From positions 299,978-363,977 of the forward strand of contig CAJNDS010001724.1 of NCBI GenBank assembly GCA_905221605.1: 64,000 nucleotides of DNA, written 5' to 3'. The notes beneath the pieces are model-generated. The model was not told the DNA's origin. It was given only the letters and a program-made list of their open reading frames with translations, and searched no databases. Source of the stretch: Symbiodinium natans. Lineage: Eukaryota > Sar > Dinophyceae > Suessiales > Symbiodiniaceae. Below, one piece after another: positions 1-64,000 of this stretch; within the stretch, counting starts at the first letter, position 1; each line of letters begins with the position of its first letter. Made by a program: the position numbers and the translations under genes.

Positions 1-326
1 CGCTAACTCTGGCGACAATTTCTGTTTCTAAACCAGCCGGGCTTCAGGAGGACTTTGCGATGTGTTGGTTTATGGTACTGTTGCTACGGCATCGTGAAGA
101 GACCGGTGGCCAAATTGCATATCAAGGGACCAAGGGAGGGACAGGGACCTTAGGGGTTCCTTAGGGGGCGAATTTCGGGGCTACCTAGCTATATAGGGAC
201 GACATAAGGCATCATAGCCCTAAACCCGCCGCGAAGTGAGCTCTGCACCCTAAACCCCTAAAACCCTTAAACTCCTTGAACCCTAAGCAGCTTCGTTTAG
301 GGTTAGCCGGCTCAGGGTTTAGGCCC

Positions 327-411
327 CCTGGTTCTTCGTAGGGAATGAGGGAATTGGGGCTATACTTATTACCCTTGAAGGGGATTCTTTTGGGTACCTT
401 ATGCCCTACTG
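327..411. mobile_element. TIR element, family F6
   Basis: Short non-coding element. The left end reads CCTGGTTCTTCGTAGGGAA and the right end GCCCTACTGAG. The core has paired segments around CCTTGAAGGGG. Copies recur at 16871, 34887, 42996 and 49515, with inner TIR CTTAGTAGGGAATGAGGG. No coding capacity, so non-autonomous. Confidence 0.5.
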
Positions 412-943
412 AGACTCGCGGCTTTGAGACATTTCGCCGAACCATGGGGAAACTCATTTGTCTGGAACCAGCTTCACCGCTTTTGAGTGGTGAAGCCACA
501 AAGTTTAGCAACCCTGAGCCCTTAGCCCTAAAACCTAAACCCTACACCCTAAATCCTTGCCCTAAACCCTGAACCCTAAGCCCTAGACCCCTGGCACTGG
601 AATCATGCGGGTTGAGTCACTTCGGCAGGTCCAGTGCTCGGTTGTTTGACGTTTTGGGCTTGGTGAGGGCTTCGACCTTGAAGACTCAGAATGTTGGTTT
701 AGGGTTTATAGGGTTTAGGGTTTAGGGTTTAGGTTTTCGGGTTTAGGGTTCAGGTTTTAGGGTTTAGGGCCCATTCTGAGACCTAAGGGTTCAGTTTAGG
801 GTTTTGGGTTTTGGAGGAAGAGAGAGAGAGAGAGAGAGAGAGAGGGTTTAGCGTTTGGGGTTTAGGGTTTAGGGTATAGCATTAAGAGTAATACGAATGC
901 TCAGAATTCATACAAAGTGCATGCAACGTGTCAATTCTTACAG

Positions 944-999
944 CGCTCATGCACATGATGTGGGTTCGGACGACACAACACGGCTGCATCCAGACACTG
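944..999 (+). CDS. Candidate small exon (AHAHDVGSDDTTRLHPDT)
   Basis: Flanked by a pyrimidine-rich acceptor TTCTTACAG and a strong donor GTGAGT. One frame is open for 18 codons and is Asp/Thr-rich. It enters in phase 2 and leaves in phase 1. It is not clearly one of the A/B/C families and could be a chance open stretch. Confidence 0.35.
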
Positions 1000-1340
1000 G
1001 TGAGTTTCTTAACCCCCTAAACCCTAAACCCTAAACCCTTCCCGTCTCGGCACTCTAAAAAGGAAAGAGGTTTAGGGTTTAGGGAGGCTGCACGGTAGTC
1101 CCAGCTGATGCTTTAAGTCTTTCAAGGAGGGTTTAGGGACGTGAACCCAGGGGTGAGTTCCATGGGCTCTTAGGCCTTAGAATCCCCATAACGCGACCCT
1201 ACAAAGGGCCGTTTGAAGGGATGATAGGGAAGAAGAGCCCATCCTGGTCGGGCTGCAGAAATGGCTTTAGGGTTTAGGGTTTAGGGTTTAGGGTTTTATG
1301 GCCCCTAGAGCCCCACTCCCCTCGCCCCGCTGCCTCACAG

Positions 1341-1385
1341 GAGGAGTCTCAAGCATCACCCCAGGCTCGGGAAGAGAATGAGGAG
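1341..1385 (+). CDS. Acidic small exon (EESQASPQAREENEE)
   Basis: A 45-nt open stretch between CTCACAG and donor GTCCGG, phase 0 to 0. The EE..ASP..R pattern recalls B exons (EEVDELEETASPSAPRKG), but the RKG end is replaced by acidic residues. A (TTTAGGG)n block lies upstream (about 1270-1296). Confidence 0.45.
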
Positions 1386-1466
1386 GTCCGGAGACAGGGC
1401 GCTCCCAGGAACCATGCCATAGGATTTAGGGTTTAGGGTTTAGCGTTTCTCTCAGGGTAGTTTCAT

Positions 1467-1578
1467 GGGCCTTAATCTGGTCCCTTGCCTCCCTTAACGT
1501 GTTTTTGATGTGTGGACTAGGGTATGAAAGGGTATATAAGAGGTCCCCTTTAAGGGCCCAAATTAAGGTACCATGTAA
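1467..1578. mobile_element. TIR element, family F5
   Basis: The left end is CATGGGCCTTAATCTGGTCC and the right end GGGCCCAAATTAAGGTACCATG, an imperfect inverted repeat with a GGGTATATAAGAGG core. Close copies lie at 35377 and 44552. Confidence 0.55.
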
Positions 1579-1961
1579 TCTTCTGAAGGCGGAGTAGTAC
1601 GGCCCCTCTGCTAAGGGTCCACGTACCTATGTATTATATACTTGGGCCCGAAAGCTGCTAGATGGGATCCCCTTTAAGGCCCCAAGTCTGCTCCGCCATT
1701 TCGGTAGGTTCCCTATATAGTCTCCGCAGGGCAGTGGGGTTTCAGTTCAGCAAGGGCCTTCCGAAGCCCCCGGTTTAGGGTTTAGGGTTTAGGGTTTAGG
1801 GTTTAGGGTTTCCCCCCCCCCAAGTATGTACAATAATGGTACTTGTATGGGGGTGTCAGGGGTTTGTTTTTTGCATGTTTTGGGGGGCTTAGGTTGGTTA
1901 TCCGGAGACCCGCCCCCCCCCGCACACACTGTAGACTTCAGACTCAGCTTTATTGGGGCAG

Positions 1962-2003
1962 GCGGCCGAGAGAAATGTGACGTTTTCGCCGGCTCCGCCC
2001 CCG
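1962..2003 (+). CDS. A-type module exon
   Basis: Reads AAERNVTFSPAPPP between acceptor GGGGCAG and donor GTACTT, 14 codons, phase 0 to 0. The NVTFSPA core and the exon end six codons after Phe match the other A exons. It is followed in order by a B exon (2100) and a C exon (2235), the first dispersed module of the window. Confidence 0.72.
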
Positions 2004-2099
2004 GTACTTGAGCGACGATGCCGCACCCTAAACCCTAAATCCTAAACCCTAAACCCTATATAACGACTTTCCGATCCTCAATCCGAAGCCGCTGCTGAG

Positions 2100-2142
2100 G
2101 AAGTTGCGCAGGAGGGAGAGTCATCCTCTGCCTGGCGCAAAG
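2100..2142 (+). CDS. B-type module exon
   Basis: Reads EVAQEGESSSAWRK plus the first base of a Gly codon. Acceptor is CTGAG and donor GCGGGC (GC class). The Glu-Val start and the RK-G end, broken after the first base of Gly, are the B hallmarks. An upstream acceptor CCGAAG would add a few Ala residues. Confidence 0.6.
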
Positions 2143-2234
2143 GCGGGCATGCGAGCTTACAGCCGAGGAGTCTGCAGTGTTGCTTTCTTGCTTTGTGCTA
2201 ACGACTCCGAAAATCTGCGAGCATGTGTGGGGAG

Positions 2235-2287
2235 GCACGGGCTTTGTGAGAATGTCAGACTTCCCAGACGATGACACGGAGTCCGAG
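2235..2287 (+). CDS. C-type module exon
   Basis: 53 nt. Completes a Gly codon and then reads TGFVRMSDFPDDDTESE, ending at a GTACGC donor. Length, phase (1 to 0) and the acidic tail match the ten array copies. Acceptor is GGGGAG followed by GC. Confidence 0.8.
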
Positions 2288-2515
2288 GTACGCTGGCATT
2301 GCGTAGGCATGGCGGATCAAGCTCGAAGTTGTTTAGGTTTAGGGTTTGGTAGGAAAAGGGTTGAGGGTTTAGAAAAGGGTTTAGGGTTTAGTAGAAAATG
2401 GTTTAGGGTTTCTTGGGATCAGGGGAGGTTTAGGGAACACAGTTTGAGAGCCTCATATGCTCCGCGGATTTCTCTGGCATGCTGGACTTGTTTGATGAGG
2501 GGACCGTGCGAGCAG

Positions 2516-2557
2516 GCCACACAGAAGAATGTTACATTTTCACCGGCCGGGCGCTTA
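2516..2557 (+). CDS. A-type module exon, 3' end uncertain
   Basis: Reads ATQKNVTFSPAGRL after acceptor GCGAGCAG. The core is clear, but no G-starting donor follows the sixth codon after Phe. The exon may run on through LLSR to the GTGTGT donor. Confidence 0.55.
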
Positions 2558-2688
2558 CTTCTGTCGAGGTGTGTGAGTTTAGGGCTTAAGGTTTGGGGTT
2601 TAAGGTTTAGGGTTTAGGGTTTTAGGGTTTAGGGTTTAGGGCTGTAGTCAGATGCTGGCGTGCCAGCCGGAGATGGTGCTGCCTGCAG

Positions 2689-3035
2689 GAAGTGGATGGC
2701 CTGTCTGCGCAGCAGGAGGGGGATGCATCCACCGGCAACCGGAAAGGCCGGGCAGTGATAGGTTGCCAGCACAGGCACAGGCACACAGGGTTCTCGGCTC
2801 CCAACCTTGTATTTGTTCTGCGCCGATGTTGATGCTTTTCGGCTTCGGGTCTGGTGGCAAGATCTTTGGCAGGCACAGGCTTTGTGAAAATGTCAGACCT
2901 GCCAGATGATGATGACGAGTCAGAGGCTGGTGTTTGTGTGAGCTGGCACCCTTTCCTCCCCCTGTTCTAATTGTCGAGCAAAAACCATGAACGCAGGCAG
3001 AGAAGACTGTGACCTTCTCACCGGCAGCGCTCTCA
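2689..3035 (+). CDS. Array unit 1 (exons B, C, A)
   Basis: B 2689-2746 reads EVDGLSAQQEGDASTGNRK+G. C 2873-2925 reads (G)TGFVKMSDLPDDDDESE. A 2997-3035 reads AEKTVTFSPAALS. Donors are GCCGGG, GCTGGT and GTTCGG; acceptors are CTGCAG, TTGGCAG and ACGCAG. B ends on the first base of a Gly codon that C completes, so the frame closes. Confidence 0.85.
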
Positions 3036-3092
3036 GTTCGGGTGTAGTCAGATGCTCGTGTGCCAGCTGGTTGGATACAACGCCGTCTGCAG

Positions 3093-3436
3093 GAAGTGGA
3101 TGGCCTGTCTGCGCAGCAGGAGGGGGATGCATCCACCGGCAACCGAAAAGGCAGGGCAGTGATAGGTTTGAGGTCCGTCACAGGCACACAGCTTCTCGGC
3201 TCCCAACCTTGTGTTTGTACTGCACATCTGTTGGTGCTTTCTGCTTCGGGTCTGGTGGCAAGATATTTGACAGGCACAGGCTTTGTGAGAATGTCAGACC
3301 TGCCAGATGATGATGACGAGTCAGAGGCTGGTGTTTGTTTGAGCTGGCACGCTTTCCTCGCCATGTTCTAATTGTCGATCAAAAACCATGCATGCAGGCA
3401 GATAAGACTGTGACCTTCTCACCGGCAGCACTCTCA
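3093..3436 (+). CDS. Array unit 2 (exons B, C, A)
   Basis: B 3093-3150, C 3274-3326 (TGFVRMSDLPDDDDESE), A 3398-3436 (ADKTVTFSPAALS). Subtype a intron. The Arg codon of the B end is CGA here and CGG in the other copies, a synonymous change. Confidence 0.85.
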
Positions 3437-3497
3437 GTTCGGGTGTAGTCAGATGCTCGTGTGCCAGCTGGTTCGATGGATATGGCGCCGTCTGCAG

Positions 3498-3843
3498 GAA
3501 GTGGATGGCCTGTCTGCGCAGCAGGAGGGGGATGCATCCACCGGCAACCGGAAAGGCAGGGCAGTGATAGGTTGCCAGCACAGGCACAGGCACACAGGGT
3601 TCTCGGCTCCCAACCTTGTATTTGTTCTGCGCCGATGTTGATGCTTTCGGCTTCGGGTCTGGTGGCAAGATCTTTGGCAGGCACAGGCTTTGTGAAAATG
3701 TCAGACCTGCCAGATGATGATGACGAGTCAGAGGCTGGTGTTTGTGTGAGCTGGCACCCTTTCCTCCCCGTGTTCTAATTGTCGAGCAAAAACCATGAAC
3801 GCAGGCAGATAAGACTGTGACCTTCTCACCGGCAGCGCTCTCA
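3498..3843 (+). CDS. Array unit 3 (exons B, C, A)
   Basis: B 3498-3555, C 3681-3733, A 3805-3843. Subtype b intron. The sequence just past A is GTTCGGACG where most copies have GTTCGGGTG, so variation starts at the predicted donor. Confidence 0.85.
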
Positions 3844-3904
3844 GTTCGGACGTAGTCAGATGCTCGTGTGCCAGCTGGTTCGATGGATATGGCGCCGTCT
3901 GCAG

Positions 3905-4248
3905 GAAGTGGATGGCCTGTCTGCGCAGCAGGAGGGGGATGCATCCACCGGCAACCGGAAAGGCAGGGCAGTGATAGGTTTGAGGTCCGTCACAGGCACA
4001 CAGCTTCTCGGCTCCCAACCTTGTGTTTGTACTGCACATCTGTTGGTGCTTTCTGCTTCGGGTCTGGTGGCAAGATATCTGGAAGGCACAGGCTTTGTGA
4101 AAATGTCAGACCTGCCAGATGATGATGACGAGTCAGAGGCTGGTGTTTGTTTGAGCTGGCACGCTTTCCTCGCCATGTTCTAATTGTCGATCAAAAACCA
4201 TGCATGCAGGCAGATAAGACTGTGACCTTCTCACCGGCAGCGCTCTCA
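3905..4248 (+). CDS. Array unit 4 (exons B, C, A)
   Basis: B 3905-3962, C 4086-4138, A 4210-4248. The C acceptor is TCTGGAAG rather than TTTGGCAG, so AAG is tolerated in place of CAG. Confidence 0.84.
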
Positions 4249-4309
4249 GTTCGGGTGTAGTCAGATGCTCGTGTGCCAGCTGGTTCGATGGATATAGCGC
4301 CGCCTGCAG

Positions 4310-4653
4310 GAAGTGGATGGCCTGTCCGCGCAGCAGGACGGGGATGCATCCACCGGCAACCGGAAAGGCAGGGCAGTGATAGGTTTGAGGTCCGTCACAG
4401 GCACACAGCTTCTCGGCTCCCAACCTTGTGTTTGTACTGCACATCTGTTGGTGCTTTCTGCTTCTGGTCTGGTGGCAAGATTTCTGGCAGGCACAGGGTT
4501 TGTGAGAATGTCAGACCTGCCAGATGATGATGACGAGTCAGAGGCTGGTGTTTGTGTGAGCTGGCACGCTTTGCTCGCCATGTTTTAATTGTCGATCAAA
4601 AACCATGCATGCAGGCAGATAAGACTGTGACCTTCTCACCGGCAGCGCTCTCA
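4310..4653 (+). CDS. Array unit 5 (exons B, C, A)
   Basis: B 4310-4367 carries QQDGD instead of QQEGD, a conservative change. C 4491-4543, A 4615-4653. The C Gly codon is followed by GGTTTGTG (GGT for GGC), a synonymous change. Confidence 0.85.
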
Positions 4654-4710
4654 GTTCGGGTGTAGTCAGATGCTCGTGTGCCAGCCGGTTGGATATGGCG
4701 CCGTCTGCAG

Positions 4711-5056
4711 GAAGTGGATGGCTTGTCCGCGCAGCAGGAGGGGGATGCATCCACCGGCAACCGGAAAGGCAGGGCAGTGATAGGTTGCCAGCACAGGCAC
4801 AGGCACACAGGGTTCTCGGCTCCCAAGCTTGTATTTGTTCTGCGCCGATGTTGATGCTTTCTGCTTCGGGTCTGGTGGCAAGATATCTGGAAGGCACAGG
4901 CTTTGTGAAAATGTCAGACCTGCCAGATGATGATGACGAGTCAGAGGCTGGCGTTTGTTTGAGCGGGCACGCTTTGCTCGCCATGTTTTAATTGTCGATA
5001 AAAAACCATGCATGCAGGCAGATAAGACTGTGACCTTCTCACCGGCAGCGCTCTCA
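4711..5056 (+). CDS. Array unit 6 (exons B, C, A)
   Basis: B 4711-4768, C 4894-4946 with the TCTGGAAG acceptor, A 5018-5056. Subtype b. Confidence 0.84.
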
Positions 5057-5117
5057 GTTCGGGTGTAGTCAGATGCTCGTGTGCCAGCTGGTTCGATGGA
5101 TATGGCGCCGTCTGCAG

Positions 5118-5653
5118 GAAGTGGATGGCCTGTCCGCGCAGCAGGAGGGGGATGCATCCACCGGCAACCGGAAAGGCAGGGCAGTGATAGGTTGCCGGCA
5201 CAGGCACAGGCACACAGGGTTCTCGGCTCCCAACCTTGTATTTGTTCTGCGCCGATGTTGATGCTTTCTGCTTCGGGTCTGGTGTTTAGGTTTAGGGTTT
5301 AGGGTTTAGGGTTTAGGGTTTAGGGTTTTAGGGTTTTAGGGTTTAGGGTTTAGGGTTTAGGGTTTAGGGTTTAGGGTTTAGGGTTCAGGGTCTAGGGTTT
5401 AGGGTTTAGGGTTTAGGGTTTCGGGTTTCGGGTTTAGGGTTTAGGGTTTAGGGTTTGGGGTTTAGGGTTTAGGGGCAAGATATCTGGCAGGCACAGGCTT
5501 TGTGAAAATGTCAGACCTGCCAGATGATGATGACGAGTCAGAGGCTGGCGTTTGTTTGAGCGGGCACGCTTTGCTCGCCATGTTTTAATTGTCGATCAAA
5601 AACCATGCATGCAGGCAGATAAGACTGTGACCTTCTCACCGGCAGCGCTCTCA
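5118..5653 (+). CDS. Array unit 7 (exons B, C, A) split by telomeric repeat
   Basis: B 5118-5175, C 5491-5543, A 5615-5653. The B-C intron carries a 190-bp telomeric block at 5285-5474. All three exons stay intact, so the unit can still code if the longer intron is spliced. Confidence 0.85.
5285..5474 (+). repeat. Telomeric (TTTAGGG)n insertion inside array unit 7
   Basis: Other units read GGTCTGGTGGCAAGATAT here. Unit 7 reads GGTCTGGTG, then about 27 TTTAGGG-like repeats with a few variants (TTTTAGGG, TTTCGGG, TTCAGGG), then GCAAGATAT. No base of the unit is lost or duplicated apart from ambiguity in one or two G residues. Confidence 0.95.
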
Positions 5654-5714
5654 GTTCGGGTGTAGTCAGATGCTCGTGTGCCAGCTGGTTCGATGGATAT
5701 GGCGCCGTCTGCAG

Positions 5715-6058
5715 GAAGTGGATGGCTTGTCTGCGCAGCAGGAGGGGGATGCATCCACCGGCAACCGGAAAGGCAGGGCAGTGATAGGTTTGAGGTCCGT
5801 CACAGGCACACAGCTTCTCGGCTCCCAACCTTGTGTTTGTACTGCACATCTGTTGGTGCTTTCTGCTTCGGGTCTGGTGGCAAGATATTTGGCAGGCACA
5901 GGCTTTGTGAGAATGTCAGACCTGCCAGATGATGATGACGAGTCAGAGGCTGGTGTTTGTTTGAGCTGGCACGCTTTCCTCGCCATGTTCTAATTGTCGA
6001 TCAAAAACCATGCATGCAGGCAGATAAGACTGTGACCTTCTCACCGGCAGCACTCTCA
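5715..6058 (+). CDS. Array unit 8 (exons B, C, A)
   Basis: B 5715-5772, C 5896-5948, A 6020-6058. Subtype a. Confidence 0.85.
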
Positions 6059-6119
6059 GTTCGGACGTAGTCAGATGCTTGTGTGCCAGCTGGTTCGATG
6101 GATATGGCGCCGCCTGCAG

Positions 6120-6463
6120 GAAGTGGATGGCCTGTCCGCGCAGCAGGATGGGGATGCATCCACCGGCAACCGGAAAGGCAGGGCAGTGATAGGTTTCCGG
6201 TCCGACACAGGCACACAGCTTCTCGGCTCCCAACCTTGTGTTTGTACTGCACATCTGTTGGTGCTTTCTGCTTCGGGTCTGGTGGCAAGATATTTGGCAG
6301 GCACAGGCTTTGTGAGAATGTCAGACCTGCCAGATGATGATGACGAGTCAGAGGCTGGTGTTTGTGTGAGCTGGCACGCTTTGCTCGCCATGTTTTAATT
6401 GTCGATCAAAAACCATGCATGCAGGCAGATAAGACTGTGACCTTCTCACCGGCAGCGCTCTCA
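6120..6463 (+). CDS. Array unit 9 (exons B, C, A)
   Basis: B 6120-6177 (QQDGD variant as in unit 5), C 6301-6353, A 6425-6463. Intron subtype a with a local change, TTTCCGGTCCGACACAGG. Confidence 0.85.
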
Positions 6464-6520
6464 GTTCGGGTGTAGTCAGATGCTCGTGTGCCAGCCGGTT
6501 GGATATGGCGCCGTCTGCAG

Positions 6521-6866
6521 GAAGTGGACGGCCTGTCCGCGCAGCAGGAGGGGGATGCATCCACCGGCAACCGGAAAGGCAGGGCAGTGATAGGTTGCCG
6601 GCACAGGCACAGGCACACAGGGTTCTCGGCTCCCAACCTTGTATTTGTTCTGCGCCGATGTTGATGCTTTCGGCTTCGAGTCTGGTGGCAAGATCTTTGG
6701 CAGGCACCGGCTTTGTGAAAATGTCAGACCTGCCAGATGATGATGACGAGTCAGAGGCTGGTGTTTGTTTGAGCTGGCACCCTTTCCTCCCCCTGTTCTA
6801 ATTGTCGAGCAAAAACCATGAATGCAGGCAGATAAGACTGTGACCTTCTCACCGGCAGCGCTCTCA
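6521..6866 (+). CDS. Array unit 10 (exons B, C, A)
   Basis: B 6521-6578, C 6704-6756 (GGCACCGGC start; the ACC/ACA change is synonymous), A 6828-6866. After A the repeat breaks down into a TG-rich stretch (about 6876-6890). Confidence 0.85.
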
Positions 6867-6920
6867 GTTCGGGCAATGTGTGTGTGTGTGTTGTAGATGC
6901 TGCATGGTCAAATTCTCCAG

Positions 6921-6978
6921 GAAGTGGATGGCCTGTCTGCGCAGCAGGAAGGGGATGCATCCACGGGCCATCGGAAAG
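6921..6978 (+). CDS. B-type exon of decayed unit 11
   Basis: 58 nt between TCTCCAG and GCAATT, reading EVDGLSAQQEGDASTGHRK+G. One residue differs from the array. The intron downstream has diverged beyond recognition from the array. Confidence 0.75.
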
Positions 6979-7052
6979 GCAATTTCGTGATGGTTTGTTT
7001 TGTCGTGTGTTGTTGTCGCTGCCCGGCTTGGCCGTGGAAGATGCGTTCTGGC

Positions 7053-7080
7053 AGGCTGGGTATGAATGACAGACCTGCCA
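7053..7080 (+). pseudogene. Truncated C-type exon relic
   Basis: GGCAGGCTGGGTATGAATGACAGACCTGCCA matches the acceptor and first 25 nt or so of the array C exon with several changes and indels. It then runs straight into a 17-base C tract. The acidic half is gone. A functional-looking C exon follows at 7140. Confidence 0.6.
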
Positions 7081-7139
7081 ACCCCCCCCCCCCCCCCGCT
7101 AAGCCTGAATCTCTAAACCCTAAACCCTCAACCCTGCAG

Positions 7140-7192
7140 GCACAGGCTTTGTTAAAGTGGCGGACCTGCCGGACGATGACGAGGACTCGGAG
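7140..7192 (+). CDS. C-type module exon with GA donor
   Basis: 53 nt reading (G)TGFVKVADLPDDDEDSE after CCCTGCAG. It is followed by GACCGT, so the donor would be GA. It lies just downstream of the truncated C relic and a CCCTAAA stretch. Confidence 0.75.
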
Positions 7193-7525
7193 GACCGTCC
7201 TCATGTCGGGATTTGGTGTTTCGGTCTTTGCGACAGGATCTCAGCACCCTAAGCCCTAAACTCTAAGACCGTAAGCCGTAAGGGCTAGGTAGGCGGGTGG
7301 CAAAAGAACCCAAACAGACGACCTGAGCAACCAAGCGGTTCAGGGCTTGGCATTTCGGTCTCTAGTGTTGGGGGTTTCGGGTTCAGGGCCTAGGGTTTAG
7401 GGTTTAGGGTTTAGGGTTTAGGGTTTAGGGTTTAGGGTTTAGGGTCCAGGTCATGGGTTGTCCTGGGCTGCTGGGGAGTTAAGTGCGAGGCAGGCAGGGG
7501 TGGGGAGTCCTCCTAGGGCTTACTC

Positions 7526-7734
7526 GGAGGTTCACCCTATTCTAACTGTACTTATATAACCCAAACAGAACCCTATTATAACTGTACTTATATAACCCAA
7601 ACAGAACCCTATTATGACTGTACTTATATAACCCAAACAGAACCCTACAAGGGTACTTAAGGGGCTTAGAAGTGGGTTAGAACTACGCCTGTAGTTGGGT
7701 GATAAGTACCCAGAACCTCCACGTAGGGTTTAGG
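7526..7734. mobile_element. TIR element, family F3, with internal tandem repeat
   Basis: Ends GGAGGTTCACC and CCCAGAACCTCC. The interior holds three copies of a unit of about 40 bp containing AACTGTACTTATATAACCC. F3 copies recur at 8154, 12679, 31749, 33231, 38227, 39762, 44955 and 61612. The F3 consensus end is CTTGGAGGTTCATGGGTAGT. Confidence 0.55.
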
Positions 7735-7995
7735 GTTCTGGGCTCCAGCCTTCCCCGGCACGCTCTTGCAGCGGCCTCGATCTCACCCTCAACCCTGAAC
7801 CGCCTTAACCCTGTAAGGGTAGATCATGATCTCTAAATTAGGAATGACTTTCACCCCAATCCCGAATCCCTAAACCTAAGCCCTAGCTCAAAAAGGGTGC
7901 CCTAAACTAGCAAGCTCCCCCAGAATCCTAAACCCTAAGCCTTTTAATGAACCGCCCAGGCACGTTTCTTCATTAGGGTTTAGGGTTTGTACCCT

Positions 7996-8070
7996 TCGGC
8001 TCAAAATAGCCCAAAAACCTCATATAAGAAGGCCCTGAGAGTCCTTAGGGCCTTAGGGATAGGGTTTAGG
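7996..8070. mobile_element. Dispersed short repeat, family F10
   Basis: CTCAAAATAGCCCAAAAACC through GGCCCTGAGAGTCCTTAGGG. It is shared with 10855-10995 (two tandem partial copies there). No clear TIR. Confidence 0.45.
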
Positions 8071-8153
8071 GTGTGGTGCTCAATTTCCCTTCCAAACGGG
8101 TTTAGGGTTCAGGGATGCAAAAGGGTTTAGGGTTGAGGGTTCAACCCCCTTCA

Positions 8154-8275
8154 CTTGGAGGTTCATGGTAGCTTTAAGTAGGGTGATAGGTAATTACCCC
8201 CCCCCCCCCCCCCAAACCCTAAACCCTAAACCCTAAACCCTAAACGCCCTACTCCGAACTTCCCATGACTTCAAG
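8154..8275. mobile_element. F3 element interrupted by poly-C and CCCTAAA
   Basis: Left end CTTGGAGGTTCATGGTAGCT, right end CCCATGACTTCAAG. Between them a C16 run and four or five CCCTAAA repeats split the element, so telomeric sequence entered a pre-existing TIR element. Confidence 0.5.
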
Positions 8276-8536
8276 TAAACGCCGAATATCCCTCAACGCG
8301 AAAGCTCCTTTGGGTCTCAAAGCCCAGCACCTCACCGGCGCATTTAGGCCACGAGCTCACAGCATAGAGCTCTTCGGTTTAAGGTTGAGGGCTCTATGAT
8401 AAGACTACCCAGAGCCCTGAACCCTGAACCCTGAACCCTGAACCCTAAACCCTAAACCCGAAACCCTAAACCCTAAACCCTAAACCCTGAACCCTAAACC
8501 CTAAACCCATCCCTCCAAACCTGATTTAATGGCCAG

Positions 8537-8575
8537 GCTGGCCGGGCAGTGCACTTCTCGCCAGCCCTGCTCTCA
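8537..8575 (+). CDS. A-type module exon with GA donor
   Basis: 39 nt reading AGRAVHFSPALLS between AATGGCCAG and GATGGC. Length, phase 0 to 0 and the FSPA core fit. The next B exon in order is at 9337. Confidence 0.75.
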
Positions 8576-8712
8576 GATGGCATCAGGGCTCTTCCATCTT
8601 GGGGACGACATGAACCCTGAGAGGGTTTAGGGTTTAGGGTTTAGGGTTTAGGGTTTAGGGTTTAGGGTTTAGGGTTTAGGGTTTAGGGTTTAGGGGAACC
8701 CTGAAGCCCTGT

Positions 8713-8867
8713 ACCTTGGGGACGACATAAACCCTAAAAAGGTCTAATGATTCATAGACCTTAATCGGATTTATAGTAGCATAGGGTATATGACCCCAAC
8801 TTCATATACCTCAATAGGAATTATTGTAGCATAGGGTCCCCAATTTTAGGGTTCATATGGTCATAGG
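8713..8867. mobile_element. TIR element, family F2
   Basis: Left end CCTTGGGGACGACATAAACC, right end TTTTAGGGTTCATATGGTC, core GTAGCATAGGGTATATGACC. The interior seems partly duplicated (two 'ATAGGAATTATTGTAGCATAGGG' type segments). F2 is the most frequent family here, with about a dozen copies. Consensus right end is GGGTTCATGTGGTCCCCAAGG. Confidence 0.6.
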
Positions 8868-9336
8868 TTTCGTCACGGTCGGGCTTCCGATGGGGATTCT
8901 GACCAGGGGACTGACGACAGCTCCCGCGCATCTGCAGACCTCGAGATGCAGCCTAGGGTTTAGGGTTTAGGGTTTAGGGTTTAGGGTTTAGGGTTTAGGG
9001 TTCAGGGTTTAGGGTTTAGGGTTTAGAGACCTTTTTAGGGTTCATGTGGCCCCGAAGACCTCGGAAGTCACAGCCAGAGTCTCCCCCTTGAACAAACTAC
9101 CCCTTAGGGTTTAGGGTTTAGGGTTTAGGGTTTAGAGTTTAGGGTTTAGGGTTTAGGGTTTAGGGCTATTCAACTCGAGCAATGTAAACCTATCTCACTG
9201 CTGAAGCTGCTGCAATCTCTTGGGATCAGATGAGACCGATTCTGTTCTACCCTATTTCATTCCAGGGACGGTTAGTTAGGATAAGGGGGAACATCCCAAA
9301 TAGGGACTGTTTCACGTTCTGCCACTCCTGATGGAG

Positions 9337-9385
9337 GAAGTTGACGAGTTGGAGGAGACTGCGTCACCGTCAGCGCCACGGAAAG
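9337..9385 (+). CDS. B-type module exon
   Basis: 49 nt reading EVDELEETASPSAPRK+G between CTGATGGAG and GCCAGA. The clearest statement of the B core. A weakly matching right end of an F1 element (GGGGGAACATCCC) lies about 50 bp upstream. Confidence 0.82.
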
Positions 9386-9598
9386 GCCAGAGATACACTC
9401 TGGGATGTGGTGTTGTGGGGTTCAGGGTTTAGGGTTTGGGGTTTGGGGTTTAGGTTTAGAGTTCACGGTTTAGGGTTTAGGGTTTAGGGTTAGGGTTTAG
9501 AGTTCACGGTTTAGGGTTTAGGCGACAAGGACAGCCTGGTGTCCGCATCCGTACGTTTGCCCGGGTCGTGCCCTTAATGTTAGGGTCGCTTTAATAAA

Positions 9599-9614
9599 CC
9601 CCCCCCCCCCCCCC
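9599..9614. repeat. Poly-C tract
   Basis: Uninterrupted C run of about 16. Similar C or G runs occur near 7081, 8198, 15551, 18831, 20407, 22243, 32340, 38437 and 53111. The stretch 9620-10020 beyond it contains no recognisable gene; its open reading frames lack splice or family support. Confidence 0.9.
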
Positions 9615-10027
9615 AAATCTTGTTTTGGTCCCCGGGGCTTGGAGGGGGTGGAAAAAAGAGGGGGTGTCAATTATGAGGATTCTGGGGGTCTGGGGTCTCA
9701 AACGAGATCTGCTTCTCTAAAGACTGAGCCTTGGAGCTCTTTCAAGCCAGCTCAGCTGAAAAGTCTTCTCTGCAATGGAACTCTTAAGCCATTTTCAGTA
9801 AAATTTTCAATTCCTGGCCAGAGAAATTTTACAATTGCCACCCCATTCTTATTATCACCGGACCCCCCTATTTAGACTTGTTTACATACATCGGCCCGAA
9901 AACCTCCCGTAATGGAAAGTAGTCTTCGGCTGGGGCCCTCTGGCCTGGCGAATATTACTATTGCCACCCCAATTAAAAAAGCCACCCTCACATTAGGACT
10001 TGGGTCCGTGGTACTGTCTACCCTGCA

Positions 10028-10126
10028 GTCTCCATTGGAGTTCCTTTTTTGGGTTAACCAGGTTTAAGGATAGGGTCCTGTAATGGAAAAAGAGGTTAAC
10101 CCCCAAAAGGAACTAACAATGGAGAC
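10028..10126. mobile_element. TIR element, family F8
   Basis: Almost perfect inverted repeat: GTCTCCATTGGAGTTCCTTT at the left, AAAGGAACTAACAATGGAGAC at the right. The interior GGGTTAACC is palindromic. The second copy at 23798-23895 is highly similar over its whole length. Confidence 0.8.
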
Positions 10127-10209
10127 TATGTCCCTAAACCCTAAACCCTCAACCCTCAACCCTCAACCCTAAACCCTAAACCCTGAACCTCCAAGTGCTG
10201 TCGACGAAG

Positions 10210-10262
10210 GCACGGGCTACGTCCGCACGGACGAGTTGCCTGACGACGATGAGGAGCCAGAG
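10210..10262 (+). CDS. C-type module exon with GC donor
   Basis: 53 nt reading (G)TGYVRTDELPDDDEEPE between CGACGAAG and GCATGG. A (TTTAGGG)n block follows within 25 bp of the donor. Confidence 0.82.
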
Positions 10263-10737
10263 GCATGGGCCTGCCATGTGTGGGGGTTTAGGGTTTGGGG
10301 TTTAGGGTGTAGGGTTTAGGGTTTAGGGATACAAGCCTAGGCAGGCCCTTTGGACCTTGAACTTTCCCCTTACTGGGCCTGGGTTTGAGAGGGTCATTTC
10401 AGGAATAATTTCAGCGGGCTTTAAGGACTATATGTTAGAAGCTCAGCGCCTCATTTAACCTGAGGCTGTCACTTACGCACCATGTGCAGCCAAACTTTTC
10501 GCGGGTGTTTGAAAGCAAGGAGTTCCTTTAAAACCCTTGGTGCCACAGAGCCGGACACAAGCAGACGTCTTGAGCCCTCTCAACTCCAAGGCAACAAGAA
10601 CTGATGAAACAGGGTGGATTAGGCTGGGACTTTGGCTCTCCAACCTCTCCTTCGGGGTACTTCTCTAAATTAGGTGGTGCCGTACTATAAAGAGGAGAGA
10701 ACTACCTTTATTCTCTGCTAGTCGCCAGCCTTGAGAG

Positions 10738-10779
10738 GCCCACCGGAATGTCACGTTCGCACAGGCTCGTGCCTTAAAG
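10738..10779 (+). CDS. A-type module exon
   Basis: Reads AHRNVTFAQARALK between CTTGAGAG and GTCGCA. It carries FAQA where most A exons have FSPA, a variant shared with 15755. Confidence 0.68.
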
Positions 10780-10854
10780 GTCGCAAGACCTCTTCTCGGG
10801 CTTTGGTCGTGCGGCGCATCGTCTATCCTTTGTTTCTAGGGCATCACAGATCCT

Positions 10855-10995
10855 CAGGCCCAAAATGGCCCAAAAGCCTCACATAGGAAGGCCCTTGGGC
10901 AGTCAGAGTCCTTAAACCTTAGGGGGTTTAGGGTCCAAAATAGCCCCAAAACCATATAAGGGCCCAACAAAAACCTAAAAATCAGAGTCCTTCAA
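10855..10995. mobile_element. F10 dispersed repeat, two partial copies
   Basis: CCCAAAATGGCCCAAAAGCC and, 70 bp on, TCCAAAATAGCCCCAAAACC are two degenerate copies of the element at 7996. Both contain a CAGAGTCCTT box. Confidence 0.4.
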
Positions 10996-11097
10996 GTGGC
11001 TGGGTGTAGTGAAGATTTCCGCCAACGCCTTCCTACGAAACTCCTGGGAGCACGTGCATCGGATCCTAGTGAAGCAACTGCAACTGTCTAAGATACC

Positions 11098-11178
11098 CTA
11101 ATCCCTAAACCCTAAACCCTAAACCCTAAACCCTAAACCCTAAACCCTAAACCCTAAACCCTAAACCCTAAACCCTAG
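11098..11178 (-). repeat. Telomeric (CCCTAAA)n block
   Basis: About 11 repeats of CCCTAAA on the + strand. It ends in CCCTAG|G, which could act as an AG|G acceptor, but no module exon starts there. Confidence 0.95.
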
Positions 11179-11243
11179 GTTGCAGATCCAGGAGTCCTAT
11201 AGAGGGCATTCCTGTAGGAACCGATTGCCGCGATTGTACCAAG

Positions 11244-11292
11244 GGCGCGGAGGCTGAGGACGAGACGTCCTCGCCATCCGCACCACGCAAAG
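11244..11292 (+). CDS. B-type module exon
   Basis: 49 nt reading GAEAEDETSSPSAPRK+G between GTACCAAG and GCCGGC (GC donor). A telomeric block follows 45 bp downstream. Confidence 0.8.
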
Positions 11293-11716
11293 GCCGGCCT
11301 GGTTCCCTGCTCCCAAAGAGCCCAATACCCCTTAAGGTTTAGGGTTTAGGGTTTAGGGTTTAGGGTTTAGGGCTTCCTTGCTACAAGTGATGTGGGAGCA
11401 GACCCCAGGTGAGGTACGAAGCCTGTTGCAAAGGGTTTAGGGCTTGAGGAATCTGCCTTCAATTTGTTAGGGATCCTTAGTTTTAAGATTTACGGTATAC
11501 TCTTTAACTAAGCCATATTGGGCTCTTTGGGTTACTGTATACAAAACCTCTATATGATGTTAGAATACACACACACACACTCTCTCGCTCTCGCTCTCTC
11601 TGTCTCTTTCTATATGCATACATATATATATATATACATATGCATATTTTTCAGTTATTCAATATTCACCCGTATGGAGCGGGATGTTGGGGGCCGTGTA
11701 CGTGCAAGTCTGTCAG

Positions 11717-11769
11717 GCACCGGCTATATTCGGCCGACTGAGCTGCCCGATGACGACGAAGAGTCTGAG
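11717..11769 (+). CDS. C-type module exon
   Basis: 53 nt reading (G)TGYIRPTELPDDDEESE between TCTGTCAG and GTCTGA. (CA)n, (CT)n and (TA)n microsatellites lie just upstream (11569-11645). Confidence 0.82.
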
Positions 11770-12320
11770 GTCTGAGCGTGCAGAATCCTGCGGAGCTGCA
11801 TCGCAAGACGTAGGCCCTGAAGGTAGAAATCAAGCTTTTTCAGAAAATGCAGCAGGAGATAGGGAGAGAGAGGGGAAGGATGGAGAGCAGCGGACGTGAG
11901 GGAAATGCTAGCCATGCGAGTGCTTGCACACCCTGTATTGCGCTGGAACCGGGTTACACCCTAAGCCTACACCGCAGCCCTAAACCCTAAACCCTAAACC
12001 CCGGCGGCACACCCGAAGTTTGGTCAGCCCCCGCTGTGCCAAATCGCGACCCTTCCGAAAGCCGTCGGGTCATCTTGCACATTCTAGGAGGCTCCATATT
12101 CTGTGTTTTTTTTATTATTTGGGTTCTTTCTCTTGTTTGGGATCATAATTACCATAGTTCTTACGCTTGGGGTTTGCGGTTTAGGGTTTCACTCTCTCCG
12201 GAAGACATGCCTGAGACACTAAAGCCCTGGCGTTACACCTTGGGGAGACGACACATTACACGTTTTATACACATTCATATGTATGCCGTTGCCCCCGGAT
12301 CGCACTAGCTGGGGGCTTAA

Positions 12321-12565
12321 ATAAATAAATAAATATATATATATATATATATGTGTATATACATACATATATATATATATATATTTATATTTATAGACAC
12401 ACAGACACACAGACACACAGAGACACACAGAGACACACAGAGACACCCAGAGACACACAGAGACACACAGAGACACACACAGGCACACACAGACACACAC
12501 AGACACACACAGAGACACGGAGACACACAGACACAGGCGCGCGCACACACACACACACACACACG
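12321..12565. repeat. Compound microsatellite
   Basis: (TA)n near 12330-12385, then a CACAGA/GACACA array to about 12537, then (CA)n to 12565. Open reading frames through it are low-complexity artefacts. An A exon starts only 16 bp after its end. Confidence 0.95.
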
Positions 12566-12580
12566 TGTGCGCAACCGCAG

Positions 12581-12619
12581 GACGAGCGACAGGTGACCTT
12601 CGCGCCTGCCCGCGCCTCT
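12581..12619 (+). CDS. A-type module exon
   Basis: 39 nt reading [13 protein letters not shown] between CAACCGCAG and GTTCTT. Exact family length and phase. Confidence 0.78.
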
Positions 12620-12678
12620 GTTCTTCGTAGACTCACTGAGGGTTTACAGCATTTAGGTTTTTGAGGGTGTAGGGTTTA

Positions 12679-12811
12679 CTTGATAAAGTTCAAAGGTACT
12701 TTAAAGTAGGGTCATAGGTACCTTAAGGGTTACCCCTAGGTACCTAAAAAGAGTTCTGAGTATAGTTACCCCTCTTCTGACGCTGCTTATGAGTTCCCAT
12801 GAACCTCCAAG
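12679..12811. mobile_element. F3 TIR element, diverged
   Basis: Right end CCCATGAACCTCCAAG is well kept. The left end CTTGATAAAGTTCAAAGG has drifted. The middle contains GGTACC palindromes. Confidence 0.45.
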
Positions 12812-12939
12812 AAGGGGGTTCAGGGGCAGCCAGGGAAGCCAGGAGAAGACCGATGCAAAAAGCAGGTCCAGGGTCTCAGGGTCTCAGGTTTAGAGACGGT
12901 TGTTGTCGGCCCGTGTTCGTTGGCATGGTTCGGGGGTGA

Positions 12940-13081
12940 GGGTTTAGGGTTTAGGGTTTAGGGTTTAGGGTTTAGGGGTTTAGAGTTTAGGGTTTAGGGT
13001 TTAGGGTTTAGGGGTTTAAGGGTTTAGGGGTTTAGGGGTTTAGGGGTTTAGGGGTTTAGGGTTTAGGGTTTAGGGTTTAGG
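12940..13081 (+). repeat. Telomeric block with TTTAGGGG variants
   Basis: About 20 repeats. The middle third is mostly the 8-mer TTTAGGGG and the flanks are TTTAGGG, so the variant has spread within the array. Confidence 0.9.
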
Positions 13082-13113
13082 AAGTCGAGAGCCGACGCCT
13101 TGATGCTTTTCAG

Positions 13114-13162
13114 GAGAGCGACGTGCTTGCCGAGTCAGGATCGCCCTCCGCACCTCGTAAAG
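13114..13162 (+). CDS. B-type module exon
   Basis: 49 nt reading ESDVLAESGSPSAPRK+G between GCTTTTCAG (best polypyrimidine acceptor in the series) and GCTGGG. Confidence 0.82.
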
Positions 13163-13168
13163 GCTGGG

Positions 13169-13270
13169 TGCTGTGGTCCTCGCGGACGAAATGAACCCTA
13201 AACAAGGGTTTATGGTTCATAGACCTTTTTGGGAGTTTTAGTAGTATAGGGCATATGACCCCCCATTTTA
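13169..13270. mobile_element. F2 TIR element in B-C intron
   Basis: CCTCGCGGACGAAATGAACC to CATTTTATGGTTCAAC, with the core TTTTAGTAGTATAGGGCATA. It starts seven bases after the predicted end of the B exon. Confidence 0.55.
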
Positions 13271-13536
13271 TGGTTCAACTGCACACAAAATTTCCTATCC
13301 CCGCGGAATTCGTGACATGCGCCTGCTTTCATTCTCTCTCTTTCTCGGGCAACGTGAAGTCGATCTCCGCCGGCCCGGCAATCACTTTTCTGGTTTAGGG
13401 TTTAGGGTGTTGGGCAGGCCAAGAGACAAGTCAACCCATATTTCGCCATTCTTCACCATTCTTGCGTTATCAGCGAAAGCTGCTTCACAGTTTCACGCTC
13501 TCAAGCCCCGACACCCACGTCTCTGCAGCTCTGCAG

Positions 13537-13592
13537 GCACTGGATATGTGAGAACAACTGACCTGCCAGACGACGACGATGAGGAATCAGAG
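13537..13592 (+). CDS. C-type module exon with GC donor
   Basis: 56 nt, one codon longer than the 53-nt form, reading (G)TGYVRTTDLPDDDDEESE between GCTCTGCAG and GCCTCG. Confidence 0.82.
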
Positions 13593-13640
13593 GCCTCGAC
13601 AGTACCTTTGCAGACATGCATTCTGGAGCTCCTAAGCCTA

Positions 13641-13752
13641 CCCTCAGGGTCCATGTACCCATTAAAGTACATACTTGGGCATTACAGGGGTGCCCCGATT
13701 TCGTGGCTTTAGGGCCCAAGTATGTACTAATATGGGTACATGGACCCTTCGG
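13641..13752. mobile_element. TIR element, family F4
   Basis: CAGGGTCCATGTACCCATTA against TATGGGTACATGGACCCTTC, with inner arms AGTACATACTTGGGC and GCCCAAGTATGTACT. Strong hairpin potential. Copies at 14801, 19954, 35670 and 55240, and half a copy at 1609. Confidence 0.75.
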
Positions 13753-14085
13753 CCTAAAGCTCAAAGCGCGGCTCCCATTAAGTTTGTAGCGACTAGACCC
13801 TAAACCCTTTTGATGAGAGGGACTCAGGGTTTCTCAACCGCGAAGCTACTCCTTAAACTACGACCGAAGGGCAGAACTCATATTCCGAGTTCGAAGTTCT
13901 CAAAGGGCTTAGGGTTTAACATGCTTACAGCGTGTCGGGTTCATGGTTTAGGGTCGTTCTAAACCCTAAACCCTAAACCCTAAACCCTAAACCCTGAACC
14001 CTGAACCCTAAACCCTAAACCCTAAACCCTAAACCCTAACATGGTTCAGGTTCAGGGCTTCGGTTTCCCAAGCTCGCCCCCGCAG

Positions 14086-14124
14086 GCCGCACGGAACGTC
14101 AGCTTCTCTCCCGCTGCGGCCTCT
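14086..14124 (+). CDS. A-type module exon with GC donor
   Basis: 39 nt reading AARNVSFSPAAAS between CCCCGCAG and GCTTCG. Confidence 0.8.
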
Positions 14125-14470
14125 GCTTCGACCTGCTGGTAGCGGGGGTTGGACCCAAACCAGCAGATTCCGCTCTTTTGGGTTTAGGGTTTAGGGTTCG
14201 GGTTTAGGGTTTGGGGTTTAGGGTTTAGGGTTTAGGGTTTAGGGTTTAGGGTTGAGGGCTCAGGGTTCAGGGTTTAGGGTCAGCACTTCCCGGTTGTCCG
14301 GACGACGCTTGAACCTCATCATCGCGAAGGCCGTGTTAGCGACCCTCCATAGGTTGTGAAGAGTGTAGTTATCGGGGCTCACCTTTCCAGTACGCACGCG
14401 CCCGATCTAGGAAGCCGCTTAAAGGGGTCGCAGGTTGTCCTATGACTTGCATGCGACAGCCTTCTGTGAG

Positions 14471-14519
14471 GAAGTTGATGCGTTGGGCGAGGGCACGTCG
14501 CCCGCGGCTCCACGCAAAG
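14471..14519 (+). CDS. B-type module exon
   Basis: 49 nt reading EVDALGEGTSPAAPRK+G between CTGTGAG and GCCAGC. Confidence 0.82.
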
Positions 14520-14691
14520 GCCAGCTTCCCAGCCATCTCAGGAAAGTAACCAACACTTCGTAAGGGTTTAGGGTTTAGGATTTAGGGTTTAGGGTTTAGG
14601 GGTAACATCCTGAAGTCGCAATGCTTGGTGGCAGGAGTTTGCAGCTTCAAAGGCACTTTTTAAGTAGCCTTGTTGTGGTCGCTGGCCGCAG

Positions 14692-14744
14692 GCACCGGTT
14701 TCGTGAAAGCCTCCGACCTACCATCGGATGATGAGGATGAGGAC
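14692..14744 (+). CDS. C-type module exon with GA donor
   Basis: 53 nt reading (G)TGFVKASDLPSDDEDED between GGCCGCAG and GAGATG. The GA donor restores the exact 53-nt length. With 14086 and 14471 it makes a complete dispersed A-B-C module within 660 bp. Confidence 0.77.
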
Positions 14745-14800
14745 GAGATGCACACATGGTCCAAACTCTGACGCCGTCTGAAGCACCTAACACCCTTTTG

Positions 14801-14907
14801 CCCTAAGGATCCATGTGCCTATATAGCATATACTTGGGCCCTAAAGGTACCATGTAAGAACTCCCTTAAGGCCCACGTATATACCATACAGGTACATGGA
14901 TCCTTAG
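14801..14907. mobile_element. F4 TIR element
   Basis: CCCTAAGGATCCATGTGCCT against ACAGGTACATGGATCCTTAG, with inner arms GCATATACTTGGGCC and GGCCCACGTATATACC. Confidence 0.75.
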
Positions 14908-15754
14908 ACTTTACCCTTGTGCACTTTACGCTTTCTTGTCCAGCGACTGCTGAGCAAACAGCACCTCCATGCATTAAACCCTTTATTACGTATGGTAGCA
15001 TATATATATATATAGGGAATGTAACATTTGCATATATATCTGTATACATAGACACACACACACACACACAGAGCACACCCTAGAAGCAGAAACCCTGCAC
15101 ATCACTTGCACGCCTTCCATCCCAAGCCCCAAGCCCACATCGAAGCCCTACCGCCTGAAAGCAGAAAGCCCCCGAGTATCTCGACTCCGACCTTGCACCC
15201 TGAGCACACCATCACCCCTCCCGAGCGTTTAGGGTTTAGGGTTTAGGGTTTAGGGTTTGGGTTTAGGAAGTTTAGGGTTTAGGGTTAGGGTTTGGGGTGG
15301 CACACCATCACCCACCTGAGCCTCCCTACTCACGTCTCCTCTTGCGGGCCTTCAACTACCAGAACCCCCATTTCTCCCATCCGGACCCACTGGAGGGGGG
15401 CAGTGCGCATGATAGTCTTGGCGGGATACATCGGAATGATTATGGGACAATGTTATCATTCTGTTAGGCGCCTGCGTTGCACTGTGAACCCTAAACCTTC
15501 GCAAGGATGACCTGGAGAAACCGAGAAGTGTACCAGGCGGCAAACACCAGAGCCCCCCCCCCCCCCCCAAAAAAAAAAAAAAAGAGGCAAAATAAACAAA
15601 ATGCAAACAAAAAAACTCGACTCCCGAAACGCCCAGCAAAGACAAAAACCCTGCACCCCCTAAACCCTAAGCCCTAAGCCCTAAACCCTAAACCCTAAAC
15701 CCCAAGCCATAAACCCCCAAGCCCTCAAGCTTTGTGCGGGAGCCCTCGGCCCAG

Positions 15755-15791
15755 GACGGTGCCCAGCGCTACGTCAGCTTCGCCCAGGCAG
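15755..15791 (+). CDS. A-type module exon, boundary uncertain
   Basis: Reads DGAQRYVSFAQA(G) between CGGCCCAG and GTGCTTTAG. With that GT donor the exon leaves in phase 1 instead of 0. The 16093-16147 exon has an alternative acceptor (AAG|GG) that would match. Confidence 0.6.
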
Positions 15792-16110
15792 GTGCTTTAG
15801 GGTTTAGGGTTTAGGGTTAGGGTTTAGAGTTTGGGTTTAGAGTTTCCCTTCCGCTCGGCCTCAGACCACGAGTCTCGTGCATGCTTGACGGGGCCTGGTG
15901 GTCTTGCGCGGACGTTTAGGGTTGGGTTGCATGCAAGGATTGTTGTAGACAACTGCAGGCATTAAGAATTTGAGCTCGTGCTGGAATGGGGTCCCTCACC
16001 CCCAAACTCCTTAAGCCCAAAACCCTGATCCCTAGTGTGGAGCCTGCTGTTGCAGAGAGTGCTTTCGGAAACCGAAACCCCGCATGTTCCAGACTCAGGA
16101 TCAAGGGCAG

Positions 16111-16147
16111 AGTGGCGAACACAGCTCGCCCAGCGCTCCACGCAAAG
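16111..16147 (+). CDS. B-type module exon with GA donor
   Basis: SGEHSSPSAPRK+G between GGGCAG and GACTGC. Alternative acceptors at 16093 and 16105 would lengthen the N side with Gln-rich residues (TQDQGQ). Confidence 0.66.
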
Positions 16148-16870
16148 GACTGCCTTATTATTTCATGGCCTGGGATTTTCAGGGTTCAGGTAAAGGGTTT
16201 ACTGTTTGCGGTCCTGGACATCATAGCCCGGATGCAAGAAAGGGTCCAGGGTTCTAGGTGTGGCGGCTAGGGCTTGGTACTCGCTTAGGGGCTTTTGGTT
16301 TGTGATTTTGCATTACAGCTTACGACCCAAGCCCTTCGCATACTCCTAAACCTCCTAGACGTTCGTTGGGCCTGCTTGGTGGAAGTGCCCTAAACCCTTG
16401 GCCTTAAACCCTAAAGTCCCCAAAGGCCCTAAACCAGGACGAACCCTCAACACCTTTTGATAACTGTGTTCAACTTGGGGGGGCAGAGGGAAGGCTCCAA
16501 ATCAAGCCCTGAATCATGACTACCCCAGAACATCCTTCCCTCCCATAAAGCTAAGACCCAATAGGATAGGAGCCTGGATACTTCAGAAGATTGTTTGTTA
16601 TTGTCTTACAAGATTCCTTTAGAACTTTGCTCTAGTCTAGCTCACTCAACTGAACAGACAGAGGCCCCTGTCTCTAGAGCTCAGCCCCAAGACCCCTAAG
16701 TCGAAACCCTCACAACCCTAAGCCTAAACCCCAAACCCTAGACCCTGAACCCTGAACCCTGAACCCTAAATCCCTACAGCCCTAAGTCCCTAAACCCCAA
16801 GCCCCAAACCCTAAACCCTAAATCCCTAACTATAAACCATCAACCTGAGAGTTGAATCCAGATAGACTGG

Positions 16871-17096
16871 CTGGTTTTTAGTAGGGAATGAGGGAGTGAG
16901 GGCCCTATTATGTAACCTTTATGGGATGCCTCACGAATTAGGGCCCGATTGTCTACCCTTCAAGGGTTTATATAGGGTATCTCATGAGTGAGGGCCCTGT
17001 TTTACAGCCTTTAAGGGATTATGTAGGGCGCCTCATTCCCTTGCTACCCTAAACTCGAAGCCCCAAGCCCTCATTCCCTACTAAGAACGAACCAGG
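16871..17096. mobile_element. F6 TIR element with internal duplications
   Basis: CTGGTTTTTAGTAGGGAATG against CATTCCCTACTAAGAACGAACCAG. The inside repeats 'GAGGGCCCT...CCTTTAAGGG' three times, so the element grew by tandem duplication of its arm, as in the 42996 copy. Confidence 0.7.
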
Positions 17097-17108
17097 GATA
17101 GACGGAAG

Positions 17109-17176
17109 GAACCGGCTTCGTGTCGCCAGCAGATCTCCCGGACGATGAGGATGAGGAGGAGGAAGAGGAAGAGGAG
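17109..17176 (+). CDS. C-type module exon with long poly-Glu tail
   Basis: (G)TGFVSPADLPDDEDE followed by a run of Glu to a GCGAGG donor. 68 nt, 15 nt longer than standard but in phase. Its acceptor lies 12 bp after the end of an F6 element. Confidence 0.72.
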
Positions 17177-17803
17177 GCGAGGAGACTTGAGGTTCAGGGG
17201 TTCAGGATTCAAGGTTTACGGTTCAGGGTTCAGGGTTCGGGGAGTCAAGGTTTAGGGTTTAGGGCTAGGGTTTAGGGTTTAGGGTTTTAGGACGTTTGAT
17301 GTAAACGGGCTTAGGGTTCAGGATTCAGGCTTTAGGGTCCGGCCGGGGAAAGACACTTCAATGCCGGGCTCAGTTTTCGGGAATTTGTCCCTTCGGGCCG
17401 TTCATGCCTTTTTGAGCATGGGCCCCCGCAGCCGGAAAAAAGAGCCGAGAGTTGGCCCAGTCCATTCATTGGCTTAGGGTTTAGGGTTTGGGTTTAGGGC
17501 AGGGGGTTGGGGTTTAGGGTTTAGGGTTTAGGGCTAGTAGGGCTGAAGCCAGCACAGTGTCGTTAGGGCTGCCTGGACTATATTATGTGCGTGCGAAGTC
17601 CATTCCTGAAGATGAGACGGCTCGGGCTGCTTATGGGAAGTAAGGCAGCAACACTTACTTAGAGCCCCTTCTTCTAACCCCATGAACCTCCAACTTCGCC
17701 CTAAACCCTAAACCTTAAACCCTAAACCCTGAACCCCTAAACCCTGAACCCTAAACCCCTAAACCCTAAACCCTAATCCCTAAACCCTAAACCCACTGGG
17801 CAG

Positions 17804-17852
17804 CCTGCAAGCCTCGACCTGCCAGGAGGAAGAGGAAGACGCATACCAGGAG
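17804..17852 (+). CDS. Acidic small exon (LQASTCQEEEEDAYQE)
   Basis: 49 nt between CTGGGCAG and GATTGC (GA donor), phase 2 to 0. Same size and phase as the exon at 63088 and like the fused exons at 43526 and 49616. Confidence 0.45.
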
Positions 17853-18397
17853 GATTGCCTTAAGCTCAGGGCAACCTCGGCCTTTCTTCCTTTCGGAAGG
17901 TGGAACCTCAAGGATTTAGGGTTTTAGGGTTTAGGGTTAAAGGTTTAGGGTTTCGGGTTTAGGGTTTAGGGTTAAAGGTTTAGGGTTTTAGGGTTTAGGG
18001 TTTAGGGTCAAAGGTTTAGGGTTTAGGGTTTAGGGTTTAGGGAAGATGTTCCCTTAGTGGGATCAAAAGGACCCGAGCAACTCCCTAGGTAGGAGTACTT
18101 ACCGCGGCATTTTCGCGGGCCTCACGCACCCCCCAACACCTAACCTCCGTTCGCCCAGACTCAGCGCCGTCGAGCAGAGGTTCTGGAGTGGAGTCCCCGA
18201 CGCTTGGGCAGAGGCTTAACAACGGTGTAGGGTTTAGGGTTTAGGGTTCAGAGTTTAGGGGAGCTTGAAGTTGAGGGCTTAGGAAGAAGTTGGGCTCGGC
18301 TATTTTCAAGTTTCGAAACCACATAAACCTCAAGTGAACACGGCCTTCAACAAAACAGTCCGGGGTTACGACCTGAAGTTCCTGGGGTGGCCGTTGC

Positions 18398-18471
18398 CGG
18401 TTTAGGGTTTAGGGTTTAGGGTTTAGGGTTTAGGGTTTAGGGTTTAGGGTTTAGGGTTTAGGGTTTAGGGC
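18398..18471 (+). repeat. Telomeric (TTTAGGG)n block
   Basis: About ten perfect repeats. The region 17860-20340 is largely telomeric repeat, TIR elements and unassigned sequence with no convincing exon. Confidence 0.95.
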
Positions 18472-19227
18472 ACCCTTGCCCCACACCCCAGCACACTGAG
18501 GAGGGCCGCCACGGAGTCGGTCTGTGATGATGAGCATCTCTTCCTGGACTTGAAGAACCCTAGACCCTAAAACCCCTAAATCCCCAAAACCCTAGAACCC
18601 TAAAGCCCTAAGACCCTAAAACCCTAAACCCTAAAGCCCTAAGACCCTAAAGCCCTAAAACCCTAAACCCTAAACCCTAGAACCCAAAGCCCTGAGACCC
18701 TAAAGCCCTAAACCCTAATTAACACCCTAAATCCCCAAACGAGCATGAAGGTCGGTTTGGGGCCTCCAAGCTTCATTCGGCTTTAGGGTTTAGGGGTCGT
18801 CCTTTGGGGCTCAGTTGCGTTTTGAGTTGGAGGGGGGGGGACGTGTTCCCGAGAAACCTTCATAGGACGATGGGGGATTTGTGTATGTTCTTTTTTTGGG
18901 TGTTTAAGAGGATCTTTAGAGGTTTGGTTGTGTTTGGCTTCCCCCTGCACCCCCTAAAGTCCTTCACGTCAAACCTACAGTCCCAACATCCACGGGACGT
19001 CTGCTTCGGAATGACCCTAAACCCTGAACCGATGGCTGCTGTTTTTTCGGATTCGCGCGCCCAACGCACGATAAGGCTCCCAAGCACCGAGCAAATAGCG
19101 GGGACGCCCTCGAGCCTTAAGAACCCTTCCCATGTCAACAAGACCCAGGACCCAGAGTAAGCCCTCACTATATTTTGTTGGTGCATGCAGTTGCCTCATA
19201 TTTCCCTTTAAATTGAACCCGACAACT

Positions 19228-19320
19228 GGGATGTTCCCCCTTATGCTAACAGTCCTTCATTGGATTATAGTACCCCCTTTTTCGGATCCCTACTAAGGAC
19301 TGTAGTAAGGGGAAACACCC
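19228..19320. mobile_element. TIR element, family F1
   Basis: GGGATGTTCCCCCTTATGCT + AACAGTCCTT against AAGGACTGTAGTAAGGGG + AAACACCC. 93 bp. Further copies at 30361, 30637 and 48795. Confidence 0.72.
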
Positions 19321-19483
19321 TAAACCCTAAACCCTAAACGCGCACCTTTCCTATGGTTGTACTTTAAGGTTGCTCTGGGACGAGTCTAGAGAACCAGGCA
19401 GCGCCACAAGCCCCAGGCTTCCCCCAAAGCCTCGCTCTGACATTCCTTCATTAAGTCCTGAATCCCAAACCCAAAACCCTGAA

Positions 19484-19666
19484 CCCCAAACCCTAAACCC
19501 TAAACCCTAAACCCTAAACCCTAAACCCTAAACCCTAAACCCTAAACCCTAACCATAAACCCTAAACCCTAAACCCTAAACCCTAAACCCTAAACCCTAA
19601 ACCCTAAACCCTAAACCCTAAACCCTAAACCCTAAACCCTAAACCCTAGCCCTAAACCCTAAAGAA
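19484..19666 (-). repeat. Telomeric (CCCTAAA)n block
   Basis: About 25 repeats. Together with the opposite-strand block at 19743-19814 (about ten TTTAGGG) it makes a convergent pair around 75 bp of unique sequence. Confidence 0.95.
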
Positions 19667-19953
19667 GTCTCTCATGTGAAGCGCTGCCAGAGGCCCCGTG
19701 AGCTTCCAGAGGCGGGGCCATTTTGGGGCCTTTAGGTTTTGGGGGTTGGGGTTTAGGGTTTAGGGTTTAGGGTTTAGGGTTTAGGGTTTAGGGTTTAGGG
19801 TTTAGGGTTTAGGGTAGAAACTCTGGACGAAGAGGGTTGAGATTTCCGGACTTTAGCGGCTTTGAGGTTAGGGTTTAGGGTTTGGGCTTAGGGGAAAGTG
19901 ACAGAAGGTTTAGGGCTTAGTGCGTGTTGAGTGTTTGGGGCGACATGCATGTT

Positions 19954-20052
19954 CCCCTAAGGGTCTATATACCTACATATTGTATGCCAGGGTTCCCATA
20001 TTGTAGCTTTAGGGCCCAAATATAGACCAAAGAGGTACATGGACTCTTAGGG
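19954..20052. mobile_element. F4 TIR element
   Basis: CCCCTAAGGGTCTATATACC against GGTACATGGACTCTTAGGG, with the core TAGGGCCCAAATATAGACC. Confidence 0.6.
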
Positions 20053-20340
20053 TTTGGAGTGGGAGTTCATGACTACGGGCTGGTTACTTGGGGGCTACTT
20101 GGGTAATTATGTTTGGAGTTGTATAGGGGAACAAGATTAGGGGTGCCCCTGAACACCCTCTAAAGCCCTCGAAAACCCTCTATATCCCTTTCAAACCCTC
20201 TAACACCCTTTAAAACCCTCCAAAACTCTTTAAACTCTAATAGAGAGACTGCAACCCCTAAACTCCTATGTCCTACCCAGAACTCTAGGGCCTCTAGGGT
20301 GTACGACTCAAAAGGACTGCTGTGGGCCCCCACCCCTCAG

Positions 20341-20406
20341 GCTGAGAACGCAGGTGACGACAGCCCGACTGCAAACAGCGCGCAGGCAGTGAGCTTCCCG
20401 CATATT
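20341..20406 (+). CDS. Candidate exon resembling joined B and A (AENAGDDSPTANSAQ...)
   Basis: Open from acceptor CCCCTCAG through DDSPTANSAQAVSFPHI to a 19-base G tract. VSF recalls the A core and DDSP the B core. The donor is unclear because the G tract begins at once. Confidence 0.35.
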
Positions 20407-20636
20407 GGGGGGGGGGGGGGGGGGGAGGAAGGTGTTGGTGTTCAAACAGATTGAGGGCTGGCGGCCCCGGAAAAACCCGAAACGCCATCGAAGGAGTCTG
20501 TCGCGGGTCCTTCTTTTATTACCCTAACCCTATACACCCACAAAGAGCAACTTGGTACATAAATGTAGTATTCCTCTGCTTTGCTGCGCCATGGCTATGG
20601 GTAAGGGACTGGTGCATGGAGAGAGCGTGAGCCCAG

Positions 20637-20729
20637 GCCACTGTGACATCAGACCACTATGATGACGACTTCGACGAGGAGTTTGAAGACGACTTCGAAC
20701 CTGAGGAGACGATTGGGCTTCTTGGGGGC
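20637..20729 (+). CDS. Candidate terminal exon, Tyr/Phe/acidic type
   Basis: After GAGCCCAG reads ATVTSDHYDDDFDEEFED and then DFEPEETIGLLGG, running into a stop inside the following telomeric repeat. The Y-D-D-D-F pattern recurs in 24712 (YDETFESGEE), 43927 (YTHEFEFDEE) and 57434 (DFDEDFEDE). It may instead splice on from a GA donor before the end. Confidence 0.5.
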
Positions 20730-21268
20730 TTTAGGGTTTAGGGTTTAGGGGTAGCTCAACCGCAGTCCACGACATGTCGGGGAACCTCCTTCCCATGTGG
20801 TGGTGCCTTTGTGTGGATAAGGGTGGGGCTTCGGCAGCTTGGAACCCAGGGGTTTAGCATTGAGGTTCAGGTTTTAGGGCTCGAAGCTTTACCAGGACAC
20901 CCTCAACAAAACGTCAACTTGACAGGAGAGGAAGCAGCTTCCCCCAGCATATTAAGTTGAAAGCCCATGCTCTGACATGTGTTCCCGCCTTCTTCTGTCA
21001 TGCCACTTCTCAGCTTTATCCCTTTACAGCATGCTTCCCACACGTTTTGGGGTACACTGGCGGTCGCAAGCTCGGGCTCTTAGGTCCGCAGTACGTGGCT
21101 CGGGTTATCTGGGCGGCTGGGCGCCAACGTTCATCTGCAGCAGAAGCCATCGGTGGTACCCTATAAATGATGAGGGGCATAACCCGAAAACCTCAACCTT
21201 GAGCCCTATAAACCCTAAAATTCTTGCTACAACAGATTCCAAAAAGGACCATGACTTACATGATCTTG

Positions 21269-21352
21269 CATGGGTTTACGAAAATGGGGGACCCCTAAAA
21301 TTTACCCCCAACTAGTAGGAATCCCTTACACACAGGACCCCAACAAGGCACC
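21269..21352. mobile_element. Dispersed element, family F7
   Basis: CATGGGTTTACGAAAATGGG ... AGTAGGAATCCCTTACAC ... AAGGCACCCCCAAA. Copies at 24612, 50141 and 54931 share the GGGTTTACGA start and the AAGGACCCC box. Confidence 0.5.
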
Positions 21353-21444
21353 CCCAAACCCTAAAGCCTAAACCCTAAACCCTAAACCCTAAACCCGAAG
21401 TCGGAAACCATGATGACGAGTGAAAGCGGATCGTGGCTGCGCAG

Positions 21445-21481
21445 GACGGCGAGCAGCAGCCGGAGGAATACGCTGCAGCTG
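21445..21481 (+). CDS. Candidate small exon (DGEQQPEEYAAA+G)
   Basis: 37 nt between GGCTGCGCAG and GTGAGG, phase 0 to 1 as in B exons. Acidic and Ala-rich. Confidence 0.45.
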
Positions 21482-21964
21482 GTGAGGCTTCGCTCCCTGT
21501 GCATTTTGCGACCAGCTCTGAACCCTTTAGGGCTTGGGGTGTGTAGTGCTTAGAGGGAGTTTAGGCTTTGTAGGGTTTATAGGGTTTGCAGGGTTTATAG
21601 GGTTTGTAGGGTTTCTGAGGTTTGTAGAGTTTGTAGGGTTTAGGTTTAGAGTAGCCTCTATCTTGTACAAACCCGAAACCCAAAGCCCTGAACTGCATAC
21701 GACAGTCTGCAGAGCTTTGGGTTTGGTAGGGTCAGGAGGGGGGGCCGGGGGGAGTTGTAGGCTTGCTTCGTTTCTGAAAGGCACGCACTCTTTGTTGTAA
21801 GGTTTCATAGTGGGAGGCCTATGGGGTTTTCTAAGGATATCGGGGATGATGGGGTGTTTGTCGAAAGGGTTTGTTGTACGTATTCGCAGGAGGATTACAG
21901 GGAAGGGGTTTATAAGTTTTTTATACGGGGCTCTCTCACGCAACCCTGGCTAAACCATTTCGAG

Positions 21965-22052
21965 GCTGCTGCCGCAGATGACGCGGCGAGCCACAGCAGG
22001 GAAGCCCGGGCAAATATGCAAAATTGGCCAGGGGGTCACCGCCAACCGCAAG
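21965..22052 (+). CDS. Candidate exon, phase 0 to 1
   Basis: 88 nt between CCATTTCGAG and GTAACT, opening with AAAADDAASHSREARA. It keeps the B-type phase but has no RKG. Splice signals are good on both sides. Confidence 0.45.
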
Positions 22053-22501
22053 GTAACTCCTGAAGCCTTGAAGCCTGATTTCCGAGACCCCCGTGTTCCG
22101 AAAAGTAGCAGGTGCAGATTCATACCTTTCTGGAGTCCTCTGTGTCCTACCCAAAGCCTCCTATGTAGTACCTTTTTCGAGGTAGTATACTACAACCCCC
22201 TATAACTAACCCAAAAAGAACTACATTGGAGCCTTTGGGTAGGCCCCCCCCCCCCCCCATGCTCGAAGAATCGCATCGGAAGACCTGAAACCGAAGCTGA
22301 GAGTGAACCCCCGGCAGCCCCGAGCCTCCACCTTGGAGGGTCTCGTGTTTCGGGTTTAGGTTTGAGGTATTTAATGCTAGGCCCTCTGGACCCAAAACCC
22401 TATTACAGCAAGTCCAGGTGCAGAACGCGGCGCTTGGGGTCTTAGGGGGTATGAGGAAGGTAACCCTAAACCCTAAACCTGGGATTGCAAACGTTTGTGA
22501 G

Positions 22502-22580
22502 GCAGCGAGGACTTGGCTACAGCCCCAACAACCGGCCGCGGGGAAGCTTCTCCGCTTCTCAGACTGCACCGACACAGAAG
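22502..22580 (+). CDS. Candidate exon, phase 0 to 1
   Basis: 79 nt between TTTGTGAG and GTTGGT, opening AARTWLQPQQPAAGK and ending CTDTE. AG|GC acceptor as in the module exons. Family unknown. Confidence 0.45.
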
Positions 22581-22589
22581 GTTGGTTTG

Positions 22590-23400
22590 GATTTCAGGGT
22601 TGCAGGTTTAGGTTTTATAGGGTTTGGGGTTTATAGGGTTTAGGGTTCAGGGTTCAGGGTTCAGGGTTTAGGGTTTAGGGTTTAGGGTTTGTAATACAGG
22701 AGCCTGAAATGTGTACCTATATCATCCCAGTATGATATTCATATACCGATGGGAATTTGGCAGCCTTTAGCACAAAATGTTCATCTCTTTGGTTAAGGAA
22801 GCAAACGCCATTAACAAACAAAAAAAACACAAAACAACAGAAAGTACGGGTTCCGCTCGGTCTGAAAGAGGTTCGCCGAGCTTCGCTTCAGGTATTCACC
22901 AAGAGTACGCCCTAAAAAAGCCTGGATCCCAGGAAACAGTGCCAACACAAAACACAACTCAACTACACCCGCCTAAAAAAAGGCATCTGGGGGATCTGAA
23001 ATATATAGGGGAAAAGAAGAGGAGGGGATTTCACACACCAAACCCGTAAAGTTGCCAACAATACCCCCGGAACAATTCGGCGGGCCTACCATGCTTGAAG
23101 CACCCTGAACCCTAAACCTCAAAACCCTAAACCCTAGACTAGATGCTCAGAGTTCTCGCAATCAGGTAGAGGATGAGATTTTGGGGCAGAGGATTTCAAA
23201 TTTGAGGCTTGACCCTACACCTAAACCTAAATCCAAAACCCTGTAGGGTTTAACCCTCAACCTAAACCTAAATCCTAAACCTAAACCTATAAATTCAAAA
23301 CTTAAACCTAAACCTAAACCTAAGCCTAAACCTAAACCTAAACCTAAACCTAGCTCATATAAATCCTAAACCCTAGAGTTTAAGGGTTGCGGACGGCGGC
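22590..23400. other. Intron/spacer without a convincing gene
   Basis: Contains TTTAGGG repeat (22640-22690), an unusual A-rich stretch (22770-23000) that is open but has no family similarity, and at 23222-23352 a telomere-like array in which the 6-mer CCTAAA replaces CCCTAAA. Confidence 0.6.
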
Positions 23401-23551
23401 GCTCAGGAGCACCCACGGCACGACGACGTATGATGAGCTCCTTGGCTCCACGTAAAGGGACCCCCCAACGCTTTAGCGTTTAGGGTTCAGGGTTCAGGGT
23501 TTAGGGTTTAGGGTTAGGGTTTAGGGTTTAGGGCAGTAGTAGCCCTAACAG

Positions 23552-23693
23552 TAACACTACCTGTAATATGGGGGCCTGAAGAACTAGAATAGGGTTGGGG
23601 GGTTATTCTGGTATAGTTATAAGGGGACCCTAAAGGAATACGATTAGTAATCATTCCGACCCCAATAGTAGTCTCCAGGTACCTTATTGGCGT
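23552..23693. mobile_element. Dispersed element, family F9
   Basis: GTAATATGGGGGCCTGAAGA ... GGGACCCTAAAGGAATACGA ... ATTCCGACCCCAATAGTAG. The second copy is at 45972-46083. The two are about as similar as independent old insertions. Confidence 0.6.
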
Positions 23694-23797
23694 CTCTTAC
23701 TTTCAGGGTATCCTGCTGGTTGGGTGCCTGGTTTAGGGGTCCTCTATTTTCGTAAGCCCCCATATACCTTAGTCGGAATTATAGAAGTATACCTGTG

Positions 23798-23895
23798 GTC
23801 GCCATTGTAGTTCCTTTTTTGGGTTAACCAGGTTGAAGGTAAGGGTCATTTAATCGAAAAATAGGTTCACCCAAAAAAGGAACTACAATGGAGAC
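23798..23895. mobile_element. F8 TIR element, second copy
   Basis: GTCGCCATTGTAGTTCCTTT against AAAGGAACTACAATGGAGAC. Compared with 10028-10126 it lacks one inserted base in the right arm. Confidence 0.8.
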
Positions 23896-24219
23896 TATCT
23901 TAGGTAGTACCCTTGGCACTACTTAGAACGTTTTTACGTTTTTCGTACGGATTGAACAAACAGCAACAGCAACATGGAACGCAATCTATAGGCCCCGGCA
24001 GACGACCATACATTGAATGAAGCAGCGTTCGTGAAGTGGTGGGACCTCAGACGCTGCAAGGGCCCGCAATCACGAAACACAGGCGTTGGTTAACTCAAGG
24101 CGTTGATTTCGGGTTTAGAGTTTTGAGGTTAAGAAGTGAGAGATAGTGCCGATGAGTGTGAGCCCTGTAGCAGCTAGCAGTCTGGTGTCGCGGGGTTTGC
24201 AGGGCTCGCTCTCCTTTCA

Positions 24220-24600
24220 CTCTCTCTCTCTCTCTCTGTCTCCCCCTCCGTCTCTCTCCCTCTGTGACTCTGGACTTTCGCTCGGCTTTCTCTTTCTCTC
24301 TTTTGTTCATCTCTCTCTCTCTCTCTCTGCCTCTCTCTCTCTCTCTCTCTTCTTTCTCTTTCGCTCTCGCTCTGCATCGCCTAGTCTCTCGTTCGCTCCC
24401 TCTCTCTCTCTCTCTGTCTCTTTGGACTCCTCCCTTCTTCTCTGTACCTCCCGTGTCCCTGCTCTCAGTTTATCTTCCGCTTTCGCTTTTTGTCACCTCA
24501 AATATTTCCCTCTCTCTTTTCCCTTCTTCGCTTACTCTTTCTAGCTTTTTTTTTCTCTCTCTCTCTCTCTCTTCTCCCTCCCTTTCTTTCACTTCCGCTT
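24220..24600 (+). repeat. (CT)n-rich microsatellite region
   Basis: Interrupted CT repeats over about 380 bp. Long open frames here (Ser/Leu-rich + strand, Arg/Glu-rich - strand) are products of the repeat. Confidence 0.9.
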
Positions 24601-24611
24601 CTCGCGTAATA

Positions 24612-24687
24612 TAGGGGTTTACGAAAATAAGGTATCCCCCTTATCATAAGGACCCCAATCAGGTGCCCCTAATATCGTGAACCCCCA
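24612..24687. mobile_element. F7 dispersed element
   Basis: AGGGGTTTACGAAAATAAGG ... CATAAGGACCCCAATCAGGT. It directly abuts the CT-rich repeat. Confidence 0.5.
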
Positions 24688-25313
24688 TACCTCTGTCTCT
24701 ATGTCTGGCTCAGGTATGACGAGACGTTCGAGAGCGGTGAGGAAACCCACGAGGGAGACCCAACAGCAGGACACTTGCAGGCAATTGCTGGAAGGGCAGG
24801 TCTCGCCCTGCATCCCATTCCGACGTTTCGGGGTTTAGGGTTTAGGGTTTAGGGTCATGAGATGGAGCAAAGTGGGTTGAGTCTTTGGTTCCGGCAGATA
24901 TCGCATGGAGCCGGATCCCCCGCCCAGCAAGCCATCGACGCATTTTCATGCTCCATAAACCCTAAACCCTAAACCCTAAACCCTAAACCCTAAACCCTAA
25001 ACCCCACGCCGGCCTACACCCATCACCGAGGACAGCCTTCCCCAACCTCCTACAGCGAGTGGTCTGAGCCCGCCTGGACCTCATTAGGACTTATAGGGTT
25101 TAGGGTTTAGGGTTTTGGGTTTTGGGTTTAGGGCTTAGGATTTATTGGGTTTATTGAGGACTTAGGGTTTAGGGTTTGACCTACACGTGAAGGCTTCAGA
25201 GGCTTGGAGGCATAGGGCTTGGGGACTTGCATGGGTTTGGGGTTTAGGGTTTAGGGTTTAGGGCACGGTTTGAGTTTCTCAGTCCGTGCTTAAAACGGTT
25301 TTAGGGTTTAGGG

Positions 25314-25568
25314 TTCAGAGGTATCTCACTTTGCGCCAACACCTACATGAGAAGCACGGAGTGGAATCTTCTGACGACACCAAGCTATTGTGGTTTTCTG
25401 CAAGCAAGCCTAGAAGTGTGAGGTTGCAGAACAAACGATCCATGATGGCAAAGAGTATGCTGGCGCCACTTTTCCCGGATCTTGAGCTGGAGGTAGAGTG
25501 GAAGAAAGGTGTGATTTGGGCTGGCAAGTCCAGAATAGCTGCAGCCTTCCCGGTGGCACTCGCTGCTA
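25314..25568 (+). repeat. 255-bp exact duplicate of LINE ORF1 segment
   Basis: Identical as far as I can compare to 26266-26520 within ORF1 (offset 952 bp). It begins at TTCAGAGGTATCTC directly after telomeric repeat and ends at CTCGCTGCTA. In this copy the frame (RYLTLRQHLHEKHGVES...) runs into an unrelated ATGGCTACGG stretch and stops at 25630. So this is a duplicated fragment, not a gene. Confidence 0.9.
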
Positions 25569-25631
25569 TGGCTACGGCTCAAGGGTTTCGGCTCGGATTC
25601 CTTCTTGGGTGTTGGTGTAGTTGCTTCTGAC

Positions 25632-26666
25632 ATGTCAGCTCTCATGTATAGCCCTTCTGCTGGTCCTGTGAAGAAGAAACCTCGAGGGGATGATGTGGAC
25701 GGGGATGCCGATGAGCAGCTCGATGCTCTCATGAGGCTTCATCAGCATCCGGATGAGTTTGAGCTTGAGGGCACTGACGCCCCGTCGTGGGCTGTGGCAC
25801 TTCAGAAGAGTTTCCAACTGGAAATTCGACGCAGTAACGATTCACTTGGAGCTCTCGATGCTCGAATGACTAAGCTCGAGTCAGAGTCTGTTCGTGAAAG
25901 AAAGGACCTTGATAGACGAATTGCTGCTTTGGAGGAAATTGTCCAACAAACTGCGCATGGCTCACACAATGCTGCTGCTCCCTCTCAAGGTGTCTTCTCC
26001 AGAATGCCTCCTCCTGCTGAAAGGCAAGGGCAATCTGGTGAAGGCGGCTTTGCGTCTTCAGCACAGACGAGCACTGATACTGACTACAATCACATAGTGG
26101 TTGGTGAGTGGGAGGACGGAACCCCCAGAGCTGAAATCATTGATCGTATCCGAGCACTTTTGGCGTCCCATCAACCAACTCTGCAAGTGCAAGACATAGT
26201 GGTTTATGGAAGAAGAGGCTCAGTGGGTCACATCTTTCTCAGCAAGTTGCCAGGTGACGAGTCGTTTCAGAGGTATCTCACTTTGCGCCAACACCTACAT
26301 GAGAAGCACGGAGTGGAATCTTCTGACGACACCAAGCTATTGTGGTTTTCTGCAAGCAAGCCTAGAAGTGTGAGGTTGCAGAACAAACGATCCATGATGG
26401 CAAAGAGTATGCTGGCGCCACTTTTCCCGGATCTTGAGCTGGAGGTAGAGTGGAAGAAAGGTGTGATTTGGGCTGGCAAGTCCAGAATAGCTGCAGCCTT
26501 CCCGGTGGCACTCGCTGCTAAGCCTGGGAACAAAGTTGTGGCCCTATCTACTGATCCTGAGCAGGCTCAAGCGCTATACCATTTCAATGTTGGCCTGATT
26601 GCCAACATACGAGGCAAGACGGAACCCGAAGTTGAGGCGCATCTTTTCAAGATGCAGCAGAGCTGA
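25632..26666 (+). CDS. LINE ORF1 protein
   Basis: 344 codons from ATG (MSALMYSPSAGPVKKKPRG) to TGA. The N-terminus has a basic PVKKKPR cluster that could be a nuclear signal. Residues around 80-115 (ARMTKLESESVRERKDLDRR and on) have heptad spacing typical of a coiled coil. The C-terminal half (HIVVGEWEDGTPRAEIIDRI, then GSVGHIFLSKL) resembles an RRM-like RNA-binding fold. In LINEs, ORF1 proteins trimerise and coat element RNA. The TTG codon at 25605 would extend it nine residues. The stop is followed in the same frame by ORF2. Confidence 0.75.
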   Translation: MSALMYSPSAGPVKKKPRGDDVDGDADEQLDALMRLHQHPDEFELEGTDAPSWAVALQKSFQLEIRRSNDSLGALDARMTKLESESVRERKDLDRRIAALEEIVQQTAHGSHNAAAPSQGVFSRMPPPAERQGQSGEGGFASSAQTSTDTDYNHIVVGEWEDGTPRAEIIDRIRALLASHQPTLQVQDIVVYGRRGSVGHIFLSKLPGDESFQRYLTLRQHLHEKHGVESSDDTKLLWFSASKPRSVRLQNKRSMMAKSMLAPLFPDLELEVEWKKGVIWAGKSRIAAAFPVALAAKPGNKVVALSTDPEQAQALYHFNVGLIANIRGKTEPEVEAHLFKMQQS

Positions 26667-29600
26667 CACAGAGCCCAGCCGAGACCATGCAAACCCATTG
26701 TTGTACAGATATGCACTTGGAACATTAGGGGGCAGAGTGTGGGCAAAGCCAGCGACTGCGTGTTTCAAGATCATGCCCCGGAATTTATTTTGCTGCAAGA
26801 AGTGGGTGGCACGGGCGCTCTTGATTCTGTAAAGGAGGGCAACTCTCGTGATCATGTTCTGAGTCTTCCTAGTGATCTCAGGGAGCTGGTCATGGATGAG
26901 TCCTCAGATTTGCATGATTATCGAGTTTTTTCTGGCAACAACGAGGCCTACCTGGCACAGGTGATTGCTCTTGATAGGGAGGTTTGCGAGAGAGTCGTCT
27001 TCCACTACAAGGGCTTGAGGTTTATTGCGGTATGCTTCAAATGCGCTACAACCCAAAACTATCTCTTGGTCGTCTCAGCTCATTTTCCCCATACGGGGTA
27101 TCCGGATGAGGTGTATTCGGATGCATGCCAAGATTTGTGTTCCTTTGTTACCAAGTATTCACAGTATGACACTATTCTGGGTGGGGATTGGAATTGCCAG
27201 CAGGGAGATCCGCGTTTCGACTTGCTGGCTGTTCCGCTTTCCATTCTTGGCTTTGGGAATATTCTTGCAGGCCAAGCTACACGTTTCGGCAAGGACTCGC
27301 AGAGGGAACTTGATTTCTTCTGGTGGAGGGCGGCGCCTGACTCTGCTCCATCAGAGGTCCTTTCAACAGTAATTTCAGACACTGCACAAGCTATCAATTC
27401 AGACCATGCCATGGTTTTGGCTGAGCTGTTCAACTCAAGAAATGCTCCTCGCAAGAAGAGACGCTCTAAAAACATTAGGTGCTTGCCCTATTCGGTTGAT
27501 AAGCTCAAACTGCGAAGCCTGCTGGATGCAGATGATACTCAGTGCGGTGATCTGGGATTGCAGCAACAGTGGCGTAGAGTGAGGCAGCTTTCGGATGCGG
27601 TGTCGTCGCCGTTGCGTAGCAGGAAATTCAAAGACTCCAAATCTCTAAAAGAACTCTGCTCCCGACGACGCCTCGAACAAGATCCACAAGTTCGGCTATT
27701 GCTTACTAAGCTCATTTTGTCCCAGAGACAAGCAGAAAGGCAGTCCTGGTGCAATGAGATTTTGGATTTGGCTTCGCAGTGCCACTATGATTCCATTCGT
27801 CAAGCGCGGCGTCAGCATAATCAACATATTAGCTTAGACAGCGCACTGGAGAAGTATTCTACCGAAGATGCTTTCGTGCAAGATGTGCACTGCCATTTCC
27901 AGGCTAAGTTTGGTGCAGAGCACGGGGAGGATCCATGCTTGCCGTGGCAGCTGGAACTGCCGGAGGCGGCCCCATTCACTGAGTGCGAGGTTGCTGCTGC
28001 TGTGGGGCGTCTTAAGTATTACAAGGCTGCAGGGCCCTCTGGCATAAGCAATGAAATTCTCAAGGCTCTGGCGGAAACTTCCACGGGCCTCACGCTCCTC
28101 ACCTCCGTTTTCAATCTCATGCTTTTGCACCAGCCCCTTCAAGAACAGAGGCTTGCGGAGTTGTGCTTGATTGCAAAAACCCAACATATTTCTGTGCCCA
28201 GTGATTACCGCCCTATTGCTCTAATGGAGACTTTCCACAAGACCTACATGAAGATGCTAATCCTCAGGGTTCAGAAAGGGTGGCAACCTGCGACCTCGCA
28301 ACTCGGTGGACTCGCCAACTGTCAGCTTTTGGACTCGCTCTTGCTGGCTACAAATAGGCTGGAACGGGAATCACTTCAACAATCAGAGTCCTTTTGGTTG
28401 AGTGCTGACATACAGGGGGCTTTTGACAATGTGCAATGGGATGTGATGCATTCCTCACTTCTAAGAATGACGGACTCTCAATTTCATCCTGAACTCCTGC
28501 GGGTCTTCCACGAAATGCGACATCACCAGCTTTCAATGTCATGGGGTGGACGTACCAGTCGGTTCAAGCTCAACAAGGGGGTGCTTCAGGGTGGAGCCCA
28601 TAGTTCTCAAATCTTCGCTATGACCATGGAAGCTTTGTTTGTTTTGTTGAAGGAAAGATGGTGTGAAGAATTTCCGGATGCCGTATCTGCTTGGTGCTAT
28701 ATCGATGACTGTATACTGCTGTTTCGCGATTTGTCCACCATGGAAAGGGCTGTGCCTTGGATTCTGCAACAATTCCAGCGATTTGGGTTTATTTGGAATC
28801 CTACAAAGACCAAAATCTGTGCGGCGCCTGCTCAGCGCGAGCTTTTCCAGCGGACACGTCACAATATGCATGACTTTCTTAAACAGTGCCAGGTTGTTTC
28901 CCAGTTCAAATATTTGGGGTGCATGCTTACGGTGCCGGCATCAATTTCCACTGAGGGTCCCCCGCTGAGTGACTTATTGCTTGAGCAGGCCAAGGCTAAA
29001 GCCATTGCGGGCATTGAAAACATTAGGTCTTTCCTACGAAGGTGCCACTACGTGCGCTGGCCCTTGGCTCTTCGATTGTTGCAAGTATTTGTGCTTTCCA
29101 AGTGGTTATGGTTTTCCCCTTGCGTACACCCCACTATGCAAAGACTGCAAGCCATCAAAACCTTTCAGTTGGGAATTCTGGCAAGCGCGCTGCAGCTCTA
29201 TGTTCCCCTACACTGCGGCGATGCGCAGCGAAGGGGGTTGCACAGAATCAGGAGAAGAGCGTGTGCTGAAATGATTAGGTATTGGGCGCCTGGGCACTCG
29301 TGGGTTCGGTCATGGCTGTGGCGACGTTGGTCCTACTTGGGTCACGTTCTTCGTATGCCAGTGAGCCATCCTACACGTATGGAATTATTCTGTGACTTTA
29401 AACAGGTGCGCGATGGAAGAGCAATTACCACTGGAAGATGGCTGCTAAGCGTAATGCGAAACATTCTGAAGAATAATGCGTTGACCTTGTCTCAGATATC
29501 CAATCTTTACATGGACAAGGTGGAGTGGAACCATCTGTTCCCAAAGGTAGAGCAAATGTTCGCACTGCCAGATTCTGATGCCTTGCCTGCCTGTGCGGAT

Positions 29601-29948
29601 GACACGTGGGGGCGGTGGGCGGAATGTTACAATGCTGCGGTTGCTTGGTTCCGTGCTGTTTTCTGCTGGAGAGAAGAGGGAAGGCTTCACTTCAAGTGGC
29701 TGGATGTCCAGGAAGGTTGGATGCAGTTATCGTTCGCTGACGATGATTTTACCAGCGCAGTTCTTTCTTGGCTTAGCTGGCTTCGGTTGCTGGGTAAAGT
29801 GCCCCCTTTTGTCGTGCAGCTTACTGTCGACACGGATACTGAACGATGGCAGGAATGTGTGCAACATCTTATGCGTTTCTACTTCGATTGCGTTTTCGTG
29901 ATTGAGTCGGTTCCTGCTTCTCACGGGGACAGGGTTCGTCGATGCTGA
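26667..29948 (+). CDS. LINE ORF2: APE-type endonuclease and reverse transcriptase
   Basis: 1093 open codons after the ORF1 stop. Endonuclease domain: ICTWNIRG (catalytic Asn) in codons 15-22, FILLQEVG, GGDWNCQQGD and the SDHA active-site motif (27399). Reverse transcriptase: motif A SADIQGAFDNV (Asp at 28407), motif B KGVLQGGAHSSQ, motif C WCYIDDCILLF (YIDD 28698-28709), then FGFIWNPTKTK and FKYLGCMLT. C-terminal Trp-rich region RYWAPGHSWVRSWLWRRWSY. It nicks target DNA and copies element RNA by target-primed reverse transcription. No ATG precedes the endonuclease motif in this frame, and the first GTG (26739) lies after it. Frame intact otherwise. Confidence 0.85.
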   Translation, partial: HRAQPRPCKPIVVQICTWNIRGQSVGKASDCVFQDHAPEFILLQEVGGTGALDSVKEGNSRDHVLSLPSDLRELVMDESSDLHDYRVFSGNNEAYLAQVIALDREVCERVVFHYKGLRFIAVCFKCATTQNYLLVVSAHFPHTGYPDEVYSDACQDLCSFVTKYSQYDTILGGDWNCQQGDPRFDLLAVPLSILGFGNILAGQATRFGKDSQRELDFFWWRAAPDSAPSEVLSTVISDTAQAINSDHAMVLAELFNSRNAPRKKRRSKNIRCLPYSVDKLKLRSLLDADDTQCGDLGLQQQWRRVRQLSDAVSSPLRSRKFKDSKSLKELCSRRRLEQDPQVRLLLTKLILSQRQAERQSWCNEILDLASQCHYDSIRQARRQHNQHISLDSALEKYSTEDAFVQDVHCHFQAKFGAEHGEDPCLPWQLELPEAAPFTECEVAAAVGRLKYYKAAGPSGISNEILKALAETSTGLTLLTSVFNLMLLHQPLQEQRLAELCLIAKTQHISVPSDYRPIALMETFHKTYMKMLILRVQKGWQPATSQLGGLANCQLLDSLLLATNRLERESLQQSESFWLSADIQGAFDNVQWDVMHSSLLRMTDSQFHPELLRVFHEMRHHQLSMSWGGRTSRFKLNKGVLQGGAHSSQIFAMTMEALFVLLKERWCEEFPDAVSAWCYIDDCILLFRDLSTMERAVPWILQQFQRFGFIWNPTKTKICAAPAQRELFQRTRHNMHDFLKQCQVVSQFKYLGCMLTVPASISTEGPPLSDLLLEQAKAKAIAGIENIRSFLRRCHYVRWPLALRLLQVFVLSKWLWFSPCVHPTMQRLQAIKTFQLGILASALQLYVPLHCGDAQRRGLHRIRRRACAEMIRYWAPGHSWVRSWLWRRWSYLGHVLRMPVSHPTRMELFCDFKQVRDGRAITTGRWLLSVMRNILKNNALTLSQISNLYMDKVEWNHLFPKVEQMFALPDSDALPACADDTWGRWAECYNAAVAWFRAVFCWREEGRLHFKWLDVQEGWMQLSFADDDFTSAVLSWLSWLRLLGKVPPFVVQLTVDTDTERWQECVQHLMRFYFDCVFVIESVPASHGDRVRRC

Positions 29949-30360
29949 TGGGCAAGTGCGAGTAAGTGCCATGCAAGAGCGGTCTGTGTGCGCGGTGGTC
30001 AAAGAGCCACTGCCGATTTGAGTCGCTGTTTCCTGTAAGTGCAGTGGTCGCGGGCCGTTGCCTCTTTTGTGCTGGCTGTGATGCCACGACAGGCCTGACA
30101 TTGACTGAGCGCCTGTGAGAGAGAGAGGGTTCAGGGTATTCACAAGGGCTTTCGGGTTTAGGGTTTAGGGTTGGTTCATAAACAGCGCTTGCGGTTTGGT
30201 GGGTTTGTGTGTTGGACTTCGAGTTGGGGTAGGGCCGCCCTGGGAGAGCCTGGCTTGTCCCTAAGCCCGAAACCCCCAAAAGCCGAAGGCCCTAAACCCC
30301 GAAAAAGAAACGTGTCTTGCTGTCGATCATCATCACATCCCTGTGCAAGGGTTATAATCT

Positions 30361-30472
30361 GGGATGTTCCCCCTTATACTGACAGTCCTTAATCGCGATC
30401 GCAACCAATAAGGGATTGTAATAGGGGGTATTAGAATACCTATGAAGGACTGTTGGTATAAGGGGAACATCA
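30361..30472. mobile_element. F1 TIR element
   Basis: GGGATGTTCCCCCTTATACT + GACAGTCCTT against AAGGACTGTTGGTATAAGGGGAACAT. Core contains GCGATCGC. Confidence 0.75.
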
Positions 30473-30636
30473 CAAGTTAAGCCCTAAAACCCTAAACCCT
30501 AAACCGTAGGTTCCGGGAGGTCCATATGTTTTGTGCCCTCAGGGCAAGCGCGAGACGGGCCTGTGAGCCTGGGTAGTGGCAGGCCCTGCGGGCAGCAAGA
30601 CGTTTTCTGCGCTTCGGAGGGTTCAGGGTTTAGGGT

Positions 30637-30705
30637 TGGGATGCTCAATTCCCCCTTATACGAACACTCCTTAACAGCGATTATAAGAAGGGGGTACTAG
30701 AATGT
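30637..30705. mobile_element. F1 TIR element, right arm missing
   Basis: GGGATGCTCAATTCCCCCTT and CACTCCTTAACAGCG match F1. The element stops after AGAAGGGGGTACTAGAATG. Confidence 0.5.
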
Positions 30706-30719
30706 AGAAAAACGTAGGT

Positions 30720-31260
30720 GTAGGATCAGTCATGGCCTGGGCTTTTGCGATGTTGTCAGGTTTAGATCTTCGGATATGCCAGTGTGGGGCTCAAGTCATC
30801 AGACACTGTGCAAACTAGCCTCGCTGACGGCCCGCCTACGGTGTCAGTGCTGTTGTTGCCACAGGTGTTGCAGCGGGATGTGTTGAACTCAATTGTCCGC
30901 AATCAGCCGTGACCCTTCATCTCGCCACGAGGACTCGGCTACATCCAGGCCGGGACAATCCTGAATTCAGCATCATGCCGGCCGTTTCACAACATAGAAT
31001 AGGGCCTGAGCTTCACAGACTGGCAAGCTGAAGCTTGAAGCAGCATGAACACTCTCACCTTACAAGCGTCCACGTTATGTTGAAGCACGACTTCGTGTGG
31101 CCCGAGTATCCCAACCGCTGGCCAGCTCTGCTACTCTTTAAGACGAGCGAGCGGCAAAGCCGCCACTCATTGCTCAGGTGGTTGAGGCGTTGTTCCTCTG
31201 TTGCCGGCATGGGCTGCCTTCAGCAGCCACGACTCGGTCTTTGGTCTGGGTTCCGTACTA
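30720..31260. other. Stretch with no confident gene
   Basis: Free of telomeric repeat. A possible decayed A exon (VTLHLATRT near 30908) and C-like GLGYIQAG (near 30938) occur on + but with frame problems. The open stretch 31035-31271 has no recognisable features. Confidence 0.5.
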
Positions 31261-31532
31261 ACTTGAACTGAGGGTTTAGGGTTTAGGGTTTTAGGGTTTA
31301 GGGTTTAGGGTTTAGATGGGTTTAGGGTCCCAATTTGAGGCTGAAAACTACAGACAAGCGCGGCCAACAACCGAGGAACTTTGCCAAGGCTGCTAGGTGG
31401 GACACAGTTGCAGCAAAAAACTCCTTGCATTTGGGGGTTGCCCACGTCCGGCTCCCTTAAGTCAGCACACACACACACACCCAAAACCCCCTAAACCCTA
31501 ATTCAGCCTTAAGCCAAGCCTTCCTACACCCC

Positions 31533-31598
31533 TAAACCCCAAACCCCAAACCCCAAACCCCAAACCCCAAACCCCAAACCCCAAACCCCAAACCCCAC
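31533..31598 (-). repeat. Telomere-variant (CCCCAAA)n block
   Basis: About nine repeats of CCCCAAA, uniform within the block. A longer one is at 37560-37690. Confidence 0.9.
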
Positions 31599-31748
31599 CT
31601 TTCGGTGGTGGGCCAACCCGGGCTTGCTTTTCGCGGGTTCAGGGTTTAGGGTTTAGGGCTTAGGGCTTAGGGTTTAGGGCAAGGAAAATGAAAGCGTATC
31701 CTTAGAAACCCAAGAGCTGGGCAGCCCTTATCCTTTCAAAAGGAAGCA

Positions 31749-31892
31749 CGTGGAGGTTCAGGGCACGTAGCAACCCAATGATAAGTGAGCCTATTGAGGT
31801 ACTTAAAGCCACTTAGGGTTCTATAACTACACTTATCATTATTGGGTTACCCTAACCCGAAACCCTAAACCCGCAACCCAGAACCTCCAAGC
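31749..31892. mobile_element. F3 TIR element with inserted telomere-like repeats
   Basis: CGTGGAGGTTCAGGGCACGT against AGAACCTCCAAG, with the ACACTTATCATTATTGGG arm. CCCTAAACCC repeats sit in the right arm. Confidence 0.5.
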
Positions 31893-32254
31893 GAGTGCAA
31901 ACGCATCCGAGCCCATCCGAAACTTCAGACACATGGGCATTTTTCTTGAGCAGGAGGGTTTAGGGTTTAGGGTGGATTTTGAAGCCTTCAATATGCTGAG
32001 CCTCCAGGGGATTTCTTGAGCTTGTAGTTTTCGACCCGGGCTTGTAGGCTTAGGGGTATGGGGGGCTCAGGGAAGCCTTTTCTTTCCTAAGCCCTGAAAT
32101 ACCCCCTAAAACTCTCGCGCCTATCATCTGAGGGATAGAACGAACCCCTATACAAGCCCTACACATATACCTACGATGGTCTCTATATACCTAAGTAGCC
32201 CCTACATTGCCCCTAAGGTCCCTTATAAGGGTCCCTCCTTGGTGCCTTGAAAAG

Positions 32255-32335
32255 GATCGTGAAGCTGATCGAGTTGCAGATGGCTCAAGGATAGCCCTTT
32301 TTGCCCAAGCAGCGGGTGGCCGCTGTCTGCTCAAG
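32255..32335 (+). CDS. Candidate A-like exon
   Basis: 81 nt between TTGAAAAG and GTCTGG, phase 0 to 0: DREADRVADGSRIALFAQAA, then GGRCLLK. The FAQA core follows the A pattern of 10738 and 15755, with a longer N side. Confidence 0.35.
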
Positions 32336-32580
32336 GTCTGGGGGGGGGGGCTTAGGTTTAGGGTTTAGGGTTTAGGGTTTAGGGTTTAGGGTTTAGGGTA
32401 TTCAGGGTGGAGGGAGCCCTCCGGGCGGTGCATCGAAGCGTTCTGCAAACAGAAGGGTTTCGGGCCGGGGTTTAGGGTTCAGGGTTTAGGGCTTTAGGGC
32501 TGTCTCCTGACGCGCTCACCCAAGTGGATGCAGAAAGGTTTTTTTTTCGGCGACAGCAGCATCCGAACCACTGGCCGCAG

Positions 32581-32618
32581 CATAAAGCACACATTTTCTT
32601 CACAGCCGCTGTTGCAAG
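32581..32618 (+). CDS. Candidate A-like exon ending at telomeric donor
   Basis: After TGGCCGCAG reads HKAHIFFTAAVA, comparable to DKTVTFSPAALS. The only G-starting donor is AAG|GTTTAGGG, the first telomeric repeat of the intron. Confidence 0.4.
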
Positions 32619-33230
32619 GTTTAGGGTTTGGGGTTTAGGGTTTAGGGTTTACAGGGTTTGGGGTTTCAACAACATGATTTGCGCTGCGTGCATCAAGTAT
32701 AAATAGTCATGCAAGTTTGTGTGTGCAGAATGAGCACGATTGTACTTGTGATCTTGTGATCTAGATTGCTATCTTGACTCCCCGGCTATGTGTCTTGTTC
32801 CGTCTTGGCTTCCTGCCTTATTTCCGATTCTCTCTCTTGCTGGTACTCGCTCTCTCTCTCTCTCTCTCTTTCTCTCTTTCTCTCTCTTTACTCTCTTTCT
32901 CTGCTTGTGTGTCAGTTGTTTGTCTCTGGTCACATAGGTATGAAGAAGGCTCGTTCACCCAGCTCGTAGGTCAGAAAGGTGCATGAGATGAATTGCAGTG
33001 GGGAGCTGCCAAACCGCTGAATCAGTGTTGCACCACCAAAAGCATAGTCCAACAAAGGCCAACCCCCAAGCCCAAAACACTAAACCCTGGGTGGCAAAAT
33101 CCACCCTGAACCCTACTTGGAGGTTTAGGGTTTAGGGTTTAGGGTTTACAAGCTGTGCAAGCAGCTGCTTTTCTGGCACTCCCCACCAGCCCAGATGGAA
33201 AAAAAGGGTTTAGGGGGAACCCCAAGCACA

Positions 33231-33322
33231 CCTAGAGGTTCATGGGTAGTTAGGAGTAGGGCTAGAAGTATGGCAACTACACTTATAGCCTTATCTACGG
33301 CATCTACAACCTTACCTCCAAG
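33231..33322. mobile_element. F3 TIR element
   Basis: CTAGAGGTTCATGGGTAGTT against AACCTTACCTCCAAG. Contains GTATGGCAACTACACTTATA, shared with 39762 and 44955. Confidence 0.65.
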
Positions 33323-33604
33323 TACCCCTAAACCCTATAAACCCCAAACCCTAAACCCTAAACCCAGAACGATCAGCTAGGCAAAAACCCTGATCCCTAA
33401 ACCCCATTTAACCCCGCTGTGTGGGTCAGGTGCCAAAAAGACCCTAAACCTTAAACCTTAAACCTTAAACACTAAACCCTAAGCCCTAAACCCTAAACCC
33501 TAAACCCTACATATAAGCACCTTCAGGGGCAAGGGTCAGCCGTGGATGGACCGCCCAGAGAATTGACGCGGAAGTCGGCTCCTTGAGGCATCCTGAGGGT
33601 TTCG

Positions 33605-33722
33605 GTAGGGTTTAGGGTTTAGGGTTTAGGGTTTAGGGTTTAGGGTTTAGGGTGTAGGGTTTAGGGTTTAGGGTTTAGGGTTTAGGGTTTAGGGTTTAGG
33701 GTTTAGGGTTTAGGGTTTAGGG
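33605..33722 (+). repeat. Telomeric (TTTAGGG)n block
   Basis: About 17 repeats with one TGTAGGG variant. Confidence 0.95.
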
Positions 33723-34375
33723 CTGCCGAAGCGGGTCTCGTAGAGGGGTCCCGGGACGGTAGGTTTAGGGTTTAGGGTTTAGGGCTTCTGCCGCGCTGGT
33801 TCCACAGAGACTAGCCCTTCGGCTTTGGGGTGTTCGACAAGGGGGGACTGGTAGCACCCTCGTCCCTTGTCGGGTTCGTGCAGAGATCGCTGGTAGAACC
33901 TAAGGACTTTTCAGAGCTGCTTTCTTGTATGCCCTAAACCCCACAAGTCACATAAGCTTCTCAGCGCTTTCCCCCAGCTTCTACCTGCCACTCCGGACCC
34001 CTGGTCCCGCGCTGTAGAGCTGACGTGTGTTGTTGCCCTTGCATGAAGGGAATGAATTCCCGGACTTGGAGTTTGATACTTGTTCCTTGTAGGTTTAGGG
34101 TTTAGGGTCTGGGGTTAAGGGTTTGGGGTTTGGGGTTTGGGGTTTCGGGGGTATAAGCCTGAAAGTACATGCTCTCGTCCAAAAAACAGATACGCGCGGC
34201 AGGTTGACTTGCAAGGTGTACGGGTCTGACGCACATAGGCTCATGGACCACTATGGCTTGCTGCATGTTGCCGCTTAGAGTGGCAGCTCCTCATGCTAAG
34301 CCACGCTGTTGCATGGGTTTTCTGGGTGTAAGACCATCGGCTTCGGCGGGGGGCATCTGAATGCGACGTGTGCAG

Positions 34376-34428
34376 GTCATGGGTACCATGCAGACGGAGA
34401 GAGGCTGCCAGACGCTGCTGACCTCCAG
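34376..34428 (+). CDS. Diverged C-type exon, acidic tail lost
   Basis: Exactly 53 nt between GTGTGCAG and GCTGGC (GC donor), phase 1 to 0: (G)HGYHADGERLPDAADLQ. G-x-G-Y and LPD keep the C pattern. The poly-Asp stretch is replaced by neutral residues. Confidence 0.55.
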
Positions 34429-34448
34429 GCTGGCCAGTTGCCATACAG

Positions 34449-34511
34449 TCCCCAAAGAATAGTGCGTCTGAGCGCTGCGCTAAGCCTGTACCTCCAGCAA
34501 CCTTTGCAAAG
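34449..34511 (+). CDS. Candidate exon (SPKNSASERCAKPVPPATFAK)
   Basis: 63 nt between GCCATACAG and GTTTGC, phase 0 to 0, 20 bp after the diverged C exon. Position in order fits an A exon, though only TF is shared. The intron would be only 20 nt, so one of the two may not be real. Confidence 0.35.
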
Positions 34512-34733
34512 GTTTGCTCGGTTTTAACAAATCTTCCAATACCATCAGGGAAGAACCTAAGCCCCCAAAGTATGTTTATAAACCCAGAAAACGGACCATT
34601 ATTATTTTTACGATTACTTGTTATTATCAACATCATCTTCATCATCATCAGTATCATTATTATTATTCTTATGTACTATTATTACTTATTACCATGTATT
34701 TATTTTTTGGGGGGGTGTAGGAAACAAAGAAAG

Positions 34734-34766
34734 GAGCGAGCCTTCTCTTCGCCACCGGGGGCATCC
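34734..34766 (+). CDS. Candidate short A-like exon (ERAFSSPPGAS)
   Basis: 33 nt between AAGAAAG and GAAACT (GA donor). The end matches A (FSPAAAS) with an extra Ser. Confidence 0.3.
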
Positions 34767-34886
34767 GAAACTCCCGCCCATCGGCGGGGTGCAGAATCTT
34801 GGTGACATGGACCCTAAGCCCGAAACCCTAAAACCTAAAACCTAAACCCTAAACCCTAAACCTAGTATGTGAACCCAAACAAAAAC

Positions 34887-34971
34887 TCTGGTTCATAGTA
34901 GGGAATGGGCCCTACATAGTCCCTTAAAGGGTATCTATAGGCGGATATAGGGTTCCGTCACTAAGAACCAG
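34887..34971. mobile_element. F6 TIR element
   Basis: CTCTGGTTCATAGTAGGGAATG against CACTAAGAACCAG. The TCCCTTAAAGGGTATCTATA core is shared with the other copies. Confidence 0.6.
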
Positions 34972-35376
34972 CAAGAAACGATTTAAATGGCCCATATCAG
35001 CCCTCCTGCGTCATATCAGGGGCTGTAGGAATTGAGCCCAAGAAGGGTCATAATCACTGATCTCCAAAGGGGTGTATGGTACACAAAGCAGATTGTAGGG
35101 CGTAGGGTATGGGGCCCTAATTCCCCAAACAGCTTACTGTTGGGGTTCTAAATTTATTTAAGGATTGCCGACATTCTGAGGTTGCCGGGTTCCAGGGCGC
35201 CTTGTCTCCCTTTGTCTCCGTTGATCTCCCTTCATGTGGGTGGCTTTGCCGGGTTGCTGTGCTCCTCGCCCCCCTTTGTGTCCCTTCGTCTCCCTTTGTC
35301 TCCTGTCGTCTCCACTGTTTCTTTCATTGACATGCCTTTGACTGTTTGGGGTCTTCGGTGGTGTAGTTTTTGTCTA

Positions 35377-35541
35377 CATGGGCCCTTAATATGGTCCCTT
35401 GCCTCCTCTAATGGGTTCTGAAGTATGGGCCCTTGGGTTGTCTAGGGTATATAAGGGGTATATAAGAAGTCCGGGTTGTCTAGGGTATATAAGGGGTATA
35501 GAAGAAGTCCCTTTTAAGGGGCCCATACTACGGGACCATGT
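35377..35541. mobile_element. F5 TIR element with internal duplication
   Basis: CATGGGCCCTTAATATGGTC against GGGCCCATACTACGGGACCATG. The GGTTGTCTAGGGTATATAAGG unit is present twice. Confidence 0.7.
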
Positions 35542-35579
35542 AAATACCCTTCGATTTTGGGGTTCATGTGGCCACCAAG

Positions 35580-35617
35580 GAAGAGCAGCTCGGGTCGTCC
35601 GCCCCTCTATGCGCGAG
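35580..35617 (+). CDS. Candidate B-like exon after F2 right end
   Basis: Reads EEQLGSSAPLCA after the F2 terminus GTTCATGTGGCCACCAAG, ending before GAGATG. The TIR end itself provides the acceptor AAG|G. Confidence 0.35.
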
Positions 35618-35669
35618 ATGCACGGACCAAGGACAAGGCAGGAAACGCTGGGAAATCCAACTGTCAGTG

Positions 35670-35830
35670 CCCTAAGGATCCATGTACCTGCTAGGGTTAG
35701 GGTTTAGGGCTTAGGGTTCTGGATTTTGGGTTTTGGGTTTAGGGTTTAGGCTTAGGGTTTAGGGTATATACTTGGGCACGAGACGGGGTTCCTATATATG
35801 CGATATAGGTGCGGGGTCCCTGAATATACT
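35670..35830. mobile_element. F4 element interrupted by telomeric repeat
   Basis: CCCTAAGGATCCATGTACCT, then about 70 bp of TTTAGGG-like repeat, then GTATATACTTGGGCACGAG. The right arm is degraded. Confidence 0.5.
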
Positions 35831-37559
35831 CCTAACATGGCCCGCGTATTCCCCTTAAGGGGATCCAGAAAGAGGGTCCCCAAACCCAAGGCACAACCTT
35901 CGGCGTCCAAGGTGTCATCCCATGACACCTGGAACGATCCCAAAACCTTCAACCCCACGGTTTAGGGTTTATTTAGGGTTTAGGGTTTAGGGTTTACGGT
36001 TTACGGTTTACGGTTTAGGGTTTAGGGTTTGGGGTTTAGGGTTTAGGGTTTAGGAGGGTCTCTGAAAACTGTGCCGTGGTGTGAAAGGAGGGAACGAGAA
36101 GCAGCAGTGTAGTCGGTCTCAGGTGTACGGGGCTACGGGGCTCAATCCTCTGCTGACTGGCAGCCGCTGCAGCGGTCCGTAGCCCTAAACCCTAAACCCT
36201 AAACCCTAAACCCTTTGGTAGCTTCATGATCCTGTCACTGGGCTCGTCTCCGGGGGGCCGCCCTCAGAAGCAGGCGTGGTCTTTCAGGTGAGCCTGGGAC
36301 AGCCCACTGCGGCTGACTGTATACAGATCTATGTACACATAGTGAGTACTCTGTCGTGTTCGTGCCTGTGAGCCCAGTAACCACTTACCTTTACCTCGGC
36401 TTGTCCCTGCGGAGTGGCCCTCTGGGCTCAGCTAGTTAGGGTTTAGGGTTTAGGGTTTAGGGTTTAGGGTTTAGGGTTTAGGGTTTCGGGTTTAGGGTTT
36501 AGGGTTCCAAAAAACCCTAAACCCCAAACCCTAAACCCTTCGCACTTTTGGTGCGCAACCAAAACCCCAAAGAGCAGCCCTGGCTGAGACCCTGAACCCC
36601 ACACCTTGTCTAATTCTGCAGAGGGAGTCAGGGAACGTGGCCCCATCTTCTGGCGTTGAGAGACTTAGGGTTAGTATCCCTTGAAGGGTTTCAGGGGTGT
36701 ATGCAGTTGCAATTCCCAAATTCCCCACTGAGGACCGGTAAACCCTAGCCCTAAGCCCGAAACCCTAAACCCCAAACCCTAAACCCCAAACACCTAACCC
36801 TTAAGCCTTAAACCCTAAACCCTACGGAGCGAACAAAACTCTAAACCCTAAACCCCAGGTTCTTCCGAAGCTCCTGGCCAAGCTCGTCGGCCATCTGGCA
36901 GAGGAGGCACCTGTACAATCCAGGTCGAGACCCAGCTCCACCGACTCAACTCCGCAGATTATTTAGGGTCAGGTTTAGGGTTTAGGGTTTAGGGTTTAGG
37001 GTGTTTTTTGGGGGGGTGTGGGCTGAGAGTTTAGGACTGAGGGTTCGCGATCTCGGGCTTGCTCGGCGTGCCTTGTGTTCAGAGGTTGTGGGGGGTTTGG
37101 CAGTTTTCAGGATCCAGGGACCAGCATCTTTGCGGAAGCTGCGCAGCAAACCCCACGGGCTGTGAAACCACACTGAAATCATCTAACTACCAAGCCAAGG
37201 GTGTTGGTCCCTTAACCCCAAACCCTACACGCTAAACTAAACCATAAACCCTAAACCCTGTCAGGATGTATGCGGTTCTTAGCTTCCCGTCACTGTGAAG
37301 TTTCATGCTGCACCCGAGTTGCTGCGCGCCATCGTCAAACCAAGCCCCATAAGCCTTGAAGCCCGACTCCTAAACCCTAAACCCTAAACCCTAAACCCTA
37401 AACTCCAAACTCCTAAACCCTAAATGCTTGCGCCAGCTGTGCGAGTCGAAGCAAGAATTCCAGGACCCTAGACCTTCTGAACCGGAAACCCGACAGAAAG
37501 CAATATCCCGACGTAAACCCTAAGCCCTCAACCGAACGATGCTAGAGACAGGACTGAGT

Positions 37560-37745
37560 AAACCCAAACCCCAAACTCCAAACCCCAAACTCCAAACCCT
37601 CAACCCCAAACCCCAAACCCCCCAAACCCCAAAAACCCCAAACCCCAAAAACCCCAAACCCCAAACCCCAAACCCCAAACCCCAAACCCTAAACCCTAAA
37701 CCCTAAACCCTAAACCCTAAGCCCTAAACCCTACACCCTAAACCC
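37560..37745 (-). repeat. Telomere-variant block, CCCCAAA then CCCTAAA
   Basis: The first two thirds are CCCCAAA and CCCCAAAAA variants and the last third is standard CCCTAAA. The switch point is sharp near 37688. Confidence 0.92.
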
Positions 37746-37757
37746 TACCCGTGTCAG

Positions 37758-37810
37758 GAGCGGCGTGGGTGCCCAGGCAGCTCACCAAGGCGCCCGACGC
37801 GCGCGGAGAG
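37758..37810 (+). CDS. Diverged C-type exon with GA donor
   Basis: Exactly 53 nt between CCGTGTCAG and GAGGGC, phase 1 to 0: (G)AAWVPRQLTKAPDARGE. Aromatic-Val at positions 4-5, Leu at 9 and the E end follow GTGFVRMSDLPDDDDESE. Telomeric repeat flanks both sides. Confidence 0.5.
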
Positions 37811-38226
37811 GAGGGCCACCACCGTGAACCTGGTCTCTGGATTTAGGGTTTAGGGCTAGGGTTTAGGGCTAGGGTTTAGGGCTAGGGTTTAGGGTTTAGG
37901 GTTTAGGGTTTAGGGTTTAGGGTTTAGGGCTTTGGGTTTGGGGTTTCGGGCTTGGGGTTTAGGGTTTGGGGAACTCGAAACCCCAAGCCCCAAACTCGAA
38001 CCCTTCAAACCCTAGGATCCGGGCTCAGGAAGGGAAGCTTGGGGTTGTTTGGAGTTCTACGGCTCAGGATTTCAGGGCTTGTTTTTTGGAGTTCCCTAAG
38101 GCTAAGCCCTAAGCCTAAGGCTTAAACCCTAAACCCTAAGCCTTAAACCTTAAACCCTAAACCCTAAACCCTAAACCCCTGGGATCTGCATGAAGCCCCC
38201 CCCCCCCCCTGAAGCCCTAAAATTGT

Positions 38227-38346
38227 TTTGGAGGTGCATGGGTATGCAGAAGTAGAGTTAGACGTACCCTTTTTTCAGGGTTTAAGATTTAGGGTGTCGG
38301 TTCCCGTACTTTCAGCCTTACTTTTAAGAACCCATGAACTTCCAAG
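38227..38346. mobile_element. F3 TIR element
   Basis: TTGGAGGTGCATGGGTATGC against AACCCATGAACTTCCAAG, with one CAGGGTTTAAGATTTAGGG telomere-like patch inside. Confidence 0.6.
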
Positions 38347-38436
38347 TATAAAGCCTATATAGAAGTAAGCAGCTAAGGGTTTAGCGTAGACCAAGTAGCA
38401 AAAATTCCTTGGGGACCAAAGGAACCCAGAAATTGG

Positions 38437-38460
38437 GGGGGGGGGGGGGGGGGGGCGGGG
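38437..38460. repeat. Poly-G tract
   Basis: G run of about 20 with one C near its end, in a stretch (38360-38580) that holds nothing else I can identify. Confidence 0.9.
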
Positions 38461-39112
38461 GTCGTATATGCTAATACTCCAATTCCTATTCATCTCGACC
38501 CCAAGGTTCTCGAATTCACGACGAAACCAAGTAAGTGCAATCAAGCTGTTCAATGAAATTTGAGTTCTGCGTTGGTGGGGAGTTCTAAACCTTAAGCCTT
38601 AAGCCCTGAACCCTAAACCCTAAACCCTAAACCCTAAACCCTAAACCCTAAACCCTAAACCCCTGAACAATCTCTGTGTTTCAAGAGCTTATCGGGTTTT
38701 GGTTTGGGGTTTAGGGTGCTCTACGAGCACCGCAGAAAGCTCGGGGTTCAAAGGGTTTAGGGTTTAGGGTTTAGGGATTAGGGCTTAGGGTTTAGGGTTT
38801 AGGGCTTAGGGTTTAGGGTTTAGGGCCTTTAGGGCTAGGGTTTAGGGACTTAGGGGCTAGTAGGGATGTAGGGATTTGTGAGAATTCGGTTTGGGGATGG
38901 ATTTGAAGGGCTTTGGCTGTATTGGGATTCAGAGTACAGGATTCAGCATTGAAGCCCCGAACCCTAAACCCTAATCCCTAAACCCAAAACCCAAAACCCA
39001 AAACCCAAAACCCAAAACCCAAAACCCTAGCCCTAAACCCTAAACTCCTAAACCCTAAGATCGAAACTTCACAGCCCTGAGCGCGAGACCCAGGATTATT
39101 TCCAGCGGGCAG

Positions 39113-39198
39113 GGTGCGGCTAAGCTGGCCCTGACCACCGTCTGCCTGGAGAAGCCTCCGCCGCCCCAGCTCCTTGGGACGCAGACGAATCCTTGGGG
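39113..39198 (+). CDS. Candidate exon upstream of F2 element
   Basis: After GCGGGCAG reads GAAKLALTTVCLEKPPPPQ, LLGTQTNPWG, and runs into an F2 left end CCTTGGGGAAG. Composition is unlike the modules. Family unknown. Confidence 0.35.
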
Positions 39199-39411
39199 AA
39201 GAAATGAACCCTACGACAGGCTGGGGTTTAGGGTTTAGGGTTTAGGGTTTAGGGTTTAGGGTTTAGGGTTTAGGGTTTAGGGTTTAGGGTTTAGGGTTTA
39301 GGGTTTAGGGATGTGTAGGGTTTAGGGTTTAGGGTTCATAGTACCTGAATAGGAATCATAGTAGTATAGGACATGTGACCCCCAATTTGAGGGTTCATGT
39401 CGTCCCCAAGG
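39191..39411. mobile_element. F2 TIR element split by 90 bp of telomeric repeat
   Basis: Left CCTTGGGGAAGAAATGAACC, right GAGGGTTCATGTCGTCCCCAAGG, core TAGTAGTATAGGACATGTGACC. Between left arm and core lie about 13 TTTAGGG repeats (39221-39311) absent from other F2 copies. Confidence 0.75.
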
Positions 39412-39733
39412 ATATAGAAGTCCTTGTTTTTCTACGTCTTGCTAGGGTCTATACACCTTGTGCTGCTCTTCCTCGAATTTGTGTGCAGAGAAAACCCTAA
39501 ACCGGGACAAAAGGCTGATGTGAGGCTTGTGGCGTGTCGGTGTTGAATTCTACTTTAGGGGTGGGGGGGAGGGTGGCCTGACCAGAGTTGAGCTTGTGTT
39601 CAGGGTTTCGGGGTTCAGGGTTTAGAGGCGTAACCCTAAACCCGAAGCCCTGAACCCTAAACCCTAAACCGCTCTTCCTTCAACCGAACCCAGGAGACCC
39701 AACCTGAAACCCACCCTACATCCGCGCATGCAG

Positions 39734-39761
39734 GAGTCCCAGCAAGCTTGTCCGAGTCCAG
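39734..39761 (+). CDS. Short B-like exon (ESQQACPSP+G)
   Basis: 28 nt between GCATGCAG and GTTGGG, phase 0 to 1. The donor is the first GT of an F3 element (GTTGGGTCATGGGCAGTT). Confidence 0.45.
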
Positions 39762-39865
39762 GTTGGGTCATGGGCAGTTATAGGGTTATAAGTATGGTAA
39801 CTCCTACTTACAACCCGATGTAGGCTACTTAGAACCCTTCTTATAAGTACCCATGAACCTCCAAG
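39762..39865. mobile_element. F3 TIR element starting at a donor site
   Basis: Ends TTGGGTCATGGGCAGTTATA and AAGTACCCATGAACCTCCAAG. Its left terminus coincides with the donor of the exon before it. Confidence 0.65.
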
Positions 39866-39970
39866 TAAAGCCCAGCAACCCAGCAACCCAGCAATCCCTA
39901 AACCCTAAACCCTAAACCCTAAACCCTAAACCCTAAACCCTAAACCCTAAACCCTAAACCCCCCCCCAAG

Positions 39971-40010
39971 GAGCCCGGAGAAGCCTCACCCGAGCTCGGC
40001 GCCGGCCCGG
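39971..40010 (+). CDS. B-type exon, shortened
   Basis: 40 nt between CCCCCCAAG and GTGGTG, phase 0 to 1: EPGEASPELGAGP+G. Closely related to the B exon at 50948 (EPGTDDSSEEASPGPPRK+G), with the middle deleted. Confidence 0.55.
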
Positions 40011-40201
40011 GTGGTGTCCATGGAGCGCCTCATAGCCCTTTGGGCTGCTTGTGAAGGGTTTAGGGTTTAGGGTTAGGGGGTTTGGGGTTTAGGGTTTGGG
40101 GTTAGGGGTTGGGGGTTTAGGGTCTTGGCTTTGGGGGGGGGGGAGGTTTAGGATTCAGGGTTTGGGGGTTCAGGGTTTACAGGGCTTAGGGTTGGGTATA
40201 G

Positions 40202-40400
40202 GACTCCCACGGGATACGAGCCACCCTCACACCTCAATGAGACTGAGTCGAGAGCAGCACAGGCCTTGGCGCAGCCAAAGCGGCGGAAGACCAAGCACGA
40301 GGAGGAAACGGTCTCTATTGCGCGTGCAGGGCGCGCAAGAGCCAAGTGTTTGGGGTGTGATGAGTGTAGGAACAACCATAAGCCCTGCACTGAGCCCTAA
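40202..40400 (+). CDS. Exon with basic stretch and CXXC-like Cys cluster
   Basis: Open from acceptor GGGTATAG (phase 2) to TAA. It begins TPTGYEPPSHLNETES, like a C exon without the poly-Asp, then QPKRRKTKHEEE (possible nuclear signal), then RAKCLGCDECRNNHKPC. The C-x2-C-x2-C-x6-C spacing matches the first half of CXXC zinc fingers, which bind unmethylated CpG; the second half would have to come from another exon. It probably leaves by a GA donor (ACT|GAGCCC) rather than using the stop. Confidence 0.48.
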
Positions 40401-40440
40401 AGCCTAAAAGCCTGCCTGAAGAAAGTTGGTTTTGCTACAG

Positions 40441-40505
40441 GCGAACTCATGAGGAAGCATCGTCTAACTTCTCTCAAGCTTTGGGACCATTTGCTGCCTG
40501 AATAG
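40441..40505 (+). CDS. Candidate terminal exon (GELMRKHRLTSLKLWDHLLPE)
   Basis: After TTTTGCTACAG, phase 1, 20 codons to TAG. Basic and amphipathic. It could end the gene that contains the Cys-cluster exon. Confidence 0.38.
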
Positions 40506-40885
40506 GGTTTGGGGTTAGGGGTACGATATTCGGGGGTAAACCCTACCTAGACCTTGAAAAACCCAAGAAAAAGCAAGTTGCTTCTCAAAGGCCTGAAGAT
40601 CCCGGATCTCGAAATACGTGTGTTGCACGATGGGTTTTTGCGGGTTCCCGACGGTTTTGTATGGGTTTCCGACGGTTTTTTACGGGTTCTAAAAGAGCTG
40701 CGTTACCATAGAACCAGGTTTTAGTCGCAGAAACCCGGTTTTTTAGCAACATCTCCTGAGAACGCGGTTCCTGCATATCGCCCCACTTTTTTCAGGGCTT
40801 TGAGGGGTCTAGGTAAACCCTAAACCCTGAACTTTAAACCCTAATTAATCCCTAAACCCGAAACCCCACCCTTAGAAGCCAGAGA

Positions 40886-40970
40886 GGAGCTGGCAGCCGA
40901 GACTGGCCCGCAGATGCTGGGCCGACCCGCCCCAAAGGCTGCGCCTCGCTCCGGCAAAGAGGCGACTGCG
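40886..40970 (+). CDS. Candidate B-like exon
   Basis: From GCCAGAGAG: ELAAETGPQMLGRPAPKAAP then RSGKE, ending at GCGACT or a few bases earlier. APRSGK echoes SAPRKG. Confidence 0.4.
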
Positions 40971-41029
40971 TTAGGGTTTAGGGGTTAGGGTTTAGGGTTT
41001 GGGGTTTAGGTTTTAGGGTTTAGGGTTTA

Positions 41030-41500
41030 GGGTTTGGGGTTTGGGGTTTGGGGTTTGGGGTTTTTATAGGCTTCTAGTGGGTTTTTCTGGGTGGTTGATC
41101 GGGTTGAATAGGGTTGAATAGGGTCTAACCGGTTTTTTTTAAGGGGTTTTTATGGGACTGTTAGGAGGGTTTGTAAGGGGGTTTTGTAGGGTTTTAATTG
41201 GGTTGATTCGGGGCTAAATCGGGTTTAATCGGGGGTTTATGGTTGTTTTCCAGGTTTCGGTGCTGCCCCAATCTGTTTAGATCGGGTCTGAGGGCTTGGG
41301 CTCTTTTGTTTCGGGAGGGTCATGTTCCATCCCTTTTGTAGGGTTTTGACCCAACAACGCGGCTAGTTTTTGTGTCATTTAAGGTACACTCTTCGAATGC
41401 ATTCGTCTAGATGAGTCTCAGGTTATACATCGTTTTGTGGCGTTTTTTTCTTCATGGGAAAGGTAAACTCTGAACCCTAGACCCTGGACGCAAGCATTCC
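41030..41500. other. Spacer, G/T-rich, no gene seen
   Basis: TTTGGGG variant repeats to 41060, then degenerate GGGTTGAATAGGG/GGGTTT sequence that looks like an eroded telomere-type array. No exon signal until 41505. Confidence 0.6.
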
Positions 41501-41504
41501 GCAG

Positions 41505-41535
41505 GAACGCCCTGCCTCCCGGTCCAATCGCCCGG
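41505..41535 (+). CDS. Short B-like exon (ERPASRSNRP+G)
   Basis: 31 nt between CATTCCGCAG and GCCCGG (GC donor), phase 0 to 1. Confidence 0.48.
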
Positions 41536-42050
41536 GCCCGGCGGGTGCCCCCACGCCTGTGCCACTCAGTTGTCTTATGTTGCTAGAGGGTGGGTAGCGT
41601 GTAGAAAAAGGGGGTTTATTGAGTAAGCGTCCTTAGGCTAGCCATTGAATAGTTTTTCCTGTGGGAGCTAGCCTGTAAACTCTTCTCCTAAGCTGGCCCA
41701 CTAGTGATGTGATTGCGGAGGTAGGCTTTCAAGCGTTGAGAGTTTTAGAGGTTTAATGGCCGGGGTTGGGGAGGTGAAGCGAGGTAAAACCCCTGCCGAG
41801 CTCTCATTCGCACTATCGGTGGACTTGCTGGGGTTGGTTGTGGCTTGGGGTGTGGGTTCAGACTAGACGGCTGAGAGGGAGGGGCGACGTACAAGGAAAG
41901 AAGTATGTAAGTTTGCCAGATGGTCAGTTCTCTAAGTTATGGTTCCTTTTGGGGTTACTCTTACAAGGCGGCCCCTAACATATTTAGGGCCACCCCAAAA
42001 GAGGGACCGCAATTACGAGAACTCACCACATGTGGCTCCTTTGCCACAAG

Positions 42051-42173
42051 CAGCTGCAAAGGCCCAAGCCGCAAGCTGCGACTGTCCAGCAACTTGCCGG
42101 CTTCTGGAGGTTTCGCCGCATGCTGTTGTGCCAACGAAGCGCGTGCCATGCTTTGAGGGAGGCTGAGTCTGAG
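42051..42173 (+). CDS. Candidate exon ending EAESE
   Basis: 123 nt between TGCCACAAG and GCATAC (GC donor), phase 0 to 0. Begins QLQRPKPQAATVQQLAGFWR and ends REAESE, the usual C-exon terminus. Other frames are also open here, so the frame choice rests on that end. Confidence 0.35.
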
Positions 42174-42293
42174 GCATACCCATGTCAGAGCCGCTGTCTA
42201 CAGAGGGTTCGACCATCTTGGATAGATCATGATTAGCATAAGGTAGCATAGCTGACATATCTCACATGCAGCCTAGCTTGCTTTCATCTACAG

Positions 42294-42752
42294 CTGGAAG
42301 TTGAGCAGCCAAGGCAAGCACAGGCCCCAGCCGGAGGGCAGCCCGGCAAAGAGAGCAGGAAGGGCGCCAGCCACCCCAGCGCCCCCAATGTCAGAGCCCA
42401 AGCCAACCACAAAGACCGAGCCTCGCCTGCCCCCGGGCCGGGCAAAGCCACCCAGGCGCCCGCTCCCAAGCCAAAGGCTTCGAGCGGAGCCCGCAACGGC
42501 AGCCGGGAAAAGGCGACAGCTCCACATTCTGCATCCCCACCCACAGGTTCTGCAGATCCCCCAAGCGCCCCAAGCGCCCGAAGCGCCCCAAGCGCCGATA
42601 TCAAGCCGGCCGAGCCCCAGCAACCGACCCCGAGCTCCAATCTTCCAGCCGAGCCGCAGCAAGAGACCCCGAGCCCCAAGTTGCCGGAGTCTCCGGCGCG
42701 CGTGGGCCTAGGGACCTCGATCCAAAGCTCGAGCCTGGGCTGCACTACTTGA
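42294..42752 (+). CDS. Pro/Ala/Ser-rich terminal exon, 152 codons
   Basis: After CTTTCATCTACAG, open to TGA. LEVEQPRQAQAPAGGQPG at the start; inner repeats PSAPSAPKSAPSAD and QQPTPSSNLPAEPQQETPSP; ends TSIQSSSLGCTT. Low-complexity and probably disordered. I prefer this frame over the other open frames on both strands because it has the acceptor, the internal peptide repeat and a stop just before non-coding GA repeats. Confidence 0.5.
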   Translation: MEVEQPRQAQAPAGGQPGKESRKGASHPSAPNVRAQANHKDRASPAPGPGKATQAPAPKPKASSGARNGSREKATAPHSASPPTGSADPPSAPSARSAPSADIKPAEPQQPTPSSNLPAEPQQETPSPKLPESPARVGLGTSIQSSSLGCTT

Positions 42753-42773
42753 CATTGGGGGCATACGCGGGGG

Positions 42774-42776
<3 letters not shown>

Positions 42777-42826
<50 letters not shown>
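42777..42826. repeat. (GA)n microsatellite
   Basis: About 24 GA repeats just after the terminal exon. Confidence 0.98.
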
Positions 42827-42829
<3 letters not shown>

Positions 42830-42995
42830 GAGAGCGTAAGAGTGGAGAGTGAAAGAGAAAGATGAATAGCCTACACCACTTTTTTACGTGGCAACGCACA
42901 AACGGCGCAAACTTCGTGGGCAAGGCACCGGTAAGGTCCGGTGGGCCTTGCCTACGAATATGTGCACGTTGTGCACCTTGCCCATGAAAGGCCCC

Positions 42996-43207
42996 CCTGG
43001 TTCTTCGTGGGGAATTTTGGGCCCTATATATACCCTTCAAGGGGTTATATAGGGCCCTATATATGCCCTTCAAGGGAATATATAGGGTCTTATATAGACC
43101 CTTCAAGGGATTATATAGGGTCCTATATAGACCCTTCAAGGGATTATATAGGGCCCTATATATACCTTTCAAGGGATTATATAGGCTCATTCCCTACTAA
43201 GAACCAG
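42996..43207. mobile_element. F6 TIR element with fivefold internal repeat
   Basis: CCTGGTTCTTCGTGGGGAAT against TCATTCCCTACTAAGAACCAG. The inside is five copies of a unit of about 33 bp with TATATAGGGCCCTATATA and CCCTTCAAGGGA, each itself palindromic. Open frames through it are fortuitous. Confidence 0.8.
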
Positions 43208-43525
43208 CCAGAAGGACGGGCCTGCCTTGCCTGCGAAAAGCGTGCCTTGCCCACGAAAGTTTATGCCTTACCTGCCAAAGTGTGGGCTGGTTTAGGGTTT
43301 AGGGTTTAGGGTTTAGGGTTTAGGGTTTAGGGTTTAGGGTTTAGGGTTGGTTGGTCATGGCAAAGTACAAACTGTCGCAGGGGCAAGGCGCAAGCTCTCT
43401 TGGGCAAGAGACGACGTGTCGCAGCTTTAGGGTTCGGCATTGGAAACCCTAAATCCTAAACCCTAAACCCTAAACCCTAAACCCTCCTATTGACCCTTGG
43501 GATTTGACAGCTCCCCCGGTGGCAG

Positions 43526-43598
43526 GAATTCAGAAACTGACGATCGGCCTGCGTCGCCTTTTCAGGCAGAGGGGGAGGACCTTACCCAGACTCAGGAG
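43526..43598 (+). CDS. Fused B/C-like exon ending at telomeric donor
   Basis: 73 nt, phase 2 to 0, from GGTGGCAG: NSETDDRPASPFQAEGED then LTQTQE. The donor GAG|GTTTAGGG is the first base pair of the telomeric block. Confidence 0.5.
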
Positions 43599-43739
43599 GT
43601 TTAGGGTTTAGGGTTAGGGTTTAGGGTTTAGGGTTTAGGGTTTAGGGTTTAGGGTTTAGGGTTTAGGGTTTAGGGTTTAGGGTTTAGGGTTTAGGGTTTA
43701 GGGTTTAGGGTTTAGGGTTTAGGGTTTAGGGTTTAGGGT
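43599..43739 (+). repeat. Telomeric (TTTAGGG)n block abutting an exon
   Basis: About 20 almost perfect repeats starting exactly at the predicted donor. Confidence 0.95.
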
Positions 43740-43926
43740 GCGCAAGGCGCAATCTTCCGCCTCTCTTCTGCAATCGGCGAATCCTGTTGAACTGATCACT
43801 GATTTTCGGAGTGCACACTTGGCGGTCTCCTGCGTCCTGTCTCACAGGGTTTAGGGTTTAGGGTTTAGGGCTAGGGTTTAGGGTTTAGGGTTTGCCTCAC
43901 AAAACTTGACGGAGTCCCGTGCGCAG

Positions 43927-44004
43927 GACGAGCTGGAGGCTTCCTACACGCACGAGTTCGAGTTCGACGAGGAGAGATCGCGTTTTTGTGCAAAGAAGGC
44001 TTGA
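43927..44004 (+). CDS. Terminal exon (SYTHEFEFDEE type)
   Basis: After GTGCGCAG, phase 0: DELEASYTHEFEFDEERSRF, then CAKKA and TGA. Tyr/Phe spaced in an acidic run, as at 20637 and 57434, suggests a conserved C-terminal motif. Confidence 0.55.
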   Translation, partial: DELEASYTHEFEFDEERSRFCAKKA

Positions 44005-44551
44005 GCCGAAGACACGCGTGAATCCTAAACCCTAAACCCTAAACCCTAAATCCTAAACCCTAAACCCTAAACCCTAAAGGCCCTAAACCCTCAACCTTAA
44101 GAAGGCGTGAGCGGGGAGGGGGGGGCAGGAAGAGCGAAGCTCTGCGGACGGACCAGACGTGGAGGCGCGGTTGCTTGTCCATTCCGATTCAGCTTCTGTG
44201 TGGTGGGGGGCTTGGGAGCCCTAAACCCTAAACCTCAAACCCTAAATCCTAAACCCTTAACCCTAAACCCCATACCTAGTCCGTTGTCCTCTTTCTTGCG
44301 GCTCAAATGCAGCAGAGTTTTGAGAGGGTGCCAGTTTGGAGATCGCATGCCTGCTGTTTGTAGATGTGAAGTGGCTTCATGTGAAAGTTACTTGGGGACT
44401 GGGTAGGTAACCGAAGCCTACTAACTATACATATATATGTATAAAGTTACATATATATATATACACATAATGTTAACCGTTTTAGGGCTTGGGGTATTCA
44501 GCCCCTAAGGTTAGGAAGCCTCTTGCACATGAAGGCATGCTAAGGTCGGAG

Positions 44552-44627
44552 CCATGGGCCCTTAGTATGGTCCCTGACCCTTGTTTGTAGGGATCCGAAG
44601 TATGGGCCCTTATCATGTATTAGGGTC
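44552..44627. mobile_element. F5 element, right half replaced by telomeric repeat
   Basis: CATGGGCCCTTAGTATGGTC ... GAAGTATGGGCCCTTA, then TTTAGGG repeats (44632-44672) where other copies continue. Confidence 0.55.
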
Positions 44628-44713
44628 TAGGGTTTAGGGTTTAGGGTTTAGGGTTTAGGGTTTAGGGTTTAGGACAAGTGACCCAAGTGGAGGGCCCATG
44701 CCTGGGACCCCAG

Positions 44714-44776
44714 AAGGCAGATGCGGCCAGCGACGTGATGTCCGCCAACCAGGAGGAAAACAGTCCGGACCCCTGA
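44714..44776 (+). CDS. Candidate terminal exon
   Basis: After GACCCCAG, phase 0: KADAASDVMSANQEENSPDP and TGA. Acidic, Ser/Asn-rich. Confidence 0.42.
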   Translation, partial: KADAASDVMSANQEENSPDP

Positions 44777-44954
44777 CACCAGGAACATGAGGGTTTAGGG
44801 TTTAGGGTTTATAGGGTTTAGGGGGACACATTCACACACGAGGTTGTTCTAAATCTGAGCACCGTAGAAGGGAGCTCCCGCAAGAATCGCTGCAGTCTCG
44901 TTGTAGGGCTGTGCCAAGAACGCATGGCTGATCGGTACTTGATAAAGATGACTA

Positions 44955-45059
44955 CTTGGAAGTTCATGAGCATAAGTAGCATTGGAAAGCATGGCAACTA
45001 CACTTATACCCCTATTTAGGGTACTCAGAACCCCGCTGAAAAGTACCCATGAACCAAGT
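44955..45059. mobile_element. F3 TIR element
   Basis: CTTGGAAGTTCATGAGCATA against AAAGTACCCATGAACCAAG. Shares GCATGGCAACTACACTTATA with 33231. Confidence 0.65.
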
Positions 45060-45480
45060 AGAGCAGACTTGCAAGGCTCCTTCCGAAGGCTAGGTTATCT
45101 GTCCCTTGCCTTAACCCTCTAATGCACAAGATGCAGAGTTGAAACGCATGTGACTCTATAGTGGCCTTTTTGTTTTGCATTCCGGGTCCTTCCGTAACAC
45201 CTAAACCCTAATCCCTAAACTCTAAACCCTAAACCCTACACTTGGGTCTTCAGGATTTCGCGAAGCAGCATAAGGTCTCTCTTTCTGATGTAATCGTACA
45301 GTTGGGCTCTGAAGTACATTGTACACAGCATTCCCTCTTCAGTTGCCCCGTGGAGCATGGCTAGACGGGTGGCAAAAAAACCCTAAACCTAATCCGTTAT
45401 CCTCTTTTTTTGCGGCTCGGATGCAGCAAAGGCACAAAAGCGTGCCGATTTGATTCCTTCGGTACTGGGGAACTGCTCAA
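45060..45480. other. Spacer with no supported gene
   Basis: Contains two short CCCTAAA patches (45196-45240, 45380-45395). Nothing else recognised. Confidence 0.6.
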
Positions 45481-45504
45481 CAACGATCCTTTTTATGTTG
45501 CCAG

Positions 45505-45560
45505 GCATAGGCCTGGGCAACTCCACGACTACCCCCGGCGAGCGGCAAGAGGACCTTCAG
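45505..45560 (+). CDS. Diverged C-type exon
   Basis: 56 nt between GTTGCCAG and GCATCG (GC donor), phase 1 to 0: (G)IGLGNSTTTPGERQEDLQ. G-x-G start, Pro at the position of LPD and length as in the 56-nt C form. The next exon (45759) is a clear A. Confidence 0.5.
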
Positions 45561-45758
45561 GCATCGCTTTGATTTGTGGCTGCTGGCTATCGGGGCAAGA
45601 AGCGTGTTGCATTTCGAGTCACGAGTGTTGACCGGTTCGTGGTTAAGAGTTACGAGGGCATAGGCCCAGGGACGGGGTGTGGGTGCCACGATCCCCCACC
45701 ACGTGTTTTGAATCGGAATGCCGCAAACAATCGGGGGAAAGCATCGCCATCGCCACAG

Positions 45759-45800
45759 GCGTCCCAGGACAACGTGACCTTTGAAGCGGTGGCTCAGCTA
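45759..45800 (+). CDS. A-type module exon before F2 element
   Basis: ASQDNVTFEAVAQL after GCCACAG. The F2 left end CCTTGGGGACTG begins at 45802, so the donor lies in or just before it (GG|GACTGA is possible). Confidence 0.6.
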
Positions 45801-45801
45801 T

Positions 45802-45880
45802 CCTTGGGGACTGAATAGGGATGATAGTAGTATAGGGTATATGACCCCAGCTTATGGCACGTTCATTTTGGCCCCCAAAG
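45802..45880. mobile_element. F2 TIR element directly after an A exon
   Basis: CCTTGGGGACTGAATAGGG ... TAGTAGTATAGGGTATATGACC ... GTTCATTTTGGCCCCCAAAG. Confidence 0.7.
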
Positions 45881-45971
45881 AATGTATCATTCTCGTATTA
45901 TCACTGCAGACGCGACAGCTCACCTGCTGTAGGAGTCTTCCGGACCCAAGTACCTTATTCAGATCATGGCA

Positions 45972-46083
45972 AGTGTAATATGGGGGGCCTTAATACTTAG
46001 AGCAGGGTTTGGGGTTATTGTAGAATAATTGCAAAGGGACCATAAGGGAATACTATTGGTATTTATTCCGACCCCGATAGTAT
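45972..46083. mobile_element. F9 dispersed element
   Basis: GTGTAATATGGGGGGCCTTA ... AAGGGACCATAAGGGAATAC ... TTCCGACCCCGATAGTATG. Confidence 0.6.
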
Positions 46084-46235
46084 GCTCTGCCCAACATGGA
46101 GCCGCCCAGTCCTAGTCAGGAACTGGTAGCACCTTCTCGAGATGGAATCTACTATTCTTGAAACTGCAAAATGTGAAAAAAGGAAGTTAGCAAGCGTTCA
46201 AAGCAAGGCCCTGGACATCTTTGAGTGGCTACGCC

Positions 46236-46424
46236 TAAACCCTAAGCCCTAAACCCTAAACCCTAAACCCTAAACCCTAAACCCTAAAACCCTAAAACCC
46301 TAAAACCCTAAAACCCTAAACCCTAAACCCTAAACCCTAAACCCTAAACCCTAAACCCTAAACCCTAAACCCTAAACCCTAAACCCTAAACCCTAAACCC
46401 TAAACCCTAAACCCTAAACCCTAT
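46236..46424 (-). repeat. Telomeric (CCCTAAA)n block
   Basis: About 26 repeats, including four 8-mers CCCTAAAA in a row near 46285-46317. Confidence 0.95.
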
Positions 46425-46451
46425 CCTAGCATAAGCCACTGGGAATCCGAG

Positions 46452-46494
46452 GAGGCGACGATCAAGATGGAGTCCCCCACGGCGACTCCAAACG
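46452..46494 (+). CDS. B-type module exon, diverged
   Basis: 43 nt between GAATCCGAG and GCCTTG (GC donor), phase 0 to 1: EATIKMESPTATPN+G. SPTATP-x-G follows SPSAPRK-G. Order A (45759), B, C (47028) is kept. Confidence 0.6.
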
Positions 46495-46606
46495 GCCTTG
46501 ACCCTACGAGCGATGCCCAAGGTTTATGGTGTAGGGTTTAGGGTTTAGGGTTTAGGGTATAGGGAGGTTAGGGGCAGCAAGTCAAGTGAGAGGTTGCTTC
46601 CGTGTA

Positions 46607-46822
46607 CCTGGGGACCAAAAGAACCCTTGGGGTTTAGGGTTTGGGGTTTGTAGCTCAGGGTTTATGGTTAGGGTTCATGTCCTGTACCCCAAAAATTGGG
46701 ATTTGGGGTTGAGGGTTGAGGGTTTACGCGTTAGGGTTAGGGGTCATATACCGTATACTACTGTAGTTCCTATTCAGGTATATGAATCATAAACCCTTTT
46801 AGGGTTCATTGCGTCCCCAAGG
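46607..46822. mobile_element. F2 TIR element, expanded by telomere-like sequence
   Basis: CCTGGGGACCAAAAGAACCC and GTTCATTGCGTCCCCAAGG enclose about 130 bp of TTTAGGG/TTTGGGG sequence plus the ATATACCGTATACTACTGTAG core. Confidence 0.6.
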
Positions 46823-46946
46823 CATTGATCAGTTGTGACAACATAGGCTCAGGTTTGAAAGTCTGGGGCGTGTATCACATAATAGTCATCTTGTCCGAGA
46901 CAGAAGTCGGCATCAGGGTCAAACTCGTCCTACGCATGAACTGAGT

Positions 46947-46949
<3 letters not shown>

Positions 46950-46989
<40 letters not shown>

Positions 46990-46990
46990 G
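46950..46990. repeat. (TG)n microsatellite
   Basis: About 18 TG repeats, 38 bp before the C exon at 47028. Confidence 0.98.
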
Positions 46991-47027
46991 CGCAGCAGAT
47001 TCCCTCAATCGGCTGCTGCTATCGCAG

Positions 47028-47083
47028 GCCCAGACTCCGGTGCTGCTGCCGATGCACCAGATGTTGAAGACACCCGGTCTGAG
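47028..47083 (+). CDS. C-type exon, Ala-rich variant
   Basis: 56 nt between CTATCGCAG and GCAGGA (GC donor): (G)PDSGAAADAPDVEDTRSE. Acidic Ser-Glu end kept, GTGF start changed. Confidence 0.55.
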
Positions 47084-47137
47084 GCAGGAGCGGTGCGTTG
47101 CTACGAGCTTCGTGCATTAAACCTCTCCTCTTCCGAG

Positions 47138-47182
47138 GCGGCAGGACAGCACAACATGAGTTTCTCACCGGTTGGGGGCTCA
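47138..47182 (+). CDS. A-type exon after a 54-nt intron
   Basis: AAGQHNMSFSPVGGS after TTCCGAG. No G-starting donor follows directly. The intron 47084-47137 (GC...AG) is one of the shortest between modules. Confidence 0.55.
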
Positions 47183-47354
47183 ACGTGCATCGACTCTCGA
47201 GCAAGGCTGCAGGCTACTTGTGCTCGGCTATCCTCACTCGTGCACATGGGTAATTCTGCCACGCTGCCACACCATCATGCTACTGTTTGTATCTTCCTAG
47301 TTTGCCAGCTCTTGGATGTCATTTCATGGGACTACCCATGGGATGCCCAGTCAG

Positions 47355-47397
47355 GACAGACAGAGCGAGACAGAGTCACCTGCTGCTCCACACAAAG
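47355..47397 (+). CDS. B-type exon with GA donor
   Basis: 43 nt between CCAGTCAG and GAGCCC, phase 0 to 1: DRQSETESPAAPHK+G. Confidence 0.7.
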
Positions 47398-47527
47398 GAG
47401 CCCGTCTTTAGGGTTTAGGGATTAGGGGCTAGGGTGTAGGGTTTAGGTTTAGGGTGTAGGGTTCAGGGTTTGGTGTTTAGCTATTGGGTTTGATGACGCG
47501 CGAAAGCATACCCCTAAGCTCTTCTAC

Positions 47528-47624
47528 CATGGGGACCAGATGAACCCCGCTTATACCCTCCTCGAAATTATAGAGTAGCAAAGGGTATATGACCCCAACT
47601 TTAGGACTGAGTTGGTTCCCAAAA
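47528..47624. mobile_element. F2 TIR element
   Basis: CATGGGGACCAGATGAACCC ... TAGAGTAGCAAAGGGTATATGACC ... GTTGGTTCCCAAAA. Confidence 0.55.
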
Positions 47625-47689
47625 TCCGAAACCCTACACCCTAAACCCTAAGTTCTACCCTTAAGTCCAAGCTTTGCGCGCCTTGGCAG

Positions 47690-47733
47690 GAACGGCCTCA
47701 AACTTGCCCGACGACGCAGACAATGAGTCTGAG
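47690..47733 (+). CDS. C-type exon, three codons shorter
   Basis: 44 nt between CCTTGGCAG and GCAGCG: (G)TASNLPDDADNESE, phase 1 to 0. FVR is deleted but LPDD and ESE remain. Confidence 0.7.
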
Positions 47734-48103
47734 GCAGCGGGAAGCCAGTTGAGAGTTCTAGGGTTTAGGGTTAGGGTTGAGGCCTGGTTATTCATGTTGT
47801 GGGGAATGTTTTGGAAAGGTTGATCCGTTCTTTGCAGCTCGGGTTCGGGGAGTGACCGTGCGAACTATGAAGACTGCTTGTCTCTGCATGGCTTTAGAGC
47901 ATACAAGGTGTGTGTGCATTATGTGTATGTAGAATAGACAGAGGTAGAACTCTCGTGGTCCTGGCGGTCGTGCAGTGGTCTGCAGCGCGTGTGCAGGCCG
48001 CCAGCCGCAATGGCCTTACTGCAGTTTGGAGCTCAGCGAAGGGTCCGTGCTGGGTTGGTACCGCTCCCGACAGCCCAACCCCGAACTCTAAACCCCACAA
48101 GTT

Positions 48104-48212
48104 CCTCGGGACCAAAGGAACCCTAGAAGATTTCTGGTCCATATCTCCTAATAGGGATCATAGTAGTAGAAGGAGAGGATCCGAATTTTTAGGCTCCTTT
48201 GGTCCCTTGAGG
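48104..48212. mobile_element. F2 TIR element, GGACCAAAGGAACC subtype
   Basis: CCTCGGGACCAAAGGAACCC against GGCTCCTTTGGTCCCTTGAGG. A perfect local pairing although the sequence departs from other F2 copies, so arms changed together. Confidence 0.65.
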
Positions 48213-48282
48213 ATAATTGGATGTGTCCTGCCCTGGGGGGGCTGCTTCCCTCAACTGTGATCATTGACTATGGTCACCATGT

Positions 48283-48350
48283 AGTGTTTAGGGTTTAGGG
48301 TTTAGGGTTTAGGGTTTAGGGTTTAGGGTTTAGGGTTTAGGGTTTGGGGT
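48283..48350 (+). repeat. Telomeric (TTTAGGG)n block
   Basis: About nine repeats. Followed after about 65 bp by an opposite block (CCCTAAA)n at 48414-48475. Confidence 0.95.
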
Positions 48351-48704
48351 TTCCGGCTGTCTGAAACGTGAACCCTCGGGCCAGTATCTTCGGTCGCGAG
48401 AGAGCACTGGCTCCCTAAACCCTAAACCCTAAACCCTAAACCCTAAACCCTAAACCCTAAACCCTAAACCCTAAACTCGCAGAAAGTTGGACGACGCCAA
48501 TGTGGGTCGGACATGACGCACAGTTGCCTGGAGATGCCATCTGCGGCCTGTTGAGTGCCTTTCGGGTCTTGCTGGTTTTTACAGCGAAGGAACCCGTCAG
48601 ACTCGAAATCGCCCTGCGATGCGGATTCGCCCCAGCTGTGCAGGAGGGAAAAAAACCCAAAAACCCTAAGCCCTAAACCCTAAACCCTAAACCCTAAACC
48701 CTAG

Positions 48705-48753
48705 GACGTGGACTCCTTGGCCGAGACGACGCTGCCCTCCGCATCTCGGAAAG
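48705..48753 (+). CDS. B-type exon with acceptor in telomeric repeat
   Basis: 49 nt: DVDSLAETTLPSASRK+G. The acceptor is the last unit of a CCCTAAA block (CCCTAG|GACG) and the donor is GCCAGG. Confidence 0.82.
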
Positions 48754-48794
48754 GCCAGGCGGGTGGTTGTGGGGGGCTGCTCGGGTTTAGGGTT

Positions 48795-48909
48795 GGAATG
48801 TTCCCCCTTCTACTAACCCCTAAGCCCTAAATCCTGAACCCTTTATGGGGAGTATAGTAGGGAGCACTATAAACCCCATTCAGGACTGTTAGTATATGGG
48901 GAACATCCC
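48795..48909. mobile_element. F1 TIR element with telomere-like insert
   Basis: GGAATGTTCCCCCTTCTACT against CAGGACTGTTAGTATATGGGGAACATCC. CCCTAAGCCCTAAATCCTGAACCC sits where other copies have AACAGTCCTT. Confidence 0.68.
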
Positions 48910-49514
48910 GAGTTGAGGGCTTTGAGGGTTTTTTTTAAAGGACCCAGCGCTTTGAGCGTGAAGTTTCAAGAGGCCTTTTGGGGAACACGGTGTCTCTGGA
49001 CTGTTTAGGGTTTAGGGGTTTAGGGTTTAGGGTTGAGGGTTTAGGGGTGTCACCGATTTCTTGGGCAATCCAGGAAGCGCTGAAGGAGGCGAGTTTCGAA
49101 AGGTGTGACTTGGCTTTCCAGGGTTTTTTGATCCGGTCTGTCCAGGTCCATATATGGCCCGTTCTCTACTAAATCAGTGTTAGGGATCTTTTTTACTTTT
49201 CGGGTTATGGGCTTTCTTATATATAAACAAAAAGGATCCTTTTTTCTTCCTAGGGGAACAGGGGTTAAGTCTAAATCATGAGCCTCCACCCAAGGAACCG
49301 CATTATGATAGGTCCCTTCCGCCAGCATGCTGGATTGTGGGTTTGCTACAAGCTCTTCGTTGGTACGATTTTCAGTGCATGCCATATTCCGTCGCTGTGG
49401 CTTGCCCGGGTGGTCAGGATGCATTGCATCTGCGGTGTGGCAAATTGTACGTTGGGTCCTGGCCCTTCGGGTTCAGGGTGGCAGTGTTCAGGCACCATGC
49501 CCTTCGACTTACTT

Positions 49515-49615
49515 CTGGCTAGTAGGATAAGGTACCATATATATATATATACCCCTACAGATGCCCTTAAAGGGATTCTATAGGGTACCTTATTCCCCGA
49601 TTCCCTACTAACCAG
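49515..49615. mobile_element. F6 TIR element ending at an acceptor
   Basis: CTGGCTAGTAGGATAAGGTACC against GGTACCTTATTCCCCGATTCCCTACTAACCAG. Its final CCAG is the acceptor used by the next exon. Confidence 0.7.
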
Positions 49616-49703
49616 CAGTGAGTCTAAGAATGAGGCCAAGATGGGCACCTCACACACAAGCCTGGCAGGCAATCTGCCGGCAGATGGCGACAGTGAGTCC
49701 GAG
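49616..49703 (+). CDS. Fused B-C exon without the B-C intron
   Basis: 88 nt, phase 2 to 0: SESKNEAKMGTSHTSLAG then NLPADGDSESE, ending at a GA donor (GAGCTT). AKMGT sits where RK-G|GT would be split, so a B exon and a C exon are continuous here. Confidence 0.6.
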
Positions 49704-50140
49704 GAGCTTCATTAAGGGGTTTAGGGTTTAGGGTTTAGGGTTTAGGGTTTAGGGTTTAGGGTTTAGGGTTTGAGGGGTCATGGGAGGAGTCATCGGTGCC
49801 CCTGGGGATGGAAGGATTGGATATACGGTAGTTTCCTAGGTAGGATAAGGGGGGCCCCTGTTTAGGGTTTAGGGTTTAGGGTTTAGGGTTTAGGAGGTTT
49901 GGGGTTTAGGGTTTAGGGAACCATTCTTAACCCTCTTCTGGCTCTCTTAAACAGAGACCTTATTCAGAGGGTCTAAATCCCCAAGAAAACCCCCCTAATC
50001 CTATCCCCTAGCCGCTCGAGGTTGTCATCGTTGACGAAAGCCCTAAATCCGTGCTGCTCTGATTCTGCCCTGATGCAAAGCCATGTGGCAGGGCTTCGAC
50101 AACGTCTAAGGCTTGAAAGGGCTGAAAGGGCTTACATGGG

Positions 50141-50195
50141 GGTTTACGAATACCCAAATAGTCGGATTCCCTTACAATAAGGACCAAGGTACCCC
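50141..50195. mobile_element. F7 dispersed element
   Basis: CATGGGGGTTTACGAATACC ... ATTCCCTTACAATAAGGACC ... AAGGTACCCCTAAA. Confidence 0.45.
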
Positions 50196-50559
50196 TAAAC
50201 CCTAAACCCTAAACCCTAAACCCTAAACCCTAAACCCTAGATTAGGAAACCCTCACACGGGTTTAGGGTTTACAGGTTCAAGATCGAGAAGAGGCGACAC
50301 AGGCCTTCCACACAAGAGCTCCAACCATAAGACTCGGCCATGATCTCCGCTAAACGCGTAAGCCTGATACGGTGCACATCTCTAAATCCCAAACCCTAAA
50401 CCCTAGACCCTAGACCCTAGACCCTAGACCCTAGACCCTAACCCGATAACTCTAAACCCTAAACCCGAAGTTAAGATTCTTTCTGGTCCATGTTAGCCTG
50501 GCAGACCAATGAAGGGACCATATAACTTCCTCAAGATTGTGCGCCGATTCTGTGGCCAG

Positions 50560-50596
50560 GCAGAGCGCCCACACTCCTCGCCAGTCACGGGACTCA
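50560..50596 (+). CDS. Candidate B-like exon (AERPHSSPVTGL)
   Basis: 37 nt between GTGGCCAG and GCCCGG (GC donor), phase 0 to 1. SSP matches the B core; RKG is missing. Confidence 0.4.
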
Positions 50597-50947
50597 GCCC
50601 GGGGCAGCAGTGCCCCTAAACCCTAAACCCTCTGATCTAAAAAACCCAATTGAATGTAGTCCTGCCTGGGCTCAAGCAAGACTTGGGAGCTTTTGGGGTG
50701 TTTTTGGGTCCGACCCATGCTATCTACAAGAGTCGAGGAAACACCCCGAAGAACCCTTTCGGCCACAGTCCGCCCGAAACGAACTGCACCTCGATGAGAG
50801 ACCCTAAACCCCCTAAACCCCTTCTCTAATTAAACCTTGAACCCTATGCCTATACCCAAGGGGTTCATGAACCCTAAACTAAACCCTCAAACCCAGAAAC
50901 CCCCAAAGCCTGAAACCTCAACTCTCCCCCTTCTGCCTGATGCCAAG

Positions 50948-51002
50948 GAGCCCGGAACCGACGACAGCAGCGAGGAAGCCTCACCCGGTCCTCCACGCAA
51001 AG
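50948..51002 (+). CDS. B-type module exon
   Basis: 55 nt between GATGCCAAG and GCTGGG: EPGTDDSSEEASPGPPRK+G. Confidence 0.82.
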
Positions 51003-51009
51003 GCTGGGT

Positions 51010-51940
51010 TACCGGGTTTAGAATTTAAAGTTTGCGGTGTAGGGTGTAGGATTTATGGTTGAGGACTTCGGGTTTAGGGATTAGGGCTTGGGATTAGGGC
51101 TTATGGTGCAGGGTCTAGGGCTTGCATGAAAGCAGCTTCCAGGTTCAAAAGGGTCTAGGGCTTATCGGGCTGCCAGGGCTTATAGGATTCGTGGGGGACC
51201 TCTGGAACGATGGACGGTTTTACCGTTTCAGAGCATTTACAGGACTTAGGGTATCGAAGTATGAAACCCTAAACCCGAAACCCTAAACCCGAAACCCTAA
51301 ACCCTAAACCCTAAACCCCGGTTGGCCTAGCTAGGCGGGAGCGACAAAAATGAAACACTGTAACTGTAGGGCCCAAGAAGGCCATCCCAACAAGCCGTCC
51401 TTCCATAGCTGCGCCCCTCGACCCCAAAACTGCGCTCTAAAACCCTAAAACCCTAAAAACTCTAAAACCCTAAAAACCCTAAAAACCCTAAAGCCCTGAA
51501 ACCCTACGCCCCGAAAGCCGAAAACCCTACACACATTGAACTTTGAAAGGACGTCGGAACACCGCTAGCTGAGGGATCCTTATGCAAGCATGACGCTGAG
51601 GGCCTGGCCCTTGCGCATCATCCCAAAACTAGCCCATACAGTGCAGCCTAACCTTCAAGTCCCCCGGAGAATACTTTCTGCATGGAGCTCGACTGAAACA
51701 GACTGACTTGCATTCTCGACTAGCCCCTGCTGGACCTAAGCCGCAAACAGCACAAAAGCCTACCACGCAACTCTGAGCCTCCTAAGCCCCTAAGCCCCCT
51801 GAACCCTCACCTCTTCAACGCGAGTTGCTGCAACTGCTCTGTTTCCTTCACATGCCACATTTAGGCCTGAATCATCAATGACCAACGAACCCTAAACCCT
51901 AAACCCTAAACCCTAAACCCTAAACCCTAAACCCTAAACC
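51010..51940. other. Intron/spacer, no gene recognised
   Basis: Degenerate telomere-like repeats (51015-51120, 51260-51320, 51435-51500) and 51540-51880 of unassigned sequence. No module exon found. Confidence 0.6.
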
Positions 51941-51946
51941 TGCGCA

Positions 51947-52114
51947 GTGACTTGCAGTTGTGCCTCGCCATGTTCGAGATGGCGCAGTCCAGGGACCAAT
52001 GGGCCGAGGAACGCCCCAGACCAGCAGCAGGGGTGGCAACCCGCGCGCGGCCAACTTCACAAGGGCCATCAAGGCAGCCGGATATCAGAGCTGGAGGACT
52101 TGGAAGCCCAGCGG
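51947..52114 (+). CDS. Possible PPR-related exon(s), frame broken
   Basis: One frame opens DLQLCLAMFEMAQSRDQWAE and another continues NPRAANFTRAIKAAGYQSWR; both look like PPR repeat halves, but they are in different frames with no clear intron. A GTACGC donor follows. Could be two exons, a frameshift or decay. Confidence 0.3.
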
Positions 52115-52444
52115 TACGCTTTTGTTTCACTTTTTTTGGCTCAAGGTTCCCTTCTAAAGACCCTAAACCCTAAACCCTAAACCCTAAACCCGAAACCCTA
52201 TATGGTTACTGGGCTGCCAAAAACCAAGGGAGGAACGTTTGGGTCCGAAATGGTCCCTAACAACGGGGGGTCAGATACCCTAATGCATGCCCTAACTTCC
52301 TACTGAGGTCATATGAACCTTAAACCCTCAACCCCTAAGCCCTAAAAGCCCTAAGAACCCTAAGAACCCTGTTTAAGGGGGTCCTGTCGTCCCCTGGAGG
52401 AAGGCCCTGGTACTCTGGGATGAAGCAAAAGCTGCTGCTAGGAC

Positions 52445-52556
52445 CAAGAGTAGGCCCTTTTTTCGCTTTTTTCAGGGTTAGGTTCCCTGAAGAAGTCCCT
52501 TTAAACCAAAAAGAGTACCCTTTTTTATTCCCAGAGAAACTCTTGGGTCATCCTAA
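52445..52556. mobile_element. TIR element, family F11
   Basis: CCAAGAGTAGGCCCTTTTTT ... AGGGTTAGGTTCCCTGAAG ... ACTCTTGGGTCA. Same ends and layout as the PPR intron at 53291-53398. Confidence 0.55.
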
Positions 52557-52561
52557 ATCCT

Positions 52562-52731
52562 AAACCCTGAACTGTAAACCCTAAACCCTAAACCCTAAAC
52601 CCTAAACCCTAAACCCTAAACCCTAAACCCTAAACCCTAAACCCTAAACCCTAAACCCTAAACCCTAAACCCTAAACCCTAAACCCTAAACCCTAAACCC
52701 TAAACCCTAAACCCTAAACCCTAAACCCTAG
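52562..52731 (-). repeat. Telomeric (CCCTAAA)n block ending at PPR acceptor
   Basis: About 23 repeats. The last is CCCTAG followed by the PPR exon. Confidence 0.95.
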
Positions 52732-52850
52732 GCTGGCTTCGGGGGCGACGTCATCACAAGCAGCGCGGCAGTGGCGGCTTTAGCAGCTGGCAGCCGATGG
52801 AAGCAAAGTCTGGGCTTGATGCAGAAGCTGCACCTCTTTGGGACGATGGG
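52732..52850 (+). CDS. PPR gene 1, exon 1 of the visible part
   Basis: 119 nt, phase 0 to 2. AGFGGDVITSSAAVAALAAG then SRWKQSLGLMQKLHLFGTM: a PPR repeat of the type common in dinoflagellates (NxAIxAC...W..AL.L...M). Acceptor CCCTAG and donor GTTTAG are both supplied by telomeric repeat. PPR proteins bind organelle RNA. The 5' end of the gene is not identified. Confidence 0.72.
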
Positions 52851-53149
52851 GTTTAGGGTTTAGGGTTTGGGGTTTGGGGTTTGGGGTTTGGGGTTTGGGG
52901 GTTTGGGGGTTTGGGGGTTTAGGGTTTAGGGTTTGGGGCTTAGGCTTAGGGGTTTGGGGTTTGGGGTTTGGGGTTTGGGGCTTGGGGGTTGGGGTTTGGG
53001 GTTTGGGGTTTGGGGTTTGGGGTTTGGGGTTTAGGGTTTAGGGTTTGGGGTTTGTGGTTTGGGGTTTGGGGTCCTCAAAAAGGAGCTATGGTAGTCTCGG
53101 GTTTACTGACCCCCCCCCCCCCAAGTTGAGGGTTCGTGTGGTCCTCAAG
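52851..53149 (+). other. PPR intron made of telomere-variant repeat plus F2 element
   Basis: GTTTAGGG donor, then a TTTGGGG-rich array (52860-53070), then a partial F2 element with a C tract, ending GGTTCGTGTGGTCCTCAAG. Joining exon ends gives codon GG|G and keeps the PPR frame. Confidence 0.7.
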
Positions 53150-53290
53150 GTACTCGTCCGCGGTGCAGCACAGTGCTTTCGCTTTCAACTCCGCCATGTC
53201 CAGCTGCGTGCGAGCGAATGTTTGGAAGCAGGGGCTCAGGCTTTGCAGGACCATGCGCCTTTGGAATGTGGAGATGCAAACAGTTACAAG
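53150..53290 (+). CDS. PPR gene 1, exon 2
   Basis: 141 nt, phase 2 to 2: YSSAVQHSAFAFNSAMSSCV, then RANVWKQGLRLCRTMRLWNV and EMQTVT. A full PPR repeat with the W-x2-G/A-L signature. Confidence 0.75.
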
Positions 53291-53398
53291 GACCTGGAGT
53301 AGGCCCTTTTGTTTCTTTTCTTCGGGTTGGGGTCCGTTATATCCCCTCAAGACCAAAAACTTTGTATTCCTAGGTTACTCCTGGGTCTAGGTTACAAG
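53291..53398 (+). mobile_element. F11 element acting as an intron, with 10-bp target duplication
   Basis: 108 nt beginning GACCTGG and ending AG. GTTACAAGGA occurs at 53283-53292 and again at 53391-53400. TIRs: GACCTGGAGTAGG and (reverse complement of the right end) GACCCAGGAGTA. Removing it from AAG|GA to AAG|GA restores one duplication copy and the PPR frame. Confidence 0.8.
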
Positions 53399-54410
53399 GA
53401 ACACAGCAGCGATGCTCTTCCGAGAGATTGGAAGATGGCAAATGGCAGCCCACTGCCTCCAAGAAGCTTCGCTGTCAGCATTGCGGCTTACGACCGTCAG
53501 CTACAACATGCTCTTAAAGAGTTGTGGAGGCAGCAACAGCAGCAACACCTGGCAATCCGTTGTTGAGTTGCTTCGAGGGGCTTATCTTCGAGGTGTCGAG
53601 TGTGATGCCGTGTCGCTCAACACAGCTACAGCAGCTGTTAAGGACAGCTGGAGTTCAGTTTTTGTACTTCTGCGCACGTCACTGTCGCAAGGCATCCAGC
53701 AAGATGCAATCACTGTTGGCTCTGGCACTGATGCCTGTGCATTGACAAGCTGCTGGGACGATGCTCTGCAGCTGTTGCATTCGGCACGGGGGCGGGACAT
53801 CCGCATCGATGTCCTCGGATGCAGTGCGCTAGCAGCGGCCTGTGAAGTTGGCGGGAAGTGGAGACAAGCATTGGCCGCCTGCTGGAAAAGCTGCGACTCA
53901 GGTATGCTGACGGACACTGTGCTGGCCGGGGCTGGGATCACAGCCCATGGCTCTGCCAACCTTTGGGAGGCCGCTGTGAACATCATGTTCACCAGCATGG
54001 TGGTGGCGTCGCTTCGGGTCGATGTAGTGTGCTTTGGGGCGGCTTCGCATGCGTGCGAATTGGGCGGCAGCTGGCACACTTCTCTACGAATTCTACAGCT
54101 GATGAACATGATTTCCACCCAGTCGAACAAAGTGGTGCTTGGGGCTGCGATATCATCATGTAGGTGGGCCTCGAAGTGGCAGTGGGCCACACATCTACAC
54201 AAAACGCGATTCAAGCCGGGACAAGTTCTGTTCAATGCCCACATGGGCGCATGCGCAAGCTCGGCACAATGGAGGGAGGCACTGAGCTCCTGTTTGAAGG
54301 CAGAATGCCAGTCTGTGGCACCGGACAATATCGCTTTGAGCACTTTGGCTACCGCCTGTGGCACTGGTGGACAGTGGGAGTTGGCGATGGCGGTCCACCG
54401 AACCTTGGGG
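53399..54410 (+). CDS. PPR gene 1, main exon
   Basis: About 337 codons containing eight or nine PPR repeats, each with a Trp and a Cys near fixed places: TVSYNMLLKSCGGSNSSNTW, DAITVGSGTDACALTSCWDD, DVLGCSALAAACEVGGKWRQ, DVVCFGAASHACELGGSWHT, NIALSTLATACGTGGQWELA. Repeat spacing is about 35 residues. Predicted role: sequence-specific RNA binding, probably in plastid or mitochondrion. No targeting peptide is visible because the N-terminus is missing. The 3' edge lies in the F2 element at 54403; exact donor unclear (GA at 54411 is one option). Confidence 0.85.
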
Positions 54411-54513
54411 GACGAAATGAACCCTAAAAGGGCTTATTTTTCATATACCTTAGTAGGAGTTAGAGTAGTATAGGGTCTATGACCCCAATTTCAGGGTTCA
54501 TGTGGTCCCCAAG
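54403..54513. mobile_element. F2 TIR element forming a PPR intron
   Basis: CCTTGGGGGACGAAATGAACC against CAGGGTTCATGTGGTCCCCAAGG with core AGAGTAGTATAGGGTCTATGACC. The best preserved F2 copy. The PPR frame changes across it, so it must be spliced. Confidence 0.8.
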
Positions 54514-54681
54514 GAAGGAGAAGTGACTTTGCAGAGCGGGAGCTGGATGGGACTTCCCTTGGAGCTTTGGTCCACGCGATGTCAAACTCTTGGCAGTGGC
54601 CGCTTGCCGGACTGCTCCTGGCCGAGGCTGGCCAGGGAAATCTGCAACTTCGAGATGCTTGGAAATATTTTCGAATTTTTC
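54514..54681 (+). CDS. PPR gene 1, exon 4
   Basis: In the useful frame: SDFAERELDGTSLGALVHAM, SNSWQWPLAGLLLAEAGQGN, LQLRDAWKYFRIF. PPR-like with the QW signature. Start may be the later acceptor TTTGCAG at 54532. Leaves in phase 1 at a canonical GTAAGA donor. Confidence 0.68.
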
Positions 54682-54721
54682 GTAAGAAACAGCTAAAACT
54701 AAATTGCAATTTTTCTGCTAG
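54682..54721 (+). other. 40-nt AT-rich intron
   Basis: GTAAGA...TTTTTCTGCTAG. Removing it joins TTT C|GG TTC in frame. No TIR, no telomeric repeat, canonical GT-AG. Looks like an older type of intron than its neighbours. Confidence 0.75.
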
Positions 54722-54951
54722 GGTTCCAAGTTCAGTATAGGCAACCCGATGCTGTGAGCCTCGAGGAGGTTGTTGGCGCATGTGCCCGGAGCGGAGCGTT
54801 TGCGGTGGCGGCGGATCTTCTCCACTGCGTGAGACAACTCCTGCGATCGCCCAGCACCAGCATCGGAGTTCCGCTTGCGTGGAACTACGAAGTGCTGCGC
54901 CCTCTAGGCCAGCCTAGAGCAGAGAAAGAACATGGGGGTTTACGAGAATAG
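54722..54951 (+). CDS. PPR gene 1, 3' exon
   Basis: FQVQYRQPDAVSLEEVVGAC, ARSGAFAVAADLLHCVRQLL and on to a TAG inside an F7 element (which begins CATGGGGGTTTACGAG at 54931). The stop may therefore be intronic, with the true end farther on (a candidate SGRSLRRLVSRVDSFRPLKS lies at 55070-55139). Confidence 0.7.
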
Positions 54952-55032
54952 GGGACCCCCCAATATAGGTCCGGATCCCCATATCATAAGGACCCCCCAC
55001 ATAAGGTACCCTATGTTAGGAAACCCCCAAAT
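54931..55032. mobile_element. F7 element at the end of the PPR gene
   Basis: CATGGGGGTTTACGAGAATA ... CATAAGGACCCCCCACATAA ... TTAGGAAACCCCC. Its left end reads through the PPR frame to a stop. Confidence 0.6.
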
Positions 55033-55161
55033 ATCTTGGGGCTTGGCACTTGCCTGAGGTGGCTGTGGGTTCAGGAAGGTCCTTGCGCAGGCTTGTTTCT
55101 CGAGTTGACTCCTTTCGCCCTCTGAAATCGTCCCTGCAGGGGGGGCTCAACCCGAAGACCC

Positions 55162-55183
55162 TCCATAGCCATTTTGGCTCAGG
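55162..55183 (+). other. Relict dinoflagellate spliced-leader sequence
   Basis: CCATAGCCATTTTGGCTCAG matches the 22-nt dinoflagellate spliced leader (CCGTAGCCATTTTGGCTCAA core) at 20 of 22 positions. Known family fact: dinoflagellate mRNAs receive this leader by trans-splicing, and retroposed cDNAs carry it back into the genome. About 60 bp downstream an F4 element begins, so little of any retroposed gene remains. Confidence 0.7.
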
Positions 55184-55239
55184 GTTCGAGCCTCAAACAA
55201 GAAGCGTCGGGTGTCATTGTGGTTGTCCGTTTTGCAATT

Positions 55240-55350
55240 TTAGACTCCATGTACCGAAATAGGGAATACGTGGAACTGAAAGTACCTCCTATATAGGGAC
55301 TGTTGGGCCCAAGTAAAGATCAACGCGGTACATAGGGGAGGGTCCGAAGA
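55240..55350. mobile_element. F4 TIR element, diverged
   Basis: GACTCCATGTACCGAAATAG ... TGGGCCCAAGTAAAGATC ... GCGGTACATAGGGGAGGGTC. Confidence 0.45.
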
Positions 55351-55733
55351 TGGTTTAGTGTCAAGGCTCCAGCAGCCCACTCCGCGCAGTCTGCACCCGG
55401 GGCCTTGTTGACGCTGAAGTCGTGTCCCCTAAGCCCTGAACCCTGAACCCTGAACCCTAAACCCTAAACCCTAAACCCTGAACCCTAAACCCTAAACCCT
55501 AAACCCTAAACCCCTCCCCCTCTGCACACATCCTCCACTTCCCCCCGATAGAGCTCCCACGCAACAACGGGTTAGGCCAGGTATTCGCTGGCCACTGGTG
55601 GCTCCGGATGGACTCAAACCCTAACCCGATACCCGAAACCCGAAACCCGATCCCGAAACCCTAAACCCTAAACCCTAAACCCTAAACCCTAAACCCTAAA
55701 CCCTAAACCCTTCGCCTTGGACTTCGGCGGGAG

Positions 55734-55786
55734 GAAATGGCTACGTGGCAGCCCCGGGCCTTCCAGAGGAGGACGAAGAGAAGGAG
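55734..55786 (+). CDS. C-type module exon
   Basis: 53 nt between GGCGGGAG and GTTCGG: (G)NGYVAAPGLPEEDEEKE. The Asp run is replaced by Glu. Confidence 0.76.
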
Positions 55787-55796
55787 GTTCGGAGCT

Positions 55797-55910
55797 CAGG
55801 TTTAGGGTTTAGGGTTTAGGGTTTAGGGTTTAGGGTTTAGGGTTTAGGGTTTAGGGTTTAGGGTTTAGGGTTTAGGGTTCAGGGTTCAGGGTTTAGGGTT
55901 TAGGGTTTAT
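55797..55910 (+). repeat. Telomeric (TTTAGGG)n block
   Basis: About 16 repeats beginning 11 bp after the C exon. Confidence 0.95.
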
Positions 55911-55993
55911 AAGTTATAGGGGTTTTGGGTTTTGGGTTTAGGTTTGAGGGCGGAGGGGAGCCGGGGTTGAAAAGGGTTTAGGGTTCAGGGTTT

Positions 55994-56093
55994 CTTGGGG
56001 ACTACATGAACCCTAGAAGGCTTTAGTGGTCCAGACTCCCTCCTCAGGATTCTAGTAGTATAGGGCGATTTTGGGTTCATCTGGTCGTTGGGG
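55994..56093. mobile_element. F2 TIR element
   Basis: CTTGGGGACTACATGAACCC ... TCTAGTAGTATAGGGCG ... GGGTTCATCTGGTCGTTGGGG. Confidence 0.6.
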
Positions 56094-56201
56094 TCCGTTC
56101 AAGATTTATAGGGTTTCGGCTAGACTCTAAAACCCTAAACCCTCAACCCTCAACCCTAAACCCTCAACCCTAAACCCTAAACCCCACCCAATGGTTCTGA
56201 G

Positions 56202-56250
56202 GAAGCGAACGCCGCCAGCGAGGCAGAGCCCCCCAAGCCACCAGACCAAG
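56202..56250 (+). CDS. B-type module exon
   Basis: 49 nt between GGTTCTGAG and GCCAGC: EANAASEAEPPKPPDQ+G. Length, phase and donor match; RK is replaced by DQ. Confidence 0.7.
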
Positions 56251-56822
56251 GCCAGCTGGAATTGGGGTTTCAGGTTTAGGGTTTAGAGTTTAGAGTTTAG
56301 GGTTTAGGGTTTGGGGTGTAGGGTTTAGGGTTGAGGGTTTAGGGGTGTGTATCAGTGTACGCGCGCGTGGAGTGCTTTTTGTTCTCTAGATTCGGGGGCA
56401 CACTCCCTATCTAGAGTATAACCCCCAACCCCCCCCCCAGCACGCAGGCTTTCTTGGTTCTCTGGAATTTCAGCGGCTCCTTCTTAGGCAAGCCAGAACC
56501 CCAAACCCTACGCAAACCCTCTACAGTTCGATTATAAGTTTTGACATGCTGTGTACGAGTTTTCTCTCACAATTCAACGAACCCACAGAGAAGCAGGTTT
56601 CGGGTTCTGAGCCGGAGAACTGCCAGCTGCGCAGTCCTGGTTGCAAACGGAGATCTGCACATCTAAGCCTTAAAGCTTCAGGGTTTAGCCCCTGTAGACT
56701 TTACTCTTAATAATATTATTATTACCATTATTTTCATCATTATTATAATTGTTACTACTCTTTTTTTTTTGGGGGGGAGGGGGGGTGGGGGGGCGAACTC
56801 TGAACCCCGTGGGATTTTGGAG

Positions 56823-56878
56823 GTACCGGCTCCGTCACAAATGCCAACAACCCCGCGGAGGAAGAGGAGGAGGACGAG
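56823..56878 (+). CDS. C-type module exon
   Basis: 56 nt between ATTTTGGAG and GTGCCT: (G)TGSVTNANNPAEEEEEDE. Confidence 0.72.
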
Positions 56879-57268
56879 GTGCCTTAGGGGTTAGGGTTGA
56901 GGGTTTAACCCTAAACCAAAACCCTAAACCCTAAAAACGCAGAACAACTGATGGCAGAGGGATAGGGCGCTGAGGCCGCCAACTTAACACGCCTAAGGAG
57001 CTGTGAGGTGCTACCGTATAGCGTTTGGGCGTTTAGGGTTTAGGGTTTAGGGTTTAGGGTTTAGGGTTTGGGTATTCAGGGTTGGGGCTTTCCTTCAACC
57101 CGAAGCCCTCCCCCCAACAGTGGTTAGACCCGAAACCCTAAGCATATAAACCCTAAACCAGTGGCACACAAAACACTTTAGTTGTCGTCAATCAACCCAG
57201 AACATGCCCCATGCTCTGTGAAGTGGACTTCGGATCAGCTGGGTTTAGGGCTTAGGGCTTTTCCAAAT

Positions 57269-57362
57269 CTTGCGGACCAAATGAACAAGGCTAATAACAG
57301 GGATTGAAGTAGTAGTATAGGGATAGATTATCCCAATTTTTGGGGTTCATTTGGCCTGAAGG
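57269..57362. mobile_element. F2 TIR element
   Basis: CTTGCGGACCAAATGAACAA ... AGTAGTAGTATAGGGATAG ... GGGGTTCATTTGGCCTGAAG. Confidence 0.55.
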
Positions 57363-57433
57363 GTCCCGAAACCCTAAACCCTAAAACCCTAAACCCTAAA
57401 ATCTAAACCTAAACCCTAAACCCCATACCCTAG

Positions 57434-57531
57434 GGAAGCCCAACCATTCAACCAGTGATGAGGTGGAGGATTTCGATGAGGACTTCGAGGACGAGGCCTC
57501 CATTCAGCCGCAAGAATTCTTCGGCTCCTGA
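57434..57531 (+). CDS. Terminal exon with acidic F-D/E motif
   Basis: Acceptor is telomeric (CCCTAG). Phase 1: (G)KPNHSTSDEVEDFDEDFED then EASIQPQEFFGS and TGA. The G-x-x-NHS start is shared with 61115, and the F-rich acidic run with 20637 and 43927. The last module exon upstream is the C at 56823; phases (0 then 1) mean at least one more exon lies between. Confidence 0.62.
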
Positions 57532-57539
57532 CTTCCCAA

Positions 57540-57700
57540 ACCCTAAACCCTAAACCCCAAACCCCAAACCCTAAACCCTAAACCCCAAACCCTAAACCCT
57601 AAACTCTAAACCCCAAACCCTAAACCCGAAACCCCAAACCCTAAACCCTAAACCCCTAAACCCCTAAACCCCTAAACCCCTAAACCCCTAAACCCTAAAT
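57540..57700 (-). repeat. Telomeric-type repeats, mixed CCCTAAA, CCCCAAA and CCCCTAAA
   Basis: Variants are grouped: CCCCTAAA 8-mers form the last 40 bp. Confidence 0.9.
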
Positions 57701-57949
57701 GTCAAAGAAGCAATTCAACCCTGAAAACTTGCACCTGGAACTCCGACTGTCGCAGCCCTCAGCTCCCTAAGCACTCGAAAGCCCAACCCTGGGTTTAGAG
57801 TTTAGGGTTTAGGGTTTCGGGTTTAGGGTTTAGGGTTTCGGGTTTAGTGTTTCGGGTTTAGGGTGGAGTCTTCTTTTTTTGTTTTTGTGTCTTTCGGGTT
57901 TCCTGGGGGGGGGGGGTCTCTTCGATTGCTTTTTGGGTTTAGGGCTTGG

Positions 57950-58044
57950 GGTTCAAACTGGTGCAGTTTTGTGGCGGGGGCTGCTTCTTCTCATGTTTGT
58001 TTGTGTAAGCTCGCGCTACTGAAGCATGACGTCACGGACAGCTG
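57950..58044 (+). CDS. PPR gene 2, possible early exon
   Basis: Open NWCSFVAGAASSHVCLCKLA then LLKHDVTDSW, ending at a good GTGAGA donor. The 5' edge is unknown. PPR-like composition only. Confidence 0.35.
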
Positions 58045-58082
58045 GTGAGAGACCCAGAGAGGTGGGCCTTTTTGGTTTGCAG

Positions 58083-58100
58083 GAAAGCGAGGCGTTGCAG
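58083..58100 (+). CDS. PPR gene 2, possible 18-nt microexon
   Basis: GAAAGCGAGGCGTTGCAG between TTTGCAG and GTAAGC. Strong signals on both sides, multiple of three. Phases with the neighbours do not all agree, so it is tentative. Confidence 0.3.
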
Positions 58101-58145
58101 GTAAGCAGTGTCTCCCCAACAACCATCGTCCAAAAACAGGCGTAG

Positions 58146-58709
58146 CTCACTCATGCTTGTGGGCGGTTTGGATTGAAGCACCTCTCTCAAGAGCTGCAGC
58201 TTACTGTCATTGCGCGTCTTTCCGAGAAAGTGGTGGACGTGGCAGGACTTGCGAGGATGCAAAGACCAACGAAATCGTGCTTTCCAAGCGAAAACATCTG
58301 GTGGTTCCCTTTTGCCGCACTGTGGGCCATCAACTCGGGGGTGTTCAGCTTGCCTCGCCCACATGTAAACAAGCGCATGGAAAAGCTCACAGAGGACAGG
58401 GGCCTACTCCTCAGAAGTCCCGCGTCCAAGGTGGGGCTTGGTGTGGATGCAGTGAAGCTGACAGCTGAAGAGACGTCAGCTCTCACGACAATCTCTGAAT
58501 CTGCAGAGAATCTGGACTGGTTCCGCGCCAAATCTGCTTGGGAGGCTTGCAAGTCCTTCAAGGCTCCTCTGTGCAATGCAGCCATGCATGCGGCATTCAG
58601 ATGTGGAAACTACAAGTACGGTGCGCAAGTTTATGCCGACATGTGCAAGGCTGGGACGCGCCGAACCGCGATCACGTACACCGCGGCAATCCGCCTGTTT
58701 TCACAGCTT
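58146..58709 (+). CDS. PPR gene 2, main exon part 1
   Basis: From LTHACGRFGLKHLSQELQLT through AEETSALTTISESAENLDWF to a PPR repeat APLCNAAMHAAFRCGNYKYG and TAITYTAAIRLFSQL. The repeat matches those of PPR gene 1. After FSQL the frame is lost (see 58710). Confidence 0.72.
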
Positions 58710-59308
58710 AGAGGGTCCTCAGCCTATGGACCGATGCACAGAACAGCAACTGGTCAACATGGACACCGAGCCAGAAGTACTTGCTTCTAAATGAGCTTGT
58801 GAATGACGCGGCAGACGCCGCCAATCTCACTCAAGTCTTTCTGTTTCTCGAGCGTATACGTGCGGAGGGCTTAGAGATTGATGGTGGCACGTGGGGTGCT
58901 GCATTGAATGGTTGTAAGGTGGCAGGTGAGCCTGGGGTCGCGAGCTTTTGTTTGGAGCAGATGGCTTTGGCAAACATTTCAGCAAACGAGGTTCACTTCA
59001 GAAGTGCCGTTGCCGCATATGCCGGGGAACCGTGGCAGCGAGTCAACGAACTTGTTTTCAAGGCCGCGCACGATGGCATTGACACCCTGGATCGCTTTTT
59101 CGTGAATGTTCATGTGGCATCACTTCTAGGACAACTGTCCCGGACATCTAGGGTACGTAGCCTGGAGCAAGCTCAGGAGTTGGTAGAGGAAGCGAAGCCG
59201 GAACATCAACAAGCAGCATTGGATGTGATCTCTCGGGCTAGGGCGCGAGGTACAGACATGCTGAAGTTCACCGCAATGGTTCGTCGTGCTCTGCTCAAGC
59301 AGACCTGA
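58710..59308 (+). CDS. PPR gene 2, part 2, one frame over
   Basis: RVLSLWTDAQNSNWSTWTPS then QKYLLLNELVNDAADAANLT, GGTWGAALNGCKVAGEPGVA, ANEVHFRSAVAAYAGEPWQR and a C-terminus KFTAMVRRALLKQT. Continuous PPR-type sequence to TGA. It joins part 1 only if one base is lost or gained near 58710; there is no room for an intron, so this is either a sequencing error or an inactivating frameshift. Confidence 0.72.
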
Positions 59309-59309
59309 G

Positions 59310-59940
59310 TCGTGAAAGGAACAGCAGGTACCTTAAAGGTGGCAGATGAATTCTTAAGGGTCCCAAAAAGTCTAAAACCTAATTCTTCAAGGGGGCCTTC
59401 CCCCCAACTGCTTGAGCTTTAACCCAAGGTTCTGGGAGGATCCAGCAGATAGACTCCCGAAAACGGCCCACAAGCAGCAAGCAGAGGGTACTAAATACTT
59501 TTTGGGTCCTTTGAGGGGTGTTTGGGGGGTCCCCGACTGTCGGATCGAATTCAGCTTGTAGCCTGAGACCCTGGAAAGCAGCTCAAGCAGGTGCGCAAGA
59601 GGTCTCGCTTTTGTTTCTGAAAGCTAGCCCTAGATCCTCAACCGCCCCTGCGCCAGAGGCTTTCGTTCAGCTATGCGGGAGCCAAGAAAAACCCTAAACT
59701 ACTTAGACGGGAGGCTCTCAGAATGACCGCCCAAACCCAACTGAATGGAAGAAATCGCACGCGTCTTCGAGAAAGGGCTGCTTGATCCCCCTAAACCCTA
59801 CAAACCCTGTAAACCCTCTAAACCCTCTAAACCCTCTAAGCCCCCTAACCCCTACAATCCCTATAAACCTTATAAACCCCATAAACCCTGTGAGCCCTAT
59901 GATCCCTAGAAACCTAAACCCTACGTTTCCTCAAGCTTTC
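59310..59940. other. Spacer downstream of PPR gene 2
   Basis: No exon recognised. 59790-59920 is a degraded CCCTAAA-like array with CCCTCTAAA and CCCTATAAA variants. Confidence 0.6.
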
Positions 59941-59946
59941 CCCCAG

Positions 59947-60020
59947 GCCCCGGACCCGGTCCTCGTGAGGCTGAGACGAGCGAGGAAGAGGATCCCACCT
60001 TCCCAGGCGACTGGGCTTCT
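59947..60020 (+). CDS. Candidate C-like exon
   Basis: After CCCCCAG, phase 1: (G)PGPGPREAETSEEEDPTF then PGDWAS, ending before GAGGGA (GA donor) or three bases later. G-x-G start and SEEED fit C loosely. Confidence 0.45.
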
Positions 60021-60363
60021 GAGGGATTTGGGGTTTGGGGCTCCCTAAACCCTAAACCCTCCTAAAACATAAGCCCGAAACCCCGAAGTCCTGAACTGCG
60101 AATGTCTCCTAGCCCTGAAGCCCTAGATCCCCCAACCCCGAGCTTCCACTATGGGGCACGTGCTCATCTTACAGCTTTGTCCTCGAAGTGCTCGTGGCAG
60201 ACCCCCAAGTAAGTGACTTCTGATGGCTGTTTTCTTTTCTCAACCCTAAACCCTAGACCCTAAACCCTAAATAAACCCTAAACCCTAAGCCCTAAACCCT
60301 AAACCCTAAACCCTAGACCCTAAACCCTAACTAAACCCAGCGATGGCAGCTGAAGAGTCCTAG

Positions 60364-60410
60364 GAATGGAGAAGGACACCAACGAAGCCTCCAACGAAGC
60401 CTCCTCGTGA
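60364..60410 (+). CDS. Candidate terminal exon (GMEKDTNEASNEASS)
   Basis: After AGTCCTAG, phase 1, 14 codons to TGA. Acidic Ser/Asn-rich with the repeat NEAS. Confidence 0.42.
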
Positions 60411-60419
60411 AGGGCGTTC

Positions 60420-61100
60420 CGTACTCAAAAGCAGCGCTCACACCACCTTACCGCCCTCAAGCCCCCCCTTATCTTTCTTAACTTCTGGGGTTTAGGGTTA
60501 GGGTTTAGGGTTAAGGGTTAAGGTAGGGTTTAGGGTTTAGGATTTAGGGTTTAGGGATTCTATATGCCCATAGAGCCCCTCATTTGCAACCTAATTTTTT
60601 GCCGCGTGGAGCCCAAGGACAGCGGCAGGTCTCACCGATGCATGGAGAGAATGCACGTGGCATAAAGCCTTAGCCTTGGTTTTACCAAGAAATGAACTCT
60701 AATTAAACTGGGGTTTAGGGTTTAGGGTTTAGGGTTGGGCTTTTCTTACTTAGTCGGAATGGTAAAGCTTAGCCTCCTTTCTTCCTTGGCTATTGGAGAA
60801 GTCAGAAGAACAGCAGCTTTGTTGGGGGGTTGTAAGGTTTAAGGGATGTAGGATGCTGTAGCCTTTACCTATATTCAGGCTTAGGGTTTGGGGTTTTAGG
60901 GCTTGGGGTTGATCTATAATCAGGGTAATCCTTTATACCCTCAATGAAGGGAAGGCAACTTTCTTTGTAGAGCATACAACCTGAATCCTTAAAAAGGTGT
61001 TCGTGCTCATCCAGTTGGAGCCAGTTTCTGCCCGTGCGACCAAGTTAGCCCTGCATCCATGATGGAAATTGCTGGGGCTTTAGACACCGCCAGACACTTC
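60420..61100. other. Spacer without a supported gene
   Basis: Short TTTAGGG patches (60487-60560, 60712-60735) and unassigned sequence. Confidence 0.6.
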
Positions 61101-61114
61101 TTTAGCCTCCTCAG

Positions 61115-61185
61115 GCACCCAGAGGAACCACAGCGATTCTAGGAAGGAAAGCACAGAGCAAGAACGAGGGGAGGAGCCTGACTAA
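61115..61185 (+). CDS. Terminal exon (G-x-x-NHS type)
   Basis: After GCCTCCTCAG, phase 1: (G)TQRNHSDSRKESTEQERGE then EPD and TAA. Start resembles the terminal exon at 57434. Confidence 0.5.
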
Positions 61186-61189
61186 TGGG

Positions 61190-63080
61190 CCTTGTCGTGC
61201 ATGGCGGCTGAAAAGAAGATTCTGAGGGCCCCCGTTCATTATTGCGCATGTCTTGCTGAAAGTCACTGCCGCTACATCTTCTCATGTTAATCCGGTCACC
61301 CTAAAACCCTGTAAACCCTAAATCCTGTAAACCCTAAACCTTGTAAACCCTAAACCCTGCAAACCCTAAGCCCTTATCCCAGAACGATCCTGCCAGCTGG
61401 TCACCCCCCTGAAGCATCAAGCACGAGCCTAAAGAAAGCCGAGCTGTGCTGGACAGGTTGTTTTTTGTCAGGTTGCGGCTTAGGATTTAGGATGTGGGGT
61501 TTAGGGTTTCGGGTTCTTGGAGAGGGGGGTCGGGGGGGGGATGAAGTAGGGGTAAGCTGTCGGACAACCAAGAACAAAGTAGCGAATTTGACAGGGATAT
61601 CATGATGTACTTGGAGATTTGGAGGTTCATGGGTGGCTAGAAGTAGGGTTTAGGGCTTGTGGTTTAGGGGGGGAAGTTGCATGTGTGCCGGCAGCAAAGG
61701 GTTTGTGGCTTAGGGTTTAGGGCTTCAGGAGGTTCATGGGTAGTTATAGGTATACTTACAAGCCGATTTTGGGGGTTTCATTCTCAAGTAGTCGCCGAGG
61801 TGGGCCTTGTCTATACCAGCCAGGGTCATCAGAAAGTTCGGGACAAGGTGTTTGAAATCAGCGCGTGCGCAAGCTAGCAGAGACTCTGCGCATTCTGGCT
61901 CGATAGTTTTCGCGACATGTCGTCAGTACTCGTTTGCCAGCCCCAAAGCATTCATCTACACTACATCATTCTCGGGCGTCCATGCTTGACAAGCAAACCT
62001 GAACATACACATTTCTGCGTTTTCTGTCGGTGAGCTACACTTACCGACAGACACAACTGAGGAAACATATTCCCTAAACCCTAAACCCTAAACCCTAAAC
62101 CCTAAACCCTATTTTTTGCGTCATGTTTTGAAGCCATCAGCTGGCTTCTGGTGTGCACGGCCCTCGGCGACGCCACTGCTTTTCTGCCCAGACGGGGCCT
62201 GCCTCCAAGCCTTGAAAGGCCTCTTTAGGGTTTAGGGTTTAGGGTTTAGGGTTTAGGGTTTAGGGCTCTACTGGCTAGAAGGTGGTCTGAACGGTTTTCA
62301 CAATCTGGAGGCCCACGAACCCACATCCTTCGTTTTTTTTTCTGACTTTCGTGATCGGTGTAGAAAAGGGTAGACTGTGCAGGGCGTCGAAATCAAGGTT
62401 CTCTTCTGCCAGAACTTGGTAGGGAATTGAATCGGGTCCCTGCTATCCCCGTTTTCTTACCCTGCAAAACGATTCTGCAGGGACCTGAAGTCCCTAAACC
62501 TTAAACCTTAAACCCTGAATCCTAAACCCTGGACCCTAAACCCTAAACCCCAGAGACTCTAAACCCTAAACCCGAAACCCAATCCGAAAAACTCTAAACC
62601 CGAAACCCTGTTTAAAAGCCATGCTGCCCCATGTCTCCAGGCCTCCCAGAAGCTTCTTGCCGAAGCCGCCTGACGAAGCACTGCGTCGGCCTTGGAAGCC
62701 ATCCGCGTTGAGGGAACGACATGAGAACTGTACCCTGATAGGGGTTATATGCGACATGAGAACTGTACCCTGATAGGGGTTATATGGGATTATCGTAGCA
62801 TAGGGTTTAGGGTTTGGGGTTCAGGGTTTAGGGTTTGGAGTTTAGGGTTTAGGGTTTAGTAGGGGAGACGGTGTGATAATTTCTACCGGAACATCTCAGC
62901 CTAAATCCTAAACCTCAGCAGTCCTGTGTGAAGAAAAGTAGGCTCCTTTTCGTTCAGGGTGCCCGAAACCCCTCCGCGGATCACGCAACCCCCAACCACC
63001 CTAAGCCCCCTAACCCCCTAAGGGTTTAGGCGTTTTAGGTGTTTCTTTTACCCTAAACCCTGAACCATATACCTCCATTT
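61190..63080. other. Intron/spacer
   Basis: Telomeric patches at 61295-61375 (CCCTGTAAA variant), 62070-62110, 62224-62265 and 62520-62610; two F3 left ends at 61612 and 61728; a 34-bp tandem duplication inside an F2 remnant at 62718-62787. No exon I would defend. Confidence 0.6.
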
Positions 63081-63087
63081 TTCCAAG

Positions 63088-63136
63088 GCTCTCGTCCCTG
63101 GCAATGCCAGTGCCCCTTGAGCATGCCGAGTCGGAA
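63088..63136 (+). CDS. Small exon (LSSLAMPVPLEHAESE)
   Basis: 49 nt between TTTTCCAAG and GTACTG, phase 2 to 0. It ends AESE|GT like C exons and has the same length and phase as 17804. Confidence 0.4.
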
Positions 63137-63139
63137 GTA

Positions 63140-64000
63140 CTGGACCGGGAATTGTGGGGGTTTAGGGTTAAGGGCTCTTAAGGGGGAGTTCATGGGGGGT
63201 AGGTGTTTAGGGAGCCTTACGAAAGCTTCGGGAACCCCCTCCCTTCAGAGCCCTACAAGGGATGGCACGTGGCGCCGATCCCTTTTCCCGGAAGCCCTTG
63301 GTGTAAAGGTGATGGAAGAAGTTGCCACGGAGGGTTTAGTGTTCGTTTTAGGAATTTTGGTTTAGGCTAAGGGTTAGGGTTTAGGTTTTATTTTACGGTC
63401 TTGGTTTAGGGCGCACCGGCTATAATTAGGGGTGTTTGTAGGAGTGTCGGGTTCAGGGTGTTGAGGTTGTTGGTGGGGGCTTGCTACAGGATCGCGCCGA
63501 GCGGACTTAGCAAGCCTACTGGGGGGGGACGCTGCAGCTTGTACCTCAATTCTGGGACCACAAAAGGAGCTTGTAGCCCTACCCATAAACCCTATAAACC
63601 CTAAACCCTAAACCTTTAGGCCTTATCGGGCTTAGGATTCAAAAGCTCGAAGCCCCAAAAGCACGCAAGAAAGTCCGTGGTCCCATACCTGGCGCCGCTA
63701 CTTACTTCCCCTGGGGCGCCCTTTTTCCCTAGTTTGGGGCCTCAGGATTAATTTAGGGTTTAGGGTTTAGGGTTTACGGCTTAGGGTTTAGGGTTTAAGG
63801 TTCAGCCGCAATTTGAGAATCTCTGCCTGCCGGCATTCGGCTCTTCATCCGGGCAGATCACATGGCTGCGGCTGCCAGATGTCTGTGGAGGGCTAAGGTT
63901 AAGAGTCTTCAGGGTTTAGGTGCAGAACGGTTTGTGTTCTCAAGGGTTTAAGGTTTTGGAGTTTAGGGTCGTGGCTGCCCGGGTCCCCTATGGATCACTC
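63140..64000. other. End of window, no gene recognised
   Basis: Scattered TTTAGGG patches (63752-63800). Open stretches on both strands show no family features or coherent splice pattern. Confidence 0.55.

What the first reader, a model, noticed from the sequence alone, without database searches (positions are those of the whole stretch)
1962..56878. A repeated three-exon module (A-B-C, about 50 residues) encoded by microexons across more than 50 kb
Three exon types recur in fixed order, length and phase: A ends FSPAxxS (about 39 nt, phase 0-0), B ends SAPRK-G (49-58 nt, phase 0-1), C is GTGFVRxSDLPDDDEESE (53/56 nt, phase 1-0). I count about 20 good A, 22 B and 22 C exons including the array. 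Phases close so that RK-G|GC-ACx-GG joins B to C. I know of no described protein built this way; the exons are too short for ordinary gene finders and would be missed.
Basis: partly seen in the sequence, partly recalled or inferred. Interest (0 to 1): 0.92.

Follow-up and report, generated by a model that had tools for sequence, protein, structure and literature searches.

The report
Dinoflagellate repeat protein from microexon triplets
A stretch of dinoflagellate (algal) DNA encodes part of a long, probably floppy protein whose repeats of about 45 residues are each pieced together from three very short exons, and related proteins in other dinoflagellates carry the same joined repeat.

Summary
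From 1962 to 17176, 51 exons run in unbroken A-B-C order (17 triplets). All have AG acceptors and GC/GT/GA donors and join to a 774-codon open frame. Splice-aware A and C scans find nothing comparable on the minus strand. Copies differ mostly at third codon positions, and array exons vary less than array introns. Ten weaker exons lie at 45.8-56.9 kb (four found by eye only), so 'across 50 kb' is only partly right.

'No described protein' needs qualifying: searches returned 36 proteins, each with at least one joined module, including transcripts; every organism named is a dinoflagellate. I found no Pfam family or paper for the repeat.

Best reading: a disordered, multivalent, phosphorylation-regulated tail. 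A exons carry an RVxF-type (PP1-docking) motif in 17/17 window modules and 32/40 Symbiodiniaceae-type modules, but only 19/183 kinase-type ones. PP1 docking is inferred, not shown. Exons also tend to sit between inverted telomere-like repeats.

The parts
1962..17176 (+). Core block: 51 exons, A-B-C x17, spliced length 2322 nt (774 codons)
1962..2287 (+). Module 1: A 1962-1991, B 2100-2142, C 2235-2287
2516..7192 (+). Modules 2-12, near-identical; tandem array of 405-bp genomic units (Tandem Repeats Finder 2669-5284 and 5474-6873, split by a TTTAGGG insert 5284-5474)
   Evidence: exon diversity 0.022 against intron 0.073, 8 of 9 units used
8537..10262 (+). Module 13: A 8537-8563, B 9337-9385, C 10210-10262
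10738..11769 (+). Module 14: A 10738-10764, B 11244-11292, C 11717-11769
12581..13592 (+). Module 15: A 12581-12607, B 13114-13162, C 13537-13592
14086..14744 (+). Module 16: A 14086-14112, B 14471-14519, C 14692-14744 (GA donor)
15755..17176 (+). Module 17: A 15755-15787, B 16093-16147, C 17109-17176
18161..25074 (+). Further microexons of the same gene, colinear with the end of P0009: 18161-18199, 18502-18534, 20631-20708, 22507-22554, 24715-24771, 25030-25074
   Evidence: tblastn E 0.047, 4.6, 4e-7, 0.14, 5e-5, 0.005; exact splice sites not settled
45759..56878 (+). Late, degenerate exons: A 45759, A 47138, B 47355, C 47690, B 48705, C 49669, B 50948, C 55734, B 56202, C 56823
   Evidence: four of ten by eye only, two near background

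Best explanation
The window is nuclear DNA of a dinoflagellate close to Symbiodinium and holds the middle of one long gene. Shown from sequence: each 42-52-residue module is spliced from three microexons: A (27-33 nt, phase 0-0, ending K/R-x-V-T/S/H-F-S/A-P/Q), B (43-58 nt, phase 0-1, a linker ending RK) and C (53-68 nt in the core, phase 1-0, GTGFVxxSDLP plus an acidic run). Because a triplet is a multiple of three, one genomic unit (405 bp in the array) can be duplicated in tandem without loss of frame; the array is such an expansion. Inferred: the modules form a disordered, multivalent tail that binds signalling partners and is controlled by phosphorylation. Exon A is a docking site for protein phosphatase 1 (RVxF motif), the B|C seam (R-K-G-T) is the target of an Arg-directed kinase, and the acidic end is a CK2-like site or charge patch. 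Copy number sets the number of docking sites. My split of belief: gene, splicing and family about 0.93; disordered multivalent tail about 0.7; PP1 docking as the role of A in this gene about 0.35.
For: Order, phase, frame and splice sites of 51 exons with minus-strand controls. Third-position excess: minimal changes at codon positions 1/2/3 are 6/5/16 in A, 8/6/17 in B, 9/6/27 in C; pN/pS 0.32, 0.48, 0.25. Array exons 8 of 138 sites variable, introns 43 of 263, Fisher p 0.0025. 36 homologues, each with 1-12 modules, including the Apocalathium transcript protein P0002. Arg three before the Thr in 268 of 272 modules. Strict RVxF: window 17/17 (10/10 distinct linkers), Symbiodiniaceae-type 32/40, tubulin-ligase-type 5/6, against shuffled means 0.09, 0.71, 0.08. 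F-to-T spacing 18-23 in the window, 23 in inhibitor-1 (F12, Thr35; PMC5758809 passages). RVxF consensus from PMC3735429 passages.
Against: Strict RVxF is present in only 19 of 183 kinase-type and 5 of 26 other modules (above shuffled means of 1.10 and 0.22, but a small minority), so PP1 docking cannot be what the whole family conserves; RKGTGFV is. Some diverged copies were found by protein similarity, which biases pN/pS downward. The exact A|B junction rests on P0007, a gene model, and on the GC/GT donor codon. The only structure model has mean pLDDT 42.9 from four sequences and says little. No transcript of this species; no binding data.
Confidence: 0.5

Rival explanations
1. The conserved unit is RKGTGFV...LP plus acidic run, which binds a dinoflagellate-specific partner or acts as a charged, possibly glutamylated, microtubule- or cilium-linked tail (as in RPGR-ORF15, recalled); the V-x-F of exon A is only a generic hydrophobic patch.
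For: RKGTGFV is the constant part across all groups. In kinase-type modules a looser [KRH]x(0-1)[VIA]x[FWIVLM] is found in 155 of 183 but strict RVxF in 19 of 183. One relative, P0030, is a tubulin-tyrosine-ligase-family protein (PF03133, E 4e-59) with six modules.
Against: In the window and its near kin F is kept in nearly all modules, far above shuffles, which a generic patch would not need. No localisation data.
Confidence: 0.35
2. The modules are a structural or charge-buffering filler that expands by unequal exchange, with little specific function.
For: Rapid tandem growth of the array; acidic low-complexity C ends; late copies decay.
Against: Exon constraint against introns in the array and third-position excess; core kept across dinoflagellates.
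Confidence: 0.1
3. The locus is a pseudogene or a non-coding satellite that only looks coding.
For: Late copies often lack an A exon and have lost core residues; a LINE (25.5-29.9 kb) and PPR-like ORFs are interleaved.
Against: No stop or frame break over 51 core exons, though exons were chosen as open; array exons are constrained; homologues exist as transcripts.
Confidence: 0.05

Closest known systems
Unnamed dinoflagellate proteins with RKGTGFV repeats (P0001-P0036; e.g. Apocalathium MMETSP0371 P0002, Symbiodinium CCMP2592 P0007 and P0009, S. pilosum P0011)
   Same: Joined A-B-C module in the same order; P0007 and P0009 look like parts of an orthologue
   Different: The window has a lineage-specific array of about 11 near-identical modules; many relatives carry a kinase-like or tubulin-ligase domain that I did not find in the window; their exon structure was not seen
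PP1 regulators with an RVxF motif; inhibitor-1 and DARPP-32 in particular
   Same: RVxF followed by an Arg-directed Thr site; F12 to Thr35 is 23 residues in inhibitor-1, 18-23 in the window
   Different: Single copy there, tandem here; RKGT here; homology not shown, binding not tested
Schistosome micro-exon genes (MEGs)
   Same: Proteins made of many very short exons; the A exons (27-33 nt) are short and symmetric
   Different: In MEGs the exons are mainly symmetric and 36 bp or less, and the genes are reported as restricted to schistosomes (PMC8293314 passages); here B and C are asymmetric and only B plus C together keep frame
Aphid bicycle and megacycle genes
   Same: Many microexons in one gene; megacycle has more than 100 (PMC9168663 passages)
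   Different: Bicycle internal exons almost all have phase 2; here phases cycle 0-0, 0-1, 1-0 and the three exons form a repeat
Dinoflagellate introners (Amoebophrya and others)
   Same: Non-GT donors; inverted repeats near intron ends
   Different: Here the inverted repeats are telomere-like runs at varying distance; target-site direct repeats not tested

Membership tests
Dinoflagellate RKGTGFV repeat family (defined here) | RKGTGF[V/I]xxx[D/E]LP followed by an acidic run, repeated | tested here: met
   17 of 17 core window modules have R-K-G-T-G-F/Y-V/I and P at the LP place
Dinoflagellate RKGTGFV repeat family (defined here) | Significant full-length sequence match to other members | tested here: met
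   11 proteins at E<=1, best 7.6e-44, with a joined 496-aa query
PP1 regulators (RVxF) | [R/K]x(0-1)[V/I]{P}[F/W] motif | tested here: met
   17/17 window modules, shuffled mean 0.09; consensus from PMC3735429 passages
PP1 regulators (RVxF) | Binding to or regulation of PP1 | not testable with these tools
   needs a binding assay
Inhibitor-1/DARPP-32 | Thr phosphorylated by PKA a fixed distance after RVxF | tested here: inconclusive
   R-K-G-T at 18-23 residues after F; phosphorylation not testable; no homology search against inhibitor-1 was run
Schistosome micro-exon genes | Mainly symmetric exons of 36 bp or less | tested here: not met
   A exons qualify; B (43-58 nt, phase 0-1) and C (phase 1-0) do not; criteria
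Aphid bicycle genes | Internal exons nearly all in phase 2 | tested here: not met
   phases 0-0, 0-1, 1-0; criterion
Introner-type introns | Repeated introns with terminal inverted repeats and direct repeats at splice sites | tested here: inconclusive
   Orientation of telomere-like runs at exon flanks is biased as inverted repeats at intron ends would be; direct repeats and shared intron sequence not tested

The most novel reading that the evidence does not exclude
A tandem, evolvable array of PP1-docking phospho-switches: each repeat couples an RVxF dock, on its own 27-33-nt microexon, to an Arg-directed threonine site at the next splice seam, with inhibitor-1-like spacing. The array grows by duplication of a frame-safe three-microexon genomic unit, and the microexons are bracketed by inverted telomere-like repeats that help define them for splicing.
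Probability: 0.2. Interest if true: 0.82.

Novelty: new variant of a known kind. Interest (0 to 1): 0.56.

Why it matters
It shows a repeat protein whose repeat unit is a frame-closing triplet of short exons, so the number of protein repeats can change by duplication of intron-containing DNA. Such exons are easy to miss or mis-bound; even here the A boundary was misread because the donor is GC. The repeat occurs beside PDZ-, kinase- and tubulin-ligase-like domains in dinoflagellates, has no Pfam family that I found, and offers a testable phosphatase-docking hypothesis. The telomere-like runs around the exons, if general, would be a new lead on how dinoflagellates define exons or gain introns.

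Tried and rejected
Pfam on a 346-aa joined module string: three matches, all below cut-off, E 0.076-0.11. PDB by sequence with a 63-residue module: none. Weak S1, DUF5472, YPEH2ZP and similar matches in homologues lie on acidic repeats and were not believed, although one or two pass a cut-off (P0003 DUF5472 26.7 against 25; P0008 S1 28.1 against 22). Structure prediction of P0007 from four sequences: mean pLDDT 42.9; no fold search was run on it. Alignment search A2 returned only two proteins, both already known. LC8-type binding (K-x-V-Q-I) was considered by eye for kinase-type relatives and not tested. A C-like stretch at 17578 scored 12.9, within the shuffle range (five shuffles, highest 15.3), and by eye has no AG in the right place; dropped. 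With duplicate modules removed, 28 of 35 have strict RVxF; without those two proteins, 21 of 26. P0013 was put in the kinase type by resemblance of its start only; Pfam finds no kinase domain in it.

Paper searches (open PMC set, 10 of 10 used): TTTAGGG+introns+dinoflagellate (4 papers), interstitial telomer+introns+dinoflagellate, telomeric repeats+introns+Symbiodini, RKGTGF strings (47, none), dinoflagellate+microexon (48, 3, not relevant by listing), RVxF and inhibitor-1 (49, 3), micro-exon genes, bicycle genes (60, 1), dinoflagellate+pseudokinase (64, 10 found, 8 listed), introner+telomeric repeat (69, 2). Seen as passages only: PMC11453091, PMC7789003, PMC5758809, PMC3735429, PMC8293314, PMC9168663. 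All others were seen only in listings.
Full report
Source of the DNA. G+C is 48-55%. The window has many TTTAGGG/CCCTAAA runs, a reverse transcriptase ORF (PF00078, E 7.7e-22) and introns with GC, GT and GA donors; GC/GA donors are reported at 25-74% in Symbiodiniaceae (PMC11453091 passage). Of 36 protein matches, the six that bear an organism name are dinoflagellates: Apocalathium, Cladocopium goreaui, Symbiodinium CCMP2592 (two), S. pilosum and CCMP2456; a seventh carries a label I recall as Breviolum minutum. So this is dinoflagellate nuclear DNA, near Symbiodinium. The source genome could not be searched.

The observation. A profile scan found strong A- and C-type exons on the plus strand and a B-end scan found SAPRK-like ends only there. 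I catalogued 61 exons, re-read three donors, and then shortened the A exons. From 1962 to 17176 the order is A-B-C seventeen times with no gap; each triplet is a multiple of three; the joined frame has 774 codons and no stop. A splice-aware rescan recovers the same 17 A and 17 C well above the minus strand.

A correction. In the gene model P0007 the order is ...KNVTFSPEVEESRGDQSSNWRQGTGFV..., so FSP joins directly to B. In the window the codon after FSP is GCN in 17 of 19 copies and GTN in two: the 'conserved alanine' is the intron donor. A exons are thus 27-33 nt and modules 42-52 residues.

Coding selection. Among 7 A, 8 B and 8 C copies (the array represented by end copies) pN/pS is 0.32, 0.48 and 0.25, and minimal changes at the third codon position are two to three times those at the first and more at all three exon types (16, 17, 27 against 6, 8, 9). 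Copies found by protein similarity bias this downward. The array is free of that bias: with eight of nine units (a 597-bp unit with a TTTAGGG insert left out), exon diversity is 0.022 and intron diversity 0.073; 8 of 138 exon sites and 43 of 263 intron sites vary (Fisher p 0.0025).

Relatives. A 496-aa joined query gave 11 proteins at E<=1, best 7.6e-44. An alignment of four of them gave 32 at E<=0.001, and a second alignment gave two already known; 36 in all, each with 1 to 12 modules. Both large searches scored only the roughly 8,000 candidates sharing most words, so the list may be incomplete and says nothing firm about other lineages. P0002 is a transcript protein of Apocalathium aciculiferum; P0016, P0024, P0025 and P0026 carry mmetsp transcript labels. 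Of 23 proteins with a contig length listed that I tabulated, 17 have an ORF covering over 75% of the longest contig, as cDNA would; this is indirect.

Gene context. P0006 has a PDZ domain above the Pfam cut-off; P0007 and P0011 have PDZ matches just below it. P0007 and P0011 lead from there into modules that by eye resemble window modules 1 and 13, so the 5' end of this gene probably lies upstream of the window. The end of P0009 is colinear with window segments at 17108, 18161, 18502, 20631, 22507, 24715 and 25030 (tblastn E 1e-6, 0.047, 4.6, 4e-7, 0.14, 5e-5, 0.005, whose output was cut). Several are weak alone; the common order and strand carry the argument. Where P0007 has one module (DERIVSFSP...VADLPDDDESE) the window has the array, so the array looks like a lineage-specific expansion.

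Relatives also carry the modules behind other domains: a kinase-like domain (precomputed or scanned PF00069 in most of the 22 that I call kinase-type) and a tubulin-tyrosine-ligase domain (P0030). In 12 of 18 kinase-type sequences examined the catalytic-loop region could be located, and HRD and DFG are replaced there (WAHCGxSP, xLE/xLD); in six my pattern did not match; strict HRD-like and DFG patterns were absent from all 18. They look like pseudokinases.

What the module contains. In 272 modules (window plus 36 relatives), Arg stands three before the threonine in 268 and the LP proline is in place in 232 (sums mine; the search pattern required T and F/Y but not R or LP). Strict RVxF lies upstream in 17/17 window modules, 32/40 Symbiodiniaceae-type, 5/6 tubulin-ligase-type, 19/183 kinase-type and 5/26 others, against shuffled means of 0.09, 0.71, 0.08, 1.10 and 0.22. 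So PP1 docking is a fair guess for this gene and its near kin and a poor one for the family as a whole. The F-to-T spacing resembles that of inhibitor-1; this is analogy, not homology.

Mechanism. Most likely the modules are a disordered multivalent tail that recruits, and is controlled by, phosphorylation enzymes. The only model made has low confidence and neither proves nor excludes disorder. Frame arithmetic predicts that skipping A, or B with C together, keeps frame, while skipping B or C alone does not.

The late cluster. Ten exons at 45.8-56.9 kb are degenerate; four were found by eye only. They are interleaved on the same strand with PPR-like ORFs at 53.4-54.5 and 58.1-59.3 kb (Pfam matches below cut-off). 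Whether they share the transcript of the core is open.

Telomere-like runs. There are 125 merged runs, 73 TTTAGGG and 52 CCCTAAA. A CCCTAAA run is followed by a TTTAGGG run within 250 nt 27 times, the reverse order 12 times; orientation shuffles give a mean of 15.4 and at most 25 in 20,000. Around 37 exons outside the array, runs within 100 nt are 11 CCCTAAA to 3 TTTAGGG upstream and 3 to 17 downstream (Fisher p 3.4e-4; orientation shuffle p 7e-4). Exceptions exist (for example exon 1962 is flanked the other way), and within 300 nt upstream the split is only 13 to 10. Inverted repeats at intron ends, exapted splicing signals or introner remains would all fit.

Verdict. A real, coding, multi-microexon repeat gene of an unnamed dinoflagellate family, unusual in architecture and consistent with known GC-donor, intron-rich biology. 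The strongest new claims (a PP1-docking array; telomere-like repeats framing exons) are hypotheses with statistical support only.

Noticed in passing
window introns, e.g. 8443-8695, 10132-10328, 13964-14251, 55659-55905: Exons tend to sit between a CCCTAAA run upstream and a TTTAGGG run downstream, so intron ends carry inverted telomere-like repeats: within 100 nt 11:3 upstream and 17:3 downstream; short CCCTAAA-to-TTTAGGG gaps 27 against a shuffled mean of 15.4.
   Followed up: partly
25539-29948: LINE-type element in two adjacent ORFs, reverse transcriptase PF00078 E 7.7e-22 in the second; a piece of it is present twice, at 25320 and 26272.
   Followed up: partly
53391-54473 and 58146-59308: PPR-like ORFs on the plus strand, Pfam matches below cut-off, interleaved with late module exons at 55734, 56202 and 56823; nested or overlapping genes, or decay.
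   Followed up: partly
20631-20711, 24715-24771, 43928-43990, 57437-57530: A second acidic-aromatic motif (YDxDFDxxFE-like); the first two match P0009, 43928 is by eye, and the last may be a terminal exon with a stop (weak match).
   Followed up: partly
P0012-P0029 (relatives): Kinase-type relatives carry the modules as a C-terminal tail and lack HRD and DFG patterns, so they look like pseudokinases; P0026 ends in a SAM domain.
   Followed up: partly
P0030 (relative): Tubulin-tyrosine-ligase-family protein with six modules in its tail.
   Followed up: no
7534-7647 and 43019-43185: Other short tandem repeats: 36-bp unit x3.2 and 33-bp unit x5.1.
   Followed up: no
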